Below the pieces are notes generated by a model. The model saw nothing but the letters and a program-made list of their open reading frames with translations, ran no database searches and had not been told where the DNA came from. Of a stretch of DNA of 55,881 nt, positions 1 to 55,881 are shown piece by piece (within the stretch, counting starts at the first letter, position 1; each line of letters starts with the position of its first letter). Source of the DNA: an uncultured Bacteroidales bacterium (GTDB lineage Bacteria; Bacteroidota; Bacteroidia; Bacteroidales; FEN-979); contig CAIKNA010000209.1 in assembly GCA_903828645.1 (NCBI GenBank), positions 1 to 55,881 of the forward strand, given 5' to 3'. The position numbers and the translations under genes are program-made.

Positions 1-1
1 G

Positions 2-2206
2 GTGCAGGTGGATTACAACCGTGATCGTTTGGCACAATACGGACTTTCAGTGGCCGAAGTTAACCGCCTCCTGCGCGCTGCTTTTGCCGGCAGCCAGGCA
101 GGGGTGGTTTATGATGCGGAAAAACGTTTCGGATTGGTGGTTCGTCTTGATAAAGATTACCGGCAGAGCCTGGATGACGTTAAAAACCTGACGGTGACCC
201 TGCCAAACGGATCGCAGGTTCCATTTGACCAGGTTGCTGATATTTCGATCCGTTCAGGTCCGGCCCAGGTTTCAAGAGAAAACACCAAACGACGCATCAC
301 CATAGGTTTCAATGTACGTAACCGCGACACGGAAGGAGTAATCAGGGAGGTTTCGGCAAAGGTCGATCGGCAAGTCAAACTCCCAACAGGATACTTTCTC
401 TCATATGGCGGCCAGTTTAAAAACCTGGAATCTGCCAAAAACAGGCTCATCATCGCAGTGCCGGTGGCCTTGCTGCTGATTTTCGTTCTGCTCTATTTCG
501 CATTCCATTCGGTCACACAAACTCTGATCATTTTCACGGCAGTCCCCATGTCTGCCATTGGTGGCATATTTGCACTTTGGCTTCGCAACATGAATTTTTC
601 CATTTCGGCAGGTATCGGTTTTATAGCGCTGTTCGGGGTGGCAGTTCTCAATGGGATCGTACTGATTGCCGAATTCAACCGCCTCGAAAAGGAGGGGATC
701 TCCGATATCACACAACGGGTAATGAAAGGGCTGCGCAGCCGTTTGCGCCCGGTGATCATGACCGCCACAGTTGCTTCACTCGGGTTTCTTCCTATGGCCT
801 TATCAACCTCGGCAGGAGCTGAGGTCCAAAAACCACTCGCAACGGTTGTCATCGGGGGGCTGGTGAGCGCCACACTGCTAACGCTGCTTGTACTGCCTGT
901 ATTTTACGTAATTTTTTCCACCGGATTCCTTCGATTGCCATTATTTCGCAGAAAGTTGAAAAGCACTTCTGCAATGCTGTTTCTGCTCATCCTTTCTTCG
1001 CTCACACTTACAACTACTGCGCAGAACCAGAAGAAGGTCAGTCTGCAAACGGCTATAAAGACAGCACTGGACAGCAATCTTTCCATTCGCTCGGCAACTG
1101 ATGCCTCAGCCGTGCAGCGGGCGCTGAAGAGTGCCTCCTGGGATATTCCCAAAACGGTTATTGAAGGACAGTACGGACAGATAAACTCTTACCGGAACGA
1201 CAACATCTTCACAATTACCCAGGCTTTTTCTTTTCCATCCGTTTATATCAACCAAAACAAACTGGCGAATGCCAATATAAGAAGTGCAGGGTGGCAGATA
1301 AAGATGGCCAGGCTTGAAGTTGCTACACAGGTCAAACAGGTTTACTGGCAACTGGCATACCTTTATTCGAGATACAACCTGCTGGTTTACCAGGACAGTC
1401 TCTATTCCGGTTTTTTACGGGCGGCTGAACTCCGGGCCAGGACAGGGGAAACAAACCGTCTGGAAATGATCACAGCCCGTACCCAGTGTTTTGAAATAAA
1501 AAATCAATTGCGGCAGGTAATGGCTGATGAAGCCATTCAAAACCGGAAGTTGCAAACCCTGATGAACACCGGGGTGACGGTCAGGCCATCTGACACTGTT
1601 TTGCGCCGGCTTGATTTCATCCGACAGGACGATAGTACGGTATTGGTTTCAAACCCGTCACTAGGTTACATTGGTGAACAAAAGGAGGTAGCACGAATAG
1701 CCACCCGCCTTGAACGCAGCCGGATGATGCCCGATCTGACCATCGGCTATTTCAGCCAGACCATGCTTGGTACCCAGGAGGTTGATGGTGCGACACGGAC
1801 CTTTGACAAAACGTATCGGTTTACCGGGATCCAGGCCGGAATTGCCATACCGGTGTGGGCCGGTCCGGCAATTGCAAAATCCAAAGCAGCGAAAATACAG
1901 GAAGATATTTCGCGGGCAAACGCAGACTATTGCACGAGTTCCGTGAAAAGCAATTATCAATCACTGCTGGATGAATATGTCAAATACGCAGCCAGCGTTG
2001 ACTATTATGAACAAGAGGCTGTTCCTGAGGCCGGCATTATCATTGACCAGTCTACGCGGAGCTACAAAGCGGGCGCCCTCGACTATCTTGAATATATCAT
2101 ATCACTCAAAAGAGCGCTGGATATAAAACAAAACTATCTCGAGGCACTCAACAACTTCAACCAAACCATTATCAACATTGAATTTTTAACCGGTAAACTC
2201 TTTTAA
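2..2206 (+). CDS. Heavy-metal RND efflux permease (C-terminal part) fused to a TolC-like outer-membrane factor; 5' partial
   Basis: The frame is open at the window edge, so the visible GTG at base 2 is probably internal. Residues 1-140 are the last periplasmic porter segment of a CusA/CzcA-type permease. Residues 148-310 carry its final membrane helices (for example LIIAVPVALLLIFVLLYFAF at about 149) and the typical GVAVLNGIVLIAEFN stretch. After about residue 345 the protein becomes an outer-membrane efflux factor (OEP family) rich in long coiled helices, ending with FNQTIINIEFLTGKLF. CusA-CusC fusions of about 1,400 residues are known in Bacteroidota. At the join (about 318-341) lies a second hydrophobic stretch ending TTTAQ that resembles a signal peptide with a cleavage site. 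The adaptor gene follows 12 bases later, so both are probably one operon. The likely role is export of Cu/Ag or Co/Zn/Cd; the metal cannot be read from this part. Confidence 0.88.
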   Translation: MQVDYNRDRLAQYGLSVAEVNRLLRAAFAGSQAGVVYDAEKRFGLVVRLDKDYRQSLDDVKNLTVTLPNGSQVPFDQVADISIRSGPAQVSRENTKRRITIGFNVRNRDTEGVIREVSAKVDRQVKLPTGYFLSYGGQFKNLESAKNRLIIAVPVALLLIFVLLYFAFHSVTQTLIIFTAVPMSAIGGIFALWLRNMNFSISAGIGFIALFGVAVLNGIVLIAEFNRLEKEGISDITQRVMKGLRSRLRPVIMTATVASLGFLPMALSTSAGAEVQKPLATVVIGGLVSATLLTLLVLPVFYVIFSTGFLRLPLFRRKLKSTSAMLFLLILSSLTLTTTAQNQKKVSLQTAIKTALDSNLSIRSATDASAVQRALKSASWDIPKTVIEGQYGQINSYRNDNIFTITQAFSFPSVYINQNKLANANIRSAGWQIKMARLEVATQVKQVYWQLAYLYSRYNLLVYQDSLYSGFLRAAELRARTGETNRLEMITARTQCFEIKNQLRQVMADEAIQNRKLQTLMNTGVTVRPSDTVLRRLDFIRQDDSTVLVSNPSLGYIGEQKEVARIATRLERSRMMPDLTIGYFSQTMLGTQEVDGATRTFDKTYRFTGIQAGIAIPVWAGPAIAKSKAAKIQEDISRANADYCTSSVKSNYQSLLDEYVKYAASVDYYEQEAVPEAGIIIDQSTRSYKAGALDYLEYIISLKRALDIKQNYLEALNNFNQTIINIEFLTGKLF

Positions 2207-2218
2207 AACACCATCATC

Positions 2219-3403
2219 ATGAACATAGTCAAATCTTTTTTAACAATTGTTATACCACTAATTATCAGTATTTTAATCTCCTGTAACGGAGGTAAAAAAT
2301 CCGCCCCGGAAGTTAAGGCAACAGAGGTTCTCCCTCCCGACATTGTTGAGCTGAGGGCCGACCAGGTCAAGCTAGCCAACATTGAAACAGGTGCCATTCA
2401 AATGCGTTCCCTCAGTGGCAACCTTAAGGTTAACGGCTCCGTTGGAGTTGCACCTGAAAACCTGGCCACGGTTTGTATGCCTTTCGGTGGCTTTGTTAAA
2501 AGTGCCCAGTTGATGCCGGGCAATGCGGTTACCCGGGGGCAGACACTGGCAATTCTTGAAAACCAGGACTTTGTAGATATTCAGCAAAAGTTTCTTGAAG
2601 CAAAGAGCCAACTCGAATTTGCCGAAGCCGAATACAAAAGACATGCTGAATTATACAAGGAGGATGTGTATTCACAGCAGAACCTGCAAAAGGTCACAGC
2701 GGATTACAGGAGTTTGAAAGCCCAGGTGAAGGCATTGGAACAGAAACTGGCCATGATCGGTATAAACCCGGCCAATCTGCATGAAGATGATATCAGCAGA
2801 TCGGTTTCGGTAGTTTCTCCAATCTCTGGATTTGTTAAATCGGTCAACATCAATATAGGAAAATACGTTGCGCCAACCGATGTGCTTTTTGAAATTGTAA
2901 ACAGCGATAAACTTTATCTGGAACTCACCCTGTTTGAAAAAGATGCAGACAAAGTGGCTGTCGGGCAGCAAATCCGCTTTTTTATCAACAACGAAACCGA
3001 ACAACACGACGCAGTGATATACCAGACCGGTAAATCGGTAAATGCCGATAAAACCTATAAAGTTTATGCAACTGTTTCAGGCAAATGTAAAAACCTGCTC
3101 CCCGGAATGTACGTGAATGCTATCGTCGAGGCCTCTGCGAGCCAGGTTGCCTCCTTGCCTTCGGAAGCCATTGTCAATTTTGATGACAAGGACTACATTT
3201 TCATTTTCTCAGCAAACAAGGATGAAAACGGCAGGCAGTTCATGGAATACCGCATGGTCCAGATCCGCAAAGGTTTGACCGACGGTGGTTATACTGAAAT
3301 TATCCTACCCGATGGCCTGGAAATAAAAACGGCGATTGTAGTCATAAAAGGTGCTTACAACCTTTTATCTGCAAAGAAAAATGCCGGGGAGATGAGCTGT
3401 TGA
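2219..3403 (+). CDS. RND efflux periplasmic adaptor lipoprotein (CusB/HlyD family)
   Basis: A 394-residue membrane-fusion protein that would link the RND pump to its outer-membrane channel in the periplasm. The N-terminus is a lipoprotein signal with a lipobox-like LISC at residues 18-21, so the mature protein is probably lipid-anchored. Residues 75-105 and 195-225 are the two halves of the biotinyl-lipoyl-like barrel (the second begins VVSPISGFVKSV). They are separated by a coiled-coil hairpin (about 115-180, QQKFLEAKSQLEFAEAEYKR). Beta-barrel and membrane-proximal domains follow, including LLPGMYVNAIVEA. It starts 12 bases after the permease/OMF gene and belongs to the same operon. No CusF-like metal chaperone domain or Met/His-rich segment is visible at the C-terminus. 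Confidence 0.88.
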   Translation: MNIVKSFLTIVIPLIISILISCNGGKKSAPEVKATEVLPPDIVELRADQVKLANIETGAIQMRSLSGNLKVNGSVGVAPENLATVCMPFGGFVKSAQLMPGNAVTRGQTLAILENQDFVDIQQKFLEAKSQLEFAEAEYKRHAELYKEDVYSQQNLQKVTADYRSLKAQVKALEQKLAMIGINPANLHEDDISRSVSVVSPISGFVKSVNINIGKYVAPTDVLFEIVNSDKLYLELTLFEKDADKVAVGQQIRFFINNETEQHDAVIYQTGKSVNADKTYKVYATVSGKCKNLLPGMYVNAIVEASASQVASLPSEAIVNFDDKDYIFIFSANKDENGRQFMEYRMVQIRKGLTDGGYTEIILPDGLEIKTAIVVIKGAYNLLSAKKNAGEMSC

Positions 3404-3479
3404 CAGGGCATTTTACATAAACGTTGCATGACCTGAAAAAAACTCATCAAAAATGAATTTTTATTTTTTCATTTTTTTT

Positions 3480-3487
3480 TAATTTTG
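3480..3487 (+). promoter_or_regulatory. Candidate Bacteroidota -7 box upstream of gldA
   Basis: TAATTTTG matches the TAnnTTTG -7 consensus and lies 45 bases before the gldA start, in a T-rich stretch that separates the efflux operon from the gld genes. No clear TTG -33 element is seen 17-23 bases upstream, so this is a partial match. Confidence 0.35.
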
Positions 3488-3531
3488 CCCCCGGTTTTAT
3501 CCATTCATCATCCGTTTAATTTGAAATACTT

Positions 3532-4464
3532 ATGGAAGTAAGTGTTGAAAATCTTTCCAAGAGTTATGGCTTCCAGAAAGCCGTAGACAGCATCTCGTTC
3601 AAGGTGAATACCGGTGAAATTGTCGGGTTCCTCGGACCAAATGGCGCGGGGAAAACAACCACGATGAAGATCATCACCTGCTTCATGGCCCCCAATGACG
3701 GAGATGTCAAGGTTGGAGGCCTGTCGGTGCAGTCAAATCCTGAAGCAGTGAAAAGACATATCGGGTATCTCCCCGAAACCAACCCGCTTTACAAGGAGAT
3801 GCCGGTAATCGATTACCTGCAGTTCGTAGCCGAGATTCAAAACGTTCCCAAATCCAAAATCCGCGACCGTATTTTTGAAATGGTCAACGTGTGCGGCCTC
3901 AGGGGAGAAAAGTACAAGAAGATCAACGAGCTTTCAAAGGGCTACCAGCAGCGGGTCGGCCTTGCACAGGCGCTCATCCACGACCCCGAGGTGCTCATCC
4001 TCGATGAACCCACTTCCGGGCTCGATCCCAACCAGATTGTCGAAATCAGGGAATTGATCAAAAAGATCGGCCGGGAAAAAACAGTAATCCTCAGTTCTCA
4101 CATTCTCGCCGAGGTGGAGGCCACCTGCGACCGCATCCTGATCATCAACAAGGGACAGCTGGTGGCTGACGGAACGGCATCCTCCCTGCGCAAGCAGGCC
4201 CAGGACAAGGAGATTGTCAAGGTAACCATCGAGGATGGCAACCACGAAGAGATCTACCGCAGCCTGCAAGCGCTGGAGAGTGTCGAACTCGTTGACCTCC
4301 TGCCACACTACACCATGGCATTCGAAGTACAGAGCAAAGCGGCCATGAATTCACGCAAGGCCATTTTCAGGCTGTGTGTCGAAAAAGGATGGTCACTCAC
4401 CGAAATGACGCCCGTGGAGCGCAAGCTCGAAGAGGTTTTCCGCGACCTCACCATTACCAACTGA
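3532..4464 (+). CDS. gldA: GldA, ATP-binding subunit of the gliding-motility ABC transporter
   Basis: A 310-residue cytoplasmic ABC ATPase. Walker A is GPNGAGKT (residues 35-42), the signature is LSKGYQQRVGLAQA, Walker B is VLILDEP, followed by the switch histidine in ILSSHILAEVE. The C-terminal extension ends LEEVFRDLT, as in GldA and related export ATPases. It is followed by the membrane subunit GldF and by GldG. In Flavobacterium johnsoniae these three form an ABC transporter needed for gliding. In non-gliding Bacteroidales the same genes are common and their role is less clear. The start is the first ATG after a candidate promoter; an alternative start is not apparent. Confidence 0.92.
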   Translation: MEVSVENLSKSYGFQKAVDSISFKVNTGEIVGFLGPNGAGKTTTMKIITCFMAPNDGDVKVGGLSVQSNPEAVKRHIGYLPETNPLYKEMPVIDYLQFVAEIQNVPKSKIRDRIFEMVNVCGLRGEKYKKINELSKGYQQRVGLAQALIHDPEVLILDEPTSGLDPNQIVEIRELIKKIGREKTVILSSHILAEVEATCDRILIINKGQLVADGTASSLRKQAQDKEIVKVTIEDGNHEEIYRSLQALESVELVDLLPHYTMAFEVQSKAAMNSRKAIFRLCVEKGWSLTEMTPVERKLEEVFRDLTITN

Positions 4465-4532
4465 ACACCATACTTTACCCCCCAACATCTTCTTCGCAGG
4501 GAGCGGGGGAACTTATGTCAATAATTCAACTG

Positions 4533-4540
4533 TAAATTTG
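4533..4540 (+). promoter_or_regulatory. Candidate -7 box upstream of gldF
   Basis: TAAATTTG fits TAnnTTTG and is 14 bases before the gldF ATG, within the 90-base gap after gldA. The very short implied leader and the lack of a TTG -33 element make it weak. gldF may simply be co-transcribed with gldA. Confidence 0.25.
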
Positions 4541-4554
4541 AAAAATCAAAACCT

Positions 4555-5280
4555 ATGAACAAGATCTGGATCATCACCAAGAGAGAACTGCGGTCATTCT
4601 TCGACTCCCTGATGGCCTATGTCATGATCGTGCTGTTCCTCGGATTCAGCGGATTTTTTACCTGGATCTTCGGCAGCGACATCTTCCTGGTGGGACAGGC
4701 CAGCCTGCAATCTTTTTTCGGCATCTCCTTCTGGACCCTCTTTTTCTTCATCCCGGCCATCACCATGGGATTGCTGGCCGAGGAGCAGAAATCGGGAACC
4801 ATCGAGCTGCTGATGACCAAACCGGTCAGCGACTGGCAGATCATCGCCGGCAAGTTCATGGCAGCCCTCCTGCTCATCTGCATCACGCTGGCGCTTACCC
4901 TGCCCTATTACTTCACCGTTGCCAACATCGGAAAGGTCGACCACAGCGCAGTGCTGATGGGCTACCTGGGATTGCTTTTCATGAGTGCCTCCTACATCAG
5001 CATCGGGCTCTTTACCAGCAGCATCACCAGCAACCAGATCGTTGCTTTCCTGGCCGCCCTTTTCATCGGGATATTTTTTCATCTCATCTTTGGCCTCGTG
5101 AGCATGAGTTCAGGCGGATGGTTCGCCAGTCTGCTGGGCAACCTGAGCCTCGCCACGCATTATGAATCGATGGCCCGCGGGGTAATCGATTCCAAAGACA
5201 TTCTCTATTTTCTCTCCATCATTTTTGCGGGACTCCTTGGCACTGAACTGGTTTTGTCGAGGCGCCATGCTTCCAATTAA
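4555..5280 (+). CDS. gldF: GldF, membrane subunit of the gliding-motility ABC transporter
   Basis: A 241-residue ABC-2-type permease with about six hydrophobic segments. The first follows RELRSFFDSLMAYVMIV. A conserved cytoplasmic stretch, EEQKSGTIELLMTKPVSDWQ at about residues 77-96, is typical of GldF/NosY-like permeases (ABC2_membrane family). It lies 90 bases after gldA and 38 bases before gldG, so a gldA-gldF-gldG operon is likely. It should form the membrane channel of the complex with GldG. Family membership is clear from sequence and context; the transported substrate of Gld ABC transporters is unknown. Confidence 0.9.
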   Translation: MNKIWIITKRELRSFFDSLMAYVMIVLFLGFSGFFTWIFGSDIFLVGQASLQSFFGISFWTLFFFIPAITMGLLAEEQKSGTIELLMTKPVSDWQIIAGKFMAALLLICITLALTLPYYFTVANIGKVDHSAVLMGYLGLLFMSASYISIGLFTSSITSNQIVAFLAALFIGIFFHLIFGLVSMSSGGWFASLLGNLSLATHYESMARGVIDSKDILYFLSIIFAGLLGTELVLSRRHASN

Positions 5281-5318
5281 TTCCGGTAATTTGTCAAAAC
5301 ATTTAACAGGAAAGAACC

Positions 5319-6839
5319 ATGAAGAGCAATAATTCGGTTTACACATACATTTTGCTGATCGTAGGGGTGATCATATTCATTAACCTGCTGGGCGACCGCT
5401 TCTTTCTCCGTCTTGATTTCACCGCCGACAAACGTTACACCTTGAGCGAAGCCACGAAGAACATCCTCGGAAACCTGAAGGAACCCGTAACGGTAACCGC
5501 CTATATCAGCGAAGAACTGCCGCAGCAATTCTCGCAGCTACGCCGCGATTTCAAAGAAGAGCTCATCGAATATTCGAACCGGTCGAAAGGGAAGGTGATG
5601 TTTGAATTCGTCAACCCAAACAAGGACGACGCAACCGAACAGAAAACGATGCAGGAAGGGATCAGCCCGGTGCTGATCAATGTCAGGGAAAAAGACCAGG
5701 TAAAACAGCAAAAAGCTTACATGGGCGCTGTGGTTCATTATGGCGACAAAAAGGAGGTGATTCCCTACATCCAGGCCGGGTCGGCAATGGAATACAGCCT
5801 CTCGACCAGCATCAAGAAAATGACGGTGCAAAACAAGCCGAAAGTGGGAATCCTGCAGGGACACGGAGAAACCTCCCCTAATTCGCTGATCCAGGTGATG
5901 CAGTCGCTCTCGGTCCTTTATGATGCAACACCCGTGAACCTGGATGTGATCTCCGTCAATTTGTCCGACTTCAAGACCCTGGTCATCATTAACCCACATG
6001 ATACCTTCCCGCCAGCAGATCTGGCCAAACTGGACGAATTCCTGGCAGGAGGAAAAAACATCTGCATCGCCATGAACCGTGTGAACGGTGATCTGCAAAA
6101 ATCCACAGGGAGCGAAGTAAGAACCGGGCTGGAAAAGTGGCTTGAAGGCAAAGGGGTCAGGGTCAATCCCAACTTCATCATCGACCAGAACTGCGGCAGC
6201 GTTATGGTAAACCAGCAACAGGGAGCCATGACCTTTCAATCAAGCCTGCGTTTCCCCTACCTGCCGCTGATCACCAAATTCGCCCCCCACCCTGTCACGA
6301 AGGGGCTAAGCTCAGTGATGCTACAGTTCGCGAGTTCGATCGATTTTACATCTCCCGGCATGGATGTCAGCTTTACTCCGCTGGCAACCACTTCCGAAAA
6401 GTCGGGAACCGAAAATCCCCCCCTCACCTTTAATATTAACCGCAACTGGCAGCAACAGGATTTCCCGCGTTCCGGACTCACAGTTTGCGCACTGGTGAGC
6501 GGTAAACTCTCCGGCAGCATGACCTCGCGGATGATCATCATCTCCGACGGCGATTTTCCTGCCAACGGCGAAGGACAGCAGGCCCGGCAGCTTCCACCCG
6601 ACAACCTGAATCTCCTGGTCAATTCCATCGACTGGTTGTCGGACGATACCGGGCTGATCGACCTCCGTACCAAGGAAGTCACCTCCCGCCCGATTGACCA
6701 GATGGACGATGGTAAAAAAGCAATGTACAAGTACCTTAACTTCCTGTTGCCCATTTTCCTGATCATCGGAATAGGCATCGGACGCTTCCAGTCGCGGAGA
6801 AATTTGCGTATGAGGCGGATGAATGAAAACTACATTTAA
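5319..6839 (+). CDS. gldG: GldG, substrate-binding-like subunit of the gliding-motility ABC transporter
   Basis: A 506-residue protein anchored by one N-terminal helix (about residues 8-26, YILLIVGVIIFINLLGDRFF) and one C-terminal helix (about 473-490, FLLPIFLIIGIGIGRF), with a large extracytoplasmic domain between. The region RYTLSEATKNILGNLKEPVT is the hallmark of GldG/ABC-type uncharacterised transport proteins. The central part, with KPKVGILQGHGE and IITDPH-like loops, resembles an intraflagellar-transport-52-like fold. It is the last gene of the gldAFG set. The ATG chosen is the first in frame and directly precedes the anchor helix. Confidence 0.9.
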   Translation: MKSNNSVYTYILLIVGVIIFINLLGDRFFLRLDFTADKRYTLSEATKNILGNLKEPVTVTAYISEELPQQFSQLRRDFKEELIEYSNRSKGKVMFEFVNPNKDDATEQKTMQEGISPVLINVREKDQVKQQKAYMGAVVHYGDKKEVIPYIQAGSAMEYSLSTSIKKMTVQNKPKVGILQGHGETSPNSLIQVMQSLSVLYDATPVNLDVISVNLSDFKTLVIINPHDTFPPADLAKLDEFLAGGKNICIAMNRVNGDLQKSTGSEVRTGLEKWLEGKGVRVNPNFIIDQNCGSVMVNQQQGAMTFQSSLRFPYLPLITKFAPHPVTKGLSSVMLQFASSIDFTSPGMDVSFTPLATTSEKSGTENPPLTFNINRNWQQQDFPRSGLTVCALVSGKLSGSMTSRMIIISDGDFPANGEGQQARQLPPDNLNLLVNSIDWLSDDTGLIDLRTKEVTSRPIDQMDDGKKAMYKYLNFLLPIFLIIGIGIGRFQSRRNLRMRRMNENYI

Positions 6840-6892
6840 GAAGAAGATTCGTAACTTTACCGGCAATTTACACCTCTAAATTGCGCTAAACC

Positions 6893-8086
6893 TTGAAAGA
6901 CCTTCTCTTAAAAATCAATTCACTTGCGGAATCATACAAAGATTATACCGCCGGAAACCTCTCCAAACTCGTTAAAATAAAGTCGCTCAGCACCGGCGAG
7001 CATGCCATGGCCGGGGAGTTGAAGCGCCAGATGACAGAAGCCGGGTTTGATGAAGTCCGTACCGACGGACTTGGAAACGTGATTGGAAGGATTGGCAAAG
7101 GAAGCAAGATACTGGCATTTGACGGCCATATAGACACTGTTGACACCGGCAATCTCGCCAACTGGACACGTGACCCCTTTTCCGGGGAGATAAGCGATGG
7201 CTTCGTATACGGCCGCGGGACTGTAGATCAAAAAGGAGGGCCGGCTGCATTTGTCACTGCCGGCCGGATCCTGAAAGAACTTGCATTTGACCGCGACCTC
7301 ACTATTTATTTCACCGGTACCGTCATGGAAGAAGATTGTGACGGGCTGTGCTGGAAATACATCGTGGAGGAGGAAAAGATCATCCCCGATTTTGTTGTCA
7401 TCACGGAACCTACTAACCTGAACATCTACCGGGGCCATCGTGGAAGAATGGAGATTGCCGTTACCTTCAAGGGTATCTCCTCCCACGGATCGGCGCCCGA
7501 ACGCGGAAAGAATGCCATTTACATGGCTTCACGCGCCTGCCTGGAGATTGAAAAACTGAACGAACGCCTCCCCTCCGATGATTTCCTGGGCAAAGGCAGC
7601 GTAACCCTGTCGGAATTCGTTTCCGGGAGTCCGTCGTTATGTGCGGTTGCCGATTACGCCCGCATTCACCTTGACCGCAGGCTCACCTGGGGCGAGACCA
7701 AAGAATCTGCTGTGGCAGAAATTGAGGAAATCGTGAAAGGGATGGATGCCGTGGTCGAAGTGCTGCAATACGAGGAGAAAGCCTACACCGGCCTCACTTA
7801 TGGCATGGAAAAATACTATCCTACCTGGAAAATCGAAGAGGATCATCACCTGGTGGTCCGCGCCCAGGAAGCCTTTGCCGGGCTTTTCGACAAAGAACCC
7901 GTTACCGATAAATGGACCTTCTCAACCAATGGTGTCACCATTAACGGCTACTACAAGATTCCCTGTATCGGTTTCGGCCCCGGGAACGAGGTACTCGCCC
8001 ATGCTCCCAACGAAAAAGTGCCGGTGAGTGACCTGGTCACTGCTTCTGCGTTTTATGCCGCACTCGTCTATTATCTGTCTGAATAA
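6893..8086 (+). CDS. ygeY: YgeY-type M20 metallohydrolase of anaerobic purine breakdown
   Basis: A 397-residue M20 peptidase-family enzyme of the YgeY 'selenium metabolism-linked hydrolase' group. Metal-site motifs are FDGHIDTVDT, YGRGTVDQKGG, the catalytic pair MEEDCDG, the ligand in VITEPTNL, and HAPNEKVPVSD near the end; the dimerisation-lid histidine is in SSHGSAP. Work on E. coli and gut anaerobes places YgeY next to YgeW, removing a ureido/carbamoyl group on the way to 2,3-diaminopropionate. No ATG precedes these motifs, so the start is a TTG at 6893; the next Met is about 39 residues in and would remove part of the fold. ygeW follows after 9 bases, supporting one operon. Confidence 0.87.
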   Translation: MKDLLLKINSLAESYKDYTAGNLSKLVKIKSLSTGEHAMAGELKRQMTEAGFDEVRTDGLGNVIGRIGKGSKILAFDGHIDTVDTGNLANWTRDPFSGEISDGFVYGRGTVDQKGGPAAFVTAGRILKELAFDRDLTIYFTGTVMEEDCDGLCWKYIVEEEKIIPDFVVITEPTNLNIYRGHRGRMEIAVTFKGISSHGSAPERGKNAIYMASRACLEIEKLNERLPSDDFLGKGSVTLSEFVSGSPSLCAVADYARIHLDRRLTWGETKESAVAEIEEIVKGMDAVVEVLQYEEKAYTGLTYGMEKYYPTWKIEEDHHLVVRAQEAFAGLFDKEPVTDKWTFSTNGVTINGYYKIPCIGFGPGNEVLAHAPNEKVPVSDLVTASAFYAALVYYLSE

Positions 8087-8095
8087 AAAAAATCT

Positions 8096-9286
8096 ATGAA
8101 TACTACCCCTTCTGAATCAAATACAAATTCCGGCACTGCCGCTTCCGGGCTTTTCGGAAAGGACTTCCTGCTCACATGGGAAAAGAGCCAAAAGGATCTG
8201 GAGACGATACTCACTGTTGCTGAAGAGCTAAAACGACTCCGCGACGGGAACATCTCCCCCCGTTGTTTCGACTCTGGACTGGCCATCTCCCAGTTTCGGG
8301 ATAACTCCACCCGCACCCGGTTTTCCTTTGCCTCGGCGGCCAATTTGCTGGGGCTGGCAGTACAGGATCTCGACGAGGGTAAATCGCAGATCGCCCATGG
8401 TGAAACAGTGCGTGAAACTTCGGCAATGATCTCGTTCCTGAGCGACATCATCGGCATCCGTGATGATATGTTCCTGGGAGCAGGGAACACTTATATGCGC
8501 GAGGTTGGTGCAGCGCTTGATGAAGCTTATGCCGACGGGGTGCTGCCCCAGCGACCGGGAATCATCAACCTTCAATGCGACATCGACCATCCCACGCAAT
8601 CAATGGCTGATCTGTTGCATCTTAAAACCGTATTTGGCTCCCTGGAAAATTTAAAAGGGAAAAAAATAGCCATGACCTGGGCCTATTCGCCCAGTTATGG
8701 CAAACCCCTTTCGGTACCCCAGGGCATCATCGGGCTGATGACCCGCCTTGGGATGCAGGTTGACCTTGCCTTCCCCGATGGCTATGGACTCATCCCCGGG
8801 GTAATTGAACTTGCAGGAAAGCAGGCCAAAGAAAGTGGCGGTACTTTTCGCGTGGTCAACTCAATGGATGAAGCTTTTACCGGTGCCGACATTGTTTATC
8901 CCAAAAGCTGGGCCCCGTTCCATGTGATGCAACGGCGAACCGAACTACTCAGGATGAGCGATCATGACGGCCTGAAAAGCCTGGAAAAGGAGTGCCTTTC
9001 GAACAATGCGCTGCATAAAGACTGGGAGTGTACGGAAGAAAACATGAAGCATACCAAAGAGGGGAAGGCATTGTACATGCATTGCCTTCCGGCCGATATC
9101 TCCGGCATATCATGCAAGGCGGGAGAAGTGGCCGCCACCGTTTTTGAACGTTACCGCGTACCGCTTTACAAGCAGGCAGGATTTAAGCCCTACATCATTG
9201 CCGCCATGATGCTCACCAACCGCTTTGAAAATCCGGCAGCAGTGCTCGGGGATTTGGAAAAAAAGGGAACAGGAAGGGTCAGGTAA
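8096..9286 (+). CDS. ygeW: YgeW-type knotted carbamoyltransferase
   Basis: A 396-residue aspartate/ornithine carbamoyltransferase-fold protein. The carbamoyl-phosphate loop is RDNSTRTRFSFASAANLLG (about residues 62-80). The second site motif DHPTQSMADLLHL and the carboxyl-side MHCLPADI are present. Length and the long insertion between them fit YgeW, a knotted transcarbamylase long without a known substrate and now linked to phosphorolysis of 2,3-diureidopropionate during anaerobic purine breakdown, yielding carbamoyl phosphate and so ATP. It lies 9 bases after ygeY and converges on hyuA with only 8 bases between the stops. A housekeeping ornithine or aspartate transcarbamylase is less likely given the motifs and neighbours. 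Confidence 0.88.
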   Translation: MNTTPSESNTNSGTAASGLFGKDFLLTWEKSQKDLETILTVAEELKRLRDGNISPRCFDSGLAISQFRDNSTRTRFSFASAANLLGLAVQDLDEGKSQIAHGETVRETSAMISFLSDIIGIRDDMFLGAGNTYMREVGAALDEAYADGVLPQRPGIINLQCDIDHPTQSMADLLHLKTVFGSLENLKGKKIAMTWAYSPSYGKPLSVPQGIIGLMTRLGMQVDLAFPDGYGLIPGVIELAGKQAKESGGTFRVVNSMDEAFTGADIVYPKSWAPFHVMQRRTELLRMSDHDGLKSLEKECLSNNALHKDWECTEENMKHTKEGKALYMHCLPADISGISCKAGEVAATVFERYRVPLYKQAGFKPYIIAAMMLTNRFENPAAVLGDLEKKGTGRVR

Positions 9287-9314
9287 TTTACGATTTACGA
9301 TTGCAGATTTACGA
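9286..9314. repeat. Short ATTTACGA direct repeats between convergent genes
   Basis: Three copies of ATTTACGA (9286-9293, 9293-9300, 9307-9314) cover the 8-base gap between ygeW and hyuA and run into the last codons of hyuA. Such simple AT-rich runs are common in intergenic DNA of Bacteroidota. No hairpin terminator is seen. Confidence 0.5.
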
Positions 9315-10632
9315 TTTTACCATCGAGGATCACGGTTTCGGGATTTCCCCGGGTTTGAAAACCTTCGTAAATTTCGGAATCGCAGTTCTGCAGATGGTTC
9401 TTTCCTGAAATGGTTACTTTGCTGTAAGGGTCCCAGATTACAATATCGGCATCAAAACCCGGAAGGAGTTTCCCTTTCCGGTGACCCAGACCGAAGATTT
9501 CCGCCGGGCGCGTGGACACCAGGCTTACAAACTGGTTCATCGAAATCTTATCGGTAAGCACACCATAGGTATACAGCAAAGTCAACCGGTTCCCGATGCT
9601 TCCAGCCCCATTGGGGATTTTTGTAAAATCCTGAATTCCACGGTCTTTCTGTCCATAAAGGTTAAACGGACAATGGTCGGTAGCCACCACATCGAAGGTT
9701 CCTTCCGAAAGTCCTTCCCATAGCCGCTTTTGATCTTCCTTGCCCCTTAGCGGCGGAGAAACGATGTAAGGCATCACCTCCAGGTCATCAAGGCTGGCAT
9801 TGTAAACTGAATTATCGAGTAAAAGGTAGTGCGGGCATGTTTCGGCGAACACCCTGATTCCATCCTTTCTGGCAGCGGCAATTGCATCGGTGCCCGGCCC
9901 GGTGGAAGTGTGAACGATGTAAACCGGGCTATTTGTCCTGGCAGATAACTCTATCACCTTTTCAATAGCGCGGATTTCAGCATCTGGCGGATGGGATAGT
10001 GCATGATAGCAGGCCCTGGTTTTTCCATCTCTTAAAAAATCATGTTGCAGCCGGCTGATCATCTCCCCATCCTCGCAATGCACCATCGTCAAACCACCGG
10101 CCGGCCCTACAATTTGCATCAGCTCATGCAACTCCCGGTACCCGATTCCGATGGATTCACGATAGGCGAGATAGGCTTTGAACGAACAGATACCCTCAAT
10201 CTCAATACATGGAACGATTTCAGCTGCTATGGCCGGATTCCATTCGCTGATGCCCATGTGCAGCCCGCAACCAGTGACGCTTTCGATGGCTTCTCTCCTT
10301 CTTAACCGCAATGCTTCCAGGAGGGATTGCCCGCGCCGCGGGGTGACAAAATCCATAAAATAGGTCGTGCCCCCTGCAAGGGCTGTATGGCTTCCTGATT
10401 TGAAATCATCACAGGACTTTCCGGCCGGGGTGGGCAATGCCAGGTGAACATGCGGATCAAAACCGCCCGGGATGACATATTTCCCTGCGGCGTCAATGAT
10501 CCGGAATCCGGGGAACAAGGCATGATCAAGAATTCCACAAGCTGTTATTGTTCCGTTTGCAACTGCAAGGTCCTCTCTACGGCTTGTTTCAGCAGTGACA
10601 ATGGTTCCGTTGATGATAAGATAAGAGTTCAT
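9295..10632 (-). CDS. hyuA: HyuA-type hydantoinase/dihydropyrimidinase
   Basis: A 445-residue cyclic amidohydrolase. Metal ligands are readable as GFDPHVHL, the lysine expected to be carbamylated in FKAYLAY, and the histidines of TMVHCEDG and VYIVHTSTG, with the aspartate in VVATDHCPF. It should hydrolyse a hydantoin- or dihydropyrimidine-like ring amide; in purine-degrading anaerobes HyuA is one of the ring-opening enzymes. The open frame extends 42 residues upstream into ssnA, but the ATG at 10632 gives MNSYLIINGTIV, the usual amidohydrolase start, and leaves a 37-base gap after ssnA, so it was chosen. It is the last gene of the minus-strand operon that begins with ygfK. Confidence 0.87.
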   Translation of the reverse strand: MNSYLIINGTIVTAETSRREDLAVANGTITACGILDHALFPGFRIIDAAGKYVIPGGFDPHVHLALPTPAGKSCDDFKSGSHTALAGGTTYFMDFVTPRRGQSLLEALRLRRREAIESVTGCGLHMGISEWNPAIAAEIVPCIEIEGICSFKAYLAYRESIGIGYRELHELMQIVGPAGGLTMVHCEDGEMISRLQHDFLRDGKTRACYHALSHPPDAEIRAIEKVIELSARTNSPVYIVHTSTGPGTDAIAAARKDGIRVFAETCPHYLLLDNSVYNASLDDLEVMPYIVSPPLRGKEDQKRLWEGLSEGTFDVVATDHCPFNLYGQKDRGIQDFTKIPNGAGSIGNRLTLLYTYGVLTDKISMNQFVSLVSTRPAEIFGLGHRKGKLLPGFDADIVIWDPYSKVTISGKNHLQNCDSEIYEGFQTRGNPETVILDGKIVNLQS

Positions 10633-10669
10633 GAAAAAGGCATAAAAAAATGATGTATTCAAGGCTGGT

Positions 10670-11932
10670 TCAGAGAAGTGCCCAAAGTCTTTTTGCCTGG
10701 ATAAGGGATTCTTTGTTAATTGCTTTTTCATCAACAGAAAGCAGGTTCCCGTTCTCAAGGATAAGCCTGCCCTGTGCGATCACATGCACTACATGCCGAG
10801 ATTCGATTCCGAAGAGAAAGTGCCCGTGGAAATTCGCAGAAGTCAATGGTGTTGGCGAATCGTAATCAAGAACCACCAGGTTGTTCTCCCCGTCACCACT
10901 GAACCGGTTTGATTCAAGATACCTGTGAACATTCCGAAAACGCCGGTAAGTGCCGGCGTAGTCGATCGAATCATAATTATGCCCGGCAAAGAAAGCAGCC
11001 TTGGCGCTGCGCAGCATATCGCTGTGCATGCCATCGGTACCGAGCATGATCCTTTGCCCAAGGCCATTTGAATTAAAAAATCCGACGGAATTGTTCATGT
11101 TGCTCTCCATGTTCTGGACCACCCAGGCCGGAGAGCCTCCAACCAGGCCTCTTTCGTGTTCATCGAGATGAAGGCAGTGTGCCAGGATGGATTTTGGAAA
11201 TTGTAAAACCCCCGCATCCAACAACCGTTCGATAACTCTCCGATGATACTGTTCCACACAATGTTCCTCGTCAGTTATGTCTTCGGCAACATGAACATGA
11301 ATGCCCGAATTTGTGTGCAGCGCCAGCTGAACCGCCTTTTTCAGGGTTTCATTGCCAACAGTGAAGGAGGCGTGCAAACCAACAAGGCCCGGCCTGTTTG
11401 AAAAATAATCAGCCGTTTCGGCCAATCCCTTTCCGGCAATGTCAATGCCATCCCTGTCAGAAATTTCATAACAAAGCAAGTGCCCGACCCCAACCTCATC
11501 GAAAGCCCGGGCGATCGTTTCGAGGCTGCCTTCAACCGCAAAGGGAGAAGCATGATGGTCTATTACGAACGTGACGCCGTTTTTAGCGCAGGCCATTGCG
11601 GTTACGAGCGCGCTCGACCGGATCATCTCAAGGTCAAGTGCCCTGTCAAGGTTCCACCAGACATACCGGAGGATCTCCCGGAAATTTTCAGGATTCTTTT
11701 TTGGTGCAGGCATCCCCCGGGCCAGTGCGGAATAGACATGGTGATGCCCATTGGCGAAGGACCGTGTGATGAATTTGCCGCTGCAATCGATCGTCCGGGT
11801 TTCTCCGGGAAGGTCATCTTTCCAGGAAGTAAATCGCACAAGGCCATCCGGTCCCTCATCCACAAGGATATCGGTTTGTTTAAATTCCAGTGTTTGCCAG
11901 TCGATCCAGGTGCCGTTTTTCAGTAAAATCAT
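10670..11932 (-). CDS. ssnA: SsnA, amidohydrolase of the selenium-linked purine locus
   Basis: A 420-residue metal-dependent amidohydrolase of the deaminase/chlorohydrolase branch. Metal-binding motifs are FANGHHHVYSALARG (about residues 58-72), HVHVAED, the histidine in LAHCLHLDEHE, and LGTDGMHSD. The family (SsnA, named from an E. coli stationary-phase gene) is encoded with YgfK and molybdenum hydroxylases and belongs to the gene set needed for anaerobic uric-acid use. The exact substrate is not fixed by sequence; an aminated or ring-opened purine product is likely. Its start overlaps the stop of the upstream hydroxylase gene by four bases (ATGA), a sign of tight translational coupling. Confidence 0.88.
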   Translation of the reverse strand: MILLKNGTWIDWQTLEFKQTDILVDEGPDGLVRFTSWKDDLPGETRTIDCSGKFITRSFANGHHHVYSALARGMPAPKKNPENFREILRYVWWNLDRALDLEMIRSSALVTAMACAKNGVTFVIDHHASPFAVEGSLETIARAFDEVGVGHLLCYEISDRDGIDIAGKGLAETADYFSNRPGLVGLHASFTVGNETLKKAVQLALHTNSGIHVHVAEDITDEEHCVEQYHRRVIERLLDAGVLQFPKSILAHCLHLDEHERGLVGGSPAWVVQNMESNMNNSVGFFNSNGLGQRIMLGTDGMHSDMLRSAKAAFFAGHNYDSIDYAGTYRRFRNVHRYLESNRFSGDGENNLVVLDYDSPTPLTSANFHGHFLFGIESRHVVHVIAQGRLILENGNLLSVDEKAINKESLIQAKRLWALL

Positions 11933-14565
11933 ACTTTTTTTCTTTTCATGGGTAACTGTTTTCTCCTTACTCCGTCGTATTGGTACAATGCATTGGCCAC
12001 TGCAGCTGCGGTCGGAACCAGCCCGATCTCGCCGATCCCTTTGGCTCCGTAAGGGCCAACCGGGTCTGCTTCTTCGACACCAATCACAACGATTTCAGGG
12101 GTTTGCATGGAATTCAGCACCCCGCAATCCGACAATTTCGCACTTACCAGCCGGCTCTCCTTCATTGGCAGCTCTTCGGTAAGGGCATATCCAAGTCCCA
12201 TGTGAACGGCTCCCTGTATCTGCCCTTCAAAAAGCATGGGATTCATGATTTTGCCGGCATCATGGGCTGCATATACTTTTTCTATTTCTCCTGTTTCATC
12301 CAGCACGACAAGCTGGGCAGCATACCCGTAAGAATAGTGTGTGATGATCTTCTCCACATCGGCGCCGGGTTTGGTGGTCCAGTCGCAGTAGTATTTCCCG
12401 GGATAAGTGTTCCCGGTGAGATGAAGGAGGGCCTGCTGCAACATTTTATCCTGCAAGCCAGGACAACCCGCGGCAAACAGGTCCAGGTCGTTCCGGAGGG
12501 CAACAGCCGCATCGATGATGGCATTTCCAAGCAGGGCTGTTGCCCGTGAAGAGGTGGTCATGCCGGTTGGCAAACCTGCATTGGTATCCACCACCACATC
12601 GATCAGGGAGGGGTCGATGCCGGTCTCCTGGTGCAGGGTTTGTATGGCCATGTTTTGCACCCCCTGCCCCATTTCGGTCCAGCCATGCTCAATGAGAATT
12701 CGTCCTGAAGCCAGGACGCTGATCTTTACATCACAGAAATCTGTCATCCCGTTCCCCACCCCCGAATTTTTGATTCCGCATGCAAGGCCGGCATATTTTG
12801 CCGCATAGAAGTGTTCTTTCAGCGCCAGCAGACAGGCCCTGATACCAACTCCTTCACCGAGGATCTGACCTGTGGCAGTCATTTTCCCGGGATGCAGGGC
12901 ATTGTCGTACCGGAATTTCCAGCGGTCGAATCCTCCCTGTAAGCATAACCCGTCGATACAGCCTTCAAGGGCAAAAGCAACCTGGTTGGCTCCAAATCCG
13001 CGCATGGCTCCGGAAGGAATGTTGTTGGTATAAACCGTCAGCGATTCAATATCCACCGAGGGAAGATGGTATCCGCCACTGGCATGGCCTGCCACCCGTT
13101 CCATCACCTTGGCGCCAACCGAAGCATACGCGCCCGTATCCCCGATGGCTCTCAACCGAAGCGCGGTCAGCATCCCGTCTTTATCACAACCCAGCGCAAT
13201 ATCCATCCACACCGGGTGCCGTTTGGGATGCATCATGATCGACTCTTCTCTTGACAGATGCAATTTCACAGGTTGTTTCATGAGAAAAGCAAACAAAGCA
13301 ACATGCCCCTGTACGGTCATGTCCTCACGTCCGCCAAATCCTCCTCCGCATGGCACGAGCGTCACCCTGACATGCTCATCGTCCACTCCAAGCAGGGAGG
13401 CTACCTGCCGCTGATCTACATAAATGCCTTGTCCCTGGCTGTAAAGATGAATTCCACAACCTTCAGGAAGCGCCAAAGCTGCTTCAGTTTCCAGGAAGGC
13501 ATGCTCGATGCGCTGGGTCTCATAAATCCCGGAGGTCCGGAATGGTGATTGCTCCAGGGTCGGTGCAGCAGGATCGGCCCTGCGGACGATGCATTTTTCA
13601 AGAAGGTTAGGCTTTCCCGGATGCACCTGCGGCGCTCCGGGCGCCAGGGCCAGCTGTGCAGTTGAAACAGGGTCAAGCACCTCGTATTCCACGCGGATCA
13701 GTCGTGCAGCCTTGCGGGCGGTATCTTCATCAATGGCGACAACCCCTGCAACAACATCGCCGATATATCTTGTTATTTCTCCCGGTGAGATCATCAATGG
13801 CCAGTCGCTGATGATGAGCCCCGTAAACCGTTCACCGGGAATATCGGAAGCAGTGAATACCCTGATCACACCCTCGGTTTGCGTGGCTGCCGAAGTGTCA
13901 ATTGAAATGACACGGGCCCGGGGATGATCGCTGAATCTCAATGCGCTGAACAAAAGGCCTTCGACCTTCATATCATTAACAAACAGCCTCTTACCGATGG
14001 CTGTTTCGTAAGCTTCATATTTTTCAAGGGATTTTCCTATTCCGGACGGCAAACCGGCCGTATTGCCGGTGGCGGTTGTTTGGTGTGTACTTTCCCGATT
14101 AGGTGTTTCGTGAAGATTTTTCGATGCGGCTTCGATGGCATCAATGATTTTTACATAGCCGGTACACCGACAAAGGTTCAAAACGATGGCTTTTTTGATC
14201 TGTTCCCGGTCGGGATAGGGGTTTTCGGAAAAGAGGACTTTGGTTCGCATGATCAGCCCGGGGGTGCAGAATCCGCACTGTACGGCGCCTTTTTCCACGT
14301 AGGCCCTTGCGATCACCTCGCGGACCTCGTCCGGGATACCCTCCATGGTGATGACCCTGGCCCCTGCAAGGAACTTCATTTTCCGGGTGCACGACAATCG
14401 CGCCTTCCCGTCGATTTCAACCATGCAGGCGCCGCATGAGGCCTGTCCCGAACAGCCGTCCTTCACGGAGGTTATCCCCGCTATCTCCCGCAGGTATTGC
14501 AGCAACGTGCGGTTTTCATCACCTGCATATTCGATTTTCCGGTGGTTCAGGTAAAAAGTGATCAT
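11929..14565 (-). CDS. Fused 2Fe-2S/molybdenum hydroxylase, XdhD-like (selenium-dependent xanthine dehydrogenase family)
   Basis: An 878-residue fusion. The N-terminal plant-ferredoxin [2Fe-2S] domain has Cys38, 44, 47 and 59. The second [2Fe-2S] domain has Cys97, 100, 132 and 134 (QCGFCTPG and CRCTGY). From about residue 175 the molybdopterin-binding halves follow: QGQGIYVDQRQVASLLG, CGGGFGGREDM, GAMRGFGANQVAFALEG, GWTEMGQGVQNMAIQT, and the catalytic-glutamate region GAKGIGEIGLVPTAAA. There is no FAD domain and no separate FAD-subunit gene nearby, so electrons probably pass to or from YgfK. Family name and context suggest xanthine/urate interconversion or a related purine hydroxylation. Selenium would be a labile, non-selenocysteine ligand and cannot be seen in DNA. 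It overlaps ssnA by four bases. Confidence 0.85.
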   Translation of the reverse strand: MITFYLNHRKIEYAGDENRTLLQYLREIAGITSVKDGCSGQASCGACMVEIDGKARLSCTRKMKFLAGARVITMEGIPDEVREVIARAYVEKGAVQCGFCTPGLIMRTKVLFSENPYPDREQIKKAIVLNLCRCTGYVKIIDAIEAASKNLHETPNRESTHQTTATGNTAGLPSGIGKSLEKYEAYETAIGKRLFVNDMKVEGLLFSALRFSDHPRARVISIDTSAATQTEGVIRVFTASDIPGERFTGLIISDWPLMISPGEITRYIGDVVAGVVAIDEDTARKAARLIRVEYEVLDPVSTAQLALAPGAPQVHPGKPNLLEKCIVRRADPAAPTLEQSPFRTSGIYETQRIEHAFLETEAALALPEGCGIHLYSQGQGIYVDQRQVASLLGVDDEHVRVTLVPCGGGFGGREDMTVQGHVALFAFLMKQPVKLHLSREESIMMHPKRHPVWMDIALGCDKDGMLTALRLRAIGDTGAYASVGAKVMERVAGHASGGYHLPSVDIESLTVYTNNIPSGAMRGFGANQVAFALEGCIDGLCLQGGFDRWKFRYDNALHPGKMTATGQILGEGVGIRACLLALKEHFYAAKYAGLACGIKNSGVGNGMTDFCDVKISVLASGRILIEHGWTEMGQGVQNMAIQTLHQETGIDPSLIDVVVDTNAGLPTGMTTSSRATALLGNAIIDAAVALRNDLDLFAAGCPGLQDKMLQQALLHLTGNTYPGKYYCDWTTKPGADVEKIITHYSYGYAAQLVVLDETGEIEKVYAAHDAGKIMNPMLFEGQIQGAVHMGLGYALTEELPMKESRLVSAKLSDCGVLNSMQTPEIVVIGVEEADPVGPYGAKGIGEIGLVPTAAAVANALYQYDGVRRKQLPMKRKKV

Positions 14566-14572
14566 ATTACAA

Positions 14573-15901
14573 TTAGATAGAAAAGTGTTTTTTAATGTAT
14601 GTCTCCACCGAATCCAGATCAGGTTCCATGGGATTTGGGATTTGAATGGAAGATTGAACTGCCGACAAATCTTTCAGCCCGCTCCCAGTGAGCAGTACCA
14701 CGTTTTTTGACCCGGCAGGAATCAACCCCTGGCCGCGATATTTCAGCATGCCGGCACAGGCAGCAACGGCAGCAGGTTCTGCGAATAACCCGGTAGCACG
14801 CGAAAGTTTCAACGAAGCGTTGAGTATTTCCTGGTCCGATACCAAAACCGACTCCCCGTGATATTCATTCATGCAGGCAGCTGTCAGATGGAAACATCGC
14901 GGTACATCCACCGAAATGGAATCGGCAATGGTCCTGGAAGGTCTGGCGACAAATTTTTTGCTGCGCAGGTTGTTGATGAGGTTGCTGCTGCCTTCTGCCT
15001 GTACTGCCACTAAAACAGGCATCCGGCTTATGATCCCGAGCTTAAGCAGGTCTTCAAAACCTTTGCAGACACCGGAGTAGATGACTCCATCCCCAACAGG
15101 GATAAAGATCCTGTCGGGAACCTGGTGGTTCAACTGACTGAAAAGTTCAAAAGAGACAGTCTTCTTTCCCTCGATGGTCAAAGGGTTGTACGCCGTATTT
15201 CGGTTGTAGAATCCATATTTTTTCGAAATCTGAACGCTGAGTTCAAACGCATCGTCATAAGTGCCTTTCACAGGCACCAGGACCGCACCATACATCAGGA
15301 TTTGGGTAAGTTTGGCCAGGGGGGCTGCGGCAGGCACCACGATCATAGCGCGCTGCCCCTGTGAAGCACATATTCCTGCAAGGGATGATCCCGCATTGCC
15401 TGTGGAGGCTGCGACCAGGGTTGAAATTCCATTTTCGCGGGCCCATGCAGATACCAGTGCCGAGGCACGGTCTTTGAATGAAAATGTAGGATTTTGCGAA
15501 TCATCCTTGAAAAACAGCTCAAAATCATCGTTTTCTGAACCAACCTCAACCATCCCTCCCTTCTGCCCTTCTGAACTTCCGTCAGTACCCGGGTTAACTC
15601 GTCCTCCTGTCCACTTGTTCCCCTGGTACAAGGGTGTCTCCCCGATATGCAGCCACGGCCATGAGTTCATCCCCCCGATAGGCAGCAACGGAAGGAAATG
15701 ATCCCGCTCCAGCATGTCAAACAGCAAACCGGGGGGGGCCAGCGCTTTGATCCGTTCGTACGGATAAACGGTTTTCAACACCCCCCTGGGCGGCTGCCCG
15801 GGTTTGTTCAAGGCTTCGCACACCGGGCACAGGTAGACGACCTTATCCCCGGGATATTCTAGGTGGCAGTCGACACACTCGAAATGATACTTCACTGGCA
15901 T
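14573..15901 (-). CDS. Threonine-synthase-like PLP enzyme with N-terminal zinc ribbon
   Basis: A 442-residue fold-type-II PLP enzyme. Residues 9-28 form a zinc ribbon (C9-x2-C12, C25-x2-C28). The Schiff-base lysine is K143 in PTFSFKDRASA. AASTGNAGSS follows, and the phosphate-binding glycine loop is LLTGSGLKD near the C-terminus. Overall it resembles threonine synthase, but no threonine-pathway genes are nearby and it lies between the Mo-hydroxylase (7-base gap) and a second PLP enzyme. A hydrophilic Gly/Ser/Glu-rich insert at about 98-127 separates the first substrate loop from the lysine. It may be a beta-eliminating lyase acting on diaminopropionate or a related amino acid, standing in for YgeX; that is inference. 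A housekeeping threonine synthase is the alternative. Confidence 0.8.
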   Translation of the reverse strand: MPVKYHFECVDCHLEYPGDKVVYLCPVCEALNKPGQPPRGVLKTVYPYERIKALAPPGLLFDMLERDHFLPLLPIGGMNSWPWLHIGETPLYQGNKWTGGRVNPGTDGSSEGQKGGMVEVGSENDDFELFFKDDSQNPTFSFKDRASALVSAWARENGISTLVAASTGNAGSSLAGICASQGQRAMIVVPAAAPLAKLTQILMYGAVLVPVKGTYDDAFELSVQISKKYGFYNRNTAYNPLTIEGKKTVSFELFSQLNHQVPDRIFIPVGDGVIYSGVCKGFEDLLKLGIISRMPVLVAVQAEGSSNLINNLRSKKFVARPSRTIADSISVDVPRCFHLTAACMNEYHGESVLVSDQEILNASLKLSRATGLFAEPAAVAACAGMLKYRGQGLIPAGSKNVVLLTGSGLKDLSAVQSSIQIPNPMEPDLDSVETYIKKHFSI

Positions 15902-15930
15902 GGTTTTTTACTCTATTGATGCTGCTTTCC

Positions 15931-15994
15931 AGTCACGGGGCTGAAGCCCGGTGTTAAGCTGCTGCTAAGTCATGGGGCTGAAGCCCCATGTTAG
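15931..15994. repeat. REP-like doublet of two palindromes
   Basis: Two near-identical 20-base palindromes lie in the same orientation: 15934-15953 (CACGGGGCTGAAGCCCGGTG, one mismatch) and 15971-15990 (CATGGGGCTGAAGCCCCATG, perfect 9-base arms, GA loop). Both are preceded by AGT and followed by TTA, with 17 bases between. The second begins one base after the stop of the upstream PLP gene. Neither is followed by a T-run on the transcribed strand, so they are not classical terminators. They look like a REP/BIME-type element that may protect or process the operon mRNA. Confidence 0.7.
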
Positions 15995-17463
15995 ACCAGG
16001 AGTCCGGTCCGCTCATTGAATTCATTGATCAGTTCATCCCAGCGAGCAGGCTGGCTGAAAATCTGAGGCCAGATGCGGCGATCGTCCCACAGCTGCCGGA
16101 GGTCCTCCACATCCTTTCCCTGCTGTTCGATCCAGGTAAAGTATTTCAGGTTATGGATGGCTTTCCGGTCGTTGTAACCGAGCTCCTTCATGGTTGAAGG
16201 AGCAGTTCCCAGCATGCACTTCTCATGATCCCGCGCCGCCTGCAGCAGCGAATAGGAGCCACGTTCAGCAGTGAGTTCCTCCAGTCGGGAACCATACATT
16301 TCTGCCGAATCGGTCGCAATGGTCACCATCACATCTTCGCCGGTAAATTCGAAATGCTTTGCGGTCTTGATGGCTGACAGGATATTTCCGATACCGGAAA
16401 TTCCAATAGTATCGAGCATAGAGACCAGCTCCTTGTCCACACCATTTGCAGCCAGGTATTCCTGTCCCTCTTTTTCATTGAAAAGGCGCAGCAGCCGCAT
16501 GCAGTCTTCATCATCGATGGCAGTAACCACGTCGGTATTACGTACATTATGTATCCAGGGAACATGTTTATCGCCGATTCCCTCGATCCGGTGGCCGCCG
16601 AAGCCGTTCTGCAACAGCGTAGGGCATTGCAACGCCTCCGATGCGACCACCTTCATATGCGGAAATTTTGTACGCAGGTAATCGCCTGCTGCAATGGTTC
16701 CGGCCGACCCTGTTGCTGAAATATAGGCTGCAAGGTGAGCATCCTTCCCGGCAACCATCCGGTAAGCCTCCTCAATCGCATTCCCCGTAACTTCATAATG
16801 CCAGCAGGAATTCCCAAACTCTTCAAACTGGTTGAAGATCATACAATCCTTCCGGGTACGCTTTATTTCCCAGCATTTGTCGTAAATCTCCTTCACATTC
16901 GACTCGCAACCCGGGGTGGCAATCACTTCGGCGCCGATCTCCCTGAGCCATGCAAACCGCTCTCGGCTCATCTCCTCAGGAAGAATAGCCACCGCCGTGA
17001 CATCCATGAGGTATGAATCGAAGGCACCCCCCCGGCAGTAATTCCCGGTTGATGGCCACACTGCCTTATGATAGGTTGGATCAAAGCCGCCGGTGATGAT
17101 TCGCGGGGCCAGGCAACCATAAGCAGCACCAACCTTGTGTGCCCCGGTCGGAAACCACTTGCCGAGCATCACGATAATGGGGGTGTCGATCCCTGTCAGC
17201 GACCTGGGCAATACAATGAAATTGGGTGCTCCAAACAAGCCCCCGGATGCCTTTGGCTCATTTTTCCAGGTTATCCTGAACAGGTTCAGGGGATGGAGAT
17301 CCCACAGGCCAATGTTTTTCAATTTATCCTTGATACGCCCCGGAATCAAATCTGGGTTTTGCATCTGCGCGAAGGTAGGAAGGATAATGCCCTTTTCACG
17401 GTAATGGCCGATTGCCTTTTCCAAAACTTTCTCATCAACAACATTCCTGGTAATTGGTATCAT
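15991..17463 (-). CDS. PLP-dependent fold-type-II enzyme (cysteine-synthase-like family) of the purine locus
   Basis: A 490-residue PLP enzyme larger than ordinary cysteine synthase. The Schiff-base lysine is probably K110 in WFPTGAHKVGAAYG. VWPSTGNYCRGGAFDSYLM gives the Asn/Ser cofactor loop, and SATGSAGTIAAGDYL (about 255) is the glycine phosphate-binding loop. The C-terminal part is helical and family-specific. Proteins of this type occur beside ygeY/ygeW/ygfK in other anaerobes as far as I recall, annotated only as 'PLP-dependent protein beta subunit'. It follows ygfK by 48 bases. A lyase or deaminase step on an amino acid derived from purine is plausible. It lacks the DESKRFGLNAFK-type motif of the classical diaminopropionate ammonia-lyase YgeX, so it is not a simple orthologue. 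Confidence 0.8.
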   Translation of the reverse strand: MIPITRNVVDEKVLEKAIGHYREKGIILPTFAQMQNPDLIPGRIKDKLKNIGLWDLHPLNLFRITWKNEPKASGGLFGAPNFIVLPRSLTGIDTPIIVMLGKWFPTGAHKVGAAYGCLAPRIITGGFDPTYHKAVWPSTGNYCRGGAFDSYLMDVTAVAILPEEMSRERFAWLREIGAEVIATPGCESNVKEIYDKCWEIKRTRKDCMIFNQFEEFGNSCWHYEVTGNAIEEAYRMVAGKDAHLAAYISATGSAGTIAAGDYLRTKFPHMKVVASEALQCPTLLQNGFGGHRIEGIGDKHVPWIHNVRNTDVVTAIDDEDCMRLLRLFNEKEGQEYLAANGVDKELVSMLDTIGISGIGNILSAIKTAKHFEFTGEDVMVTIATDSAEMYGSRLEELTAERGSYSLLQAARDHEKCMLGTAPSTMKELGYNDRKAIHNLKYFTWIEQQGKDVEDLRQLWDDRRIWPQIFSQPARWDELINEFNERTGLLV

Positions 17464-17511
17464 TATTTTTAATTTTTAGTTTTTCATTCGTCACTTCTTA
17501 ATTTTCACCGT

Positions 17512-20500
17512 TCACTGGACATCATACACCGGCACCTGCATGGCTCCTTTGAGAATAACGCTCATCTCCGCTGCAAATTCAAAGTGGAACTCCCTGGCAC
17601 AAGGTACCAGGAACCTGACATCACGCAAGGTGAAATCATCCCGGTTAATAACAGCCCTTACCTGGTCTGTTTCGTAGATATAGCTGCCGTCAACCAGGCT
17701 CAGGGTTTTCACCCCTTCCTTATCCTTGTAAATTAACACCTGTTTTTCCGGGTTATGGGTAAGAAAAAATCCCGTGCCATTTTCATTCAGCGATTTTACG
17801 GAGAGACAGAGTCCGGGTTTATCGGCAAACGGACGACCGCTGCTCGGGCAGAATGTCGTACAATTGCCGCATTCATTGCACATATCCCGGATATTCAGGA
17901 CCTGATATTGCTGATCAACCCTGAAAATCTTATCCGGCATAAAAGTTATAGTGCCATCCTCTTTCAGAACTGCCTTCTCAAGGGAGTAGCATACAGGTTC
18001 AATTTGGTATCCGAAGTTGGCAAGGTTTGGACAAACCGAAACGCACACATTGCATATTTCATCGCAATGCAAACATCGCGAAGCTTCCCTGCGTGCCTCA
18101 TCTGCCGTTAATGACGAAATCACAATATCAAAATTCCGTCGCCGGTCCGCTTCAGTCTCCTGCGGGTGATAACCATATTCCCTGATTGCTTTGCGATGCA
18201 TAAGGGGAAATATATCGCTCTCCGCTGCCCTGGAAGGAAGGAGCCCGCAGCCGGAAATGAGGGGATAGGCCCCATTCCCGGCTGAGTCAGAAATGACCCC
18301 ACCCCCGACCTCTCCCCCTGCATGCGGGGGACGGTGGTTTAGGGTATCAGCGAGTATGGCCTCTGCGGCCTTTCTCCCGTCAGCAATGGCATTGATGGCG
18401 GTAGAGGCACCGCGTAAGGCATCACCGCCGATGTATAATTTGGGTATCGGGGTCTTATAACTGCCCGGGATGGTTTTCAGTTCATCGGGGTCAATAAAGT
18501 CTATGTCCAGTTGTTGTCCAATGGCAGGGATTATAGTATCGCATGAAATCATAAATTCTGATCCAGGGATGACTACCGGGGATGGTCTTCCATCTTTACC
18601 CTTATTGGCCAGATTGTTGCGCGTGCAGGCAAGTCCAGTGACCCTTCCGTCAACCGATTGAACCCGTAAGGGATTTGCCAGTTCAATAATAGTTACTCCC
18701 TCTTCAAGCACTGCTTCGATCTCCCCACGGTCAGCCGGCATTTCTCTCATTGTCCGGCGGTAAACGATCGTCACACTGCCCTCGGGACCTGTCATGCGGT
18801 AAGCAGTGCGAGCGGCATCCATGGCTGTGTTTCCTCCGCCGAGGATGACCACGTGGCTTCCCAGTTGAGTTGCACGGTTTTGCCTGACATCAAACAAAAA
18901 CTCCAGCGGATCGAGCACCCCCATCGATTCCGCGCCTTCGATCTTCAGTTTCACCGACTTTTGTGCACCGGCAGCCAGGAAAATGGCATCATAATCCTGC
19001 CTGAGTACATCAAAGCGTGTGTCATCAATGGAATGGTTATCATGCAACTGAATCCCAGAAGCCAGGATACGCTGGATATCAGTTTCGATAGCCTGCGATG
19101 TGAGCCGGAAGGATGGAATAGCGGCGGAAACCATTCCCCCTGCCAGATTTTTCTGTTCGAAAACATCCACTTCAAAGCCTCCTTTTCGCAGAAACCAGGC
19201 GCAGGTCAAACCAGCCGGGCCTGCTCCAATAATGGCAGCCCTTCGCCCCTCTCCTTGCAGAGGGGGGGGCGCAAGTGGAGTCATTTCTGCCACAACCGGG
19301 GGCGTGGGCCATTCCTCCGGGTCCGGGATCGGAGTGTTTTCTGCCACAAACCGCTTGATTTCCCTGATATTCAACGCTTCATCATAATTGATCCGGGTGC
19401 ATTTCATCTGGCACAAATGATCGCATACCATCCCGGTAACGGAAGGAAAGGGGTTGGTTCGGAAAATAGCATCAAATGCCGCCGGGAGATCACCCTGAGC
19501 TGTATGATGCATGTACTCAGGGATATCCTGGTTTGTCGGACATGTATCCGTGCAAGGTGAATGAATGCAGTCAAACCAGCCCAATTTCCGCGCAGTCTTG
19601 ATGGAGGGATCGGACAACGAACGTTTGTGGTAAGCAGGGTTGCCGGCTACCCGGTCGGCATAATTGTTCAGGTTGTAAAGGGCGGATCGGGCCACTGAAC
19701 TGAATGGAGCGGAAACCTTTGAAACGCAGTCATCAATGCCATCAGCCCGGGTCGCGGCGAAGGCGGCACGAAGGTTTTCCATATACTGATACAAACGCCC
19801 GTATCCACCAGGTTTCAGCAGATCGCTGCATACGGTAACAGGTTTCATTCCGCAGGCCAGAACATCGGCAATGTTGAAACAATCCACACCTGCCGAGAAA
19901 GAGATATCGAGTTTCCCGTCAAGGTCATTCTGGAGTTTCCTGGCAAGGTTGATGCTGATGGGATGAAGGGCCCGTCCGCTCATGTACATCATCGGCTCGG
20001 AGGTGCCAAAAACATCCTTGTTGTTGACGCTTTCAAGCGTGTTCGTCAGTTTTACACCGAACTGCAGTCCATTGCCTGCAGAAGCAGTTTTAAGAGACTC
20101 CAGTATCCGCAATGCATCCGGGTACTTGAGGTCGTGATCAAATGCGATGTCGGGCACCTCGGTGGCAAAACCCAGTCGGGTGTTGAGGATTCCGCGAAGT
20201 TCTTCGGCTCCGAGCAAAGTCGGGTTCAGCTTGATCGTGGTATGCAATTTCTTCTCCCTGACCAGGTATAGCCCGATCTTTTCAATTTCATCGGGCGGAC
20301 AGCCATGCATCGTACTCAGGGTGACATGATCCGAAATCAGGGACGGTATATCGATCAGATCAATATCCGGGTATATGCCGCGGATGGATTTTTTTGCTTT
20401 GTCAAGTTCAATGCGGCAATCCAGCATCCTGTCGAAGAACCACTGAACATTTTCATGCATGATCCCTTCGAGGTTGTACCCGACGCTCATGTTGAACAAT

Positions 20501-20934
20501 GTTCCGCATTCACCGGTAAAACCGAGTTCCCTGCGCAGGATGTGGATGATCATCCATGCATTCAGGTACTCTGTAAATGACTCATGCACCTTCAGCTCCT
20601 GCGACCATTCACAGTTGTAGCCTTCGTCCTGCATGTCAATACAGGGTTTTGAAACTTCCAGTTCATCAAGGGTTTGAATGGTTTTTAATTCGATATAGCG
20701 TGCCCCGCATAACCACGCTGCAACAATGTTGAGCGCAAGCTGGGTGTGCGGTCCGGCTGCCACACCGATGGGTGTTACAACGAACCGGCCATACCTGGTA
20801 AAGCCGAAATGATCATTTGGCTGCGGCTTGTAAAACAAACTTCCTGGAATGCCCATAAACTTGTTTTGCCCGATTTCAGCAAGGGTCAACTGTAAAAGGT
20901 TAGGCAACGGTATTGGGCTAAAATTTCCGGTCAA
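17512..20934 (-). CDS. ygfK: YgfK, multidomain flavin/iron-sulfur redox protein ('putative selenate reductase subunit')
   Basis: A 1140-residue redox protein and first gene of the minus-strand purine operon. Residues 1 to about 430 are a dihydroorotate-dehydrogenase/DPD-like flavin barrel (VTPIGVAAGPHTQLALN). About 455-550 is a GltD-type Fe-S helical domain (CTDTCPTNQDIPEYMHH). About 565-860 is an FAD/NAD(P) oxidoreductase domain with AAIIGAGPAGLTCAWF and VVILGGGNTAMDAARTAY. Two C-terminal [4Fe-4S] motifs lie near 950 (CLHCDEICNVCVSVCP) and 1020 (CNECGNCTTFCP). This is a route from NAD(P)H through flavins to Fe-S, fitting a partner for the FAD-less Mo-hydroxylase. At 1140 residues it is about 100 longer than E. 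coli YgfK, partly through two palindrome-encoded linker insertions. The start is TTG at 20934; no earlier ATG fits. Confidence 0.88.
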   Translation of the reverse strand: MTGNFSPIPLPNLLQLTLAEIGQNKFMGIPGSLFYKPQPNDHFGFTRYGRFVVTPIGVAAGPHTQLALNIVAAWLCGARYIELKTIQTLDELEVSKPCIDMQDEGYNCEWSQELKVHESFTEYLNAWMIIHILRRELGFTGECGTLFNMSVGYNLEGIMHENVQWFFDRMLDCRIELDKAKKSIRGIYPDIDLIDIPSLISDHVTLSTMHGCPPDEIEKIGLYLVREKKLHTTIKLNPTLLGAEELRGILNTRLGFATEVPDIAFDHDLKYPDALRILESLKTASAGNGLQFGVKLTNTLESVNNKDVFGTSEPMMYMSGRALHPISINLARKLQNDLDGKLDISFSAGVDCFNIADVLACGMKPVTVCSDLLKPGGYGRLYQYMENLRAAFAATRADGIDDCVSKVSAPFSSVARSALYNLNNYADRVAGNPAYHKRSLSDPSIKTARKLGWFDCIHSPCTDTCPTNQDIPEYMHHTAQGDLPAAFDAIFRTNPFPSVTGMVCDHLCQMKCTRINYDEALNIREIKRFVAENTPIPDPEEWPTPPVVAEMTPLAPPPLQGEGRRAAIIGAGPAGLTCAWFLRKGGFEVDVFEQKNLAGGMVSAAIPSFRLTSQAIETDIQRILASGIQLHDNHSIDDTRFDVLRQDYDAIFLAAGAQKSVKLKIEGAESMGVLDPLEFLFDVRQNRATQLGSHVVILGGGNTAMDAARTAYRMTGPEGSVTIVYRRTMREMPADRGEIEAVLEEGVTIIELANPLRVQSVDGRVTGLACTRNNLANKGKDGRPSPVVIPGSEFMISCDTIIPAIGQQLDIDFIDPDELKTIPGSYKTPIPKLYIGGDALRGASTAINAIADGRKAAEAILADTLNHRPPHAGGEVGGGVISDSAGNGAYPLISGCGLLPSRAAESDIFPLMHRKAIREYGYHPQETEADRRRNFDIVISSLTADEARREASRCLHCDEICNVCVSVCPNLANFGYQIEPVCYSLEKAVLKEDGTITFMPDKIFRVDQQYQVLNIRDMCNECGNCTTFCPSSGRPFADKPGLCLSVKSLNENGTGFFLTHNPEKQVLIYKDKEGVKTLSLVDGSYIYETDQVRAVINRDDFTLRDVRFLVPCAREFHFEFAAEMSVILKGAMQVPVYDVQ
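18314..18330. repeat. Palindrome inside ygfK, linker near residue 869
   Basis: CCCCCTGCATGCGGGGG with C5/G5 arms. In the ygfK frame it encodes the glycine/proline-rich linker RPPHAGGEVGGG between the FAD/NAD domain and the C-terminal Fe-S domain. It resembles the short palindromic elements that many bacteria carry between or within genes. Confidence 0.55.
19246..19265. repeat. Palindrome inside ygfK, linker near residue 557
   Basis: CCCCTCTCCTTGCAGAGGGG has perfect 7-base arms and a 6-base loop. It encodes PLQGEG in the linker LAPPPLQGEGRRAAIIGAG, just before the FAD-binding glycine loop. Like the element at 18314 it sits at a domain boundary, where an insertion would be tolerated. Confidence 0.6.
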
Positions 20935-20967
20935 TGTTCTTTATTTTATAAGGTGATTGAATAGGCC

Positions 20968-20975
20968 CAAAATTA
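20968..20975 (-). promoter_or_regulatory. Candidate -7 box for the ygfK purine operon
   Basis: On the minus strand this reads TAATTTTG (TAnnTTTG), about 34 bases before the ygfK TTG start. No TTG is seen at the -33 position. It lies in the 171-base divergent gap shared with the guanine deaminase gene. Confidence 0.35.
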
Positions 20976-21042
20976 GAGATAAACGATGAGAATAGACCCT
21001 GAAAAAGTTAAAAATCACCAAAGTTCATTCCCTGCAATGTAT

Positions 21043-21069
21043 TTTGCTTCGTTTTACCTGTTAATTTTG
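21043..21069 (+). promoter_or_regulatory. Candidate promoter of the guanine deaminase gene
   Basis: TTTG (21043-21046) and TAATTTTG (21062-21069) match the -33 and -7 elements; the 15-base spacer is a little short. The implied transcript start near 21076 excludes the upstream ATGs at 20986 and 21037 and supports translation from 21082 or 21106. Confidence 0.45.
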
Positions 21070-21105
21070 TTGCCGGAGATGATGCCCGTAAAAACGAAAT
21101 TCCAT

Positions 21106-21579
21106 ATGCAAACAAATGAAACATACCTGGATGAAGCTTTCGAAGAAGCATTTCATTCTATGAGAAATAACGTTGGCGGGCCTTTTGGCGCAGTCGTGGT
21201 GTTGAATGGGAAAGTGATCGGAAAAGGCGGAAACCGGGTAAGTTCGGAAAATGATCCGACAGCTCATGCCGAAATCGTGGCCATCCGCGATGCCTGCAGA
21301 AACATTGAAAACTTCGATCTCACCGGTGCGGTGCTCTATGCAACGTGCGAACCCTGCCCGATGTGCCTTTCTGCAATCTACTGGGCCAATATCAAGTCGG
21401 TATATTATTGCTCAACGCGGCATGATGCCGATTCTATCGGATTTAAAGACAACGACATCTATGAAGAACTGAACCTGCTGCCTGAAAATCGGAAAATCGC
21501 ATTCCGGCACATTACACACCCCCTGGCTGCGGGTCTTTTCAGGGAATGGACTGAAAAGAATGATAAAATCCCCTATTAA
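21106..21579 (+). CDS. Guanine deaminase (GuaD-like nucleoside/base deaminase)
   Basis: A 157-residue zinc deaminase. The zinc site is TAHAEIVAIRDA (His plus catalytic Glu) with CEPCPMCLSAIYWANI (two Cys ligands). The length and C-terminal region LFREWTEKNDKIPY fit the domain-swapped GuaD dimers, whose tail reaches the partner active site. It would convert guanine to xanthine and ammonia, feeding the adjacent purine locus. The frame is open from 20986, but the first 40 residues are hydrophobic and unlike the family, and a promoter-like pair overlaps that segment, so the ATG at 21106 (MQTNETYLDEAF) was chosen; ATG 21082 is an alternative. tRNA adenosine deaminase is a related but less likely assignment. 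Confidence 0.82.
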   Translation: MQTNETYLDEAFEEAFHSMRNNVGGPFGAVVVLNGKVIGKGGNRVSSENDPTAHAEIVAIRDACRNIENFDLTGAVLYATCEPCPMCLSAIYWANIKSVYYCSTRHDADSIGFKDNDIYEELNLLPENRKIAFRHITHPLAAGLFREWTEKNDKIPY

Positions 21580-21603
21580 AGCAAATTAATGCAATCGCGG
21601 ATT

Positions 21604-21630
21604 CAGGCATCACTGCCTGACCAGTTTTTT
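21604..21630 (+). terminator. Possible weak terminator after guanine deaminase
   Basis: A CAGGCA/TGCCTG stem with a TCAC loop (21604-21619) is followed after five bases by six T (21625-21630) on the plus strand. It overlaps the last codons and stop of the convergent cohesin gene. The short stem and the gap before the T-run make it uncertain. Confidence 0.3.
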
Positions 21631-24600
21631 AGTATATCCTTTATTCCCATTTACAACCCTGACGAAATAAAAACCCGCCGGTTTTCCTTTAAGGGAAAAT
21701 TCCCGTCGTGATTCACCGGTCATTCCCTCACCGAGGATCATCTCTCCGCAGGTTCCATAAATAGTTACATACACATCCCCCGACAAATATTTATCCTCCA
21801 GTTCAAGGGTGAAATGGTCCGTTGTCGGGTTGGGGTAAATCCTGAACATGGATCCGTCCGGTGGCACAATCAACCGATCCTCCATTGCAGTGGCAACAGG
21901 TGCTGCCGGCAATGAACTGCAATATTGTCCGGATGCGGTGATGTAACCGTGCAAGTACCCGTTGGGCAATACCTGTGTACCGGGAAGATAGTTGATCTTC
22001 AGCCCCGCAATCATGGTCGCGCTGCCGCCACCCTGAACAACAAAGCTGGTGCTGCTGCCTGCCACTGTGATGGTTTGCAGGGCATTATAACAATTGCTTG
22101 TCCCGCTGCCGATGACAATGTCCTGGACCGTCAGGTCGGTTGAGACCCCGCTGACAAATACATTCATTACATCGCTGCCAACGCAGCCATTGTTAGCTGT
22201 TACCGTGAGTGTATAGGCAGTGGTAACAGCGGGAGATGCAACCGGGTTAGGGATCGTTGCGCTGCTCAGCGAGCCGGCCGGGGCCCATAACCAGGTGTAT
22301 GGCGTCGCTCCGCCGGTGGCCGATCCGTTCAGTTGAACCGAACTGCCGGTCCGGGTCAGATCAGGTCCTGCACTCACAATCAAAGCTCCTGCCGCAACCG
22401 ACACATTCGAGTTGACATAGAAAGATGACATAATATTGCCCGACCCATCACTATATTCACACGCCCCCGGCGTTGGGGTGTCCCAGCTAAGTGCGGCAGA
22501 TATGCCGGCACTAGCCTTGAACCGGTATTGAATAAGGGTTCCTGTACCAATTGTTGCTGCTGTGGTCGACGCCCATGTCATATAGACTTTGTTGGCCATG
22601 CGGTTCACCATCAGCATGCCACTGGACAGGGCTGCATTGGCCCCCATGTATCCTTCAAAAGTCATCTTGGTCGTATCAAAGACCAGTGTCAGCGATATGC
22701 TCCCCACATTGCTGCAATTCGTTACGTTGATTGGTATATTGAGGTTACCTGTACATGAGTTGCTCACCGACCCAGGGGTTGTTGTGATGGCAGCCTGGGT
22801 AACCGCAAGTTGTGCAGAATTTGACGTGACGATAGGGGTGCAGGTGCCTGAAACAATACAGTGGTAGAGATACCCGTTCATCCCGGTTGAAGCGGGATTG
22901 ACGGTGAGTGTTGCACTGGTCACCCCTGAATAAGGGGTTACATTTGTAAGGTTCGACCAGCTCAACCCTCCATTCGCAGTCACCTGCCACAGATATCCAG
23001 GACCGGTGCCAATGGCTGAAACCGAGAAGGACGTGCTTCCTCCGGCATAAATGGTTTTATTTACGGGATCAGCCGTGATGGCTGGAGGCGTGTTGATTGT
23101 TGCACTTCCATTGGTCCACGTGGAAAAAATCACCTGCCCATTTATATCGGTGTATTCACAGTTACCCGGGGTTTGTGTATCCCAGGTGAGGGTGCTGGCC
23201 CCCGGAATACCGGTGAATTTTAGTTCGATCAGCAATCCCCCATTGGCAATCGTTGATGCCATAGTATTCGACCAGGTAAGGTAAACCGTGCCAGACGAGG
23301 CATTGATCACAAAATTACTCCCGCCAAGTGCCCCGTTAAGGTTCTGGTAAGCAGTGTAAGCTAGTATTACAGGGTTGTAGTTCAGCGACAGCGAAAACGA
23401 TCCTACCCCGATAAAATCTGTCACATTCACCGGGATGATTATCTCGCCCGGGCAACCGCTAACTGTACCGCAGGACGTGAGGATGTTCGGCAGCACCGTA
23501 AGGGTCGCTGCGTTGGAATAGACCACAGGCAGGCAGGTGCCGGTCACACGGCAACGATACTGGAAGGTACTCATTGAAAGCTGAGCATTGCTTATGTTCA
23601 TGGTCGGGTTGGTAACATTGGTGTAACTTCCACCGTTGCTAAGATTCGTCCACAGGCCCCCTCCATTGGTGCTCAATTGCCAAAGATAAGCCAGGCCCGA
23701 TCCCGAAGCTGCTGTGGTGAAACTCGTATTCTGACCCTTGGCGACAATGACACCGGACGGGTTGAGGGTCACCGCTGGAATGTCATAGACCGTCTGGCTT
23801 CCATTGACAAATACACCTGTAATCTCCGTACCCCCCAGGGTCATGTATTCGCAATTGCCTGCGTTCGAGGTATCCCAACTCAGGCTGCTCGTGCCGGCTA
23901 TGCCCGTGAACAAAAGTTCAACGATCGTCCCGGCGCCAAAGCTTGCTGCTGCAGTAGAGGCCCAGGTTAAATATACCTTCCCCCCGCTTGCATTGGCAAA
24001 TAAAGTGCCGCCCGAAAGCGCAACATTCAGTGTTTGATACCCTGTATAGGTCATGAAGGCAGGGTTGTAGGAAAGCGTGAGAGAAAAGGCCGCCACCCCC
24101 GTGAAATTGGTCACCGTCAAAGGTACTGTGATACTCCCAGGACAGATACTTTGGGTAGGAAGGGTCGTGGTGATGGGGTTGATTACCGAGAGGGTTACCA
24201 CGTTGCTGTATATCACAGGTGTGCAGGTGCCCGTAAGCCGGCAGCGAAATTTATAGCCGTTGTATGCCAGCGTGGCGGTGGTGAGGGAAAGCGTGGGCGT
24301 GGTGACACCCGAATAGGGAGCCGTGTTGGTCAGATCGTTCCATAACGTTCCTCCATCCGTACTCAGCTGCCACAGGCAGGCAATAGAAGTACCGGCAGCA
24401 GATAACGTAAACGAGGTATTCTGCCCAACCAGCACTATCTGATCAACCGGCTGGGTGTTGATTACAGGTACCTGGTTGATGGTGGCAATGCCACTGGCAT
24501 AGGTCGATGGAAGTATATTTCCGTTTACATCGCTGTACTCGCAATTGCCGGGGGTTTGCGTATCCCAGGCAAGGCTTGTTGTACTGGTTACGGCTGTAAA

Positions 24601-24936
24601 TTTCAACTCAACCATGGTGCTGTTGCCAAGGTTGGCAGCGGTGGTATTTGCCCAGCTGATAACAACCTTTCCTCCTGCCGAATTGATGATCAGCATTCCA
24701 ACCGTAAGCGCAGCGTTGAGATTCTGGTAACCTGTGTAGGTGAGATGTGTATTATCAAAGTTCAGGATCAGTGAGATGGCCCCGACTCCATTGCAGTTTG
24801 TTACGGTAACAGGAACCACAACCGGTCCCGGACAGCTTATCACACTCGTAGCCGTTGTGTTAATCTGTGCCACCGCTGCACCCGATAAAAGCACCATCAG
24901 CATCAGTGGTAGTATTTTAAAAATCAGTGTCTTCAT
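21610..24936 (-). CDS. Secreted four-cohesin/Ig-repeat protein with T9SS sorting domain (copy 1)
   Basis: 1108 residues, exported: signal peptide 1-23 (MKTLIFKILPLMLMVLLSGA, cut after VAQ). Four cohesin-like modules of about 130 residues, starting near 24, 255, 485 and 715, each carry a closing WDTQTPGNCEYSD-type motif; three Ig-like modules (YSGVTTPTLSLTTATLAYNG) alternate with them, giving a period of about 690 bases. A PKD-like segment follows near 885-950, then a segment with GSGTSNCYNALQTITVAG, and a C-terminal type A sorting domain from FRIYPNPTTDHFTLELE to the end. The preceding gene encodes a dockerin-like protein and starts only 13 bases away, so an adhesin/scaffold role binding that partner is a reasonable inference. 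No catalytic module is visible. It is the last gene of the six-gene minus-strand set. Confidence 0.83.
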   Translation of the reverse strand: MKTLIFKILPLMLMVLLSGAAVAQINTTATSVISCPGPVVVPVTVTNCNGVGAISLILNFDNTHLTYTGYQNLNAALTVGMLIINSAGGKVVISWANTTAANLGNSTMVELKFTAVTSTTSLAWDTQTPGNCEYSDVNGNILPSTYASGIATINQVPVINTQPVDQIVLVGQNTSFTLSAAGTSIACLWQLSTDGGTLWNDLTNTAPYSGVTTPTLSLTTATLAYNGYKFRCRLTGTCTPVIYSNVVTLSVINPITTTLPTQSICPGSITVPLTVTNFTGVAAFSLTLSYNPAFMTYTGYQTLNVALSGGTLFANASGGKVYLTWASTAAASFGAGTIVELLFTGIAGTSSLSWDTSNAGNCEYMTLGGTEITGVFVNGSQTVYDIPAVTLNPSGVIVAKGQNTSFTTAASGSGLAYLWQLSTNGGGLWTNLSNGGSYTNVTNPTMNISNAQLSMSTFQYRCRVTGTCLPVVYSNAATLTVLPNILTSCGTVSGCPGEIIIPVNVTDFIGVGSFSLSLNYNPVILAYTAYQNLNGALGGSNFVINASSGTVYLTWSNTMASTIANGGLLIELKFTGIPGASTLTWDTQTPGNCEYTDINGQVIFSTWTNGSATINTPPAITADPVNKTIYAGGSTSFSVSAIGTGPGYLWQVTANGGLSWSNLTNVTPYSGVTSATLTVNPASTGMNGYLYHCIVSGTCTPIVTSNSAQLAVTQAAITTTPGSVSNSCTGNLNIPINVTNCSNVGSISLTLVFDTTKMTFEGYMGANAALSSGMLMVNRMANKVYMTWASTTAATIGTGTLIQYRFKASAGISAALSWDTPTPGACEYSDGSGNIMSSFYVNSNVSVAAGALIVSAGPDLTRTGSSVQLNGSATGGATPYTWLWAPAGSLSSATIPNPVASPAVTTAYTLTVTANNGCVGSDVMNVFVSGVSTDLTVQDIVIGSGTSNCYNALQTITVAGSSTSFVVQGGGSATMIAGLKINYLPGTQVLPNGYLHGYITASGQYCSSLPAAPVATAMEDRLIVPPDGSMFRIYPNPTTDHFTLELEDKYLSGDVYVTIYGTCGEMILGEGMTGESRREFSLKGKPAGFYFVRVVNGNKGYTKKLVRQ

Positions 24937-24949
24937 AGCGCAGCGATTT

Positions 24950-27900
24950 TTAATTGGATACCACTAACTTGATCACATCGGAGTTGGTTTGCCCGTTGTT
25001 TATGTTTTCGATTTTTAACAAATATACGCCTGCTTTGATGGTCGATGCATTGATGGAAACTTTATGATGACCCTGGGAAAATTCTCCGCATGCGATCTCC
25101 ATCACCGGAGTGCCAATAATATTTAAAAGCGAAAGCTTTACTATCCCCGGTTGCCCCAGTGTAAAATCAACCGCCGATTTTTGGGTGACAGGGATGGGGT
25201 AAACCGACAACTCTGTAAGAGCCCCAATCGGTCTGATCCCTGTCAGGGTTGTGTTGATGGTCGGGATCGATACTACCTCCCATTCATTGGGTGTGGTATT
25301 GTCATCGGCGAACTCGCAATCTTCATAAATGTCCAGGGCAATTCCCGTCGTCAGTCCCGACAAATCTTTGGCCTTCATTCTCAGAAGTACAACTACATCA
25401 TCATCATTGATATTCAGCGAATTGAGATCACACCAGCCCATTACGAACAACCCGTTATTTGCAGTCCACGAAAATCCGCTCACGCCGTTGGACAAACGGG
25501 CATCAGTCACTTCCAGGTAATCTTCAGGGTAATAGAATCCAAGCGAAATAGCGCCTACATGCATCGCTGTTTTCAACCTCACAGGAAAGTCAAATTCATT
25601 GAAAGACTCAACCAGCACTGAGCCTTCGTGAACCAGGCCAAGCGAGGTGGAACTCTTCTTGGCCGGGGCATACGTGGCATTCACATCGCCGAAGCAAAGC
25701 ATGTCGATGTTGTTGGTTACATTGCTGCCGCTGGTATATACCGTATCGCTGTGATAAAGGTAATCGCCCGCCGGGAAGGAGGAGGTCATCAACGAATAGC
25801 GTTTCATCACAAGCAATGCATCCGTGCCATTAATGGCATGACTCATATTGACATCAGCCGCGGCAAGATTTATCCCTGCAAGCGGGGTAATCTGTGCAAA
25901 GTGCTTCAAAATAGCCTGCGCATCGGTGGAGTTTACACCACCCCAGGCGGCAGAGGGTGTGATGGTCATCTTATAATCGCCCGAAGCAAAGGGTGGAAAT
26001 GCATACGCGCCCAAACTGTTGGTGGTCGTGGAAGCAATCAGGGTATTACTGAAATTTTTAATCGCCATTGCCGCAGATTTCATTGGATTGGCGCCGGTAT
26101 TTGCATATTTTACGGTACCGCTCATCACGGTAGTCGGGGTAAACAGGGAGGGAACCTGAGCAAACGGACCGTAATTAACCCTTCCTTTTATGGAATTATC
26201 AGATTTGTCGAATATTCTGTATGCGATCATTGTTGAATCACCGGTCCCCCAGTAGTTATATCTCGCATTGAGATCAATGGCCGAATTGTTATAAAGATCG
26301 TAAGTGCCATTGTTGTATACATTGCAGGTGTAAGCATCTGTATTGCCCAAGGTGGCAGTTCCGGTTCCGTCAAGATAAATTCCATAACCAGTGTTGTAAG
26401 TAAAAGTGGAATTTTTAATCGTCAGACTGGAATTGTATATGTTTAATCCATTGCCGACAGCCTGTGTCAGGGTACAATGATCCAGGGTGGGCTGGGAGCT
26501 ATTCTCACTTCGAATATTGCAGCCATTCGCTTTTCTGATGGTACAATAACTTAGCGAGCTGATGGCCCCATTATAATCACTATGATCCTGGAAATAAATG
26601 CCATTCCAGTCACCGGTAAGACCACTGAGCGGGGTAAAGGTAATCAGGCTGTCAGCCTTTCCAACCGCATTCAATTCGCCTCCAAAAGGAGAACCGCTAT
26701 AATAACCGATCTGAATATTTTTCCCTGATGCAAAATTCAAGGAAACTCCTGGTTCGATAGTGAGCCGGCTTATGTTATAGTATTTCCCGATCAGAATATT
26801 ATCCAATACCAGGTATTCGGCATTGTCCTTTTGTAATGTTTTGTTTTCCGTGTAGGTTCCGCCAGACAAAGCCATCATATTCACGACATTACTGGTAAAA
26901 GTATTGTTGCGGTGGTAGGGAGCAGATGTCCAGTCCAGGAAATTGACCGGGTATCTGCCATTATTGATAAAAGCAGAGTTGGTAAATGATCCCGAACCGG
27001 CATTATACCGGAGTCCGTCGGTAGCCGCATCGGAGAGGGTGCAATGGTCGATGGTAATATTGGCTGTGTTTTCACACAGAACATTGTAAGCACCTGCTTT
27101 TTTTATTGTACAGTATTTCAACTGGCTTGCGGCACCGTTATAATCACTTTGGTCCTGAAAGTAAATCCCATTCCAGTCTCCTGTAATACCACTGTAGGGT
27201 TTAATGATAATGAGGCTGTCAGCTTTGCCTACTGCATACAATTCACCTCCGAATGGAGAGCCGGAGTAAAATCCAACCTGCATGCTTTTTCCGCTGGCGA
27301 ATGAAAGGGTAAGCCCTGGTTCAACAGTAAGCCGGCAACCGCTATAATATTTCCCGATTACAATATTGTCGAGAATATGATACCCGATCCCGTCATTCTG
27401 AAAAGTCCTGCTATCACTGAGGGTGCCGCCGCAATATCCGATCATGTTGATCGAATTTAATGAATAGGTGTTACCGTTAAGTGTTGGAAAAGTATGCGGC
27501 TCTGAGAAATATATCGGGTACCTGCCATTGGACAAAAAAGTCGAATTTGCAACGATGTTGTAAGCTCCGTAAAATTTAATCCCATCCTGGACGGCATTTT
27601 GAATTGTACAATGGTTAATGCTGGGTTGATAGGTGTTTTCAATATACATGTTGTATGCATTTCCCTTTTCCACTTTGCAATAATCCAAATAGGATGTCGC
27701 ACCGCTATAATCGCTTAAATCGTGAAAATATATACCTTCCCATCCCCCGGCAAGGCCATTGACAGAGGTAAAGTTAATGAGGCTATCCGATACACCTATT
27801 GCATACAGCTCACCTCCAAATGGAGAGCCGGCGGAAAATCCAACCTGGATATTTTTCCCCGATGCCATTTTTATCGTATTTCCGGGTTCTATCGTCAGGC

Positions 27901-30118
27901 GGCACACACTATAATATTTCCCGATTCTCAGATTGTCCATAACATATATGGGGAAGGACAATGAGTTCCAGCGGTAGCTGTCGGAAATATCACCTCCCGG
28001 AAGGCATATGCCATTGTTTGTATTATTTGTCAGCGTAAGGGTTCCAAGGGGCTGTGAAATAGTCAAACTTACTGTTGGATAGTAGATGGCATATAAGTTA
28101 TTATTTATAGTCGAAGAGGTGTAATTCGGCATAGATGCGACAGATGATAAATAAACTCCCGCTCCGCCGTTATAGGAAATGGTGCTGTTTATAAGCGATG
28201 GATTTGAATTGGATAAGGACAACCCCATTTCTGTGTTGCCACGGATGGTGGAGCTTTGGATAATCAGATTCGAGGTCTCCAGCCTGATCCCGTTTCCATC
28301 TGCATTCCGAATATTGCACCGCGACAACAGGGGTTCATTTGACTGGTTGCAATAAAGATTTGCATTGTTAGATCCGAAGCCTGCGTTGGCTATTACCGTA
28401 TAGTTGAACTGGGAAGAAACCCCTGCATCGCTGTTTGGGTCAAAATAGAGCCCGTCCCATTTCCCCTGTTCACTGTTAAAGCTCAGAAATTTTACTGAAT
28501 CCACTGCTGTTCCATTACAGAAAACAGATGCGGCACCAACTGTCATCCCTGTTTCAGGCAGGAAAAGAATGGTAGCACCGGCTTCAAATGTATGTGTACC
28601 GGCAGTAAATGAAATATCAGAAGTGGCCCAGTATGGACTTGCCGCTTTGGTGAAGGTTAGGGTTGCATTTAAATTTCCGTCCAGCTGGGTACCAGGCGTA
28701 ACCAATCGCATTTCATTCAGGGCAGCATTCTGGATACCGGAACCAGTCAGTAAAACAGCATACTGCAGGTATTGCTTTGTCAGACCAATTGTAACAGGTG
28801 TTGTTGCCACAGCGGTTGACCAGTCGCCCCAGATTCCATCAGCGCCGGCGGTACGGTAGGTAACAAAAAGGGTTGCGGGAGCGGTCAGGGTTTTATCAAA
28901 GGCAATTGAACTGATTGTCCTTTCCGCTCCAAGGTCATAAAACGGGTTTGATACAAAAACACCGTGCGCAATATAATTGGCCGTTAATACCATATTCGCA
29001 AACCGGCTATTGATGATCGGTGTTCCCGACAAGTTGGTCCCACCGGTATAGTAGGCCTGTCCATTCCCTGTAAATGCAGAACCATCTTTGGTAAAGTCGT
29101 ACATTACATTTGCAGAAGTACTCCAGGTTAAGGATCCGGCATCAGCATTGGCACAGTAAACCGTGTTACTTAACGTTGCACCGACCGCACCGGCCATCAC
29201 TGCGATGACACCGTTTGTAACCACCGCTGAATGGTTACTTATTGCAACCGGCAGTACACTACCCGCTGACCAGCTTCCGGTTGAGCCGTTTGTGGCAGCC
29301 GGGGTGGCAATATATACGGTATTGCTTTGGGTTCCACTATTATCATACCCCCCCAGCACATATAGTTTGCTGTTGTAGGTCACCGTGCTGTGCCGGTTGC
29401 GGGCAGCCGTCAGGCTGGTACCTGCTGAAAATGCCGATAACGTATTTAACGCATTGACTTTGGTATAATAAACCGTATTCAGGGCTGTGGTTTCAGTCAT
29501 TGAATTAGATCCACCGATCACATAAATGTAGCCCATCATGTAAGTTGCAGTATGTCCCCAAAGATTGGCCGGAAGTGTTACGCCAGAAGTCTGCCAGGCT
29601 CCGATTGTGCCATCTGCGTTGATCGCAGCATAATAAATGGTATTATAAACCTGGGTTGCATCACGGCCCCCCATCACATAAATCGTGTTGGTTCCGATCA
29701 CTACGGCCGGATCGCGCAAAGCCACAGGCAAAGGATTCAAAGCTGTCCAGCTTGTAATCCCTCCCGCCTGGATGGCTGCAACATAAACCGTATTCACTAC
29801 CATTGTATTATTGTATCCCCCAATGAGATAAACATACCTGTCGTTCCAGGAAACGGTTTTATGCCCTGCCAGGGTTTGTGGAAGTACCGTTGTTGTCAGC
29901 CACGTGCCAACATCACTTGCACCAGGTTGCAAATAAACATTATCACTGGCAACCACCGCATTGTTTAAAACTCCTTTATTAAAATCGGCATTGAGGGTTT
30001 GCTTAAACGTGACCTGTGCAGTAGCTGTATCCAGGCCTGTTATAACAATAGAAATCATACCCAGGAATAGAACCTTTACAAAAAGCCGGTTTGTCAGAAA
30101 AAGTAAGTTGGTTTTCAT
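24950..30118 (-). CDS. Giant secreted kelch/beta-helix/dockerin-like protein with T9SS sorting domain (copy 1)
   Basis: 1722 residues with a signal peptide (1-35). Residues 50-340 are kelch-type propeller repeats (VYLIGGYNNTMVVNTVYVA and similar). About 520-1266 is a right-handed parallel beta-helix made of repeated modules (TIRKANGCNIRSENSSQPTL). About 1331-1390 is a CNA-B/carboxypeptidase-regulatory-like sandwich. About 1393-1440 is a dockerin-like pair, whose second repeat AADVNMSHAINGTDALLVMK keeps the D-x-N-x-S...D calcium loop while the first is degenerate. About 1490-1625 is cohesin-like, and from 1638 a T9SS sorting tail ends in KLVVSN. It starts 58 bases after the response regulator stop and is followed by the cohesin gene. 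The helix could bind polysaccharide, but lyase residues were not identified. Confidence 0.82.
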   Translation of the reverse strand: MKTNLLFLTNRLFVKVLFLGMISIVITGLDTATAQVTFKQTLNADFNKGVLNNAVVASDNVYLQPGASDVGTWLTTTVLPQTLAGHKTVSWNDRYVYLIGGYNNTMVVNTVYVAAIQAGGITSWTALNPLPVALRDPAVVIGTNTIYVMGGRDATQVYNTIYYAAINADGTIGAWQTSGVTLPANLWGHTATYMMGYIYVIGGSNSMTETTALNTVYYTKVNALNTLSAFSAGTSLTAARNRHSTVTYNSKLYVLGGYDNSGTQSNTVYIATPAATNGSTGSWSAGSVLPVAISNHSAVVTNGVIAVMAGAVGATLSNTVYCANADAGSLTWSTSANVMYDFTKDGSAFTGNGQAYYTGGTNLSGTPIINSRFANMVLTANYIAHGVFVSNPFYDLGAERTISSIAFDKTLTAPATLFVTYRTAGADGIWGDWSTAVATTPVTIGLTKQYLQYAVLLTGSGIQNAALNEMRLVTPGTQLDGNLNATLTFTKAASPYWATSDISFTAGTHTFEAGATILFLPETGMTVGAASVFCNGTAVDSVKFLSFNSEQGKWDGLYFDPNSDAGVSSQFNYTVIANAGFGSNNANLYCNQSNEPLLSRCNIRNADGNGIRLETSNLIIQSSTIRGNTEMGLSLSNSNPSLINSTISYNGGAGVYLSSVASMPNYTSSTINNNLYAIYYPTVSLTISQPLGTLTLTNNTNNGICLPGGDISDSYRWNSLSFPIYVMDNLRIGKYYSVCRLTIEPGNTIKMASGKNIQVGFSAGSPFGGELYAIGVSDSLINFTSVNGLAGGWEGIYFHDLSDYSGATSYLDYCKVEKGNAYNMYIENTYQPSINHCTIQNAVQDGIKFYGAYNIVANSTFLSNGRYPIYFSEPHTFPTLNGNTYSLNSINMIGYCGGTLSDSRTFQNDGIGYHILDNIVIGKYYSGCRLTVEPGLTLSFASGKSMQVGFYSGSPFGGELYAVGKADSLIIIKPYSGITGDWNGIYFQDQSDYNGAASQLKYCTIKKAGAYNVLCENTANITIDHCTLSDAATDGLRYNAGSGSFTNSAFINNGRYPVNFLDWTSAPYHRNNTFTSNVVNMMALSGGTYTENKTLQKDNAEYLVLDNILIGKYYNISRLTIEPGVSLNFASGKNIQIGYYSGSPFGGELNAVGKADSLITFTPLSGLTGDWNGIYFQDHSDYNGAISSLSYCTIRKANGCNIRSENSSQPTLDHCTLTQAVGNGLNIYNSSLTIKNSTFTYNTGYGIYLDGTGTATLGNTDAYTCNVYNNGTYDLYNNSAIDLNARYNYWGTGDSTMIAYRIFDKSDNSIKGRVNYGPFAQVPSLFTPTTVMSGTVKYANTGANPMKSAAMAIKNFSNTLIASTTTNSLGAYAFPPFASGDYKMTITPSAAWGGVNSTDAQAILKHFAQITPLAGINLAAADVNMSHAINGTDALLVMKRYSLMTSSFPAGDYLYHSDTVYTSGSNVTNNIDMLCFGDVNATYAPAKKSSTSLGLVHEGSVLVESFNEFDFPVRLKTAMHVGAISLGFYYPEDYLEVTDARLSNGVSGFSWTANNGLFVMGWCDLNSLNINDDDVVVLLRMKAKDLSGLTTGIALDIYEDCEFADDNTTPNEWEVVSIPTINTTLTGIRPIGALTELSVYPIPVTQKSAVDFTLGQPGIVKLSLLNIIGTPVMEIACGEFSQGHHKVSINASTIKAGVYLLKIENINNGQTNSDVIKLVVSN
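26560..27960 (-). repeat. Three tandem beta-helix modules of about 565 bp in copy 1
   Basis: The conserved GDWNGIYFQD/GGWEGIYFHD motif recurs near 27735, 27169 and 26600, each time with the same flanking order (RLTIEPG, QVGFYSGSPFGGELYA, YCTIKK, a TYSLNSINMIG-like segment). The period is about 565 bases (188 residues). Copy 2 (37584-43316) has four such modules. Confidence 0.7.
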
Positions 30119-30176
30119 AATAAACTGTTTTTAAATAAGTTAATTTGATTTTTATGGCTCAATTTATTGTTTTCCA

Positions 30177-30806
30177 TCATACGATTTTTTCCTTCAATGC
30201 TCTCGCAACTGCCTGGGCTTTTGAGTGAACCTGCAGTTTCTCGTATATGTTTTTTATGTGGTTACGTACGGTTTGAAGACTGATAAACAGTGAATCGGCA
30301 ATGGACATGGTTGTCATTCCCTGTGTTATAAGGCTTAAAATTTCCTTCTCACGGGGTGTGAGGTTGGTAGGAGATTCATTCGCCGCTTTTTGGGGTTGAA
30401 ACAAAGCCAGCACTTGTTTTGCGACCATAGGGGTGAGTGCAGCGCCGCCTTCGTATACCTGTTGAATGGCTTCAAGAATTTTCTCCGGGCTTGTCTTTTT
30501 AAGAATATATCCATCAGCTCCTGCCCTGATTGCGTTGACAATGCTTTCCTCGTCATCCTGGATGGTGAGCATGATGATCTTCTGCCCGGGAAATTTTTCT
30601 TTGAAAAAAGGAATAGCCTCCACACCTGAGAGTTCCGGAAGGTTGATATCAAGGAGGATAATGTCGACAGGAACCTGGGTGCCAATTGCCTCTTCTGCTG
30701 AACCCATTGCCCATTCAACCCGGTACCCGGAAAAGGAGGACATCAGGAATATCAGACTTTGCCTGAATTCGGAATGGTCTTCCACGATACCGATCGAAAT
30801 TTCCAT
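30177..30806 (-). CDS. NarL/FixJ-type response regulator
   Basis: 209 residues. The receiver domain has the acidic pair E9-D10, the phosphoacceptor D53 in IILLDINLPELSG, T81 in MLTIQ and K103 in YILKKTS. The C-terminal LuxR-type helix-turn-helix (about 145-205) contains NLTPREKEILSLITQGMTTM and TVRNHIKNIYEKLQVHSKAQ. It follows the histidine kinase gene by 59 bases and precedes the kelch/dockerin gene by 58, so it is almost certainly the kinase's partner. Its targets are probably the flanking surface-protein genes, by analogy with two-component systems encoded within the operon they control. Confidence 0.92.
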   Translation of the reverse strand: MEISIGIVEDHSEFRQSLIFLMSSFSGYRVEWAMGSAEEAIGTQVPVDIILLDINLPELSGVEAIPFFKEKFPGQKIIMLTIQDDEESIVNAIRAGADGYILKKTSPEKILEAIQQVYEGGAALTPMVAKQVLALFQPQKAANESPTNLTPREKEILSLITQGMTTMSIADSLFISLQTVRNHIKNIYEKLQVHSKAQAVARALKEKIV

Positions 30807-30865
30807 GTGAAATATTTGACCGCAAATTAAACATTATAAAAAGGAAAGGATATAGCCTGTTTAGG

Positions 30866-33800
30866 TCATATTTTAAAAGAAATTTCAATGCAGCTTCCTG
30901 AACCTATGTTCGATTGAACGCTCAGTTCAATTCCGGATTCTGATGCCCTGCGGTGCATGTTGATCAACCCATTCCCGTGCGAACCTGCAGGAGGTGATTC
31001 ATTTACATAAAACCCTACTCCATCATCATTCAACCTGATAAAACACCTGCTCCCGGCATACCATGCCCGCATGGTGACATTTTTGGCAGACGAATGCCGG
31101 ATGGCATTGTTCAATGCCTCCTTGAGAATGAGGAATGTATCGTGGCGCAACTTGTCGTGTAAGATAATCTCATGTGCGGGAAGTTCAACTTTTTCATCGT
31201 AGCGGATCATATTGTCTGTCAGCACATCAAACATCATGGCACTCACTTTTGAAAGCAAACTGCGGAGCGAGTCATTGCGGGGTGCGGTCATCCAGATAAT
31301 ATCGGTAATCGATTGCAGGGCCGACTGGGTTAGTCCTGCAATTTTTGCCGAAAGATGCTGAAACTTCAATGGTGAAATATTGGTCATCCCCTTTAGCGTA
31401 CTCGAATAGATTGAGATGCTCCCAAGCGTTGAAGCAAGGTCATCATGCAGGTCACGCGAAATTTTTTCCCGTAATTCTCTTTTTTCCCGTTCCGACTGTC
31501 GTTTCAATATGATCTTTTCTGTAATCAGGTGCAGAATGACCAGGCCAATAACAGCAAGTGCCGGCGATATTAAAAAAAAGATCAGGGATGTGCTGAAAAG
31601 AAAAATCCGGTTGATCAGGGCGAAAAGAATAAAGATCGCAAAACACGTCATCCATCTAACCGCCTTGATATAAGCCGATCCCCTTTGCTGGAATCGCAGA
31701 TAGATTAGCAGGATCATCAATACTGCCAGGTACTTGACTATTTCAAGCCGGGTTTCGGGATCGGAAAAAAAACGGATAATGGCTTTTTGCGATAAAGTCT
31801 TAAATGCGGGAAACCCGGTCTCCTCATTGACCAGGATTACTGAACCCGTTATGATGTTCCTGACTGTAACGGTTATACCCGATGCCGGGAATTTGATGCA
31901 CGCAGAATATTTCAAACCCGGTTTCAATGCAAAAATTGCCTCCTTGGCAGAGATGGACCCATACCCTCCGCCCCCGCTGATTTCACGAAAACCGGCGATG
32001 GAATCCTTCTCTCCACCCGATCTAACCATATAAAGGAAAATTTTTGTCCCGATGGCATTTCTATTCGACCGGGTTCCCTGGATTTTAAAGGTGACTGAAT
32101 TCTTTTTCTCCATTTTATTGACAAAAAGCAAACTGCTTCCATTGATATAGTTTGCTGCATAAAAATCCTCATCCCCGTCATTGTCAATATCACCAACAGC
32201 ACACCCTGTGGAGTAACCGCTCAGTTCGGTTCCAAAGGTTCCGGTAACCTCTTCAAAATGCGTTCCCCTGATGTTCCTGTACATCACATTGTCCCCAACA
32301 TTGGTTATATACAAATCCTGGAAGCCATCGAGATCGAAATCGGCAAACACCGCTCCATTGGTCAGATATTCCTTTTTGTCAAAATACATCGAAGTTGCAT
32401 CCCGGAATATCCCTTTTCCATCGTTCAGATAAAGCTTGTTGGCTGCATGCCTGTTCGCAATAAAAAGGTCGGGATACCCGTCGTTATTGACATCGGCGAT
32501 TACGATTGCATTGCTTTTTGCAGGTTCGGATTTCGCCAGATCGGTTTGTGCCGTATAATCGCGAAACCTGACCTTTCCGTTCCGTGTCTCATTGAGATAG
32601 ATCTTGTTTGAAGGATACCAGAAGGTTACACACAGGTCGGGATAACCATCCCCGTTCACATCACTGAAGGAGGAACACATCCCTCCCCTTGCAGAAGCGA
32701 GACCTGACACAACGGTGATATCTGTAAAATAACCATTGCCATCATTGAGATACAGCCGGTTGGACCCATTTTCGCTGGTAACAAACAGATCGAGGTCGCC
32801 ATCAAGGTCAACATCCGCAAATACAGCCGAATTCGAACGGTTCACGTCGTCGCATGCACGGTTGGGCTGGTCCATTACATTCCTGAAAAAGCCTTTGCCA
32901 TTATTCAGCAGCAACTTGTTCCTGCCATTCAAAGAGCATATATAAATATCTTCATCCCCATCGTTGTCAACATCTGCCACTGCAACTCCCAGTTTCAAAT
33001 CTGAAGGAGCTGCGGCATTTTTATCTGTGTTCAGTCCAATCACCCCTCGTTTCGCAGCCTCCTCCAAAAAACTATGAAAAACAGGAATATTCTGTTTTGA
33101 TTCAATATTATTAATAAATAATTTGTCGGGATCTGAAATGCAAACAGCATAAATATCCAGTCTGCCATCTCCATTAAAATCAGCAATCGCAACACCATAT
33201 TCGTTATCGACATCGATTCCGTAAGCAATCAATTTTTGAGAAGAAAAGCCAGGATAACTTTCATTGTAAACCGGAAATTTTCTACTCCCGGAATAAAGCA
33301 ATAAACCGTTATCGCCTGCGATCCATATCTCATTTTTCCCGTTAAACGCAACGGAATTCAGGTTTTCCTTTCCGTCGTAACGTATCTTTTGCAGGATTCC
33401 GTTTTGCTGAACAAGGATTAGACCACCATCACCAATAACCCATAATTCGTTTTCTTTGCGTAAATAAATTTTTCTTGCATTCTTTAACAAGGGATGCCGC
33501 AATTGCCCGATAATTTTTCCCCGTAACGTTTCAATAACCGCATCCTCGCATAAAATAAATCCGTGTTCGGGAGTGATAAACTGAAAATCCTTTACGGCTT
33601 TATCAGGAAAAAGCCTGGAAAATTTACCCATTTCAGATACAAACAATTCATTAACCTGACTTAGAACCCAGAAATTATCGATGGCTGATCCATCAATTCG
33701 TATAATATAACCGCGCGTTCCAACAGGATTGACTTTTACAAACTTTCCCTGGTTGTAAATCACAACATCGGAAAAACTTCCAAAAAAACCAAGTTCCTGT

Positions 33801-34219
33801 GTCGGAAAAGTGATTGATGAAATATCATTTCCAAGTGGTGTCCGAATGTTTTCGAGAATCCCATTATGGTAATGGTACAACAGGGAAGTACTTGTTTCCA
33901 GGGTGTTGCAGAACCAGATATCGTCAGGGGAAATAGCTTCAAATGTATTGATAGCTCCGGCGACAGGGAAATCGACCTTCTTCCACGTATCCTCAACAAG
34001 GGTGTATATTTTATTGGTAAGAAAATACCCGGTTCCGTCGCGGGTCATTGATACTTCCCGGATATTTGATTTGGTGCCGGAATTTACGCGGATAAACGAT
34101 TGGGATGAACCCGCAACCGGTGTCCCAATGCAATACATTATGGTTAAAAAAAATCCAAGGCAATTAACTTTGCCCTGGATTTGCAAATAATACCAAACGA
34201 ATATACCAATGCGACCCAT
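30866..34219 (-). CDS. Sensor histidine kinase with propeller/VCBS/ASPIC ectodomain
   Basis: 1117 residues. After an N-terminal hydrophobic signal (about 18-38) comes a propeller-like region to about 330. Seven VCBS/FG-GAP calcium motifs lie at about 343-680 (ADFNGDGRLDIY, ADVDNDGDEDIY, ADVDLDGDLDLF, SDVNGDGYPDLC, ADVNNDGYPDLF, ADFDLDGFQDLY, GDIDNDGDEDFY). An ASPIC/UnbV-like segment follows at about 718-790 (NAIGTKIFLYM, ISGGGGYGSI). Hydrophobic helices lie near 833, 858 and 885, then a HisKA_3 dimerisation domain with H925 in SRDLHDDLASTLGSI, and an HATPase with KEALNNAIRHS, NDDGVGF and HGNGLINM. The intracellular part is a normal NarL-type kinase; the outside resembles secreted calcium-binding adhesins, which is unusual for a sensor. 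The start chosen gives a signal; an internal ATG 27 codons later is possible. Confidence 0.85.
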   Translation of the reverse strand: MGRIGIFVWYYLQIQGKVNCLGFFLTIMYCIGTPVAGSSQSFIRVNSGTKSNIREVSMTRDGTGYFLTNKIYTLVEDTWKKVDFPVAGAINTFEAISPDDIWFCNTLETSTSLLYHYHNGILENIRTPLGNDISSITFPTQELGFFGSFSDVVIYNQGKFVKVNPVGTRGYIIRIDGSAIDNFWVLSQVNELFVSEMGKFSRLFPDKAVKDFQFITPEHGFILCEDAVIETLRGKIIGQLRHPLLKNARKIYLRKENELWVIGDGGLILVQQNGILQKIRYDGKENLNSVAFNGKNEIWIAGDNGLLLYSGSRKFPVYNESYPGFSSQKLIAYGIDVDNEYGVAIADFNGDGRLDIYAVCISDPDKLFINNIESKQNIPVFHSFLEEAAKRGVIGLNTDKNAAAPSDLKLGVAVADVDNDGDEDIYICSLNGRNKLLLNNGKGFFRNVMDQPNRACDDVNRSNSAVFADVDLDGDLDLFVTSENGSNRLYLNDGNGYFTDITVVSGLASARGGMCSSFSDVNGDGYPDLCVTFWYPSNKIYLNETRNGKVRFRDYTAQTDLAKSEPAKSNAIVIADVNNDGYPDLFIANRHAANKLYLNDGKGIFRDATSMYFDKKEYLTNGAVFADFDLDGFQDLYITNVGDNVMYRNIRGTHFEEVTGTFGTELSGYSTGCAVGDIDNDGDEDFYAANYINGSSLLFVNKMEKKNSVTFKIQGTRSNRNAIGTKIFLYMVRSGGEKDSIAGFREISGGGGYGSISAKEAIFALKPGLKYSACIKFPASGITVTVRNIITGSVILVNEETGFPAFKTLSQKAIIRFFSDPETRLEIVKYLAVLMILLIYLRFQQRGSAYIKAVRWMTCFAIFILFALINRIFLFSTSLIFFLISPALAVIGLVILHLITEKIILKRQSEREKRELREKISRDLHDDLASTLGSISIYSSTLKGMTNISPLKFQHLSAKIAGLTQSALQSITDIIWMTAPRNDSLRSLLSKVSAMMFDVLTDNMIRYDEKVELPAHEIILHDKLRHDTFLILKEALNNAIRHSSAKNVTMRAWYAGSRCFIRLNDDGVGFYVNESPPAGSHGNGLINMHRRASESGIELSVQSNIGSGSCIEISFKI

Positions 34220-34240
34220 TACCAGAAAGTTCTCTGGTAA
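34219..34240 (-). promoter_or_regulatory. Hairpin touching the histidine kinase start codon
   Basis: TTACCAGA and TCTGGTAA form a perfect 8-base stem around a 6-base loop, in the 36-base gap between the upstream cohesin gene and the kinase; its last base is the A of the kinase ATG. It is not followed by a T-run, so a terminator is unlikely. It could lower kinase translation relative to the surface proteins, or be an operator. Confidence 0.4.
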
Positions 34241-34255
34241 AGGTATTACTTATCC

Positions 34256-37200
34256 TTAGAATTTAACTATCTTTTTCGTCCCGCTGTTTTTCCCGCAGGT
34301 TATACGAATAAGGTATATTCCAACCGGAATGGTGGTCAGTGAAAAAGGGTGTGTGCGGCTGCCGGTAAAAGTTTCACTGGCAATTTTTTCCCCATGGATT
34401 CCAACCAGTTCAGCCTTCACTGGTATCGTTTCGCAATCCTGCGACAGTTCCAGAATAAAATTCCCCGAGGTCGGATTTGGATATACCCTGAAAAATGATT
34501 CGTCCGGTGGAGATGGTTGTGTTTCCTCTACCACCATGGCAACAGGTGCTGCCGGCAATGAACTGCAATATTGTCCGGATGTGGTGATGTATCCGTGCAA
34601 ATATCCTCCGGGGTTAACCGTCGTTCCAGGAAGATAGCTGATCATCTGGCCGGCAATCATGTTTACGCTGCCTCCGCTCTGAACCACAAAGCTGGCTCCT
34701 CCTCCGGCAACGGTTATCGTTTGGGTTGCATTGAAACAGTTGTTCTGCCCGCTGCCAATGGTGATATCCTTCACGGAAATGTCGGACGGGAAAATTACAT
34801 TTACCACATCGGAGCCGCTGCACCCTGTTGTATTGACGGTCAGTATATAAGCAGTAGTTGTGGGCGGTGACGCTACCGGATTCGCAATTGCAGGGTTGTC
34901 AAGCCAATATGACGGGGTCCATGACCATGTGTATGGAGGAGTTCCTCCCGTTGCAGAGGCATTGATCTGTACCGAACCTGATGTCAGAATGAGGTCACTC
35001 CCTGCATTTACGATCAGGGCATTGGCGACCACCGAAAGGGTTGAAGTATTGTAAAATGAAGTGATGATTGTTCCTGCCGGATCGCTGTACTCACAGGCTC
35101 CTGCCGTCTGCGTGTCCCAGCTGAGGGATGTGGAAATACCCGCAGCAGCTCTGAAACGGAACTGGATCAGAACCCCCGATCCGATATTGGCTGCCGTTGC
35201 GGATGCCCATGAAAGGAAGACCTTGTTGGCCGTACGGTTCACAACCAGCATGCCAGCAGCCAGGGCCGCATTGGTTCCCTGGTATCCTTCAAAGGTCATC
35301 TTGGTTGTATCAAAGATCATGGTCAGCGAAATGCCGCCAACATTGCTGCAATTCGTTACATTGACTGGAATAATGAGGTTCCCTGTACATGAATTGGTTA
35401 CCACCCCCGGGGTGGTTGTGATGGCAGCCTGCGTTACCGTGAGTTGTGCGTCATTTGAGGTAACGGAAGGGGTGCAGGTGCCTGAAACAATACAGTGGTA
35501 TGAATACCCGTTCATCCCTGTAGAAGCGGGATTGATAGTGAGTGTGGAGCTTGTTACTCCTGAATAGGGAGTTACATTTGTGAGGTTCGACCAGTTCAAT
35601 CCTCCATTCGTAGTCACCTGCCATAAATATCCAAGACCGGTGCCGGAGGCTGAGACCGAAAAAGAGGTGCTTCCTCCGGCATAGATGGTTTTATTTACAG
35701 GATCGGCAATGATGCTAGGGGGCGTGTTGATTGTTGCGTTTCCATTGGTCCACGTGGAAAAGATAACCAGCCCGCTGAGGTCGCTGTATTCACAGTTCCC
35801 CGGGGTTTGTGTGTCCCAGGTGAGGGTGCTGGCCCCCGGGGTTCCGGTAAATTTCAACTCGATCAGCAATCCCCCGCTGGCAATCGTCGCCGCCGTGGTG
35901 TTCGACCAGGTCAGGTAAACGGATCCGGCTGAAACATTAGCGGTGAAAATTCCACCGGAAACATTGACATTTAAATTCTGGTAACCGGTATAGGTCAGGA
36001 CTGCCGGATTAAAATTCAGGGTGAGTGAAAAAGAGGCAACACCAATAAAATCGGTCACATTTACCGGGATGATGATCTGACCCGGGCATCCGGTTACCGT
36101 GCCACAAGCCGTTATGATGTTAGGCAGCACAGTAAGAACCGCAGCGTTCGAATAAACCACCGGCAAACAGGTACCGGTTACGCGGCAACGATACTGGTAA
36201 CTACTCATTGACAGCTGGGCATTCGAAATGTTCATGGTGGCATTGGTCACATTGGTATAATTCCCGGTATTGGTAAGGTTGGCCCATGATCCCCCGGCAT
36301 TTGTACTCACCTGCCACAGGTAGGACAATCCCGAACCGGAAGCGGAAATGCTGAAACTCGTGTTTTGACCTTTGGCAATTATTACACTTACAGGGTTGCT
36401 GACAATCGACGGCAGGGCATATATCGTCTCACTGCCATTGACAAAAACCCCGGTGAACAGGGTTCCTCCCAAAGCGCTGTACTCGCAATTGCCTTCAGTG
36501 GCAAGGTCCCACGTCAGGCTGCTGGAACCGGTAGCTGATGTGAAAAGAAGTTCCGCAATGGTTCCGTTGCCGAAACTTGCTGCGGTTGTAGAGGTCCATG
36601 TCATGTAAACTTTCCCTCCCGATGGATTCAGAACGAACGTTCCACCCGATAGGGCTCCGTTCAGGTTCTGAAAACCGGTATAAGTCAGGCAGGATGAATT
36701 ATAAGAAAAGGTAAGAGAAAATGAGGCCACCCCGTTGAAATTGGTCACGGTTACCGGAACAACAATACTCCCCGGGCAAAAGCTCGCTGTTGGGAGGGTT
36801 GTGGTTATCGGATTGATGACCGAAAGTGTCACCTCGTTGGTGTAAACCACGGGGGTGCAGGTACCTGTAAGCCTGCAGCGGTATTTATATCCATTATACG
36901 CCAAAGGCGTATTGGTAATGGTCATGTTTGAAGAGGTAACCCCGGAATAGGGCGCCACGTTTGTGAGGTCGCTCCAACTGGTTCCATTGTTGATGCTGAT
37001 TTGCCAGAGGTAGGCGATACCCGTTCCGCTGGCCGAAACGCTGAAATTAACATTCTGCCCGACCAGGGCTGTTTGACTGGCAGGCTGGGTGTTGATAACC
37101 GGCGGCTGGTTTATGTTTGCCGTGCCATTGATAAAGGTGGCCGGAAGTACATTTCCGATGACATCGCTGTATTCACAGTTTCCGGGTGTCTGGGTATCCC

Positions 37201-37570
37201 AGGCAAGCGTGCTTGTACTTGATGCGGCGGTAAATCTCAGTTGCATCAGCGTTCCATTGCCGATGTTGGCGGCAGTGGTATTGGCCCAGCTGATAATCAC
37301 CTGGCTTCCTGTTGAATGGACAATCAGCAACCCCGTTGATAAGGCTGCATTCAGATTTTGGTACCCGAGATAGGTTAAATAGGTATTATTGTAATTCAGC
37401 ACCAATGAAATGGCTCCTATCCCATTGCAGTTGGTCACATTGACCGGAACCTGGATTTCGCCGGGACAGCTTGTTACTGTCCCGGCAGTTGTGTTGATTT
37501 GCGCATGGATCGAACCAGCCCCAATCATCAGCATCAATAGCAGTAGTATTTTTAAAATCAGTGTCTTCAT
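34256..37570 (-). CDS. Secreted four-cohesin/Ig-repeat protein with T9SS sorting domain (copy 2)
   Basis: 1104 residues, a paralogue of the 21610-24936 protein along its full length: signal peptide (MKTLILKILLLLMLMIGAGS), four cohesin-like modules (closing CEYSD motifs near 37168, 36480, 35787 and 35090, period about 690 bases) alternating with three Ig-like modules (about 100 residues each), a PKD-like segment, and a type A T9SS tail (FRVYPNPTSGNFILELS to the end). Stretches over 40 bases near the 3' end are identical between the copies, pointing to recent duplication or gene conversion. It follows its kelch/dockerin partner by 13 bases and precedes the histidine kinase by 36. The role is inferred as an adhesive or scaffold surface protein. 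Confidence 0.83.
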   Translation of the reverse strand: MKTLILKILLLLMLMIGAGSIHAQINTTAGTVTSCPGEIQVPVNVTNCNGIGAISLVLNYNNTYLTYLGYQNLNAALSTGLLIVHSTGSQVIISWANTTAANIGNGTLMQLRFTAASSTSTLAWDTQTPGNCEYSDVIGNVLPATFINGTANINQPPVINTQPASQTALVGQNVNFSVSASGTGIAYLWQISINNGTSWSDLTNVAPYSGVTSSNMTITNTPLAYNGYKYRCRLTGTCTPVVYTNEVTLSVINPITTTLPTASFCPGSIVVPVTVTNFNGVASFSLTFSYNSSCLTYTGFQNLNGALSGGTFVLNPSGGKVYMTWTSTTAASFGNGTIAELLFTSATGSSSLTWDLATEGNCEYSALGGTLFTGVFVNGSETIYALPSIVSNPVSVIIAKGQNTSFSISASGSGLSYLWQVSTNAGGSWANLTNTGNYTNVTNATMNISNAQLSMSSYQYRCRVTGTCLPVVYSNAAVLTVLPNIITACGTVTGCPGQIIIPVNVTDFIGVASFSLTLNFNPAVLTYTGYQNLNVNVSGGIFTANVSAGSVYLTWSNTTAATIASGGLLIELKFTGTPGASTLTWDTQTPGNCEYSDLSGLVIFSTWTNGNATINTPPSIIADPVNKTIYAGGSTSFSVSASGTGLGYLWQVTTNGGLNWSNLTNVTPYSGVTSSTLTINPASTGMNGYSYHCIVSGTCTPSVTSNDAQLTVTQAAITTTPGVVTNSCTGNLIIPVNVTNCSNVGGISLTMIFDTTKMTFEGYQGTNAALAAGMLVVNRTANKVFLSWASATAANIGSGVLIQFRFRAAAGISTSLSWDTQTAGACEYSDPAGTIITSFYNTSTLSVVANALIVNAGSDLILTSGSVQINASATGGTPPYTWSWTPSYWLDNPAIANPVASPPTTTAYILTVNTTGCSGSDVVNVIFPSDISVKDITIGSGQNNCFNATQTITVAGGGASFVVQSGGSVNMIAGQMISYLPGTTVNPGGYLHGYITTSGQYCSSLPAAPVAMVVEETQPSPPDESFFRVYPNPTSGNFILELSQDCETIPVKAELVGIHGEKIASETFTGSRTHPFSLTTIPVGIYLIRITCGKNSGTKKIVKF

Positions 37571-37583
37571 GGCGCAGCGGTTT

Positions 37584-40500
37584 TTAGTTGGATACCACTA
37601 ACTTGATCATGTCGGAAATGGTTTCTCCGTTGCTTTTGCTTTCGATTTTTAATAAATACACGCCTGGTTTAAGATTTGAAGCCTTTAATGCAATTTTATG
37701 ATTGCCGGCTGAAAAATCACCCGTTGCTATTTCCATGACAGGGCTTCCTACAATGTTCAGCAAAGTAATTCGCACCACACCAGGATTTTCAAGTGAAAAA
37801 TCAATCACCGATTTTTCCGTTGCCGGGTTGGGATAAACAGACAAACCGGTATGTCCATTGCCAGGGTTTATCCCTGTCAGAACCGTGTTGATCGTAGGGA
37901 TCGAAACTACCTCAAGGTCATTGGGAACGGCCAGCCCGTCTGCAAATTCACAATCCTCATAAATATCCAGCGCGATGCCGGCGGTGAGGCCCGACAGGTC
38001 TTTGGCTTTCATCTTCAGGATGACAACTACATCATCGTTATTGACGTTCAGGGCATTCATGTCGCACCAACCCATCCGGAACAACCCGTCAATTGCAGTA
38101 TAGGAGAATCCGGTCACGCCATTGGCCAGCCTGGCGCCGGTTATTTCAAGATACTGCCCGGGATAATAGAAGCCAAGGGAGATGGCACCCAGATGCATGG
38201 CAGTTTTCAGCTTTACAGGGAACTCAAATTCAGTGAAAGAACCAACCACCAGTGAACCTTCGTGAACCAGTCCGACTGATTCCGAACTTTTTTTGGCAGG
38301 ACCATAGGATAAGTTCACATCACCAAAGCAAGCCATCCTGATGTTGTTGGTAACCACATTCCCGCTCGTATAAAGGGTATCGGAAGTATAGAGGTAATCT
38401 CCGGCAGGGAAGGAACTTATCATTGCCGAATAGCGTTCCATCACAAGCAATGCATCCGTACCGTTGATTGAGTGGCTGGCATTGACATCGGCAGCAGCCA
38501 GGCCCATCCCTGTCAACGGGGTAACCTGGGCAAAATGGTTCAGGATGTTCAGGGCATCAGTTGAGTTTACCCCACCCCATACAGCTGTTGGAGTGATGGT
38601 CATCTGGTAATTTCCTGATGTAAACGGACTGAATGCATAGACCCCGGAAGTGTTGGTTGTGGTGCTAGCCACGCCGATACCGCCAAAGTCCTTGATGGCC
38701 ATGGCGGCATTTTTCATAGGATTGGCCCCGGAATTGGCATATTTTACCGTACCGCTCATTACCGTTGTCGGTGTTGACATCGAAGGTACCTGGGCGAAAG
38801 GCCCGAAATAAACACGCCCTTTGACAGAATTGTCCAGCTTGTCATATATTTTCAATGCAACCATGGTCGAATCGCCGGCACCCCAGAAATTGTAACGGGC
38901 GTTTACATTGGCTGTTGAATTATTATAGAGCTGATATCCGCTACCGCCATTATTGTCGTAAATGTTGCAGGTCAACGCTGCAGTATTGCCAAGGGTTGCG
39001 GTGCTGGTTCCATCAAACATGATCCCATAAGAGGTGTTATAGGTGAATGTGGAATTTTTTATGGTCAGGTTTGAGTTGCCGCTCAGGCTCAGACCAATTC
39101 CGGTCGACTCAGTTACAATGCAGTGATCGATCGTTGGCTGACCGGATGTTGAGCAGGAGATATTGGTCGTCAAAGCCTTTGAGATGTTGCAATATTTCAG
39201 GGATGAGGTACCTCCCCAGTTATCATTCCAGTCTGTGAAAACAAGTCCGTTCCATCCACCGGCCGTATTGTTATAGGGTTTGAATGTGATGATACTGTCG
39301 GCGGTGCCTTCGGCATAGATATCACCACCATAGCTGCCAGTGTTGCCCAACTGGATTTTAACCCCCGGCTCAAATGCCATGGTTATTCCGGGTCTGATGG
39401 TAATCCTGGAATGACTGCCATATTGAGCTATAAGCATGTCAGAGAGAACCCGGTAGGGAACCCCGTCATTGTAATAGGTTATGTTGCTTGTATAGGTCCC
39501 ACCCGAAAGGGCGATATAGTTAGGGGTATTCCCTGTATAAGTATTCCCGAAAAGATAGGAACTGCAGGTCCAGTCGTTGTATTTGAGCGGGTAGCCGGCA
39601 TTATTCAGGAAAGTGCAGTTGGTAATCGGAAAACTGCATGCCAGTTCATCAATCCCATCTCCGCCTGAATTGCTGATAATACAGTGATTAAGGGATGGCT
39701 GAGTCGAACTTTCTGCGTTGATATTGTAAGTGGCTCCTTTATCAATCGTGCAATATGTCAGGAAAGAAGTACCTCCCCAGGTGTCGTTTTGATCCGGGAA
39801 GTAAATGCCATTCCATCCGCCAACAGCATTATTGTATGGCTTGAATGTGATGATGCTGTCGGCCTTGCCTATGGCCCAAAGATCGCCTCCATAGCTGGAT
39901 GCCACTCCAACCTGAAGTTTCACACCGGGTTCAAATGCCAGGGTTACTCCGGGTGTAAGCGTGAGCCTGGCATGACTGCCATATTGTGCTAATCTGATAT
40001 CAGCCAGAACACGATAGGGAACTCCATCGTAATATAATCTCCTGTTGGTGTTATAATCACCACCTGACAGGGCAATGTAGTTAGGTGAGTTTCCAGTGTA
40101 CGTGTTGCCCCTGAGATAAGAATCGCAGGTCCAGTCGTTGTACCTGAGCGGATAGCCGGCGTTGTTCAGGAAGGTGCAGTTGGTGATCGGGCTGTTTGAT
40201 TGATATTCAACAATTCCATCCCCGGCTGACAGGCTGATAGTGCAATGGTCGAGACTTGGTTGTGTTGACGATTCCATGTAAAGATTATAGGTAGCACCCT
40301 GCTTTATCGTGCAATAGGTAAGAACGGAAGTTCCTCCCCACGAGTCGTTTACATCGGTAAAATAAATGCCTCCCCATCCGCCCGGTGTCGCATTGTAGGC
40401 CTTAAAGACAATCGGGCTTCCCACTGTTCCCTGGGCATAGAGGTCACCTCCGTAACTGCTCGCTATTCCCACCTGCAATTTTTTGCCTACCGCAAATGCC

Positions 40501-43316
40501 ATGATTACACCAGGGTTGACTGTAAGCCTCGAATAACTGGAATACTTGGCGACAAAAATGTCATCCAGTACATAATATGGCATCCCTCCTTCATTGGTAA
40601 TTGTCCGGTCGAGGTCGTATGTGCCCCCTGAAAGGGCGATGTAGTTGATTCCATTTCCAGAATAGGTATTTCCGGTATGCACGGGGTCCGCATGGGTATC
40701 CATGTAATGCAGCGGATACCTTCCGTTGCCTGTAAACTGGCAATTGGTAATGGCCCCGTAGGCGCTCTGATATTGGGCACCATCCAGTACGGCATTCCTG
40801 ATTTTGCTATGGTTCAGCACATTTGGCTGAGTTGTATTGACCGATAAATAATTATAGTCGTTTCCCTTTTCAATGATGCAATAATCCATTTGTGACTGTC
40901 CGCTATAGGAATCGCTGGCATCCGTAAAATAGATGCCGTTCCATCCTCCCGGAAGGCCATTGTATGAGGTGAAGGTGATCAGGCTGTCATAGGTTCCAAG
41001 GGCGTACAACTCCCCGGCGTATGGAGTTCCAATCTGTATTTGCGCACCACTAACTACCTTTATCGTATTCCCCGGTTCTATGGTAAGCCTGTTGCTGGGC
41101 GGAGTGGTGGGATATGCCTGGACAATGACCGTTCCCAGTAAAATATAGTCATATGACAGGGAATTCCAGTCATGATTGGCACTAACGGTGCCGCCATCAA
41201 TGGCAATGCCGTTGTAGGTATTGGCTGTAAAGGCAGGGGTGCCGTTTGGCTGGTAAAATGTAAAATTGGGCGATGGGTAATGATATGCAAAGAGGTTGTG
41301 GTCGATAGTGGTGGAGCTGTAAGTCGGCACTGAAACAGTACTTGTCAGGAACACCCCGGCTCCTCCGTTGTATGACAATGCGCAATTAACAAAACTCGGA
41401 TTGGATAGGTCAAGGTATGCTCCATTTTCAGTATTTCCCCTAAGGGAAGAATTTTGCATCACAACGTTTGCGCTGTAAAGCCTGATGCCGTTGCCATCGG
41501 CATTCCTCAGACTGCAGTTCACAAGCAATGGTTCGCTTGACTGGTTGCAATAGAGGTTGGCGTTGTTGGTGCCATAACCGGCATTGGCGATCACGGTATA
41601 ATAAAATTGGGAGGAGACCCCAACATCGCTGCTCGGATCGAAATAAATCCCATCCCATTGCCCTGTTTCGTTGGTATAATATAAAAATTTAACCGAGTCA
41701 ACAACGGTTCCGTTGCAGATAACATTGGCCTGGCTGACTGTCAACCCTGTCTGTGGTAAAAACAGGATAGTCGCCCCTGCCTGAAAGGTGTGGGTTCCCG
41801 CGGTGAAAGAGATATCCGAAGTTGCCCAGTAAGGACTCAATGCCTTTGTAAAAGTTGTTGTGGCATTCAGATTTCCTGTTAACTGAGTGCCCGGTGTGGT
41901 AATTGTGGCATCATTTAATGTTGAATTAAAGGTAGTTGACCCCGTTAAAACAACCTGGTATTGCAGGTATTGTTTGGTCTGGCTGACCACAATCGGAGAA
42001 ACATTTGAAAGAGCAGTCCAGTTACTCCATATCCCGTCGCTAAGTGCGGTGCGGTATGAAACCTGCAGGTTTGCATTGACAGCATTATAGCTGGCCGTAA
42101 ATGAAAGGGAGTTGATGAGCCTTTCGGCGCCCAGCTGGTAAAAGGGATTGGAGACAAACACCCCATGGTTCACATAGTTGGCGGATAAGCTCAGGTTCGC
42201 ATAGCGGCAATTATAAATGGGAGTTCCTGACAAATTGGCTCCCCCGGTATAATAAACCTGCCCGTTTGCCTGGAAGGCAGAGCCATCCTTGGTAAAGTCG
42301 TACATCAGATTCGGTGAGGTCACCCATGAAAGGCTTACGGCATCGGCATTTGCGTAATATACGGTATTGCTCAGCGTGGCGCCGACCGCACCTGCCATAA
42401 CCGTAATAAGACCATTCGTAACAGCAGATGAGTGGTTGCTTATGGCAACCGGCAGGCTCGTACCCGCCGACCATGCTCCTAGAGAACCATCGAGGCCCGG
42501 AGCCGCAATATAGACTGTAGACGATTTGGTTCCTGAATTGTCATAGCCGCCCAGCACATAGAGTTTGCTGTTGTAAGTCACCATGCTGTGCTTGTTGCGC
42601 GCCAGCGGCAGACTTGTCGCACTGGTAAAGGAAGAAAGTGTATTGTTGAAATTTACTTTGGCATAATAAACATTGCTGATTGCCGAGGTCTCTGTGGCAG
42701 AGCTGGAACCTCCGGCAACATAAATATAGCCATTCAGGTAAAGCGCCGTGTGACCCCACAACGCGGTGGGAAGTGTCACCAGCGAAGTTTGCCATGCACC
42801 GATGGAGCCATCGGTGTTTATTGCGGCATAATAAATTGTATTGTAAATCTGACTGGCATCCCTGCCTCCCATTACATAAATGGTATTGGTGCCGATAACC
42901 ACTGCGGGGTCTTTCAGTGCTACAGGAAGCGGGTTTAAGGCATTCCAGGTAGCAACACCTCCCGACTGGATGGTGCCGACATAAACGGCATTTGAATAGG
43001 TAAGGTTGTTGTATCCGCCCACCACGTAAGCATATTTATCAACCCAGGTAGCAGTCTTGTGTCCCGAAAGGGTTTGGGGAAGAACGGTTGTCGTAAGCCA
43101 TGATCCGACATCGGTGGCTGCATATTGAAGGTAAACATTGTCACTGGAAACCACCACGTTGTTTAATACGCCCTGATTGAAATCTGCATTGAGCGTTTGT
43201 GTGAAATTCACCTGGGCATTGACCATGGCAGGCCAAAGAACCGCGATAAAAAAAATTCCCAGGAATAAATTACTCGTGCAAATTTTGCTCACCAAATTGA
43301 AGAAATACGCTTTCAT
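37584..43316 (-). CDS. Giant secreted kelch/beta-helix/dockerin-like protein with T9SS sorting domain (copy 2)
   Basis: 1910 residues, a paralogue of the 24950-30118 protein. Order: signal peptide ending MVNAQ, kelch repeats (YVVGGYNNLTYSNAVYVG), long right-handed beta-helix (about 509-1440), CNA-B-like domain near 1519, dockerin-like repeats near 1580-1625 (AADVNASHSINGTDALLVME), cohesin-like domain, and T9SS tail (LSVYPNPATEKSVIDFSLEN to KLVVSN). It is 188 residues longer than copy 1, exactly one extra beta-helix module. The open frame begins 12 codons earlier, but the ATG at 43316 (MKAYFFNL) gives the normal signal peptide and matches copy 1. A good promoter lies about 150 bases upstream, making this the probable first gene of the 22-kb set. 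Confidence 0.83.
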   Translation of the reverse strand: MKAYFFNLVSKICTSNLFLGIFFIAVLWPAMVNAQVNFTQTLNADFNQGVLNNVVVSSDNVYLQYAATDVGSWLTTTVLPQTLSGHKTATWVDKYAYVVGGYNNLTYSNAVYVGTIQSGGVATWNALNPLPVALKDPAVVIGTNTIYVMGGRDASQIYNTIYYAAINTDGSIGAWQTSLVTLPTALWGHTALYLNGYIYVAGGSSSATETSAISNVYYAKVNFNNTLSSFTSATSLPLARNKHSMVTYNSKLYVLGGYDNSGTKSSTVYIAAPGLDGSLGAWSAGTSLPVAISNHSSAVTNGLITVMAGAVGATLSNTVYYANADAVSLSWVTSPNLMYDFTKDGSAFQANGQVYYTGGANLSGTPIYNCRYANLSLSANYVNHGVFVSNPFYQLGAERLINSLSFTASYNAVNANLQVSYRTALSDGIWSNWTALSNVSPIVVSQTKQYLQYQVVLTGSTTFNSTLNDATITTPGTQLTGNLNATTTFTKALSPYWATSDISFTAGTHTFQAGATILFLPQTGLTVSQANVICNGTVVDSVKFLYYTNETGQWDGIYFDPSSDVGVSSQFYYTVIANAGYGTNNANLYCNQSSEPLLVNCSLRNADGNGIRLYSANVVMQNSSLRGNTENGAYLDLSNPSFVNCALSYNGGAGVFLTSTVSVPTYSSTTIDHNLFAYHYPSPNFTFYQPNGTPAFTANTYNGIAIDGGTVSANHDWNSLSYDYILLGTVIVQAYPTTPPSNRLTIEPGNTIKVVSGAQIQIGTPYAGELYALGTYDSLITFTSYNGLPGGWNGIYFTDASDSYSGQSQMDYCIIEKGNDYNYLSVNTTQPNVLNHSKIRNAVLDGAQYQSAYGAITNCQFTGNGRYPLHYMDTHADPVHTGNTYSGNGINYIALSGGTYDLDRTITNEGGMPYYVLDDIFVAKYSSYSRLTVNPGVIMAFAVGKKLQVGIASSYGGDLYAQGTVGSPIVFKAYNATPGGWGGIYFTDVNDSWGGTSVLTYCTIKQGATYNLYMESSTQPSLDHCTISLSAGDGIVEYQSNSPITNCTFLNNAGYPLRYNDWTCDSYLRGNTYTGNSPNYIALSGGDYNTNRRLYYDGVPYRVLADIRLAQYGSHARLTLTPGVTLAFEPGVKLQVGVASSYGGDLWAIGKADSIITFKPYNNAVGGWNGIYFPDQNDTWGGTSFLTYCTIDKGATYNINAESSTQPSLNHCIISNSGGDGIDELACSFPITNCTFLNNAGYPLKYNDWTCSSYLFGNTYTGNTPNYIALSGGTYTSNITYYNDGVPYRVLSDMLIAQYGSHSRITIRPGITMAFEPGVKIQLGNTGSYGGDIYAEGTADSIITFKPYNNTAGGWNGLVFTDWNDNWGGTSSLKYCNISKALTTNISCSTSGQPTIDHCIVTESTGIGLSLSGNSNLTIKNSTFTYNTSYGIMFDGTSTATLGNTAALTCNIYDNNGGSGYQLYNNSTANVNARYNFWGAGDSTMVALKIYDKLDNSVKGRVYFGPFAQVPSMSTPTTVMSGTVKYANSGANPMKNAAMAIKDFGGIGVASTTTNTSGVYAFSPFTSGNYQMTITPTAVWGGVNSTDALNILNHFAQVTPLTGMGLAAADVNASHSINGTDALLVMERYSAMISSFPAGDYLYTSDTLYTSGNVVTNNIRMACFGDVNLSYGPAKKSSESVGLVHEGSLVVGSFTEFEFPVKLKTAMHLGAISLGFYYPGQYLEITGARLANGVTGFSYTAIDGLFRMGWCDMNALNVNNDDVVVILKMKAKDLSGLTAGIALDIYEDCEFADGLAVPNDLEVVSIPTINTVLTGINPGNGHTGLSVYPNPATEKSVIDFSLENPGVVRITLLNIVGSPVMEIATGDFSAGNHKIALKASNLKPGVYLLKIESKSNGETISDMIKLVVSN
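39200..41100 (-). repeat. Four tandem beta-helix modules of about 561 bp in copy 2
   Basis: GGWNGIYFTD-type motifs recur near 40941, 40375, 39808 and 39250, with NYIALSGGTY at equally spaced positions (about 40635, 40072, 39510). The last two complete modules are most alike, including WTCDSYLRGNTYTGN against WTCSSYLFGNTYTGN, suggesting they arose by the latest duplication. Confidence 0.75.
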
Positions 43317-43467
43317 AATATTAATTTTTAAGTGAATGTTGTGGTTGAACATTTAATTAATTACTTGCTTTAAAAGTGATTTATTTTTACTCTTAAGCTT
43401 GCGGTAAAAGGGGATAACAGATGATTGTAGCATTCCTGTTCTATATAAATGGACTTTTTTTAAACTG

Positions 43468-43498
43468 CAAAAATAATCTTTCACGTTAGTATTGTCAA
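43468..43498 (-). promoter_or_regulatory. Bacteroidota-type promoter of the cohesin/dockerin operon
   Basis: On the minus strand TTG (43496-43498) is followed after exactly 20 bases by TATTTTTG (43468-43475), matching the -33/-7 consensus TTG-N17-23-TAnnTTTG. The implied start near 43461 leaves a leader of about 145 bases before the kelch/dockerin ATG at 43316. The rest of the 43317-43589 gap is AT-rich with nothing else recognised. Confidence 0.6.
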
Positions 43499-43589
43499 GG
43501 AAATACCAAACAATTTAATTGTGAAGTTAATCACATTAAAAAAACACCCGGAAAAAATCATGAAATCACCTACCGCTGCGTCAACTTCG

Positions 43590-45165
43590 TCAGTATTTCA
43601 GGATTTTTTCGTTTCACTCCGGTTCCCGCATATCACATGAACAAAATACATTCCGGCAGGACTCCCGGCAAGTGTGAACCTGTGGATTCCCGTACCTGTT
43701 ATGGATTCGCCAGTGACTCTTTCTCCTCTCATTCCCAGGAGTTCGACATACAAAGGGGTGCCTGTGAAATTATGTACAAGTCCGATCATGAAAGGACCGG
43801 TGGTTGGGTTGGGATATATCCTGAATAGACTTTCATCCTGCACGTTCACTTCCTGTTCTGATAGGCCGGCTTTGACAAGAGGAGGCGGCAAAGCAAAGCA
43901 ATACTCATCATTGCCGGTGATATAACCATGCAGATAGCGCCCTGAAAGGACCTTTACTCCCGGAAGGAAATCGATCTCCTGGCTCGCTATCATGTTCCTC
44001 CATTCTGGACAACAAAGATAGTTCTCCCACCTGCGACTGTTATGGTTTGAGTGGCATCGTAGCAATAGGCATCACTGCCTGTGATGGGGTGATGCCAGCG
44101 GGTTGGGTATCGCCGGGCTTGTCAGCCAGGTGGATGGAGACCAGAGCCAGGTATACGGGGGAACACCGCCGGAAGCCGAACCATTGAGCGTTACCGGTGG
44201 GATCGTCAGGGTCAGATTGGTTTACTGCGAGCATCCCGGGAGCCAGTGCACCGTTGATCCCCTGGTAACCATCGTATGTCAGCTTGGTGGTGTCATACAG
44301 CAGCGTCAGGGATATGCTTCGGATGTTGTTGCAGTTTGTCACATTCAGCGGAACGTACAGATTTCCCGCACAGGAATTGGAAATGCTGGATGGAGCCGTA
44401 GTGATCGCAAATGGAGTCACTGTAAGCTGAGCCGTACCCGAGAAGACATATGGTGTGCAGGTGCCGGCGATATTGCACCGGTAGAGGCACCCATTCAAAG
44501 TGGTTGAGGCCGGCGATATCGAAAGAGTTGGGCTAAACATGCCTGAATAAGGGGCAATATTTGTCAGGTTCGACCAGGAGGTTCCTCCGTCAGTACTTTT
44601 CTGCCATTGGTAGATGAGGTTCAATCCGGTTGCAGTAACAGTAAAATCGGTGTTGCCGTCTGAATAGGTGTTGGTGTTAACCGGCTGGCCGGTAATGGCT
44701 GGTGGCTGCCAGATCGTTGCACTCCCGTTATTCCATGTGGAGAAAATGACAAGCCCGCTGATATCACTGTATTCACAATCACCAGGGGTTTGCAGATCCC
44801 AGTTCAGATCGCTGTAACCTGTCGTGCAATTAAACAGTAGTTGAACGATTGTTTCGTCGTTGAACTGGTTCGCCCGGCAACATAGATGTATCCCTTGAGG
44901 TAAAGTGCAGCATGGTCCCAGATATTCACCGGCAGCGTAACCGCAGATGTCTGCCATGACCCAAGTGTGCCATCAGGTTGAATGGAAGCGTAATAAACAG
45001 TATTGTAAACCTAGGTTTCATCCCGTCCGCCAAGAATATTAATGCTATCGGGGCCGACAACAACGGCAGGGCCTTTCAGGGCGACCGGCAGCGAACTCTG
45101 GGTGGTCCGGTTCCCGATACCTCCGCTGCTAATTGAAGTATAATATACCGCTGTTGACCTTTCCC
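43590..45165 (-). pseudogene. Eroded third kelch/cohesin pair, fused by deletion
   Basis: Reading the minus strand from about 45165: a kelch fragment (LPVALKGPAVVVGPDSINIL, GGRDET, stop at 45011-45013, VYNTVYYASIQPDGTLGSWQ, YLKGYIYVAG) matches the N-terminal part of the giant kelch genes, with TAG replacing a Gln codon. Near 44870 it switches to a cohesin-gene fragment (TPGDCEYSDISGLVIFSTWN, an Ig-like module, then the start of a cohesin module). At about 44205 roughly 75 residues are missing and the frame changes to a PKD-like piece (GGVPPYTWLWSPSTWL). A further frameshift lies near 44000, and a one-base loss in an A-run near 43603 spoils the last strand of the T9SS tail (TKKS-stop instead of TKKILKY). 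At least two deletions, one stop and two or more frameshifts make it non-functional as an exported protein. Confidence 0.85.
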
Positions 45166-45257
45166 TGGCAATTGACAACCCCGATATCTGTCGGAAAATT
45201 ATCGTACTTTTACAATAAAATTATTTATAATAAAACGTGTAACTGAAATCCCCGATC

Positions 45258-45692
45258 ATGCCTGATCATCACCATAAAAAGCGTTTCCTTAACATGCCCA
45301 AATACACCGGAGGCAGCGAAGCGTTCAAGGCCTTTATCGCAGCCAACCTCCGCTACCCTGAAGCCGCGCTCGAAGCCAGGGTGGAGGGGACGGTAATTGT
45401 CGAATATGATGTTCACGACAACGGGGTTGTTGACCATCCCAGGGTGTTGAAAGGGATCGGCTACGGTTGCAATGAAGAGGCCATGCGCGTGGTTGGCATG
45501 CTCCGTTTCGAAAAAGTGAAAAACCGGGGGGTGCGGGTTAAAATGACCACCAAGACCACCATCCATTTCAGGTTGCCTGAGGGGATCAAAATCAATTATA
45601 CAGCTGCCCCAAAAGCCCAAACCACTCAAAACATTGAAAAGGATCAGGAGAAACCCGCGCCGGTAACCTATGAATACACAATAACATTTTAA
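45258..45692 (+). CDS. Small TonB C-terminal-domain protein
   Basis: 144 residues. Residues 17-110 match the TonB C-terminal fold (YTGGSEAFKAFIAANLRYPE, GTVIVEYDVHDNGVVDHPRV, LKGIGYGCNEEAMRVVGMLR). Unlike TonB energy transducers it has no N-terminal membrane helix, no signal peptide and no proline-rich linker, and it ends with a short hydrophilic tail. Stand-alone TonB-C proteins are common in Bacteroidota and their role is unclear. It begins 93 bases after the decayed kelch/cohesin fragment and converges on the heparinase-like gene, overlapping it by four bases. Confidence 0.8.
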   Translation: MPDHHHKKRFLNMPKYTGGSEAFKAFIAANLRYPEAALEARVEGTVIVEYDVHDNGVVDHPRVLKGIGYGCNEEAMRVVGMLRFEKVKNRGVRVKMTTKTTIHFRLPEGIKINYTAAPKAQTTQNIEKDQEKPAPVTYEYTITF

Positions 45693-48346
45693 CGGTGAAA
45701 AACAGGCGGTGCACCGGCTATGGTCAATGAGCCGGTTACCGTCAGGAATTTCAGCATTGCCACAGTCAGGGATGCATCAACGCTGATAGTCAGATCATTG
45801 CAGGCTGCAGTCCCGGCTGAAGAGACAACGGGCATGTGAAGGGTGCCCGAAGGGATTATCGCATTGTTTGTACCAACCGGTACCCCGCTGAAGGCGGGAT
45901 GATTCAGCATCTGCCAGTTGGCCTGATCGTGCCAGTCCTCACTTGCCTGGCCTGTCCACACCCAGGTCAGGTCGTTTGGTCCGAGAAAAAAATTCCCGTT
46001 CCCACTGAAAGTCAGTATCTCCAGATGGTGCAGCGAGTCAAACGACATGTTGGAAACCGGCCCGCGAAGCAGTTGCAACTCCCTTTCAGTATAAACTTTA
46101 ACGGTCCCGAAATCTGAGACATATCCCCCTGAAATATCTGAATCTATCTGCATCCAGGCAACATCCATCTTTTTCCCGGTTAGGATGATGGTTTGATTTC
46201 CGGCAGAGATGCTGTCGCCGGACTGGAGAAAAGCAGATGAAAAAATGCCGTTGGAAGTTTTCGACAGGAAGTTGATCATACCATTTCCCTTTACCGGCTG
46301 GTTCATCCCCGAAGAATCGGAAGAAATGGTGGTCAGGGCACCGTTTTGAGAGCAAAAAATGAGGTCCCTGAAATTATCAGCCTCAATTCCGGAAGAGGTG
46401 ACCGCACTGCCCGAATTCGCCGGCATTACCAGTGGCGGAGCCGAGGTATACGGGTACAACGTGGAGAGAAAAATAGTGCTCGTCACGGAATTCTTTTGTA
46501 CCAGCATCTTGGAGTATTTCCTGTAACCTCCGTCAATAACCATGCTGTCCTGCTCATAGGAATAGCCTGAAGCATTTCCGGGCGCGGTAACGCGTGCCAG
46601 CAGCGAAACCGCATTCCGCGAATAGGTTCCCTCCGAATTGCTGAAATCAGGTATGAAAGCGCCGGTTGATGCGGCAGAAGATCCTCCGTACAAACCGTTT
46701 CCATGTAATTGAAACGTGTAATTTTTCGCAGTTGTTGAAGATACGAAGTCGGAAAGAAGAAAATATTTGTTCCTTACAAACAGGTTTTTCCGGATGATGT
46801 CGGCACCCTGGTATGAAACCCGCACTTCGCCGTAATCGAGCAGGGGGGTGTCAAAACAGTGTTCGATATAAGCCGTATTGGTCGCAGTACTCACGAACTC
46901 CCCATTCGGGGGCAACGGCCCGGCTCCATTCACAAGGATCAGGCTGTGATCAATGGCCTTGTTTTCAAGTGCGGCTAAAGAAGCGCCGGGATAACCCGGA
47001 TCGACTGCAAGAAGTTCCCCGTAAGCCTTCAGTGAAAAGCTGGATGCATCACCCTGGTGGTGGGCTTTGGCCCCTGTGAGGGCGATACCGTGTTTGCCAA
47101 TAAAATGCATATATACCGCCTGGGGTTCCCAGGATGACCGGAATACAAGGCTTCCGGCTGCAGGAAGTGACTGGAAAAGACTATCCCCAGCGGAACCATG
47201 TGCCACGTTCGTGGCGATATACTGGGTTCTGAAGGTGGGATCATTTGGCGTGAAGGCCGGGTTGAGCCAGTTATATTTCGGCTTCCCCGAGAGTGCCATG
47301 ATTGCGGTTCCAAAACCCATGTAGCAGTCGTGTATGTCAGGACAGCTTCCATCGGGCATACGGATCTTGTTCATCCAGTCGGCAAGCCTGTCGTACCGGG
47401 GATCAAACCAGGGATTGCGGATATTTCGCGTGGTGCCGTAAAAGGTGACCTGGCAGTACCCGTCCGGTAAAAAATTTCCCATGGAACGGATAAACGGGTA
47501 GGCGTTTTCGAAACAATATTTGAAGTAGTTAGGTCCTTCAGCATAGCCCGCGAGGGTATCGGGCTCGGAAACACGCGGATAGGTGCCATTTTCCATCCAC
47601 AGGGTGTTGTCAAGATTATACAATCCGGCATTGATCCAGTTCTGTGGCTGGTAATTCACATTTGTGCTCGAGTAATCGTTGAAAACAACAGCGGCCAGCC
47701 CCAGTGCGGAGGCTGTCATGATGCTGTGGTTGTTAACCTGGTAAGTGAAGAACTTCAGGTTCAGGAAAGTGTACGATGCCATTGCCTTCTGGTAGAGGTT
47801 GGCTGTAAATGTCAGGAGGTTTGTTTTTGAGGTTTCCAGCAGTGCGGGCGCCACCCCGGCACCTCTCAGCAAATCCCAGGCGATCAGGTAGGATATGAGC
47901 TCTTTCGACCTGTGCTGCCAGGGATTGTAAAAGGTCCAGAAGGTTCCCACATCCACATCGGTATTCATTTGCTCAAGCAGCCCGATTAAGCGTGCCAGGA
48001 GTGAATCCCGCTCGTTTTGAGACAACGGTACAATGGCGCCGGCCGAAAACTTCCTGTCCATCAGGTATACGAATGCCGCTTCCTTCGCTATGACCGAACG
48101 GGTAGTTCGCTCATCGGTGGTTGAATTACCTGGCGGGATGGCCGAATTGGCATTTAGCCAGATGCTTTCAAATAAAACAAGATGGTCCGGATCTGCCAGC
48201 GTGGCCCTGACAACGGGAATGGCAACGCTGTCGAGCAATGTCCTTGGAAATCCGGGATCGAGACCCGGAGGGTTCCAGCTTCCCTGGGCAAAAAGCACGC
48301 TTTGGAGCATAATAAGCAGGAGAGAGAAGATCAAATGCCTTTTCAT
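45689..48346 (-). CDS. Secreted heparinase II/III-like protein, probably lacking its C-terminal sorting domain
   Basis: 885 residues with a signal peptide 1-20 (MKRHLIFSLLLIMLQSVLFA). Residues 90-350 are an (alpha/alpha) toroid of the uronate-lyase type (WTFYNPWQHRSKELISYLIA, NNHSIMTASALG). From about 385 comes the heparinase II/III beta-sandwich with AHHQGDASSFSLKAYGELLA and VDPGYPG, a conserved active-site region. A third sandwich runs to about 790. The last 90 residues (VWTGQASEDWHDQANWQM, ACNDLTISVDASLTV) are the type of repeat that normally precedes a T9SS tail, but the frame stops at PPVFHR with no sorting domain. It likely degrades an acidic polysaccharide; the substrate is not predictable. 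Truncation fits the decay seen next door. Confidence 0.78.
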   Translation of the reverse strand: MKRHLIFSLLLIMLQSVLFAQGSWNPPGLDPGFPRTLLDSVAIPVVRATLADPDHLVLFESIWLNANSAIPPGNSTTDERTTRSVIAKEAAFVYLMDRKFSAGAIVPLSQNERDSLLARLIGLLEQMNTDVDVGTFWTFYNPWQHRSKELISYLIAWDLLRGAGVAPALLETSKTNLLTFTANLYQKAMASYTFLNLKFFTYQVNNHSIMTASALGLAAVVFNDYSSTNVNYQPQNWINAGLYNLDNTLWMENGTYPRVSEPDTLAGYAEGPNYFKYCFENAYPFIRSMGNFLPDGYCQVTFYGTTRNIRNPWFDPRYDRLADWMNKIRMPDGSCPDIHDCYMGFGTAIMALSGKPKYNWLNPAFTPNDPTFRTQYIATNVAHGSAGDSLFQSLPAAGSLVFRSSWEPQAVYMHFIGKHGIALTGAKAHHQGDASSFSLKAYGELLAVDPGYPGASLAALENKAIDHSLILVNGAGPLPPNGEFVSTATNTAYIEHCFDTPLLDYGEVRVSYQGADIIRKNLFVRNKYFLLSDFVSSTTAKNYTFQLHGNGLYGGSSAASTGAFIPDFSNSEGTYSRNAVSLLARVTAPGNASGYSYEQDSMVIDGGYRKYSKMLVQKNSVTSTIFLSTLYPYTSAPPLVMPANSGSAVTSSGIEADNFRDLIFCSQNGALTTISSDSSGMNQPVKGNGMINFLSKTSNGIFSSAFLQSGDSISAGNQTIILTGKKMDVAWMQIDSDISGGYVSDFGTVKVYTERELQLLRGPVSNMSFDSLHHLEILTFSGNGNFFLGPNDLTWVWTGQASEDWHDQANWQMLNHPAFSGVPVGTNNAIIPSGTLHMPVVSSAGTAACNDLTISVDASLTVAMLKFLTVTGSLTIAGAPPVFHR

Positions 48347-48374
48347 ATTTCATACCGGGTTAAAAACACAAAAA

Positions 48375-48545
48375 TTAAACACAATAGGCACAATAGAGCA
48401 CATAGTTTTCACATTAGAACACATTTCATATTTCACATTTCGCATCTCGCATTGCATATTTTTCATATTTCATATTTGAAAATCAATTAACCGGTTCGGT
48501 ATCCCATGTGAACCCTATGTGACCTATTGTGCCAATTGTGGTTAA
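48375..48545. repeat. Large imperfect inverted repeat in the 305-base gap
   Basis: 48375-48414 and 48506-48545 are reverse complements at 34 of 40 positions; the 91-base interior is built of short CATATTTCA/CATTTCGCAT-type runs. The arms contain CACAATAGGCACAATAG and CTATTGTGCC motifs. This covers most of the gene-free stretch between the heparinase-like gene and the DUF4197 gene. It could form a long cruciform or RNA hairpin, or be a small non-autonomous element. Confidence 0.65.
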
Positions 48546-48627
48546 AAAAACCTGCATATAAAGGTAGTCAATTTCCCGATGAAACGCATAACTGCCTGCA
48601 GGCATAAAACAAAATCGATTGTAATCC

Positions 48628-48650
48628 GTTTGTCATATTATCAGACAAAC
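48628..48650. promoter_or_regulatory. Inverted repeat directly before the DUF4197 gene
   Basis: GTTTGTC (48628-48634) and GACAAAC (48644-48650) are perfect 7-base arms with a 9-base AT-rich centre, ending one base before the first ATG. The form is that of an operator for a dimeric regulator or a start-site hairpin. Confidence 0.4.
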
Positions 48651-48651
48651 A

Positions 48652-49383
48652 ATGAAGATAAGTATTATGAACAAAAAGCAATTTCTATTCCTGGTATGTT
48701 TATTTCTGGCAGGTATCCTGTCTTGCAATGCCCAGTACCCTATTGAAATCAAACAGATCCTCAAACCTTCCACTGGGGGCCTCACTGAAAAAGACGCCGT
48801 TGCCGGGATCCGGGAGGCGCTTGTGAAGGGAACGGGGGAGAGTGTAAAGATTGTATCAAAAGTGAACGGCTATTTTGCCAACCCCGAAATTAAAATTCCA
48901 TTTCCCCCGGAGGCAAAGGAAGTCGAAACCAAACTCAGGGCCATCGGTTTGGGATCCCAGGTTGACGATGTGGTTGCCTCAATCAACAGGGCGGCCGAAG
49001 ATGCGGCTAAAAGCGCTGAACCGGTTTTTGTTTCAGCCATCAACGGGATGAGCATCGGCGATGCGGTCAACATCGTGAAAGGCAACAATGATGCGGCGAC
49101 CCGTTATCTTGAAAAAACCACCTCCCCCGAATTGAAAGTGAGATTCAGCCCGGTCATCAAAGCTTCGCTCGACCGGGTCGATGCAACCAGGCTCTGGGCC
49201 GATGTGATCAGGCAATACAACCAGATACCCTTTGTTAAAAAGCAAAATCCCGATCTGACGGCTTATGTCACCGACAAGGCCATTGCCGGACTATTCGTGA
49301 TGGTTGCCAAAGAGGAGGCTAAAATCAGGAAAGATCCGGCTGCAAGGGCCACAGAGTTGCTTAAAAAAGTGTTTGGTAATTAA
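48652..49383 (+). CDS. DUF4197-domain exported protein
   Basis: 243 residues. After an N-terminal signal (MNKKQFLFLVCLFLAGILSC, starting from the second Met) the mature part is all-helical and matches the DUF4197 family, with KDAVAGIREALVKGTGESVK near the start, MSIGDAVNIVKGNNDAATRY in the middle and ELLKKVFGN at the end. A Cys in LSCNAQ might be lipidated, but the lipobox is atypical. The function of the family is unknown. The ATG at 48667 is as good a start as 48652 and gives a tidier signal. It overlaps the convergent nickel transporter gene by four bases. Confidence 0.85.
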   Translation: MKISIMNKKQFLFLVCLFLAGILSCNAQYPIEIKQILKPSTGGLTEKDAVAGIREALVKGTGESVKIVSKVNGYFANPEIKIPFPPEAKEVETKLRAIGLGSQVDDVVASINRAAEDAAKSAEPVFVSAINGMSIGDAVNIVKGNNDAATRYLEKTTSPELKVRFSPVIKASLDRVDATRLWADVIRQYNQIPFVKKQNPDLTAYVTDKAIAGLFVMVAKEEAKIRKDPAARATELLKKVFGN

Positions 49384-50105
49384 AACGGGTGAACAAGCCA
49401 TAAAATCCCGATACCAATAGCCAGGAAACCACCTGTCAGGGTGAACCATTTTAAAAACACCTGCTTGTCTTTCACGACCGATTGAAAAGCAACGAGCCCG
49501 AGAATAAAGGCAAATAAGACCATTGTCATGATGGTTCCCACGGCAAAAGCGGAAATATAGGCAATGGTGTCCATCACGGTTGGCAGGGCGAGGGATGGCA
49601 GCAAGGCGAACAGGTGGCTGAATCCCGCAAATCCATGGATCGTACCGATAAAAAATGCCGCAAATGCGTTTTGCCTGACTCTCCCCGTATGAGCATGTTC
49701 ATGTTCCCCGGTATCATCTACTCTGTTGTCATGGGTATGTTTATGAATATGTGCGTATAAAAACGGTTCAGTATGAAAATGTGAATGGGGCCGGTTCCCA
49801 TGCGTATGACGCCGGTAGGTTCTTACGATGGCATAACTTCCAATGGCAATCAGCAGCAAGCCGATAACCGTGTCGCTGTGTTTCGAAATGGCCCCCACGG
49901 GGAGATATTCTTTGAAAAGGACGAACAGCAAACCGATCATCAACATTCCCATGGTATGCCCCAACCCCCAGGAAAACCCTATCATCCAGGATTTTTTCCG
50001 GCTGTCGATGGCCAGGGGGGTAACAGCAGCAAGATGGTCGGGGCCGGTGACCACGTGTGCAACACTTGCTATGAAACCGGTGAGGAAAATGATCATCTGA
50101 ACCAA
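49380..50105 (-). CDS. NicO/UreH-type nickel (or cobalt) transporter with His-rich loop
   Basis: 241 residues with about six membrane helices. HVVTGPDHLAAVTPLA (about 17-32) and GTIHGFAGFSHLFALLP are the family metal-path motifs. The cytoplasmic or periplasmic loop at about 100-145 is rich in His (HTHGNRPHSHFHTEP, HIHKHTHDN, EHEHAHTG), as in Ni/Co-binding transporters. It is transcribed divergently from the hyp genes, 68 bases apart from the hypF ATG, so supplying nickel for [NiFe] hydrogenase is the likely role. A sulfite-exporter-like assignment is a more distant alternative. Confidence 0.83.
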   Translation of the reverse strand: MVQMIIFLTGFIASVAHVVTGPDHLAAVTPLAIDSRKKSWMIGFSWGLGHTMGMLMIGLLFVLFKEYLPVGAISKHSDTVIGLLLIAIGSYAIVRTYRRHTHGNRPHSHFHTEPFLYAHIHKHTHDNRVDDTGEHEHAHTGRVRQNAFAAFFIGTIHGFAGFSHLFALLPSLALPTVMDTIAYISAFAVGTIMTMVLFAFILGLVAFQSVVKDKQVFLKWFTLTGGFLAIGIGILWLVHPF

Positions 50106-50173
50106 TTATGAGGCTAAAATAAGTAAAATATGCATAATTTTACATTTATTACCTTTCGGTTTAATTGGTTAAC

Positions 50174-52473
50174 ATGAATCATTCAAAAAGAAAATTATCA
50201 AAACCCTGCAAATAACAGTAACCGGCCTCGTACAAGGTGTCGGATTCCGCCCTTTCGTTTACCGAATGGCCATGAAACACGGGCTTACCGGCTGGGTGCA
50301 GAACACAAACGAGAATGTCCGGGTACGGGTGACCGGGAAAGCTGATGATATCTCCGGCTTCCTGGTTTCACTGGAAACAGAGGCACCTCCTGCCGCCATG
50401 ATCGAAAATATCCGGACAAAGGAGGTTGAGCCGGAGAAGTTCCCGTTCTTTCAGATTCTGAAAAGCCATGATGTTTCCGATGATGTCACCGAAATCAGCC
50501 CCGATATTGCCGTATGCCACGAATGCATGGAAGACATCGAGAAAGAAGGAAACCGCCTGAATTATGCGTTTGTGAATTGCACCAATTGCGGGCCGCGGTT
50601 TACGATCATTCGCGACCTTCCTTATGACAGGGCTAAAACAACGATGAAGGATTTTCCCATGTGCCCTGAATGCCTGGAAGAATATGAGAATATCAGCGAC
50701 CGCCGGTTTCACGCCCAACCCACCGCATGTGCCCGTTGCGGCCCCCGGTATGAACTGTTTGAAAAAGGCGAAAAGGTAAGCGATAAGATGGATGTCATCA
50801 CCGGTCATGTTTCACAATGCATCAGTAATGGCGGAAACCTCCTCGTCAAAGGTCTGGGCGGCATGCACCTCGCCTGCGATGCCTTCAACTATGCTGCCGT
50901 CGAAAATCTCAGAGCTGTAAAAAAGCGCGATGGAAAACCCTTTGCTGTGATGTTCCGCGACCTTGAAACGTTGAAACTGTATGCAGGGGTAAACGAAGCT
51001 GAAGAACAATCGCTCTTATCCTGGCGGCGGCCCATTGTGTTGCTTGAGATGAAAAGCAATGACGATCTGCCTCCCGTGTCAAAATGCATCAATGCCGGGC
51101 TGAACCTGCTTGGTGTAATGCTGCCCTATATGCCGATTCATCACTTGCTGTTTAGCCGGTTAAAAACAGCTGCCATCGTCCTCACCAGTGGAAATTTCAG
51201 CAACGAGCCAATCCTCATCGGTAACCGGGAAGCTCTTGACCGGTTTTCGTCATGCACGGATGCTGTCTTGCTTCACAACCGTGATATCCAAAACCGTACC
51301 GATGATTCCGTGGTCAGGGTCATGGACGGTAAAGAACGGATTATGCGCCGATCCCGTGGTTATGCCCCAGCGCCTGTGCGAACAAACATGAATATGGAGG
51401 GCATCCTTGCGTTCGGAGCCGAACTGACCAATTGTTTTTGCATCGGGAAAGGAAAAAAAGCCTTCCTGAGCCAGCATATCGGGGATCTCCAGGGATTTGA
51501 AACCACCCTGTTTTATGAACAAACACTCGCGCAATTCCTTAAGCTTTTCCGTGTAAATCCGACGCTGCTTGCAGCTGACCTGCACCCCGATTACATCTCC
51601 ACCAAAACCGCTAAAAATTTCGGGAACCTTCCTCTGGTTTCAGTCCAGCATCATCATGCACACATTGCCGCATGCATGACAGAACACCATCTTGATGAAA
51701 AAGTGATCGGGGTGGCGCTCGATGGTACCGGGCTGGGCGATGACGGGCACACCTGGGGCTCAGAATTCCTTTTATGCGACCTCGGTCAATATACACGGAT
51801 GACCCATTTCGACTATGTCCCAATGCCCGGCGGCGACCTTGCCGCCGGAGAGCCATGGAGAATGGCAGTTTCCTTTCTTTACAAGGTCTATGGGAATGGC
51901 TTTACAACGCTGAAGCTGGATTTCTTAAAAAACCTTGAAGCGGAGAAAACCAGCTTGATTATACGGATGATAGACAGGGGAATCAACTGCCCGCTTACCT
52001 GCGGTGCCGGGCGGATGTTTGATGCAGTGTCGTCGCTCCTGGGCCTCTGCCATATAGCGACATTCCAGGCCGAAGGCCCTATGCGACTCGAGGCGCAGGT
52101 GCAAAAAAGCTGTCTGGATTCCTATCCTTTTTCCATCGGTAAAACCATCTGTTTCGATGCCACCATCCGCGGAATCGTGGATGATCTGATCCGGAATTCC
52201 GACATTAAAATTATTGCATCAAAATTCCACAATACCATTGTTTCTGCTATCTTTGAAGCTGTAAATGCCATCCGCGCCCGGGAAGGAATCAACAAAGTAG
52301 TGCTTTCGGGCGGGGTTTTCCAGAATAAATACATGCTGGAAGGGACAATCAGCCTGCTTAAAAGGCATGATTTTGAAGTTTATGCCCATGCTGCCATTCC
52401 CACCAACGACGGGGGAATCGCGCTCGGGCAACTAGCCGTTGCATCAAAAAGAAGGGAAAATAAATGTGTTTAG
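50174..52473 (+). CDS. hypF: HypF carbamoyltransferase; N-terminus interrupted by an apparent one-base frameshift
   Basis: HypF makes the cyano ligands of [NiFe] hydrogenase from carbamoyl phosphate. Order: acylphosphatase domain (TVTGLVQGVGFRPFVYRMAM), two zinc fingers (CHECMEDI with CTNCGPR; CPECLEEY with CARCGPR), a YrdC-like domain (GGNLLVKGLGGMHLACDAFN) and a Kae1-like domain (VQHHHAHIAACMTEHH, GVALDGTGLGDDGHTWGSEF). The reading frame is open from 50173 but has no ATG, GTG or TTG before 50266, which lies inside the acylphosphatase domain. The ATG at 50174 is in another frame; one extra A in the run 50185-50189 would join it as MNHSKKKIIKTLQIT. So either a real frameshift, an assembly slip, or a rare ATT start at 50194. 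The unambiguous ATG-initiated frame is 50266-52473. Confidence 0.88.
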
Positions 52474-52700
52474 CCATACCTGCAAAAGTGATCAGTGTCG
52501 ACGGGTCAAATGCCATGGTTTCCATTGAAGATGTAGAATATAAAGCCAGCCTGCTGATGCTTGACGATGTTCGCCCGGGCGATTTCGTGATGCTTCACGC
52601 CGGTTTTGCCATAGAGCAGGTTGACCCCGAAGAGGCAGCAGAAACCCTGCGGCTGTTGAATGAGATTGCAGATAGCAGCCCCGATAGCCTCACCCTTTAG
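52464..52700 (+). CDS. hypC: HypC hydrogenase maturation chaperone
   Basis: 78 residues starting MCLAIPAKVISVDG; the Cys exposed after Met removal is the invariant ligand for the Fe(CN)2CO unit passed between HypD and the hydrogenase large subunit. GDFVMLHAGFAIEQVDPEEA in the second half is typical. It overlaps hypF by ten bases and is followed by hypD after 30, indicating one operon. Confidence 0.93.
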   Translation: MCLAIPAKVISVDGSNAMVSIEDVEYKASLLMLDDVRPGDFVMLHAGFAIEQVDPEEAAETLRLLNEIADSSPDSLTL

Positions 52701-52730
52701 GGTGAGGACGATGACCCCAAACCAAGAGTC

Positions 52731-53810
52731 ATGCGCTACGTCGACGAATACCGAAACAGAGAGTTAATCCTGGCTCTTTCAGAAGAGGTGAAGAAAATCT
52801 CGAAAAAGGAGATCACCCTCATGGAAGTCTGTGGGGGCCATACCATGGCCATCCACCGTTTTGGCCTGCATTCATTACTCCCCTCCAACATCCGCCTGCT
52901 TTCGGGACCGGGCTGCCCGGTTTGTGTCTCCAGCCAGCATTTTCTCGACACTGCCATTGCCTACAGTAAAATCCCCGGCGCGATCATCACAACCTACGGG
53001 GACCTGATCAGGGTTCCGGGTTCGGTAAGTTCACTGGAAAAAGAGAAGGCGAAAGGGGCAGATGTCAGGATCCTATACTCTGTATTGGAAGCTCTTGAAA
53101 TTGCAAAAAACAACCCCGGCAGACCTGTGTTCTTTCCTGGCATCGGGTTTGAAACAACAGCACCTGCAACGGCAGCAGCAATTGTCCAGGCAAAAAAAGA
53201 AAATATCGTTAACTTTTTCGTGCTGAGTGCGCATAAGATCATGCCCCCGGTGATGAAGGCGCTGGTGGATGAAGGGGTGAAGATCAACGGATTCATTGCC
53301 CCGGGCCATGTGTCTGCCATCACCGGTACCGCAATATACAATGAACTGGCAGCAGGTTATGGACTCGGAGTTGTGGTAACAGGTTTTGAACCTGTTGACA
53401 TGATGCAGGCCATCCTGATGCTGGTCAGGCAAATTGAATCAGGAACACCAAAAGTCGAAATTCAATACAGGCGGATCGTTCATCCGGAGGGGAACAGGAT
53501 TGCCCAGGCTTTGCTCATCGAGGTTTTTAACCACAAGGACGACCGGTGGCGTGGGCTCGGCATCATTCGTGACAGCGGACTTAAGATAAGGAAGGATTTC
53601 GTCGGTTTTGATGCCGAGGTAAAATACCCTGTCAGTGTGCCTGAGCCCCCCGATCCCAAAGGCTGTATCTGCGGGTTAATACTGAGGGGACTCAAAAAAC
53701 CGGGCGATTGCAGGCTTTTTGCCACAACATGCACCCCCTCCGATCCGGTTGGCGCATGCATGGTGTCGGGCGAAGGAACCTGTGCAACATATTACAAATA
53801 CCGTCGATGA
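52731..53810 (+). CDS. hypD: HypD Fe-S scaffold for hydrogenase cofactor assembly
   Basis: 359 residues. Invariant motifs are MEVCGGHTMAIHRFG (about residues 33-47), LSGPGCPVCVSSQ, TYGDLIRVPGS, FFPGIGFETTAPATA and the C-terminal cluster Cys region (CICGLILRGLKKPGDCRLF, GACMVSGEGTCATYY). HypD carries a [4Fe-4S] cluster and, with HypC, is where the Fe(CN)2CO unit is built. Its TGA overlaps the hypE ATG (ATGA), suggesting coupled translation. Confidence 0.94.
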   Translation: MRYVDEYRNRELILALSEEVKKISKKEITLMEVCGGHTMAIHRFGLHSLLPSNIRLLSGPGCPVCVSSQHFLDTAIAYSKIPGAIITTYGDLIRVPGSVSSLEKEKAKGADVRILYSVLEALEIAKNNPGRPVFFPGIGFETTAPATAAAIVQAKKENIVNFFVLSAHKIMPPVMKALVDEGVKINGFIAPGHVSAITGTAIYNELAAGYGLGVVVTGFEPVDMMQAILMLVRQIESGTPKVEIQYRRIVHPEGNRIAQALLIEVFNHKDDRWRGLGIIRDSGLKIRKDFVGFDAEVKYPVSVPEPPDPKGCICGLILRGLKKPGDCRLFATTCTPSDPVGACMVSGEGTCATYYKYRR

Positions 53811-54829
53811 ACCCCAGGGAAGATAAAATATTGATGAGCCATGGCAATGGCGGCCGGATGATGCACGATCTTATCGGGCATCTATTCCTTAAACATTTCG
53901 GAAACAAGATCCTGGAGGAGCAGACCGATGCCGCAATCCTGCCGGTCGACACTCCCGAGGTTGCTTTTACGACCGACTCCTTTGTGATCGACCCCCTCTT
54001 TTTCCCGGGAGGAAACATCGGCAAACTTGCGGTATGCGGCACGGTAAACGACCTGGCTGTTTCGGGCGCAGAACCCCGCTACATCAGTGTCTCTTTTATT
54101 CTTGAAGAAGGATTTTCCATGCAGGAACTGGAAGTCATTGTGAAATCACTTGCAGAAGAGGCCCGCCATGCAAAGGTGACCATCGTTACCGGCGATACAA
54201 AAGTTGTCAACAGGGGAAAATGCGACAAGTTGTTTATCAATACCGCCGGAATCGGGATGGTCAGGAAGAAGGATCAAATGGTCGGCAAAGCCCGCAACAT
54301 CCATCCCGGGGATGTGATCATCATCAATGGTACCATTGGAGATCACGGCATGGCCGTAATGAATGCCCGTGAATCGTTTAATTTCAAGTCACCGGTGATC
54401 TCGGATTGTGCATCGCTGAACCACATGATCCGCGAAATCCTGGATCGGTCGTCCGGGGTGAAATTCATGCGCGACCCCACGCGTGGCGGAGTGGCAACGG
54501 TGCTCAACGAACTTGCAGCCAAAATAGGCCATGGGATTGAAATAAACGAACAGGCATTGCCCATCAGCAAAGGGGTCAGCGCCATGTGCGAAATATTGGG
54601 ATTTGATACACTCCACATTGCAAACGAAGGAAAGGTTATTGTAGTTGCTTCTGAGCAGGAAAGCAAGCTTATCCTTGAAATAATGAGGAATCATCCTTTG
54701 GGAAAACAGAGCGCTGTCATCGCTCACATCGTATCGGATCACCCGGGACGGGTGGTGTTGAAAACCGGGACAGGTGGCAAACGGATCATAGATTCACTTA
54801 CCGGCGATCCACTGCCCCGAATCTGTTAA
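53807..54829 (+). CDS. hypE: HypE, cyanide-forming dehydratase for hydrogenase maturation
   Basis: 340 residues, an AIR-synthase-related ATPase. SHGNGGRMMHDLI near the N-terminus and TTDSFVIDPLFFPGGNIGKL are the ATP and dimer regions; DPTRGGVATVLNELA is the later conserved loop. The protein ends PRIC, the C-terminal cysteine that HypF carbamoylates and HypE dehydrates to thiocyanate, which separates it from selenophosphate synthetase. The open frame extends 33 codons upstream into hypD, but the ATG at 53807 overlapping the hypD stop is clearly the start. Confidence 0.94.
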   Translation: MNPREDKILMSHGNGGRMMHDLIGHLFLKHFGNKILEEQTDAAILPVDTPEVAFTTDSFVIDPLFFPGGNIGKLAVCGTVNDLAVSGAEPRYISVSFILEEGFSMQELEVIVKSLAEEARHAKVTIVTGDTKVVNRGKCDKLFINTAGIGMVRKKDQMVGKARNIHPGDVIIINGTIGDHGMAVMNARESFNFKSPVISDCASLNHMIREILDRSSGVKFMRDPTRGGVATVLNELAAKIGHGIEINEQALPISKGVSAMCEILGFDTLHIANEGKVIVVASEQESKLILEIMRNHPLGKQSAVIAHIVSDHPGRVVLKTGTGGKRIIDSLTGDPLPRIC

Positions 54830-54838
54830 AACGACGAT

Positions 54839-55180
54839 ATGCATGAACTTTCTCTTGCCATGGAGGTGATCGGACTGGCTGAACGCGAAGCGGGTAAACA
54901 CGGCGTTTCTTCGATTCAGGAGATCAGGATTGAAGTCGGAAATCTTTGCGGGGTTGATGCGGATGCATTTCAGTCGGCCCTGGAACTCATGGTAAAAAAC
55001 ACCATCCTTGAAGATGCCGAGATATGTTTGTTGCGCAGTCCGGGGAAAGGCAGGTGTAATGGCTGCAACCTTGAATTTGAGATGAAAAACCGGCTCGATG
55101 TGTGCCCCGAATGCCAGTGTTTTCCATCGGAAATAACCGGAGGATTAGAGTTCATGGTAGTGTCGCTGCTAACAGTTTGA
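54839..55180 (+). CDS. hypA: HypA nickel metallochaperone
   Basis: 113 residues. The N-terminal MHELSLAMEVIGLAE contains His2, the nickel ligand; CNGC and CPEC spaced by 12 residues form the structural zinc site near 73-92. It follows hypE by nine bases and is the last hyp gene visible; hypB, its usual GTPase partner, is not in the window. Confidence 0.93.
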   Translation: MHELSLAMEVIGLAEREAGKHGVSSIQEIRIEVGNLCGVDADAFQSALELMVKNTILEDAEICLLRSPGKGRCNGCNLEFEMKNRLDVCPECQCFPSEITGGLEFMVVSLLTV

Positions 55181-55216
55181 CATAGTGTGACATTGACTTA
55201 ACTGCAGGATGAAAAA

Positions 55217-55881
55217 ATGAATCGATACAATCCACGAATTCATCACCGCAGATCAATCCGTAAAAAAGGATACGATTATGCCCGGGACGGTTTCTATTTT
55301 ATCACTATCTGTTGTCATGACCGGATTGACCGGTTTGGGCATGTCGAAAATGGAAAAATGATCATGAACGAATATGGTGAGGTTGCATACAACGAATGGA
55401 TAAAATTAACAGAACGATACCCCAATATTGTATTGGATGTGTTCCAAATAATGCCTAACCATTTTCACGGCATCATTGCCATACCACCCGTAGGGGCAAC
55501 CCTTGCGGTTGCCCCAAATAATACCATCGCCCCAAATACCATCGCCCCAAATACCATCGCCCCAAATACCATTGCCCCAAATACCATTGCCCCAAATACC
55601 ATTGCCCCAAATACCATTGCCCCAAATACCATCGCCCCAAATACCATTGCCCCAAATAATACCATCGCCCCAAATACCATTGCCCAAAATACCATCGCCC
55701 CAAATAATACCATCGCCCCAAATACCATTGCCCAAAATACCATCGCCCAAAACAATAACGTCGCCCAAAACAATAACGTCGCACAAAACAATAACGTCGC
55801 CCAAAACAATAACGTCGCACAAAACAATAACGTCGCACAAAACAATAACGTCGCACAAAACAATAACGTCGCACAAAACAA
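55217..55881 (+). CDS. Y1 (HUH) REP-associated tyrosine transposase with in-frame repeats; 3' partial
   Basis: The frame starts at ATG 55217 (MNRYNPRIHHRRSIRKKGYD) and stays open to the window end, 221 codons. Residues 20-90 match the Y1_Tnp/RAYT domain: GYDYARDGFYFITICCHDRI, GEVAYNEWIKLTERYPN and the HUH motif in MPNHFHGIIAIP. The catalytic tyrosine would lie beyond the visible part. Straight after the HUH strand the sequence encodes VGATLAVAP from a GTAG-headed palindrome, then Asn-rich units NTIAP and NNNVAQ from a 15/18-bp tandem array. RAYTs are single-copy, domesticated transposases thought to mobilise REP palindromes. It lies 36 bases after hypA on the same strand. Confidence 0.82.
   Translation, partial: MNRYNPRIHHRRSIRKKGYDYARDGFYFITICCHDRIDRFGHVENGKMIMNEYGEVAYNEWIKLTERYPNIVLDVFQIMPNHFHGIIAIPPVGATLAVAPNNTIAPNTIAPNTIAPNTIAPNTIAPNTIAPNTIAPNTIAPNTIAPNNTIAPNTIAQNTIAPNNTIAPNTIAQNTIAQNNNVAQNNNVAQNNNVAQNNNVAQNNNVAQNNNVAQNNNVAQN
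55490..55515 (+). repeat. REP palindrome with GTAG head inside the transposase gene
   Basis: GTAG (55490-55493) leads into GGGGCAACC / GGTTGCCCC, perfect 9-base arms (55493-55501, 55507-55515) with loop CTTGC. A GTAG or similar tetranucleotide 5' of an imperfect palindrome is the usual RAYT recognition layout. It is translated as VGATLAVAP. Confidence 0.75.
55511..55881 (+). repeat. Coding minisatellite: 15- and 18-bp units, open at window end
   Basis: The array starts on the right arm of the palindrome. Order: one 18-bp GCCCCAAATAATACCATC, eight 15-bp GCCCCAAATACCAT(C/T), then 18-15-15-18-15-15, then seven 18-bp GC(C/A)CAAAACAATAACGTC units and a partial one. All units are multiples of three and keep the transposase frame (APNTI, APNNTI, AQNTI, AQNNNV). 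The array continues past the window. There are no unique spacers. Confidence 0.95.

Follow-up and report, generated by a model that had tools for sequence, protein, structure and literature searches.

A conserved cohesin-dockerin gene pair of Bacteroidales with T9SS tails, probably serving surface display or adhesion

In Bacteroidales, genes for a dockerin protein with a kelch propeller and a beta-helix (KD) are directly followed by genes for a four-cohesin protein (COH), and this arrangement is a conserved and widespread unit, recognised here for the first time. The window, i.e., the whole stretch of DNA analysed, comprises 55,881 nt (positions 1 to 55,881) of contig CAIKNA010000209.1 of an uncultured Bacteroidales bacterium and holds two such pairs on either side of a histidine kinase (HK) and a response regulator (RR). 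The explanation that we favour, with moderate confidence, is a T9SS-exported, non-cellulosomal cohesin-dockerin surface assembly. Here, COH would serve as a scaffold offering four cohesin sockets, and KD as a display protein able to dock, which would expose its kelch propeller and long beta-helix as a head. The KD dockerin would plug into the cohesins, and the further cohesin on KD itself could allow docked units to form chains or branches. Two head types, one for each of two beta-helix lineages, would be displayed by this genome on a shared connector. Export and anchoring presumably proceed via the T9SS, a local NarL-type two-component system may exert optional control, as its adjacency suggests, and the target would most likely be glycans, particles or neighbouring cells. 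The proposal is built on domains, gene order, the conservation of KD-COH, the cohesin fold in KD and the similarity of connectors within one genome. Cohesin-dockerin pairs have mostly been studied as enzyme organisers, whereas in this widespread unit cohesin and dockerin are genetically welded together, on proteins that have T9SS tails and whose heads are propellers or beta-helices. A handful of recombinant modules would suffice to put the role of non-cellulosomal cohesins directly to the test, and the unit is also a source of new connector pairs for displaying proteins.

Six collinear open reading frames, all on the minus strand, follow one another in the order KD, COH, HK, RR, KD, COH, with gaps of 13, 36, 59, 58 and 13 bases in transcription order; the places and gaps given in a first-pass annotation of the sequence proved identical. 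The upstream KD (37584..43352; likely start at 43316, where the conserved part begins) consists of a signal peptide, read by eye, a kelch propeller, a right-handed beta-helix, a CarboxypepD_reg-dockerin cassette (38283..38774), a cohesin-fold domain behind the dockerin (37881..38288, placed by homology to the downstream copy) and a T9SS tail. The upstream COH (34256..37570) comprises four cohesins, three Ig-like domains and a T9SS tail, as does the downstream COH (21610..24936). Between the pairs lie HK (30866..34219) and RR (30177..30806). The downstream KD (24950..30118) has the same plan as the upstream one, with a beta-helix at 26138..28648 (AlphaFold2 model of residues 373-1327, mean pLDDT 87), the cassette at 25649..26140, the cohesin-fold domain at 25244..25654 and a T9SS C-terminal domain at 24953..25204, which has an Ig-like fold in structure comparison.

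Pfam searches confirm the cohesin and dockerin homology that had been proposed from the sequence. Each COH contains four stretches of Cohesin PF00963, the number first assigned (E 1.7e-25 and 4.7e-24), and both KD carry Dockerin_1 PF00404 above the curated cut-off (E 3.1e-7 and 3.6e-6) as well as Kelch and Beta_helix matches. COH thereby has the form of the multi-cohesin scaffold of a cellulosome, and both KD that of its dockerin-bearing partner. The whole genome yields 28 cohesin matches, eight full dockerin-cassette matches and two weak partial ones, so that both modules occur in one organism outside a cellulosome. Two further Pfam dockerins, on contigs C98 and C108, come without the cassette, and no cohesin neighbour was seen beside them.

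Furthermore, KD carries a second connector, newly described here, namely a cohesin-fold domain directly behind the dockerin. Its model resembles cohesins in Foldseek (TMt 0.63-0.70) and a ScaC cohesin in VIA (Z 13.0, with an rmsd of 2.5 for 124 residues), and its profile aligns with the COH cohesins (hhalign E 3.7e-5, probability 71%). Two further dockerin proteins encoded in this genome are matched by the Pfam Cohesin model itself at the corresponding place, one at C381:3128-3424 and one at C381:7446-7730, where the match passes the cut-off only when summed with its neighbours. The AlphaFold2 model of the KD C-terminus (mean pLDDT 55, with the dockerin, model residues 74-172, below 50) was used for the cohesin-fold domain only.

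A cohesin gene follows on the same strand in 29 of the 31 KD loci whose 3' end could be assessed, and the gap is 6-13 bases in 19 of these 29; fragments shorter than 700 aa (L074 of G041), L080 and four KD cut by contig ends were excluded from the counts. In this genome, a cohesin gene stands behind all seven testable dockerin-cassette genes, the eighth being cut at a contig end. Uniqueness to this contig, which would have counted against the arrangement, applies to the two pairs flanking the two-component system, a layout found in no other genome examined, and not to the widespread KD-COH unit.

The two proteins could also be co-expressed surface stalks whose modules no longer bind each other, with adjacency reflecting co-regulation only, but we consider this unlikely. 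Position 1 of the KD calcium loop 1 has lost its acidic residue to P or A in all 13 aligned KD, and KD and COH each have their own T9SS tail, so that neither needs the other for anchoring. The mirror-tree signal is likewise not dockerin-specific: COH divergence correlates with that of the KD cohesin-like domain at r 0.91-0.94, of the kelch part at 0.84-0.93 and of the dockerin at 0.68-0.86, the dockerin giving the lower values, and a dockerin-specific co-evolution with COH does not stand out. However, calcium loop 2 (D-x-N-x-S-x(3)-N-x-x-D) is invariant in the same 13 KD, including the downstream KD with its degenerate loop 1. The dockerin cassette is retained in 30 of the 31 KD, and the KD without it, that of G109, which is one of the two exceptions to the pairing, is also devoid of the cohesin-like domain and is not followed by a COH. 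Moreover, five other genomes contain six COH whose tails are dockerin-like, with EF-loops, in the place of a T9SS tail.

A non-cellulosomal surface assembly also agrees with the way in which connectors and heads have diverged. Where a genome has two close KD copies, as three genomes do, their C-terminal connectors group as sisters, whereas the heads belong to two old beta-helix types. The C-terminal tree (395 columns) joins the KD of the same genome with support of 95/96 (G000), 100/99 (G081) and 100/98 (G012a and G012b, which fill only 33% of these columns); a third KD, G012c, does not join the latter two. The N-terminal parts reject the same pairings (AU p 4.7e-14 for G000, 1.5e-163 for G081 and 3.0e-57 for G012a and G012b, for groups picked after the trees were seen). 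When the tree is limited to the 236 columns of the dockerin and the cohesin-like domain, the two KD of the window are not resolved as sisters and the G081 pair is (99/97). The window's COH group with each other as sisters (support 99) and share a tract resembling conversion around residues 551-720. Judging from these sequences, the connector seems to be kept uniform while the heads differ. Conversion could track sequence similarity alone. Swapping of helix types between genomes was not accepted, as the species tree from three flanking genes is unresolved. Joining of dockerin and cohesin in trans is conceivable because each protein has its own tail, and swappable heads on a connector kept uniform per genome by conversion would make a kin-specific adhesion system. 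That KD and COH assemble by themselves into such a lattice on the surface, or fasten sister cells to one another, is, in our view, improbable.

On the genome's eight dockerin-cassette proteins, no Pfam enzyme family was detected at E 0.01 or better, which agrees with the first-pass annotation in finding no enzyme module. Dockerins on polysaccharide-active enzymes, a feature of cellulosomes, were thus not found by Pfam, which may miss a beta-helix or kelch enzyme. Pfam also finds on neither COH the carbohydrate-binding module that a cellulosome scaffold would be expected to carry; AMPK1_CBM, CBM48 and CBM20 matches lie on another cohesin protein (L014), encoded elsewhere in the genome. As the cohesin and dockerin homology is genuine and none of the eight cassette proteins has a Pfam enzyme, the proposed non-cellulosomal surface assembly fits well. 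Since the pairing also recurs in relatives, KD-COH probably serves for surface display or adhesion and not as a cellulosome.

A cellulosome-like enzyme complex, in which the KD beta-helix or kelch part would be a CAZyme invisible to Pfam and docked to a scaffold on the cell, appears improbable to us. A cellulosome-like complex whose scaffold bears a C-terminal surface-attachment domain has been proposed for Ca. Stygibacter (PMC8542988). The top Foldseek matches of the beta-helix model include GH87 alpha-1,3-glucanases, PL6 alginate lyases and the AlgE4 epimerase, but TM-scores reach at most 0.29, and the matches also comprise tailspikes and Ag43, an adhesin that associates with itself. Similarly, the kelch part matches NCBIfam mutarotase models with E 1.2e-10 and 1e-9, yet its 41 and 38 bits are far below the cut-offs of 243 and 256. 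The helix of the upstream KD contains five copies of the motif G-x-W-x-G-[ILM]-x-F and that of the downstream KD four, mostly spaced by 187-189 residues with a first spacing of 238-239; several other KD have fewer exact copies. Such repetition would be more natural in a stalk made of repeats, or in a surface for binding, than in a single active site. A plasmid origin was dismissed, as one beta-helix fragment match was all that pointed to it.

In clostridial cellulosomes, repeated cohesins on a scaffold receive dockerin partners, and anchoring involves SLH or sortase. KD-COH shares the cohesin repeats and dockerin partners, and in five related genomes also a dockerin-like tail on COH; unlike in clostridia, no enzyme or carbohydrate-binding module is detected on KD or COH, and T9SS replaces SLH/sortase.

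The kind of system had first been thought to be undescribed, which is not supported: non-cellulosomal cohesins or dockerins have been published (PMC6461901, PMC8542988, PMC9012536, PMC10066038). Against this background, which includes the "planctosome", KD-COH is a differing variant; in the titles and abstract openings screened from the dockerin/cohesin literature on T9SS, gene conversion and kelch proteins or Bacteroidales, we found no description of the pair. According to papers that cite them, the non-cellulosomal proteins of Peer et al. (2009) likewise contain cohesin and dockerin with no sign of a cellulosome, whereas the KD-COH genes are near-constant neighbours, T9SS-tailed and often located beside a two-component system. 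The planctosome of Nemodlikiaceae (Planctomycetes) resembles the KD-COH system in its freshwater setting, in an adaptor that, like KD, unites dockerin and cohesin in one chain, and in having no link to cellulose, but it has peptidases and a lamin-tail anchor in place of propeller/beta-helix heads and T9SS tails (PMC6461901); on the proteins scanned here, Pfam matched neither dockerin- or cohesin-linked peptidases nor such an anchor. Ca. Stygibacter, likewise a lake bacterium, has, like COH, a multi-cohesin scaffold with a conserved C-terminal domain for surface attachment, and its dockerin enzymes (GH18, GH57, S8/S53 and C25 peptidases) and CBMs have no detected counterpart here (PMC8542988). 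ANME proteins combine dockerin with cohesins, as KD does, and have no known role in cellulose degradation; unlike KD-COH, they are archaeal, and their dockerin partners include ABC-transporter binding proteins (PMC9012536).

T9SS tails (PF18962/TIGR04183), originally assigned to all four proteins, score above the Pfam cut-off in three of them, namely the upstream KD and the two COH; that of the downstream KD remains below it (24.1 bits vs 27) and barely passes the NCBIfam cut-off (23.4 vs 23). A tail profile made from 13 of this genome's proteins, with the KD and COH of both pairs among them, also detects the tail in the KD of G073 (E 5.8e-13). The T9SS domain matches the PorU fold with Z 10.2, a value tied with unrelated Ig-like domains that proves little. 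The translocon component SprA, which was searched for, is encoded in the genome (SprA_N E 7.4e-165 at C126).

HK combines a Ycf48-like and FG-GAP sensor part, with six FG-GAP_3 stretches and seven DxDxDGxxD-type loops, with HisKA_3 (phospho-acceptor His925) and HATPase_c; together with RR (Response_reg and GerE), it forms a two-component system of the NarL/LuxR type. This adjacent system probably tunes KD-COH expression, as far as gene neighbourhood indicates. HK-RR adjoins KD-COH in six of nine comparable genomes, which upholds part of the initial idea of self-regulation; the other three keep KD-COH without HK-RR, and a terminator-like hairpin follows the upstream COH, which weaken it. The RR of G016 is intact. 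At abstract level, the literature on FG-GAP kinases in Bacteroidetes yielded nothing relevant.

A plausible but less favoured view is that HK/RR has no relation to the upstream pair at least, which would have arrived as a self-contained unit in front of an older HK-RR-KD-COH locus. This pair has a promoter-like match 5' of its KD and the hairpin 3' of its COH, no other examined genome has KD-COH on both sides of HK-RR, and 11 loci from 11 genomes have HK-RR paralogues (HK 44-52%, RR 54-69% identical) next to other genes. Against it, besides the six of nine genomes, two other two-component classes adjoin KD-COH in G213, DeMMO3 and G069, whereas receiver domains number 93 matches in 5.1 Mb of this genome, about one per 55 kb.

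The promoter described as strong appears weaker. The match 5' of the upstream KD, TTG-N20-TATTTTTG (43498-43468, minus strand), is a single, weak instance of the Bacteroidetes -33/-7 pattern and one of four in the window, and a sigma-70-type scan of 29900-45700 gave 23 matches against a shuffle mean of 26.1, i.e., no excess. When a conserved -33/-7 element was sought 5' of 17 KD, six HK and the window's RR and both COH, full matches were confined to the window's upstream KD and the HK of G025. The hairpin (34182-34151, minus strand) forms 13 pairs (-18.1 kcal/mol with flanks), lies 73 nt past the upstream COH stop and is followed by a T run, which makes one transcript doubtful. The 22-kb set supposed to be led by a single promoter stands as a collinear layout, and a single transcript was not accepted; the hairpin speaks against it without being decisive, as it overlaps the annotated 5' end of HK and such structures are not in excess (two distinct hairpins of at least 10 pairs followed by T, in three rows, against 0-6 rows, mean 1.9, in ten resampled windows). 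This hairpin and the cohesin-fold domain behind each dockerin were absent from the first-pass annotation, as was the relic of a third KD-COH pair at 43604..45181 (minus strand), in which a kelch fragment lies beside COH fragments in a broken frame.

The gene order, strand, coordinates and gaps proposed in the first-pass annotation all match the open reading frames of the window: on the minus strand, a kelch/beta-helix/dockerin protein (KD) and a four-cohesin protein (COH) form an upstream pair, followed in the direction of transcription by a histidine kinase (HK), a response regulator (RR) and a downstream KD-COH pair. The cohesin and dockerin homology proposed there is borne out by Pfam, which assigns each COH four stretches of cohesin and three of Ig_3, and each KD kelch, beta-helix, CarboxypepD_reg, Dockerin_1 and a T9SS-type sorting tail. 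Such tails, predicted for all four surface proteins, are matched by Pfam or NCBIfam models, that of the downstream KD falling below the Pfam cut-off and above that of NCBIfam. The two pairs are old copies, only 63% (KD) and 69% (COH) identical, which excludes an assembly duplicate. A third, broken KD-COH pair lies just upstream of the upstream KD (43604-45181). A Heparinase_II/III match in a flanking gene is not significant (Pfam, E 0.18). The open reading frame at 17512-20934 contains the peptide PPPLQGEGRR, which may be an in-frame copy of a GC-rich repeat-like stretch of the kind that precedes KD in two other genomes, G014 and G018 (L052, L054).

Directly C-terminal to the dockerin, KD carries a domain of ~135 residues for which Pfam reports no family. 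Profile comparison relates it to the COH cohesins (probability 71%, E 3.7e-5), the best matches of its structure model are solved cohesins (Z 13.0; Foldseek TMt 0.63-0.70), and in two other dockerin proteins of the window's genome, G000, the Pfam cohesin model itself matches at the equivalent position. KD therefore combines a plug, the dockerin, and a predicted socket, the cohesin fold, in one chain, as does the planctosome adaptor in the form proposed for it (PMC6461901). The first-pass annotation had regarded the assembly as not described. Searches of open-access literature turned up no description of the KD-COH pair itself, but non-cellulosomal cohesin and dockerin proteins are known already: non-cellulosomal or cellulosome-like proteins feature in accounts of Planctomycetes, Cloacimonadota, ANME archaea and Omnitrophota (PMC6461901, PMC8542988, PMC9012536, PMC10066038).

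KD was searched in 43 genomes of the family (G000 included) and in a sample of 198 genomes from the order, where 12, again with G000, had matches of E 1e-60 or better; a named genome collection yielded a further set of 11 loci. Four of the 35 KD loci inspected are cut by contig ends; in 29 of the 31 testable ones, spanning the window's family, nine others of the search and DeMMO3, a cohesin gene comes next on the same strand. One exception is the first KD in G081, after which comes a second KD with its COH; the other is the KD of G109, which lacks the entire dockerin and cohesin-like cassette. Dockerin, cohesin-like domain and T9SS-type tail occur in all testable KDs but that of G109 (30/31). 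Two loci carrying KD-COH, L082 (SACF01000005.1) and L085 (DYQT01000045.1), have record titles, Alphaproteobacteria and Draconibacterium orientale, that are probably wrong.

Within G000, a cohesin gene follows all seven testable genes with the dockerin cassette, the eighth stopping at a contig end. Two further Pfam dockerins (contigs C98 and C108) are without the cassette, and a search of their surroundings found no cohesin gene beside them. Outside the cassette, these proteins carry kelch and beta-helix, FG-GAP/TIG, SprB repeats and additional cohesins, among other parts; no Pfam enzyme was found on them, and the first-pass annotation had likewise noted no enzyme module in the two pairs. One locus, L015 (G000:C381, 2-11397), has five collinear genes, three with the cassette and two with cohesin only; one dockerin protein there bears nine SprB repeat stretches, and one protein has five Pfam cohesin stretches in addition to the cassette.

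The main rival to a binding role is that KD is an enzyme. The model of its beta-helix is good (mean pLDDT 87), but the structural matches are generic. The repeat motifs of the helix number four in one copy and five in the other; repeated motifs and unequal repeat number favour a stalk or binding surface. Binding of a glycan, particle or cell is the likeliest putative role.

Most complete-ended COHs of the window's genus have a T9SS tail, G012d not being among them. An EF-loop, dockerin-like tail replaces the T9SS domain at the end of six COHs from five other genomes (DeMMO3, G081, G213, G151 and, twice, G148; L078, L081, L144, L145, L147, L154), with one full loop in each of the two from G148 and two loops in the other four; Pfam Dockerin_1 matches one G148 COH at E 5e-4, below cut-off. 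A COH of this kind would need another cohesin as holder, for which the KD cohesin is a candidate. The KD of G109 (L153) likewise ends in an EF-loop, dockerin-like tail.

The KD beta-helix occurs in two well separated types, and G000, G081 and G012 have one KD of each apiece (in G012, which holds further copies, G012a and G012b). In trees from which more distant copies were excluded, the N-terminal parts separate the two KDs of each genome, whereas the C-terminal parts, which run from the cassette through the tail, pair them as sisters in each of the three genomes; AU tests, with groups picked after the trees were seen, reject that pairing for the N-terminal parts. With dockerin and cohesin-like columns alone, a tree without G012a and G012b, only the G081 pair is still resolved. 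At the DNA level, G012a and G012b are 50-59% identical over residues ~600-1200 and 94-97% over the cassette, with which the available sequence ends; G012c does not group with them. These patterns lead us to infer conversion or cassette exchange, and selection for a common partner is plausible. In a mirror-tree test the dockerin was not favoured. The kelch part is common to both G081 copies (85/93), which is not so in the window. Two G012 contigs (L041, L067) break within KD where the copies turn near-identical, with 141 identical bases at their ends, likely an assembly break in a converted stretch.

HK-RR precedes the KD-COH unit in G000, G014, G011, G016, G022 and G025. In G018, G013 and G020 it does not, and the gap there showed no remnant. 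The downstream flank is that of the window in all these genomes except G011, whose contig stops within COH and whose upstream neighbours are those of G018. HK-RR paralogues have other genes as neighbours at 11 loci of the family, spread over 11 genomes (L116-L126), and the hairpin that follows the upstream COH points to a separate unit formed by the upstream pair. The regulator pair is therefore read here as a common yet dispensable companion of KD-COH. Other systems adjoin KD-COH elsewhere: G213 and DeMMO3 have a TPR-kinase and LytTR regulator, and G069 has a divergent HisKA kinase and Trans_reg_C regulator; G000 has 93 receiver matches in 5.1 Mb, and some of this adjacency may be due to chance. 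The HK itself comprises FG-GAP repeats with seven DxDxDGxxD-type loops, a Ycf48-like stretch, HisKA_3 and HATPase, its closest PDB sequence match being cartilage acidic protein 1 (E 2.2e-17). At three of the paralogue loci (L119, L124, L125), the gene next to the FG-GAP kinase and regulator bears a T9SS-like tail.
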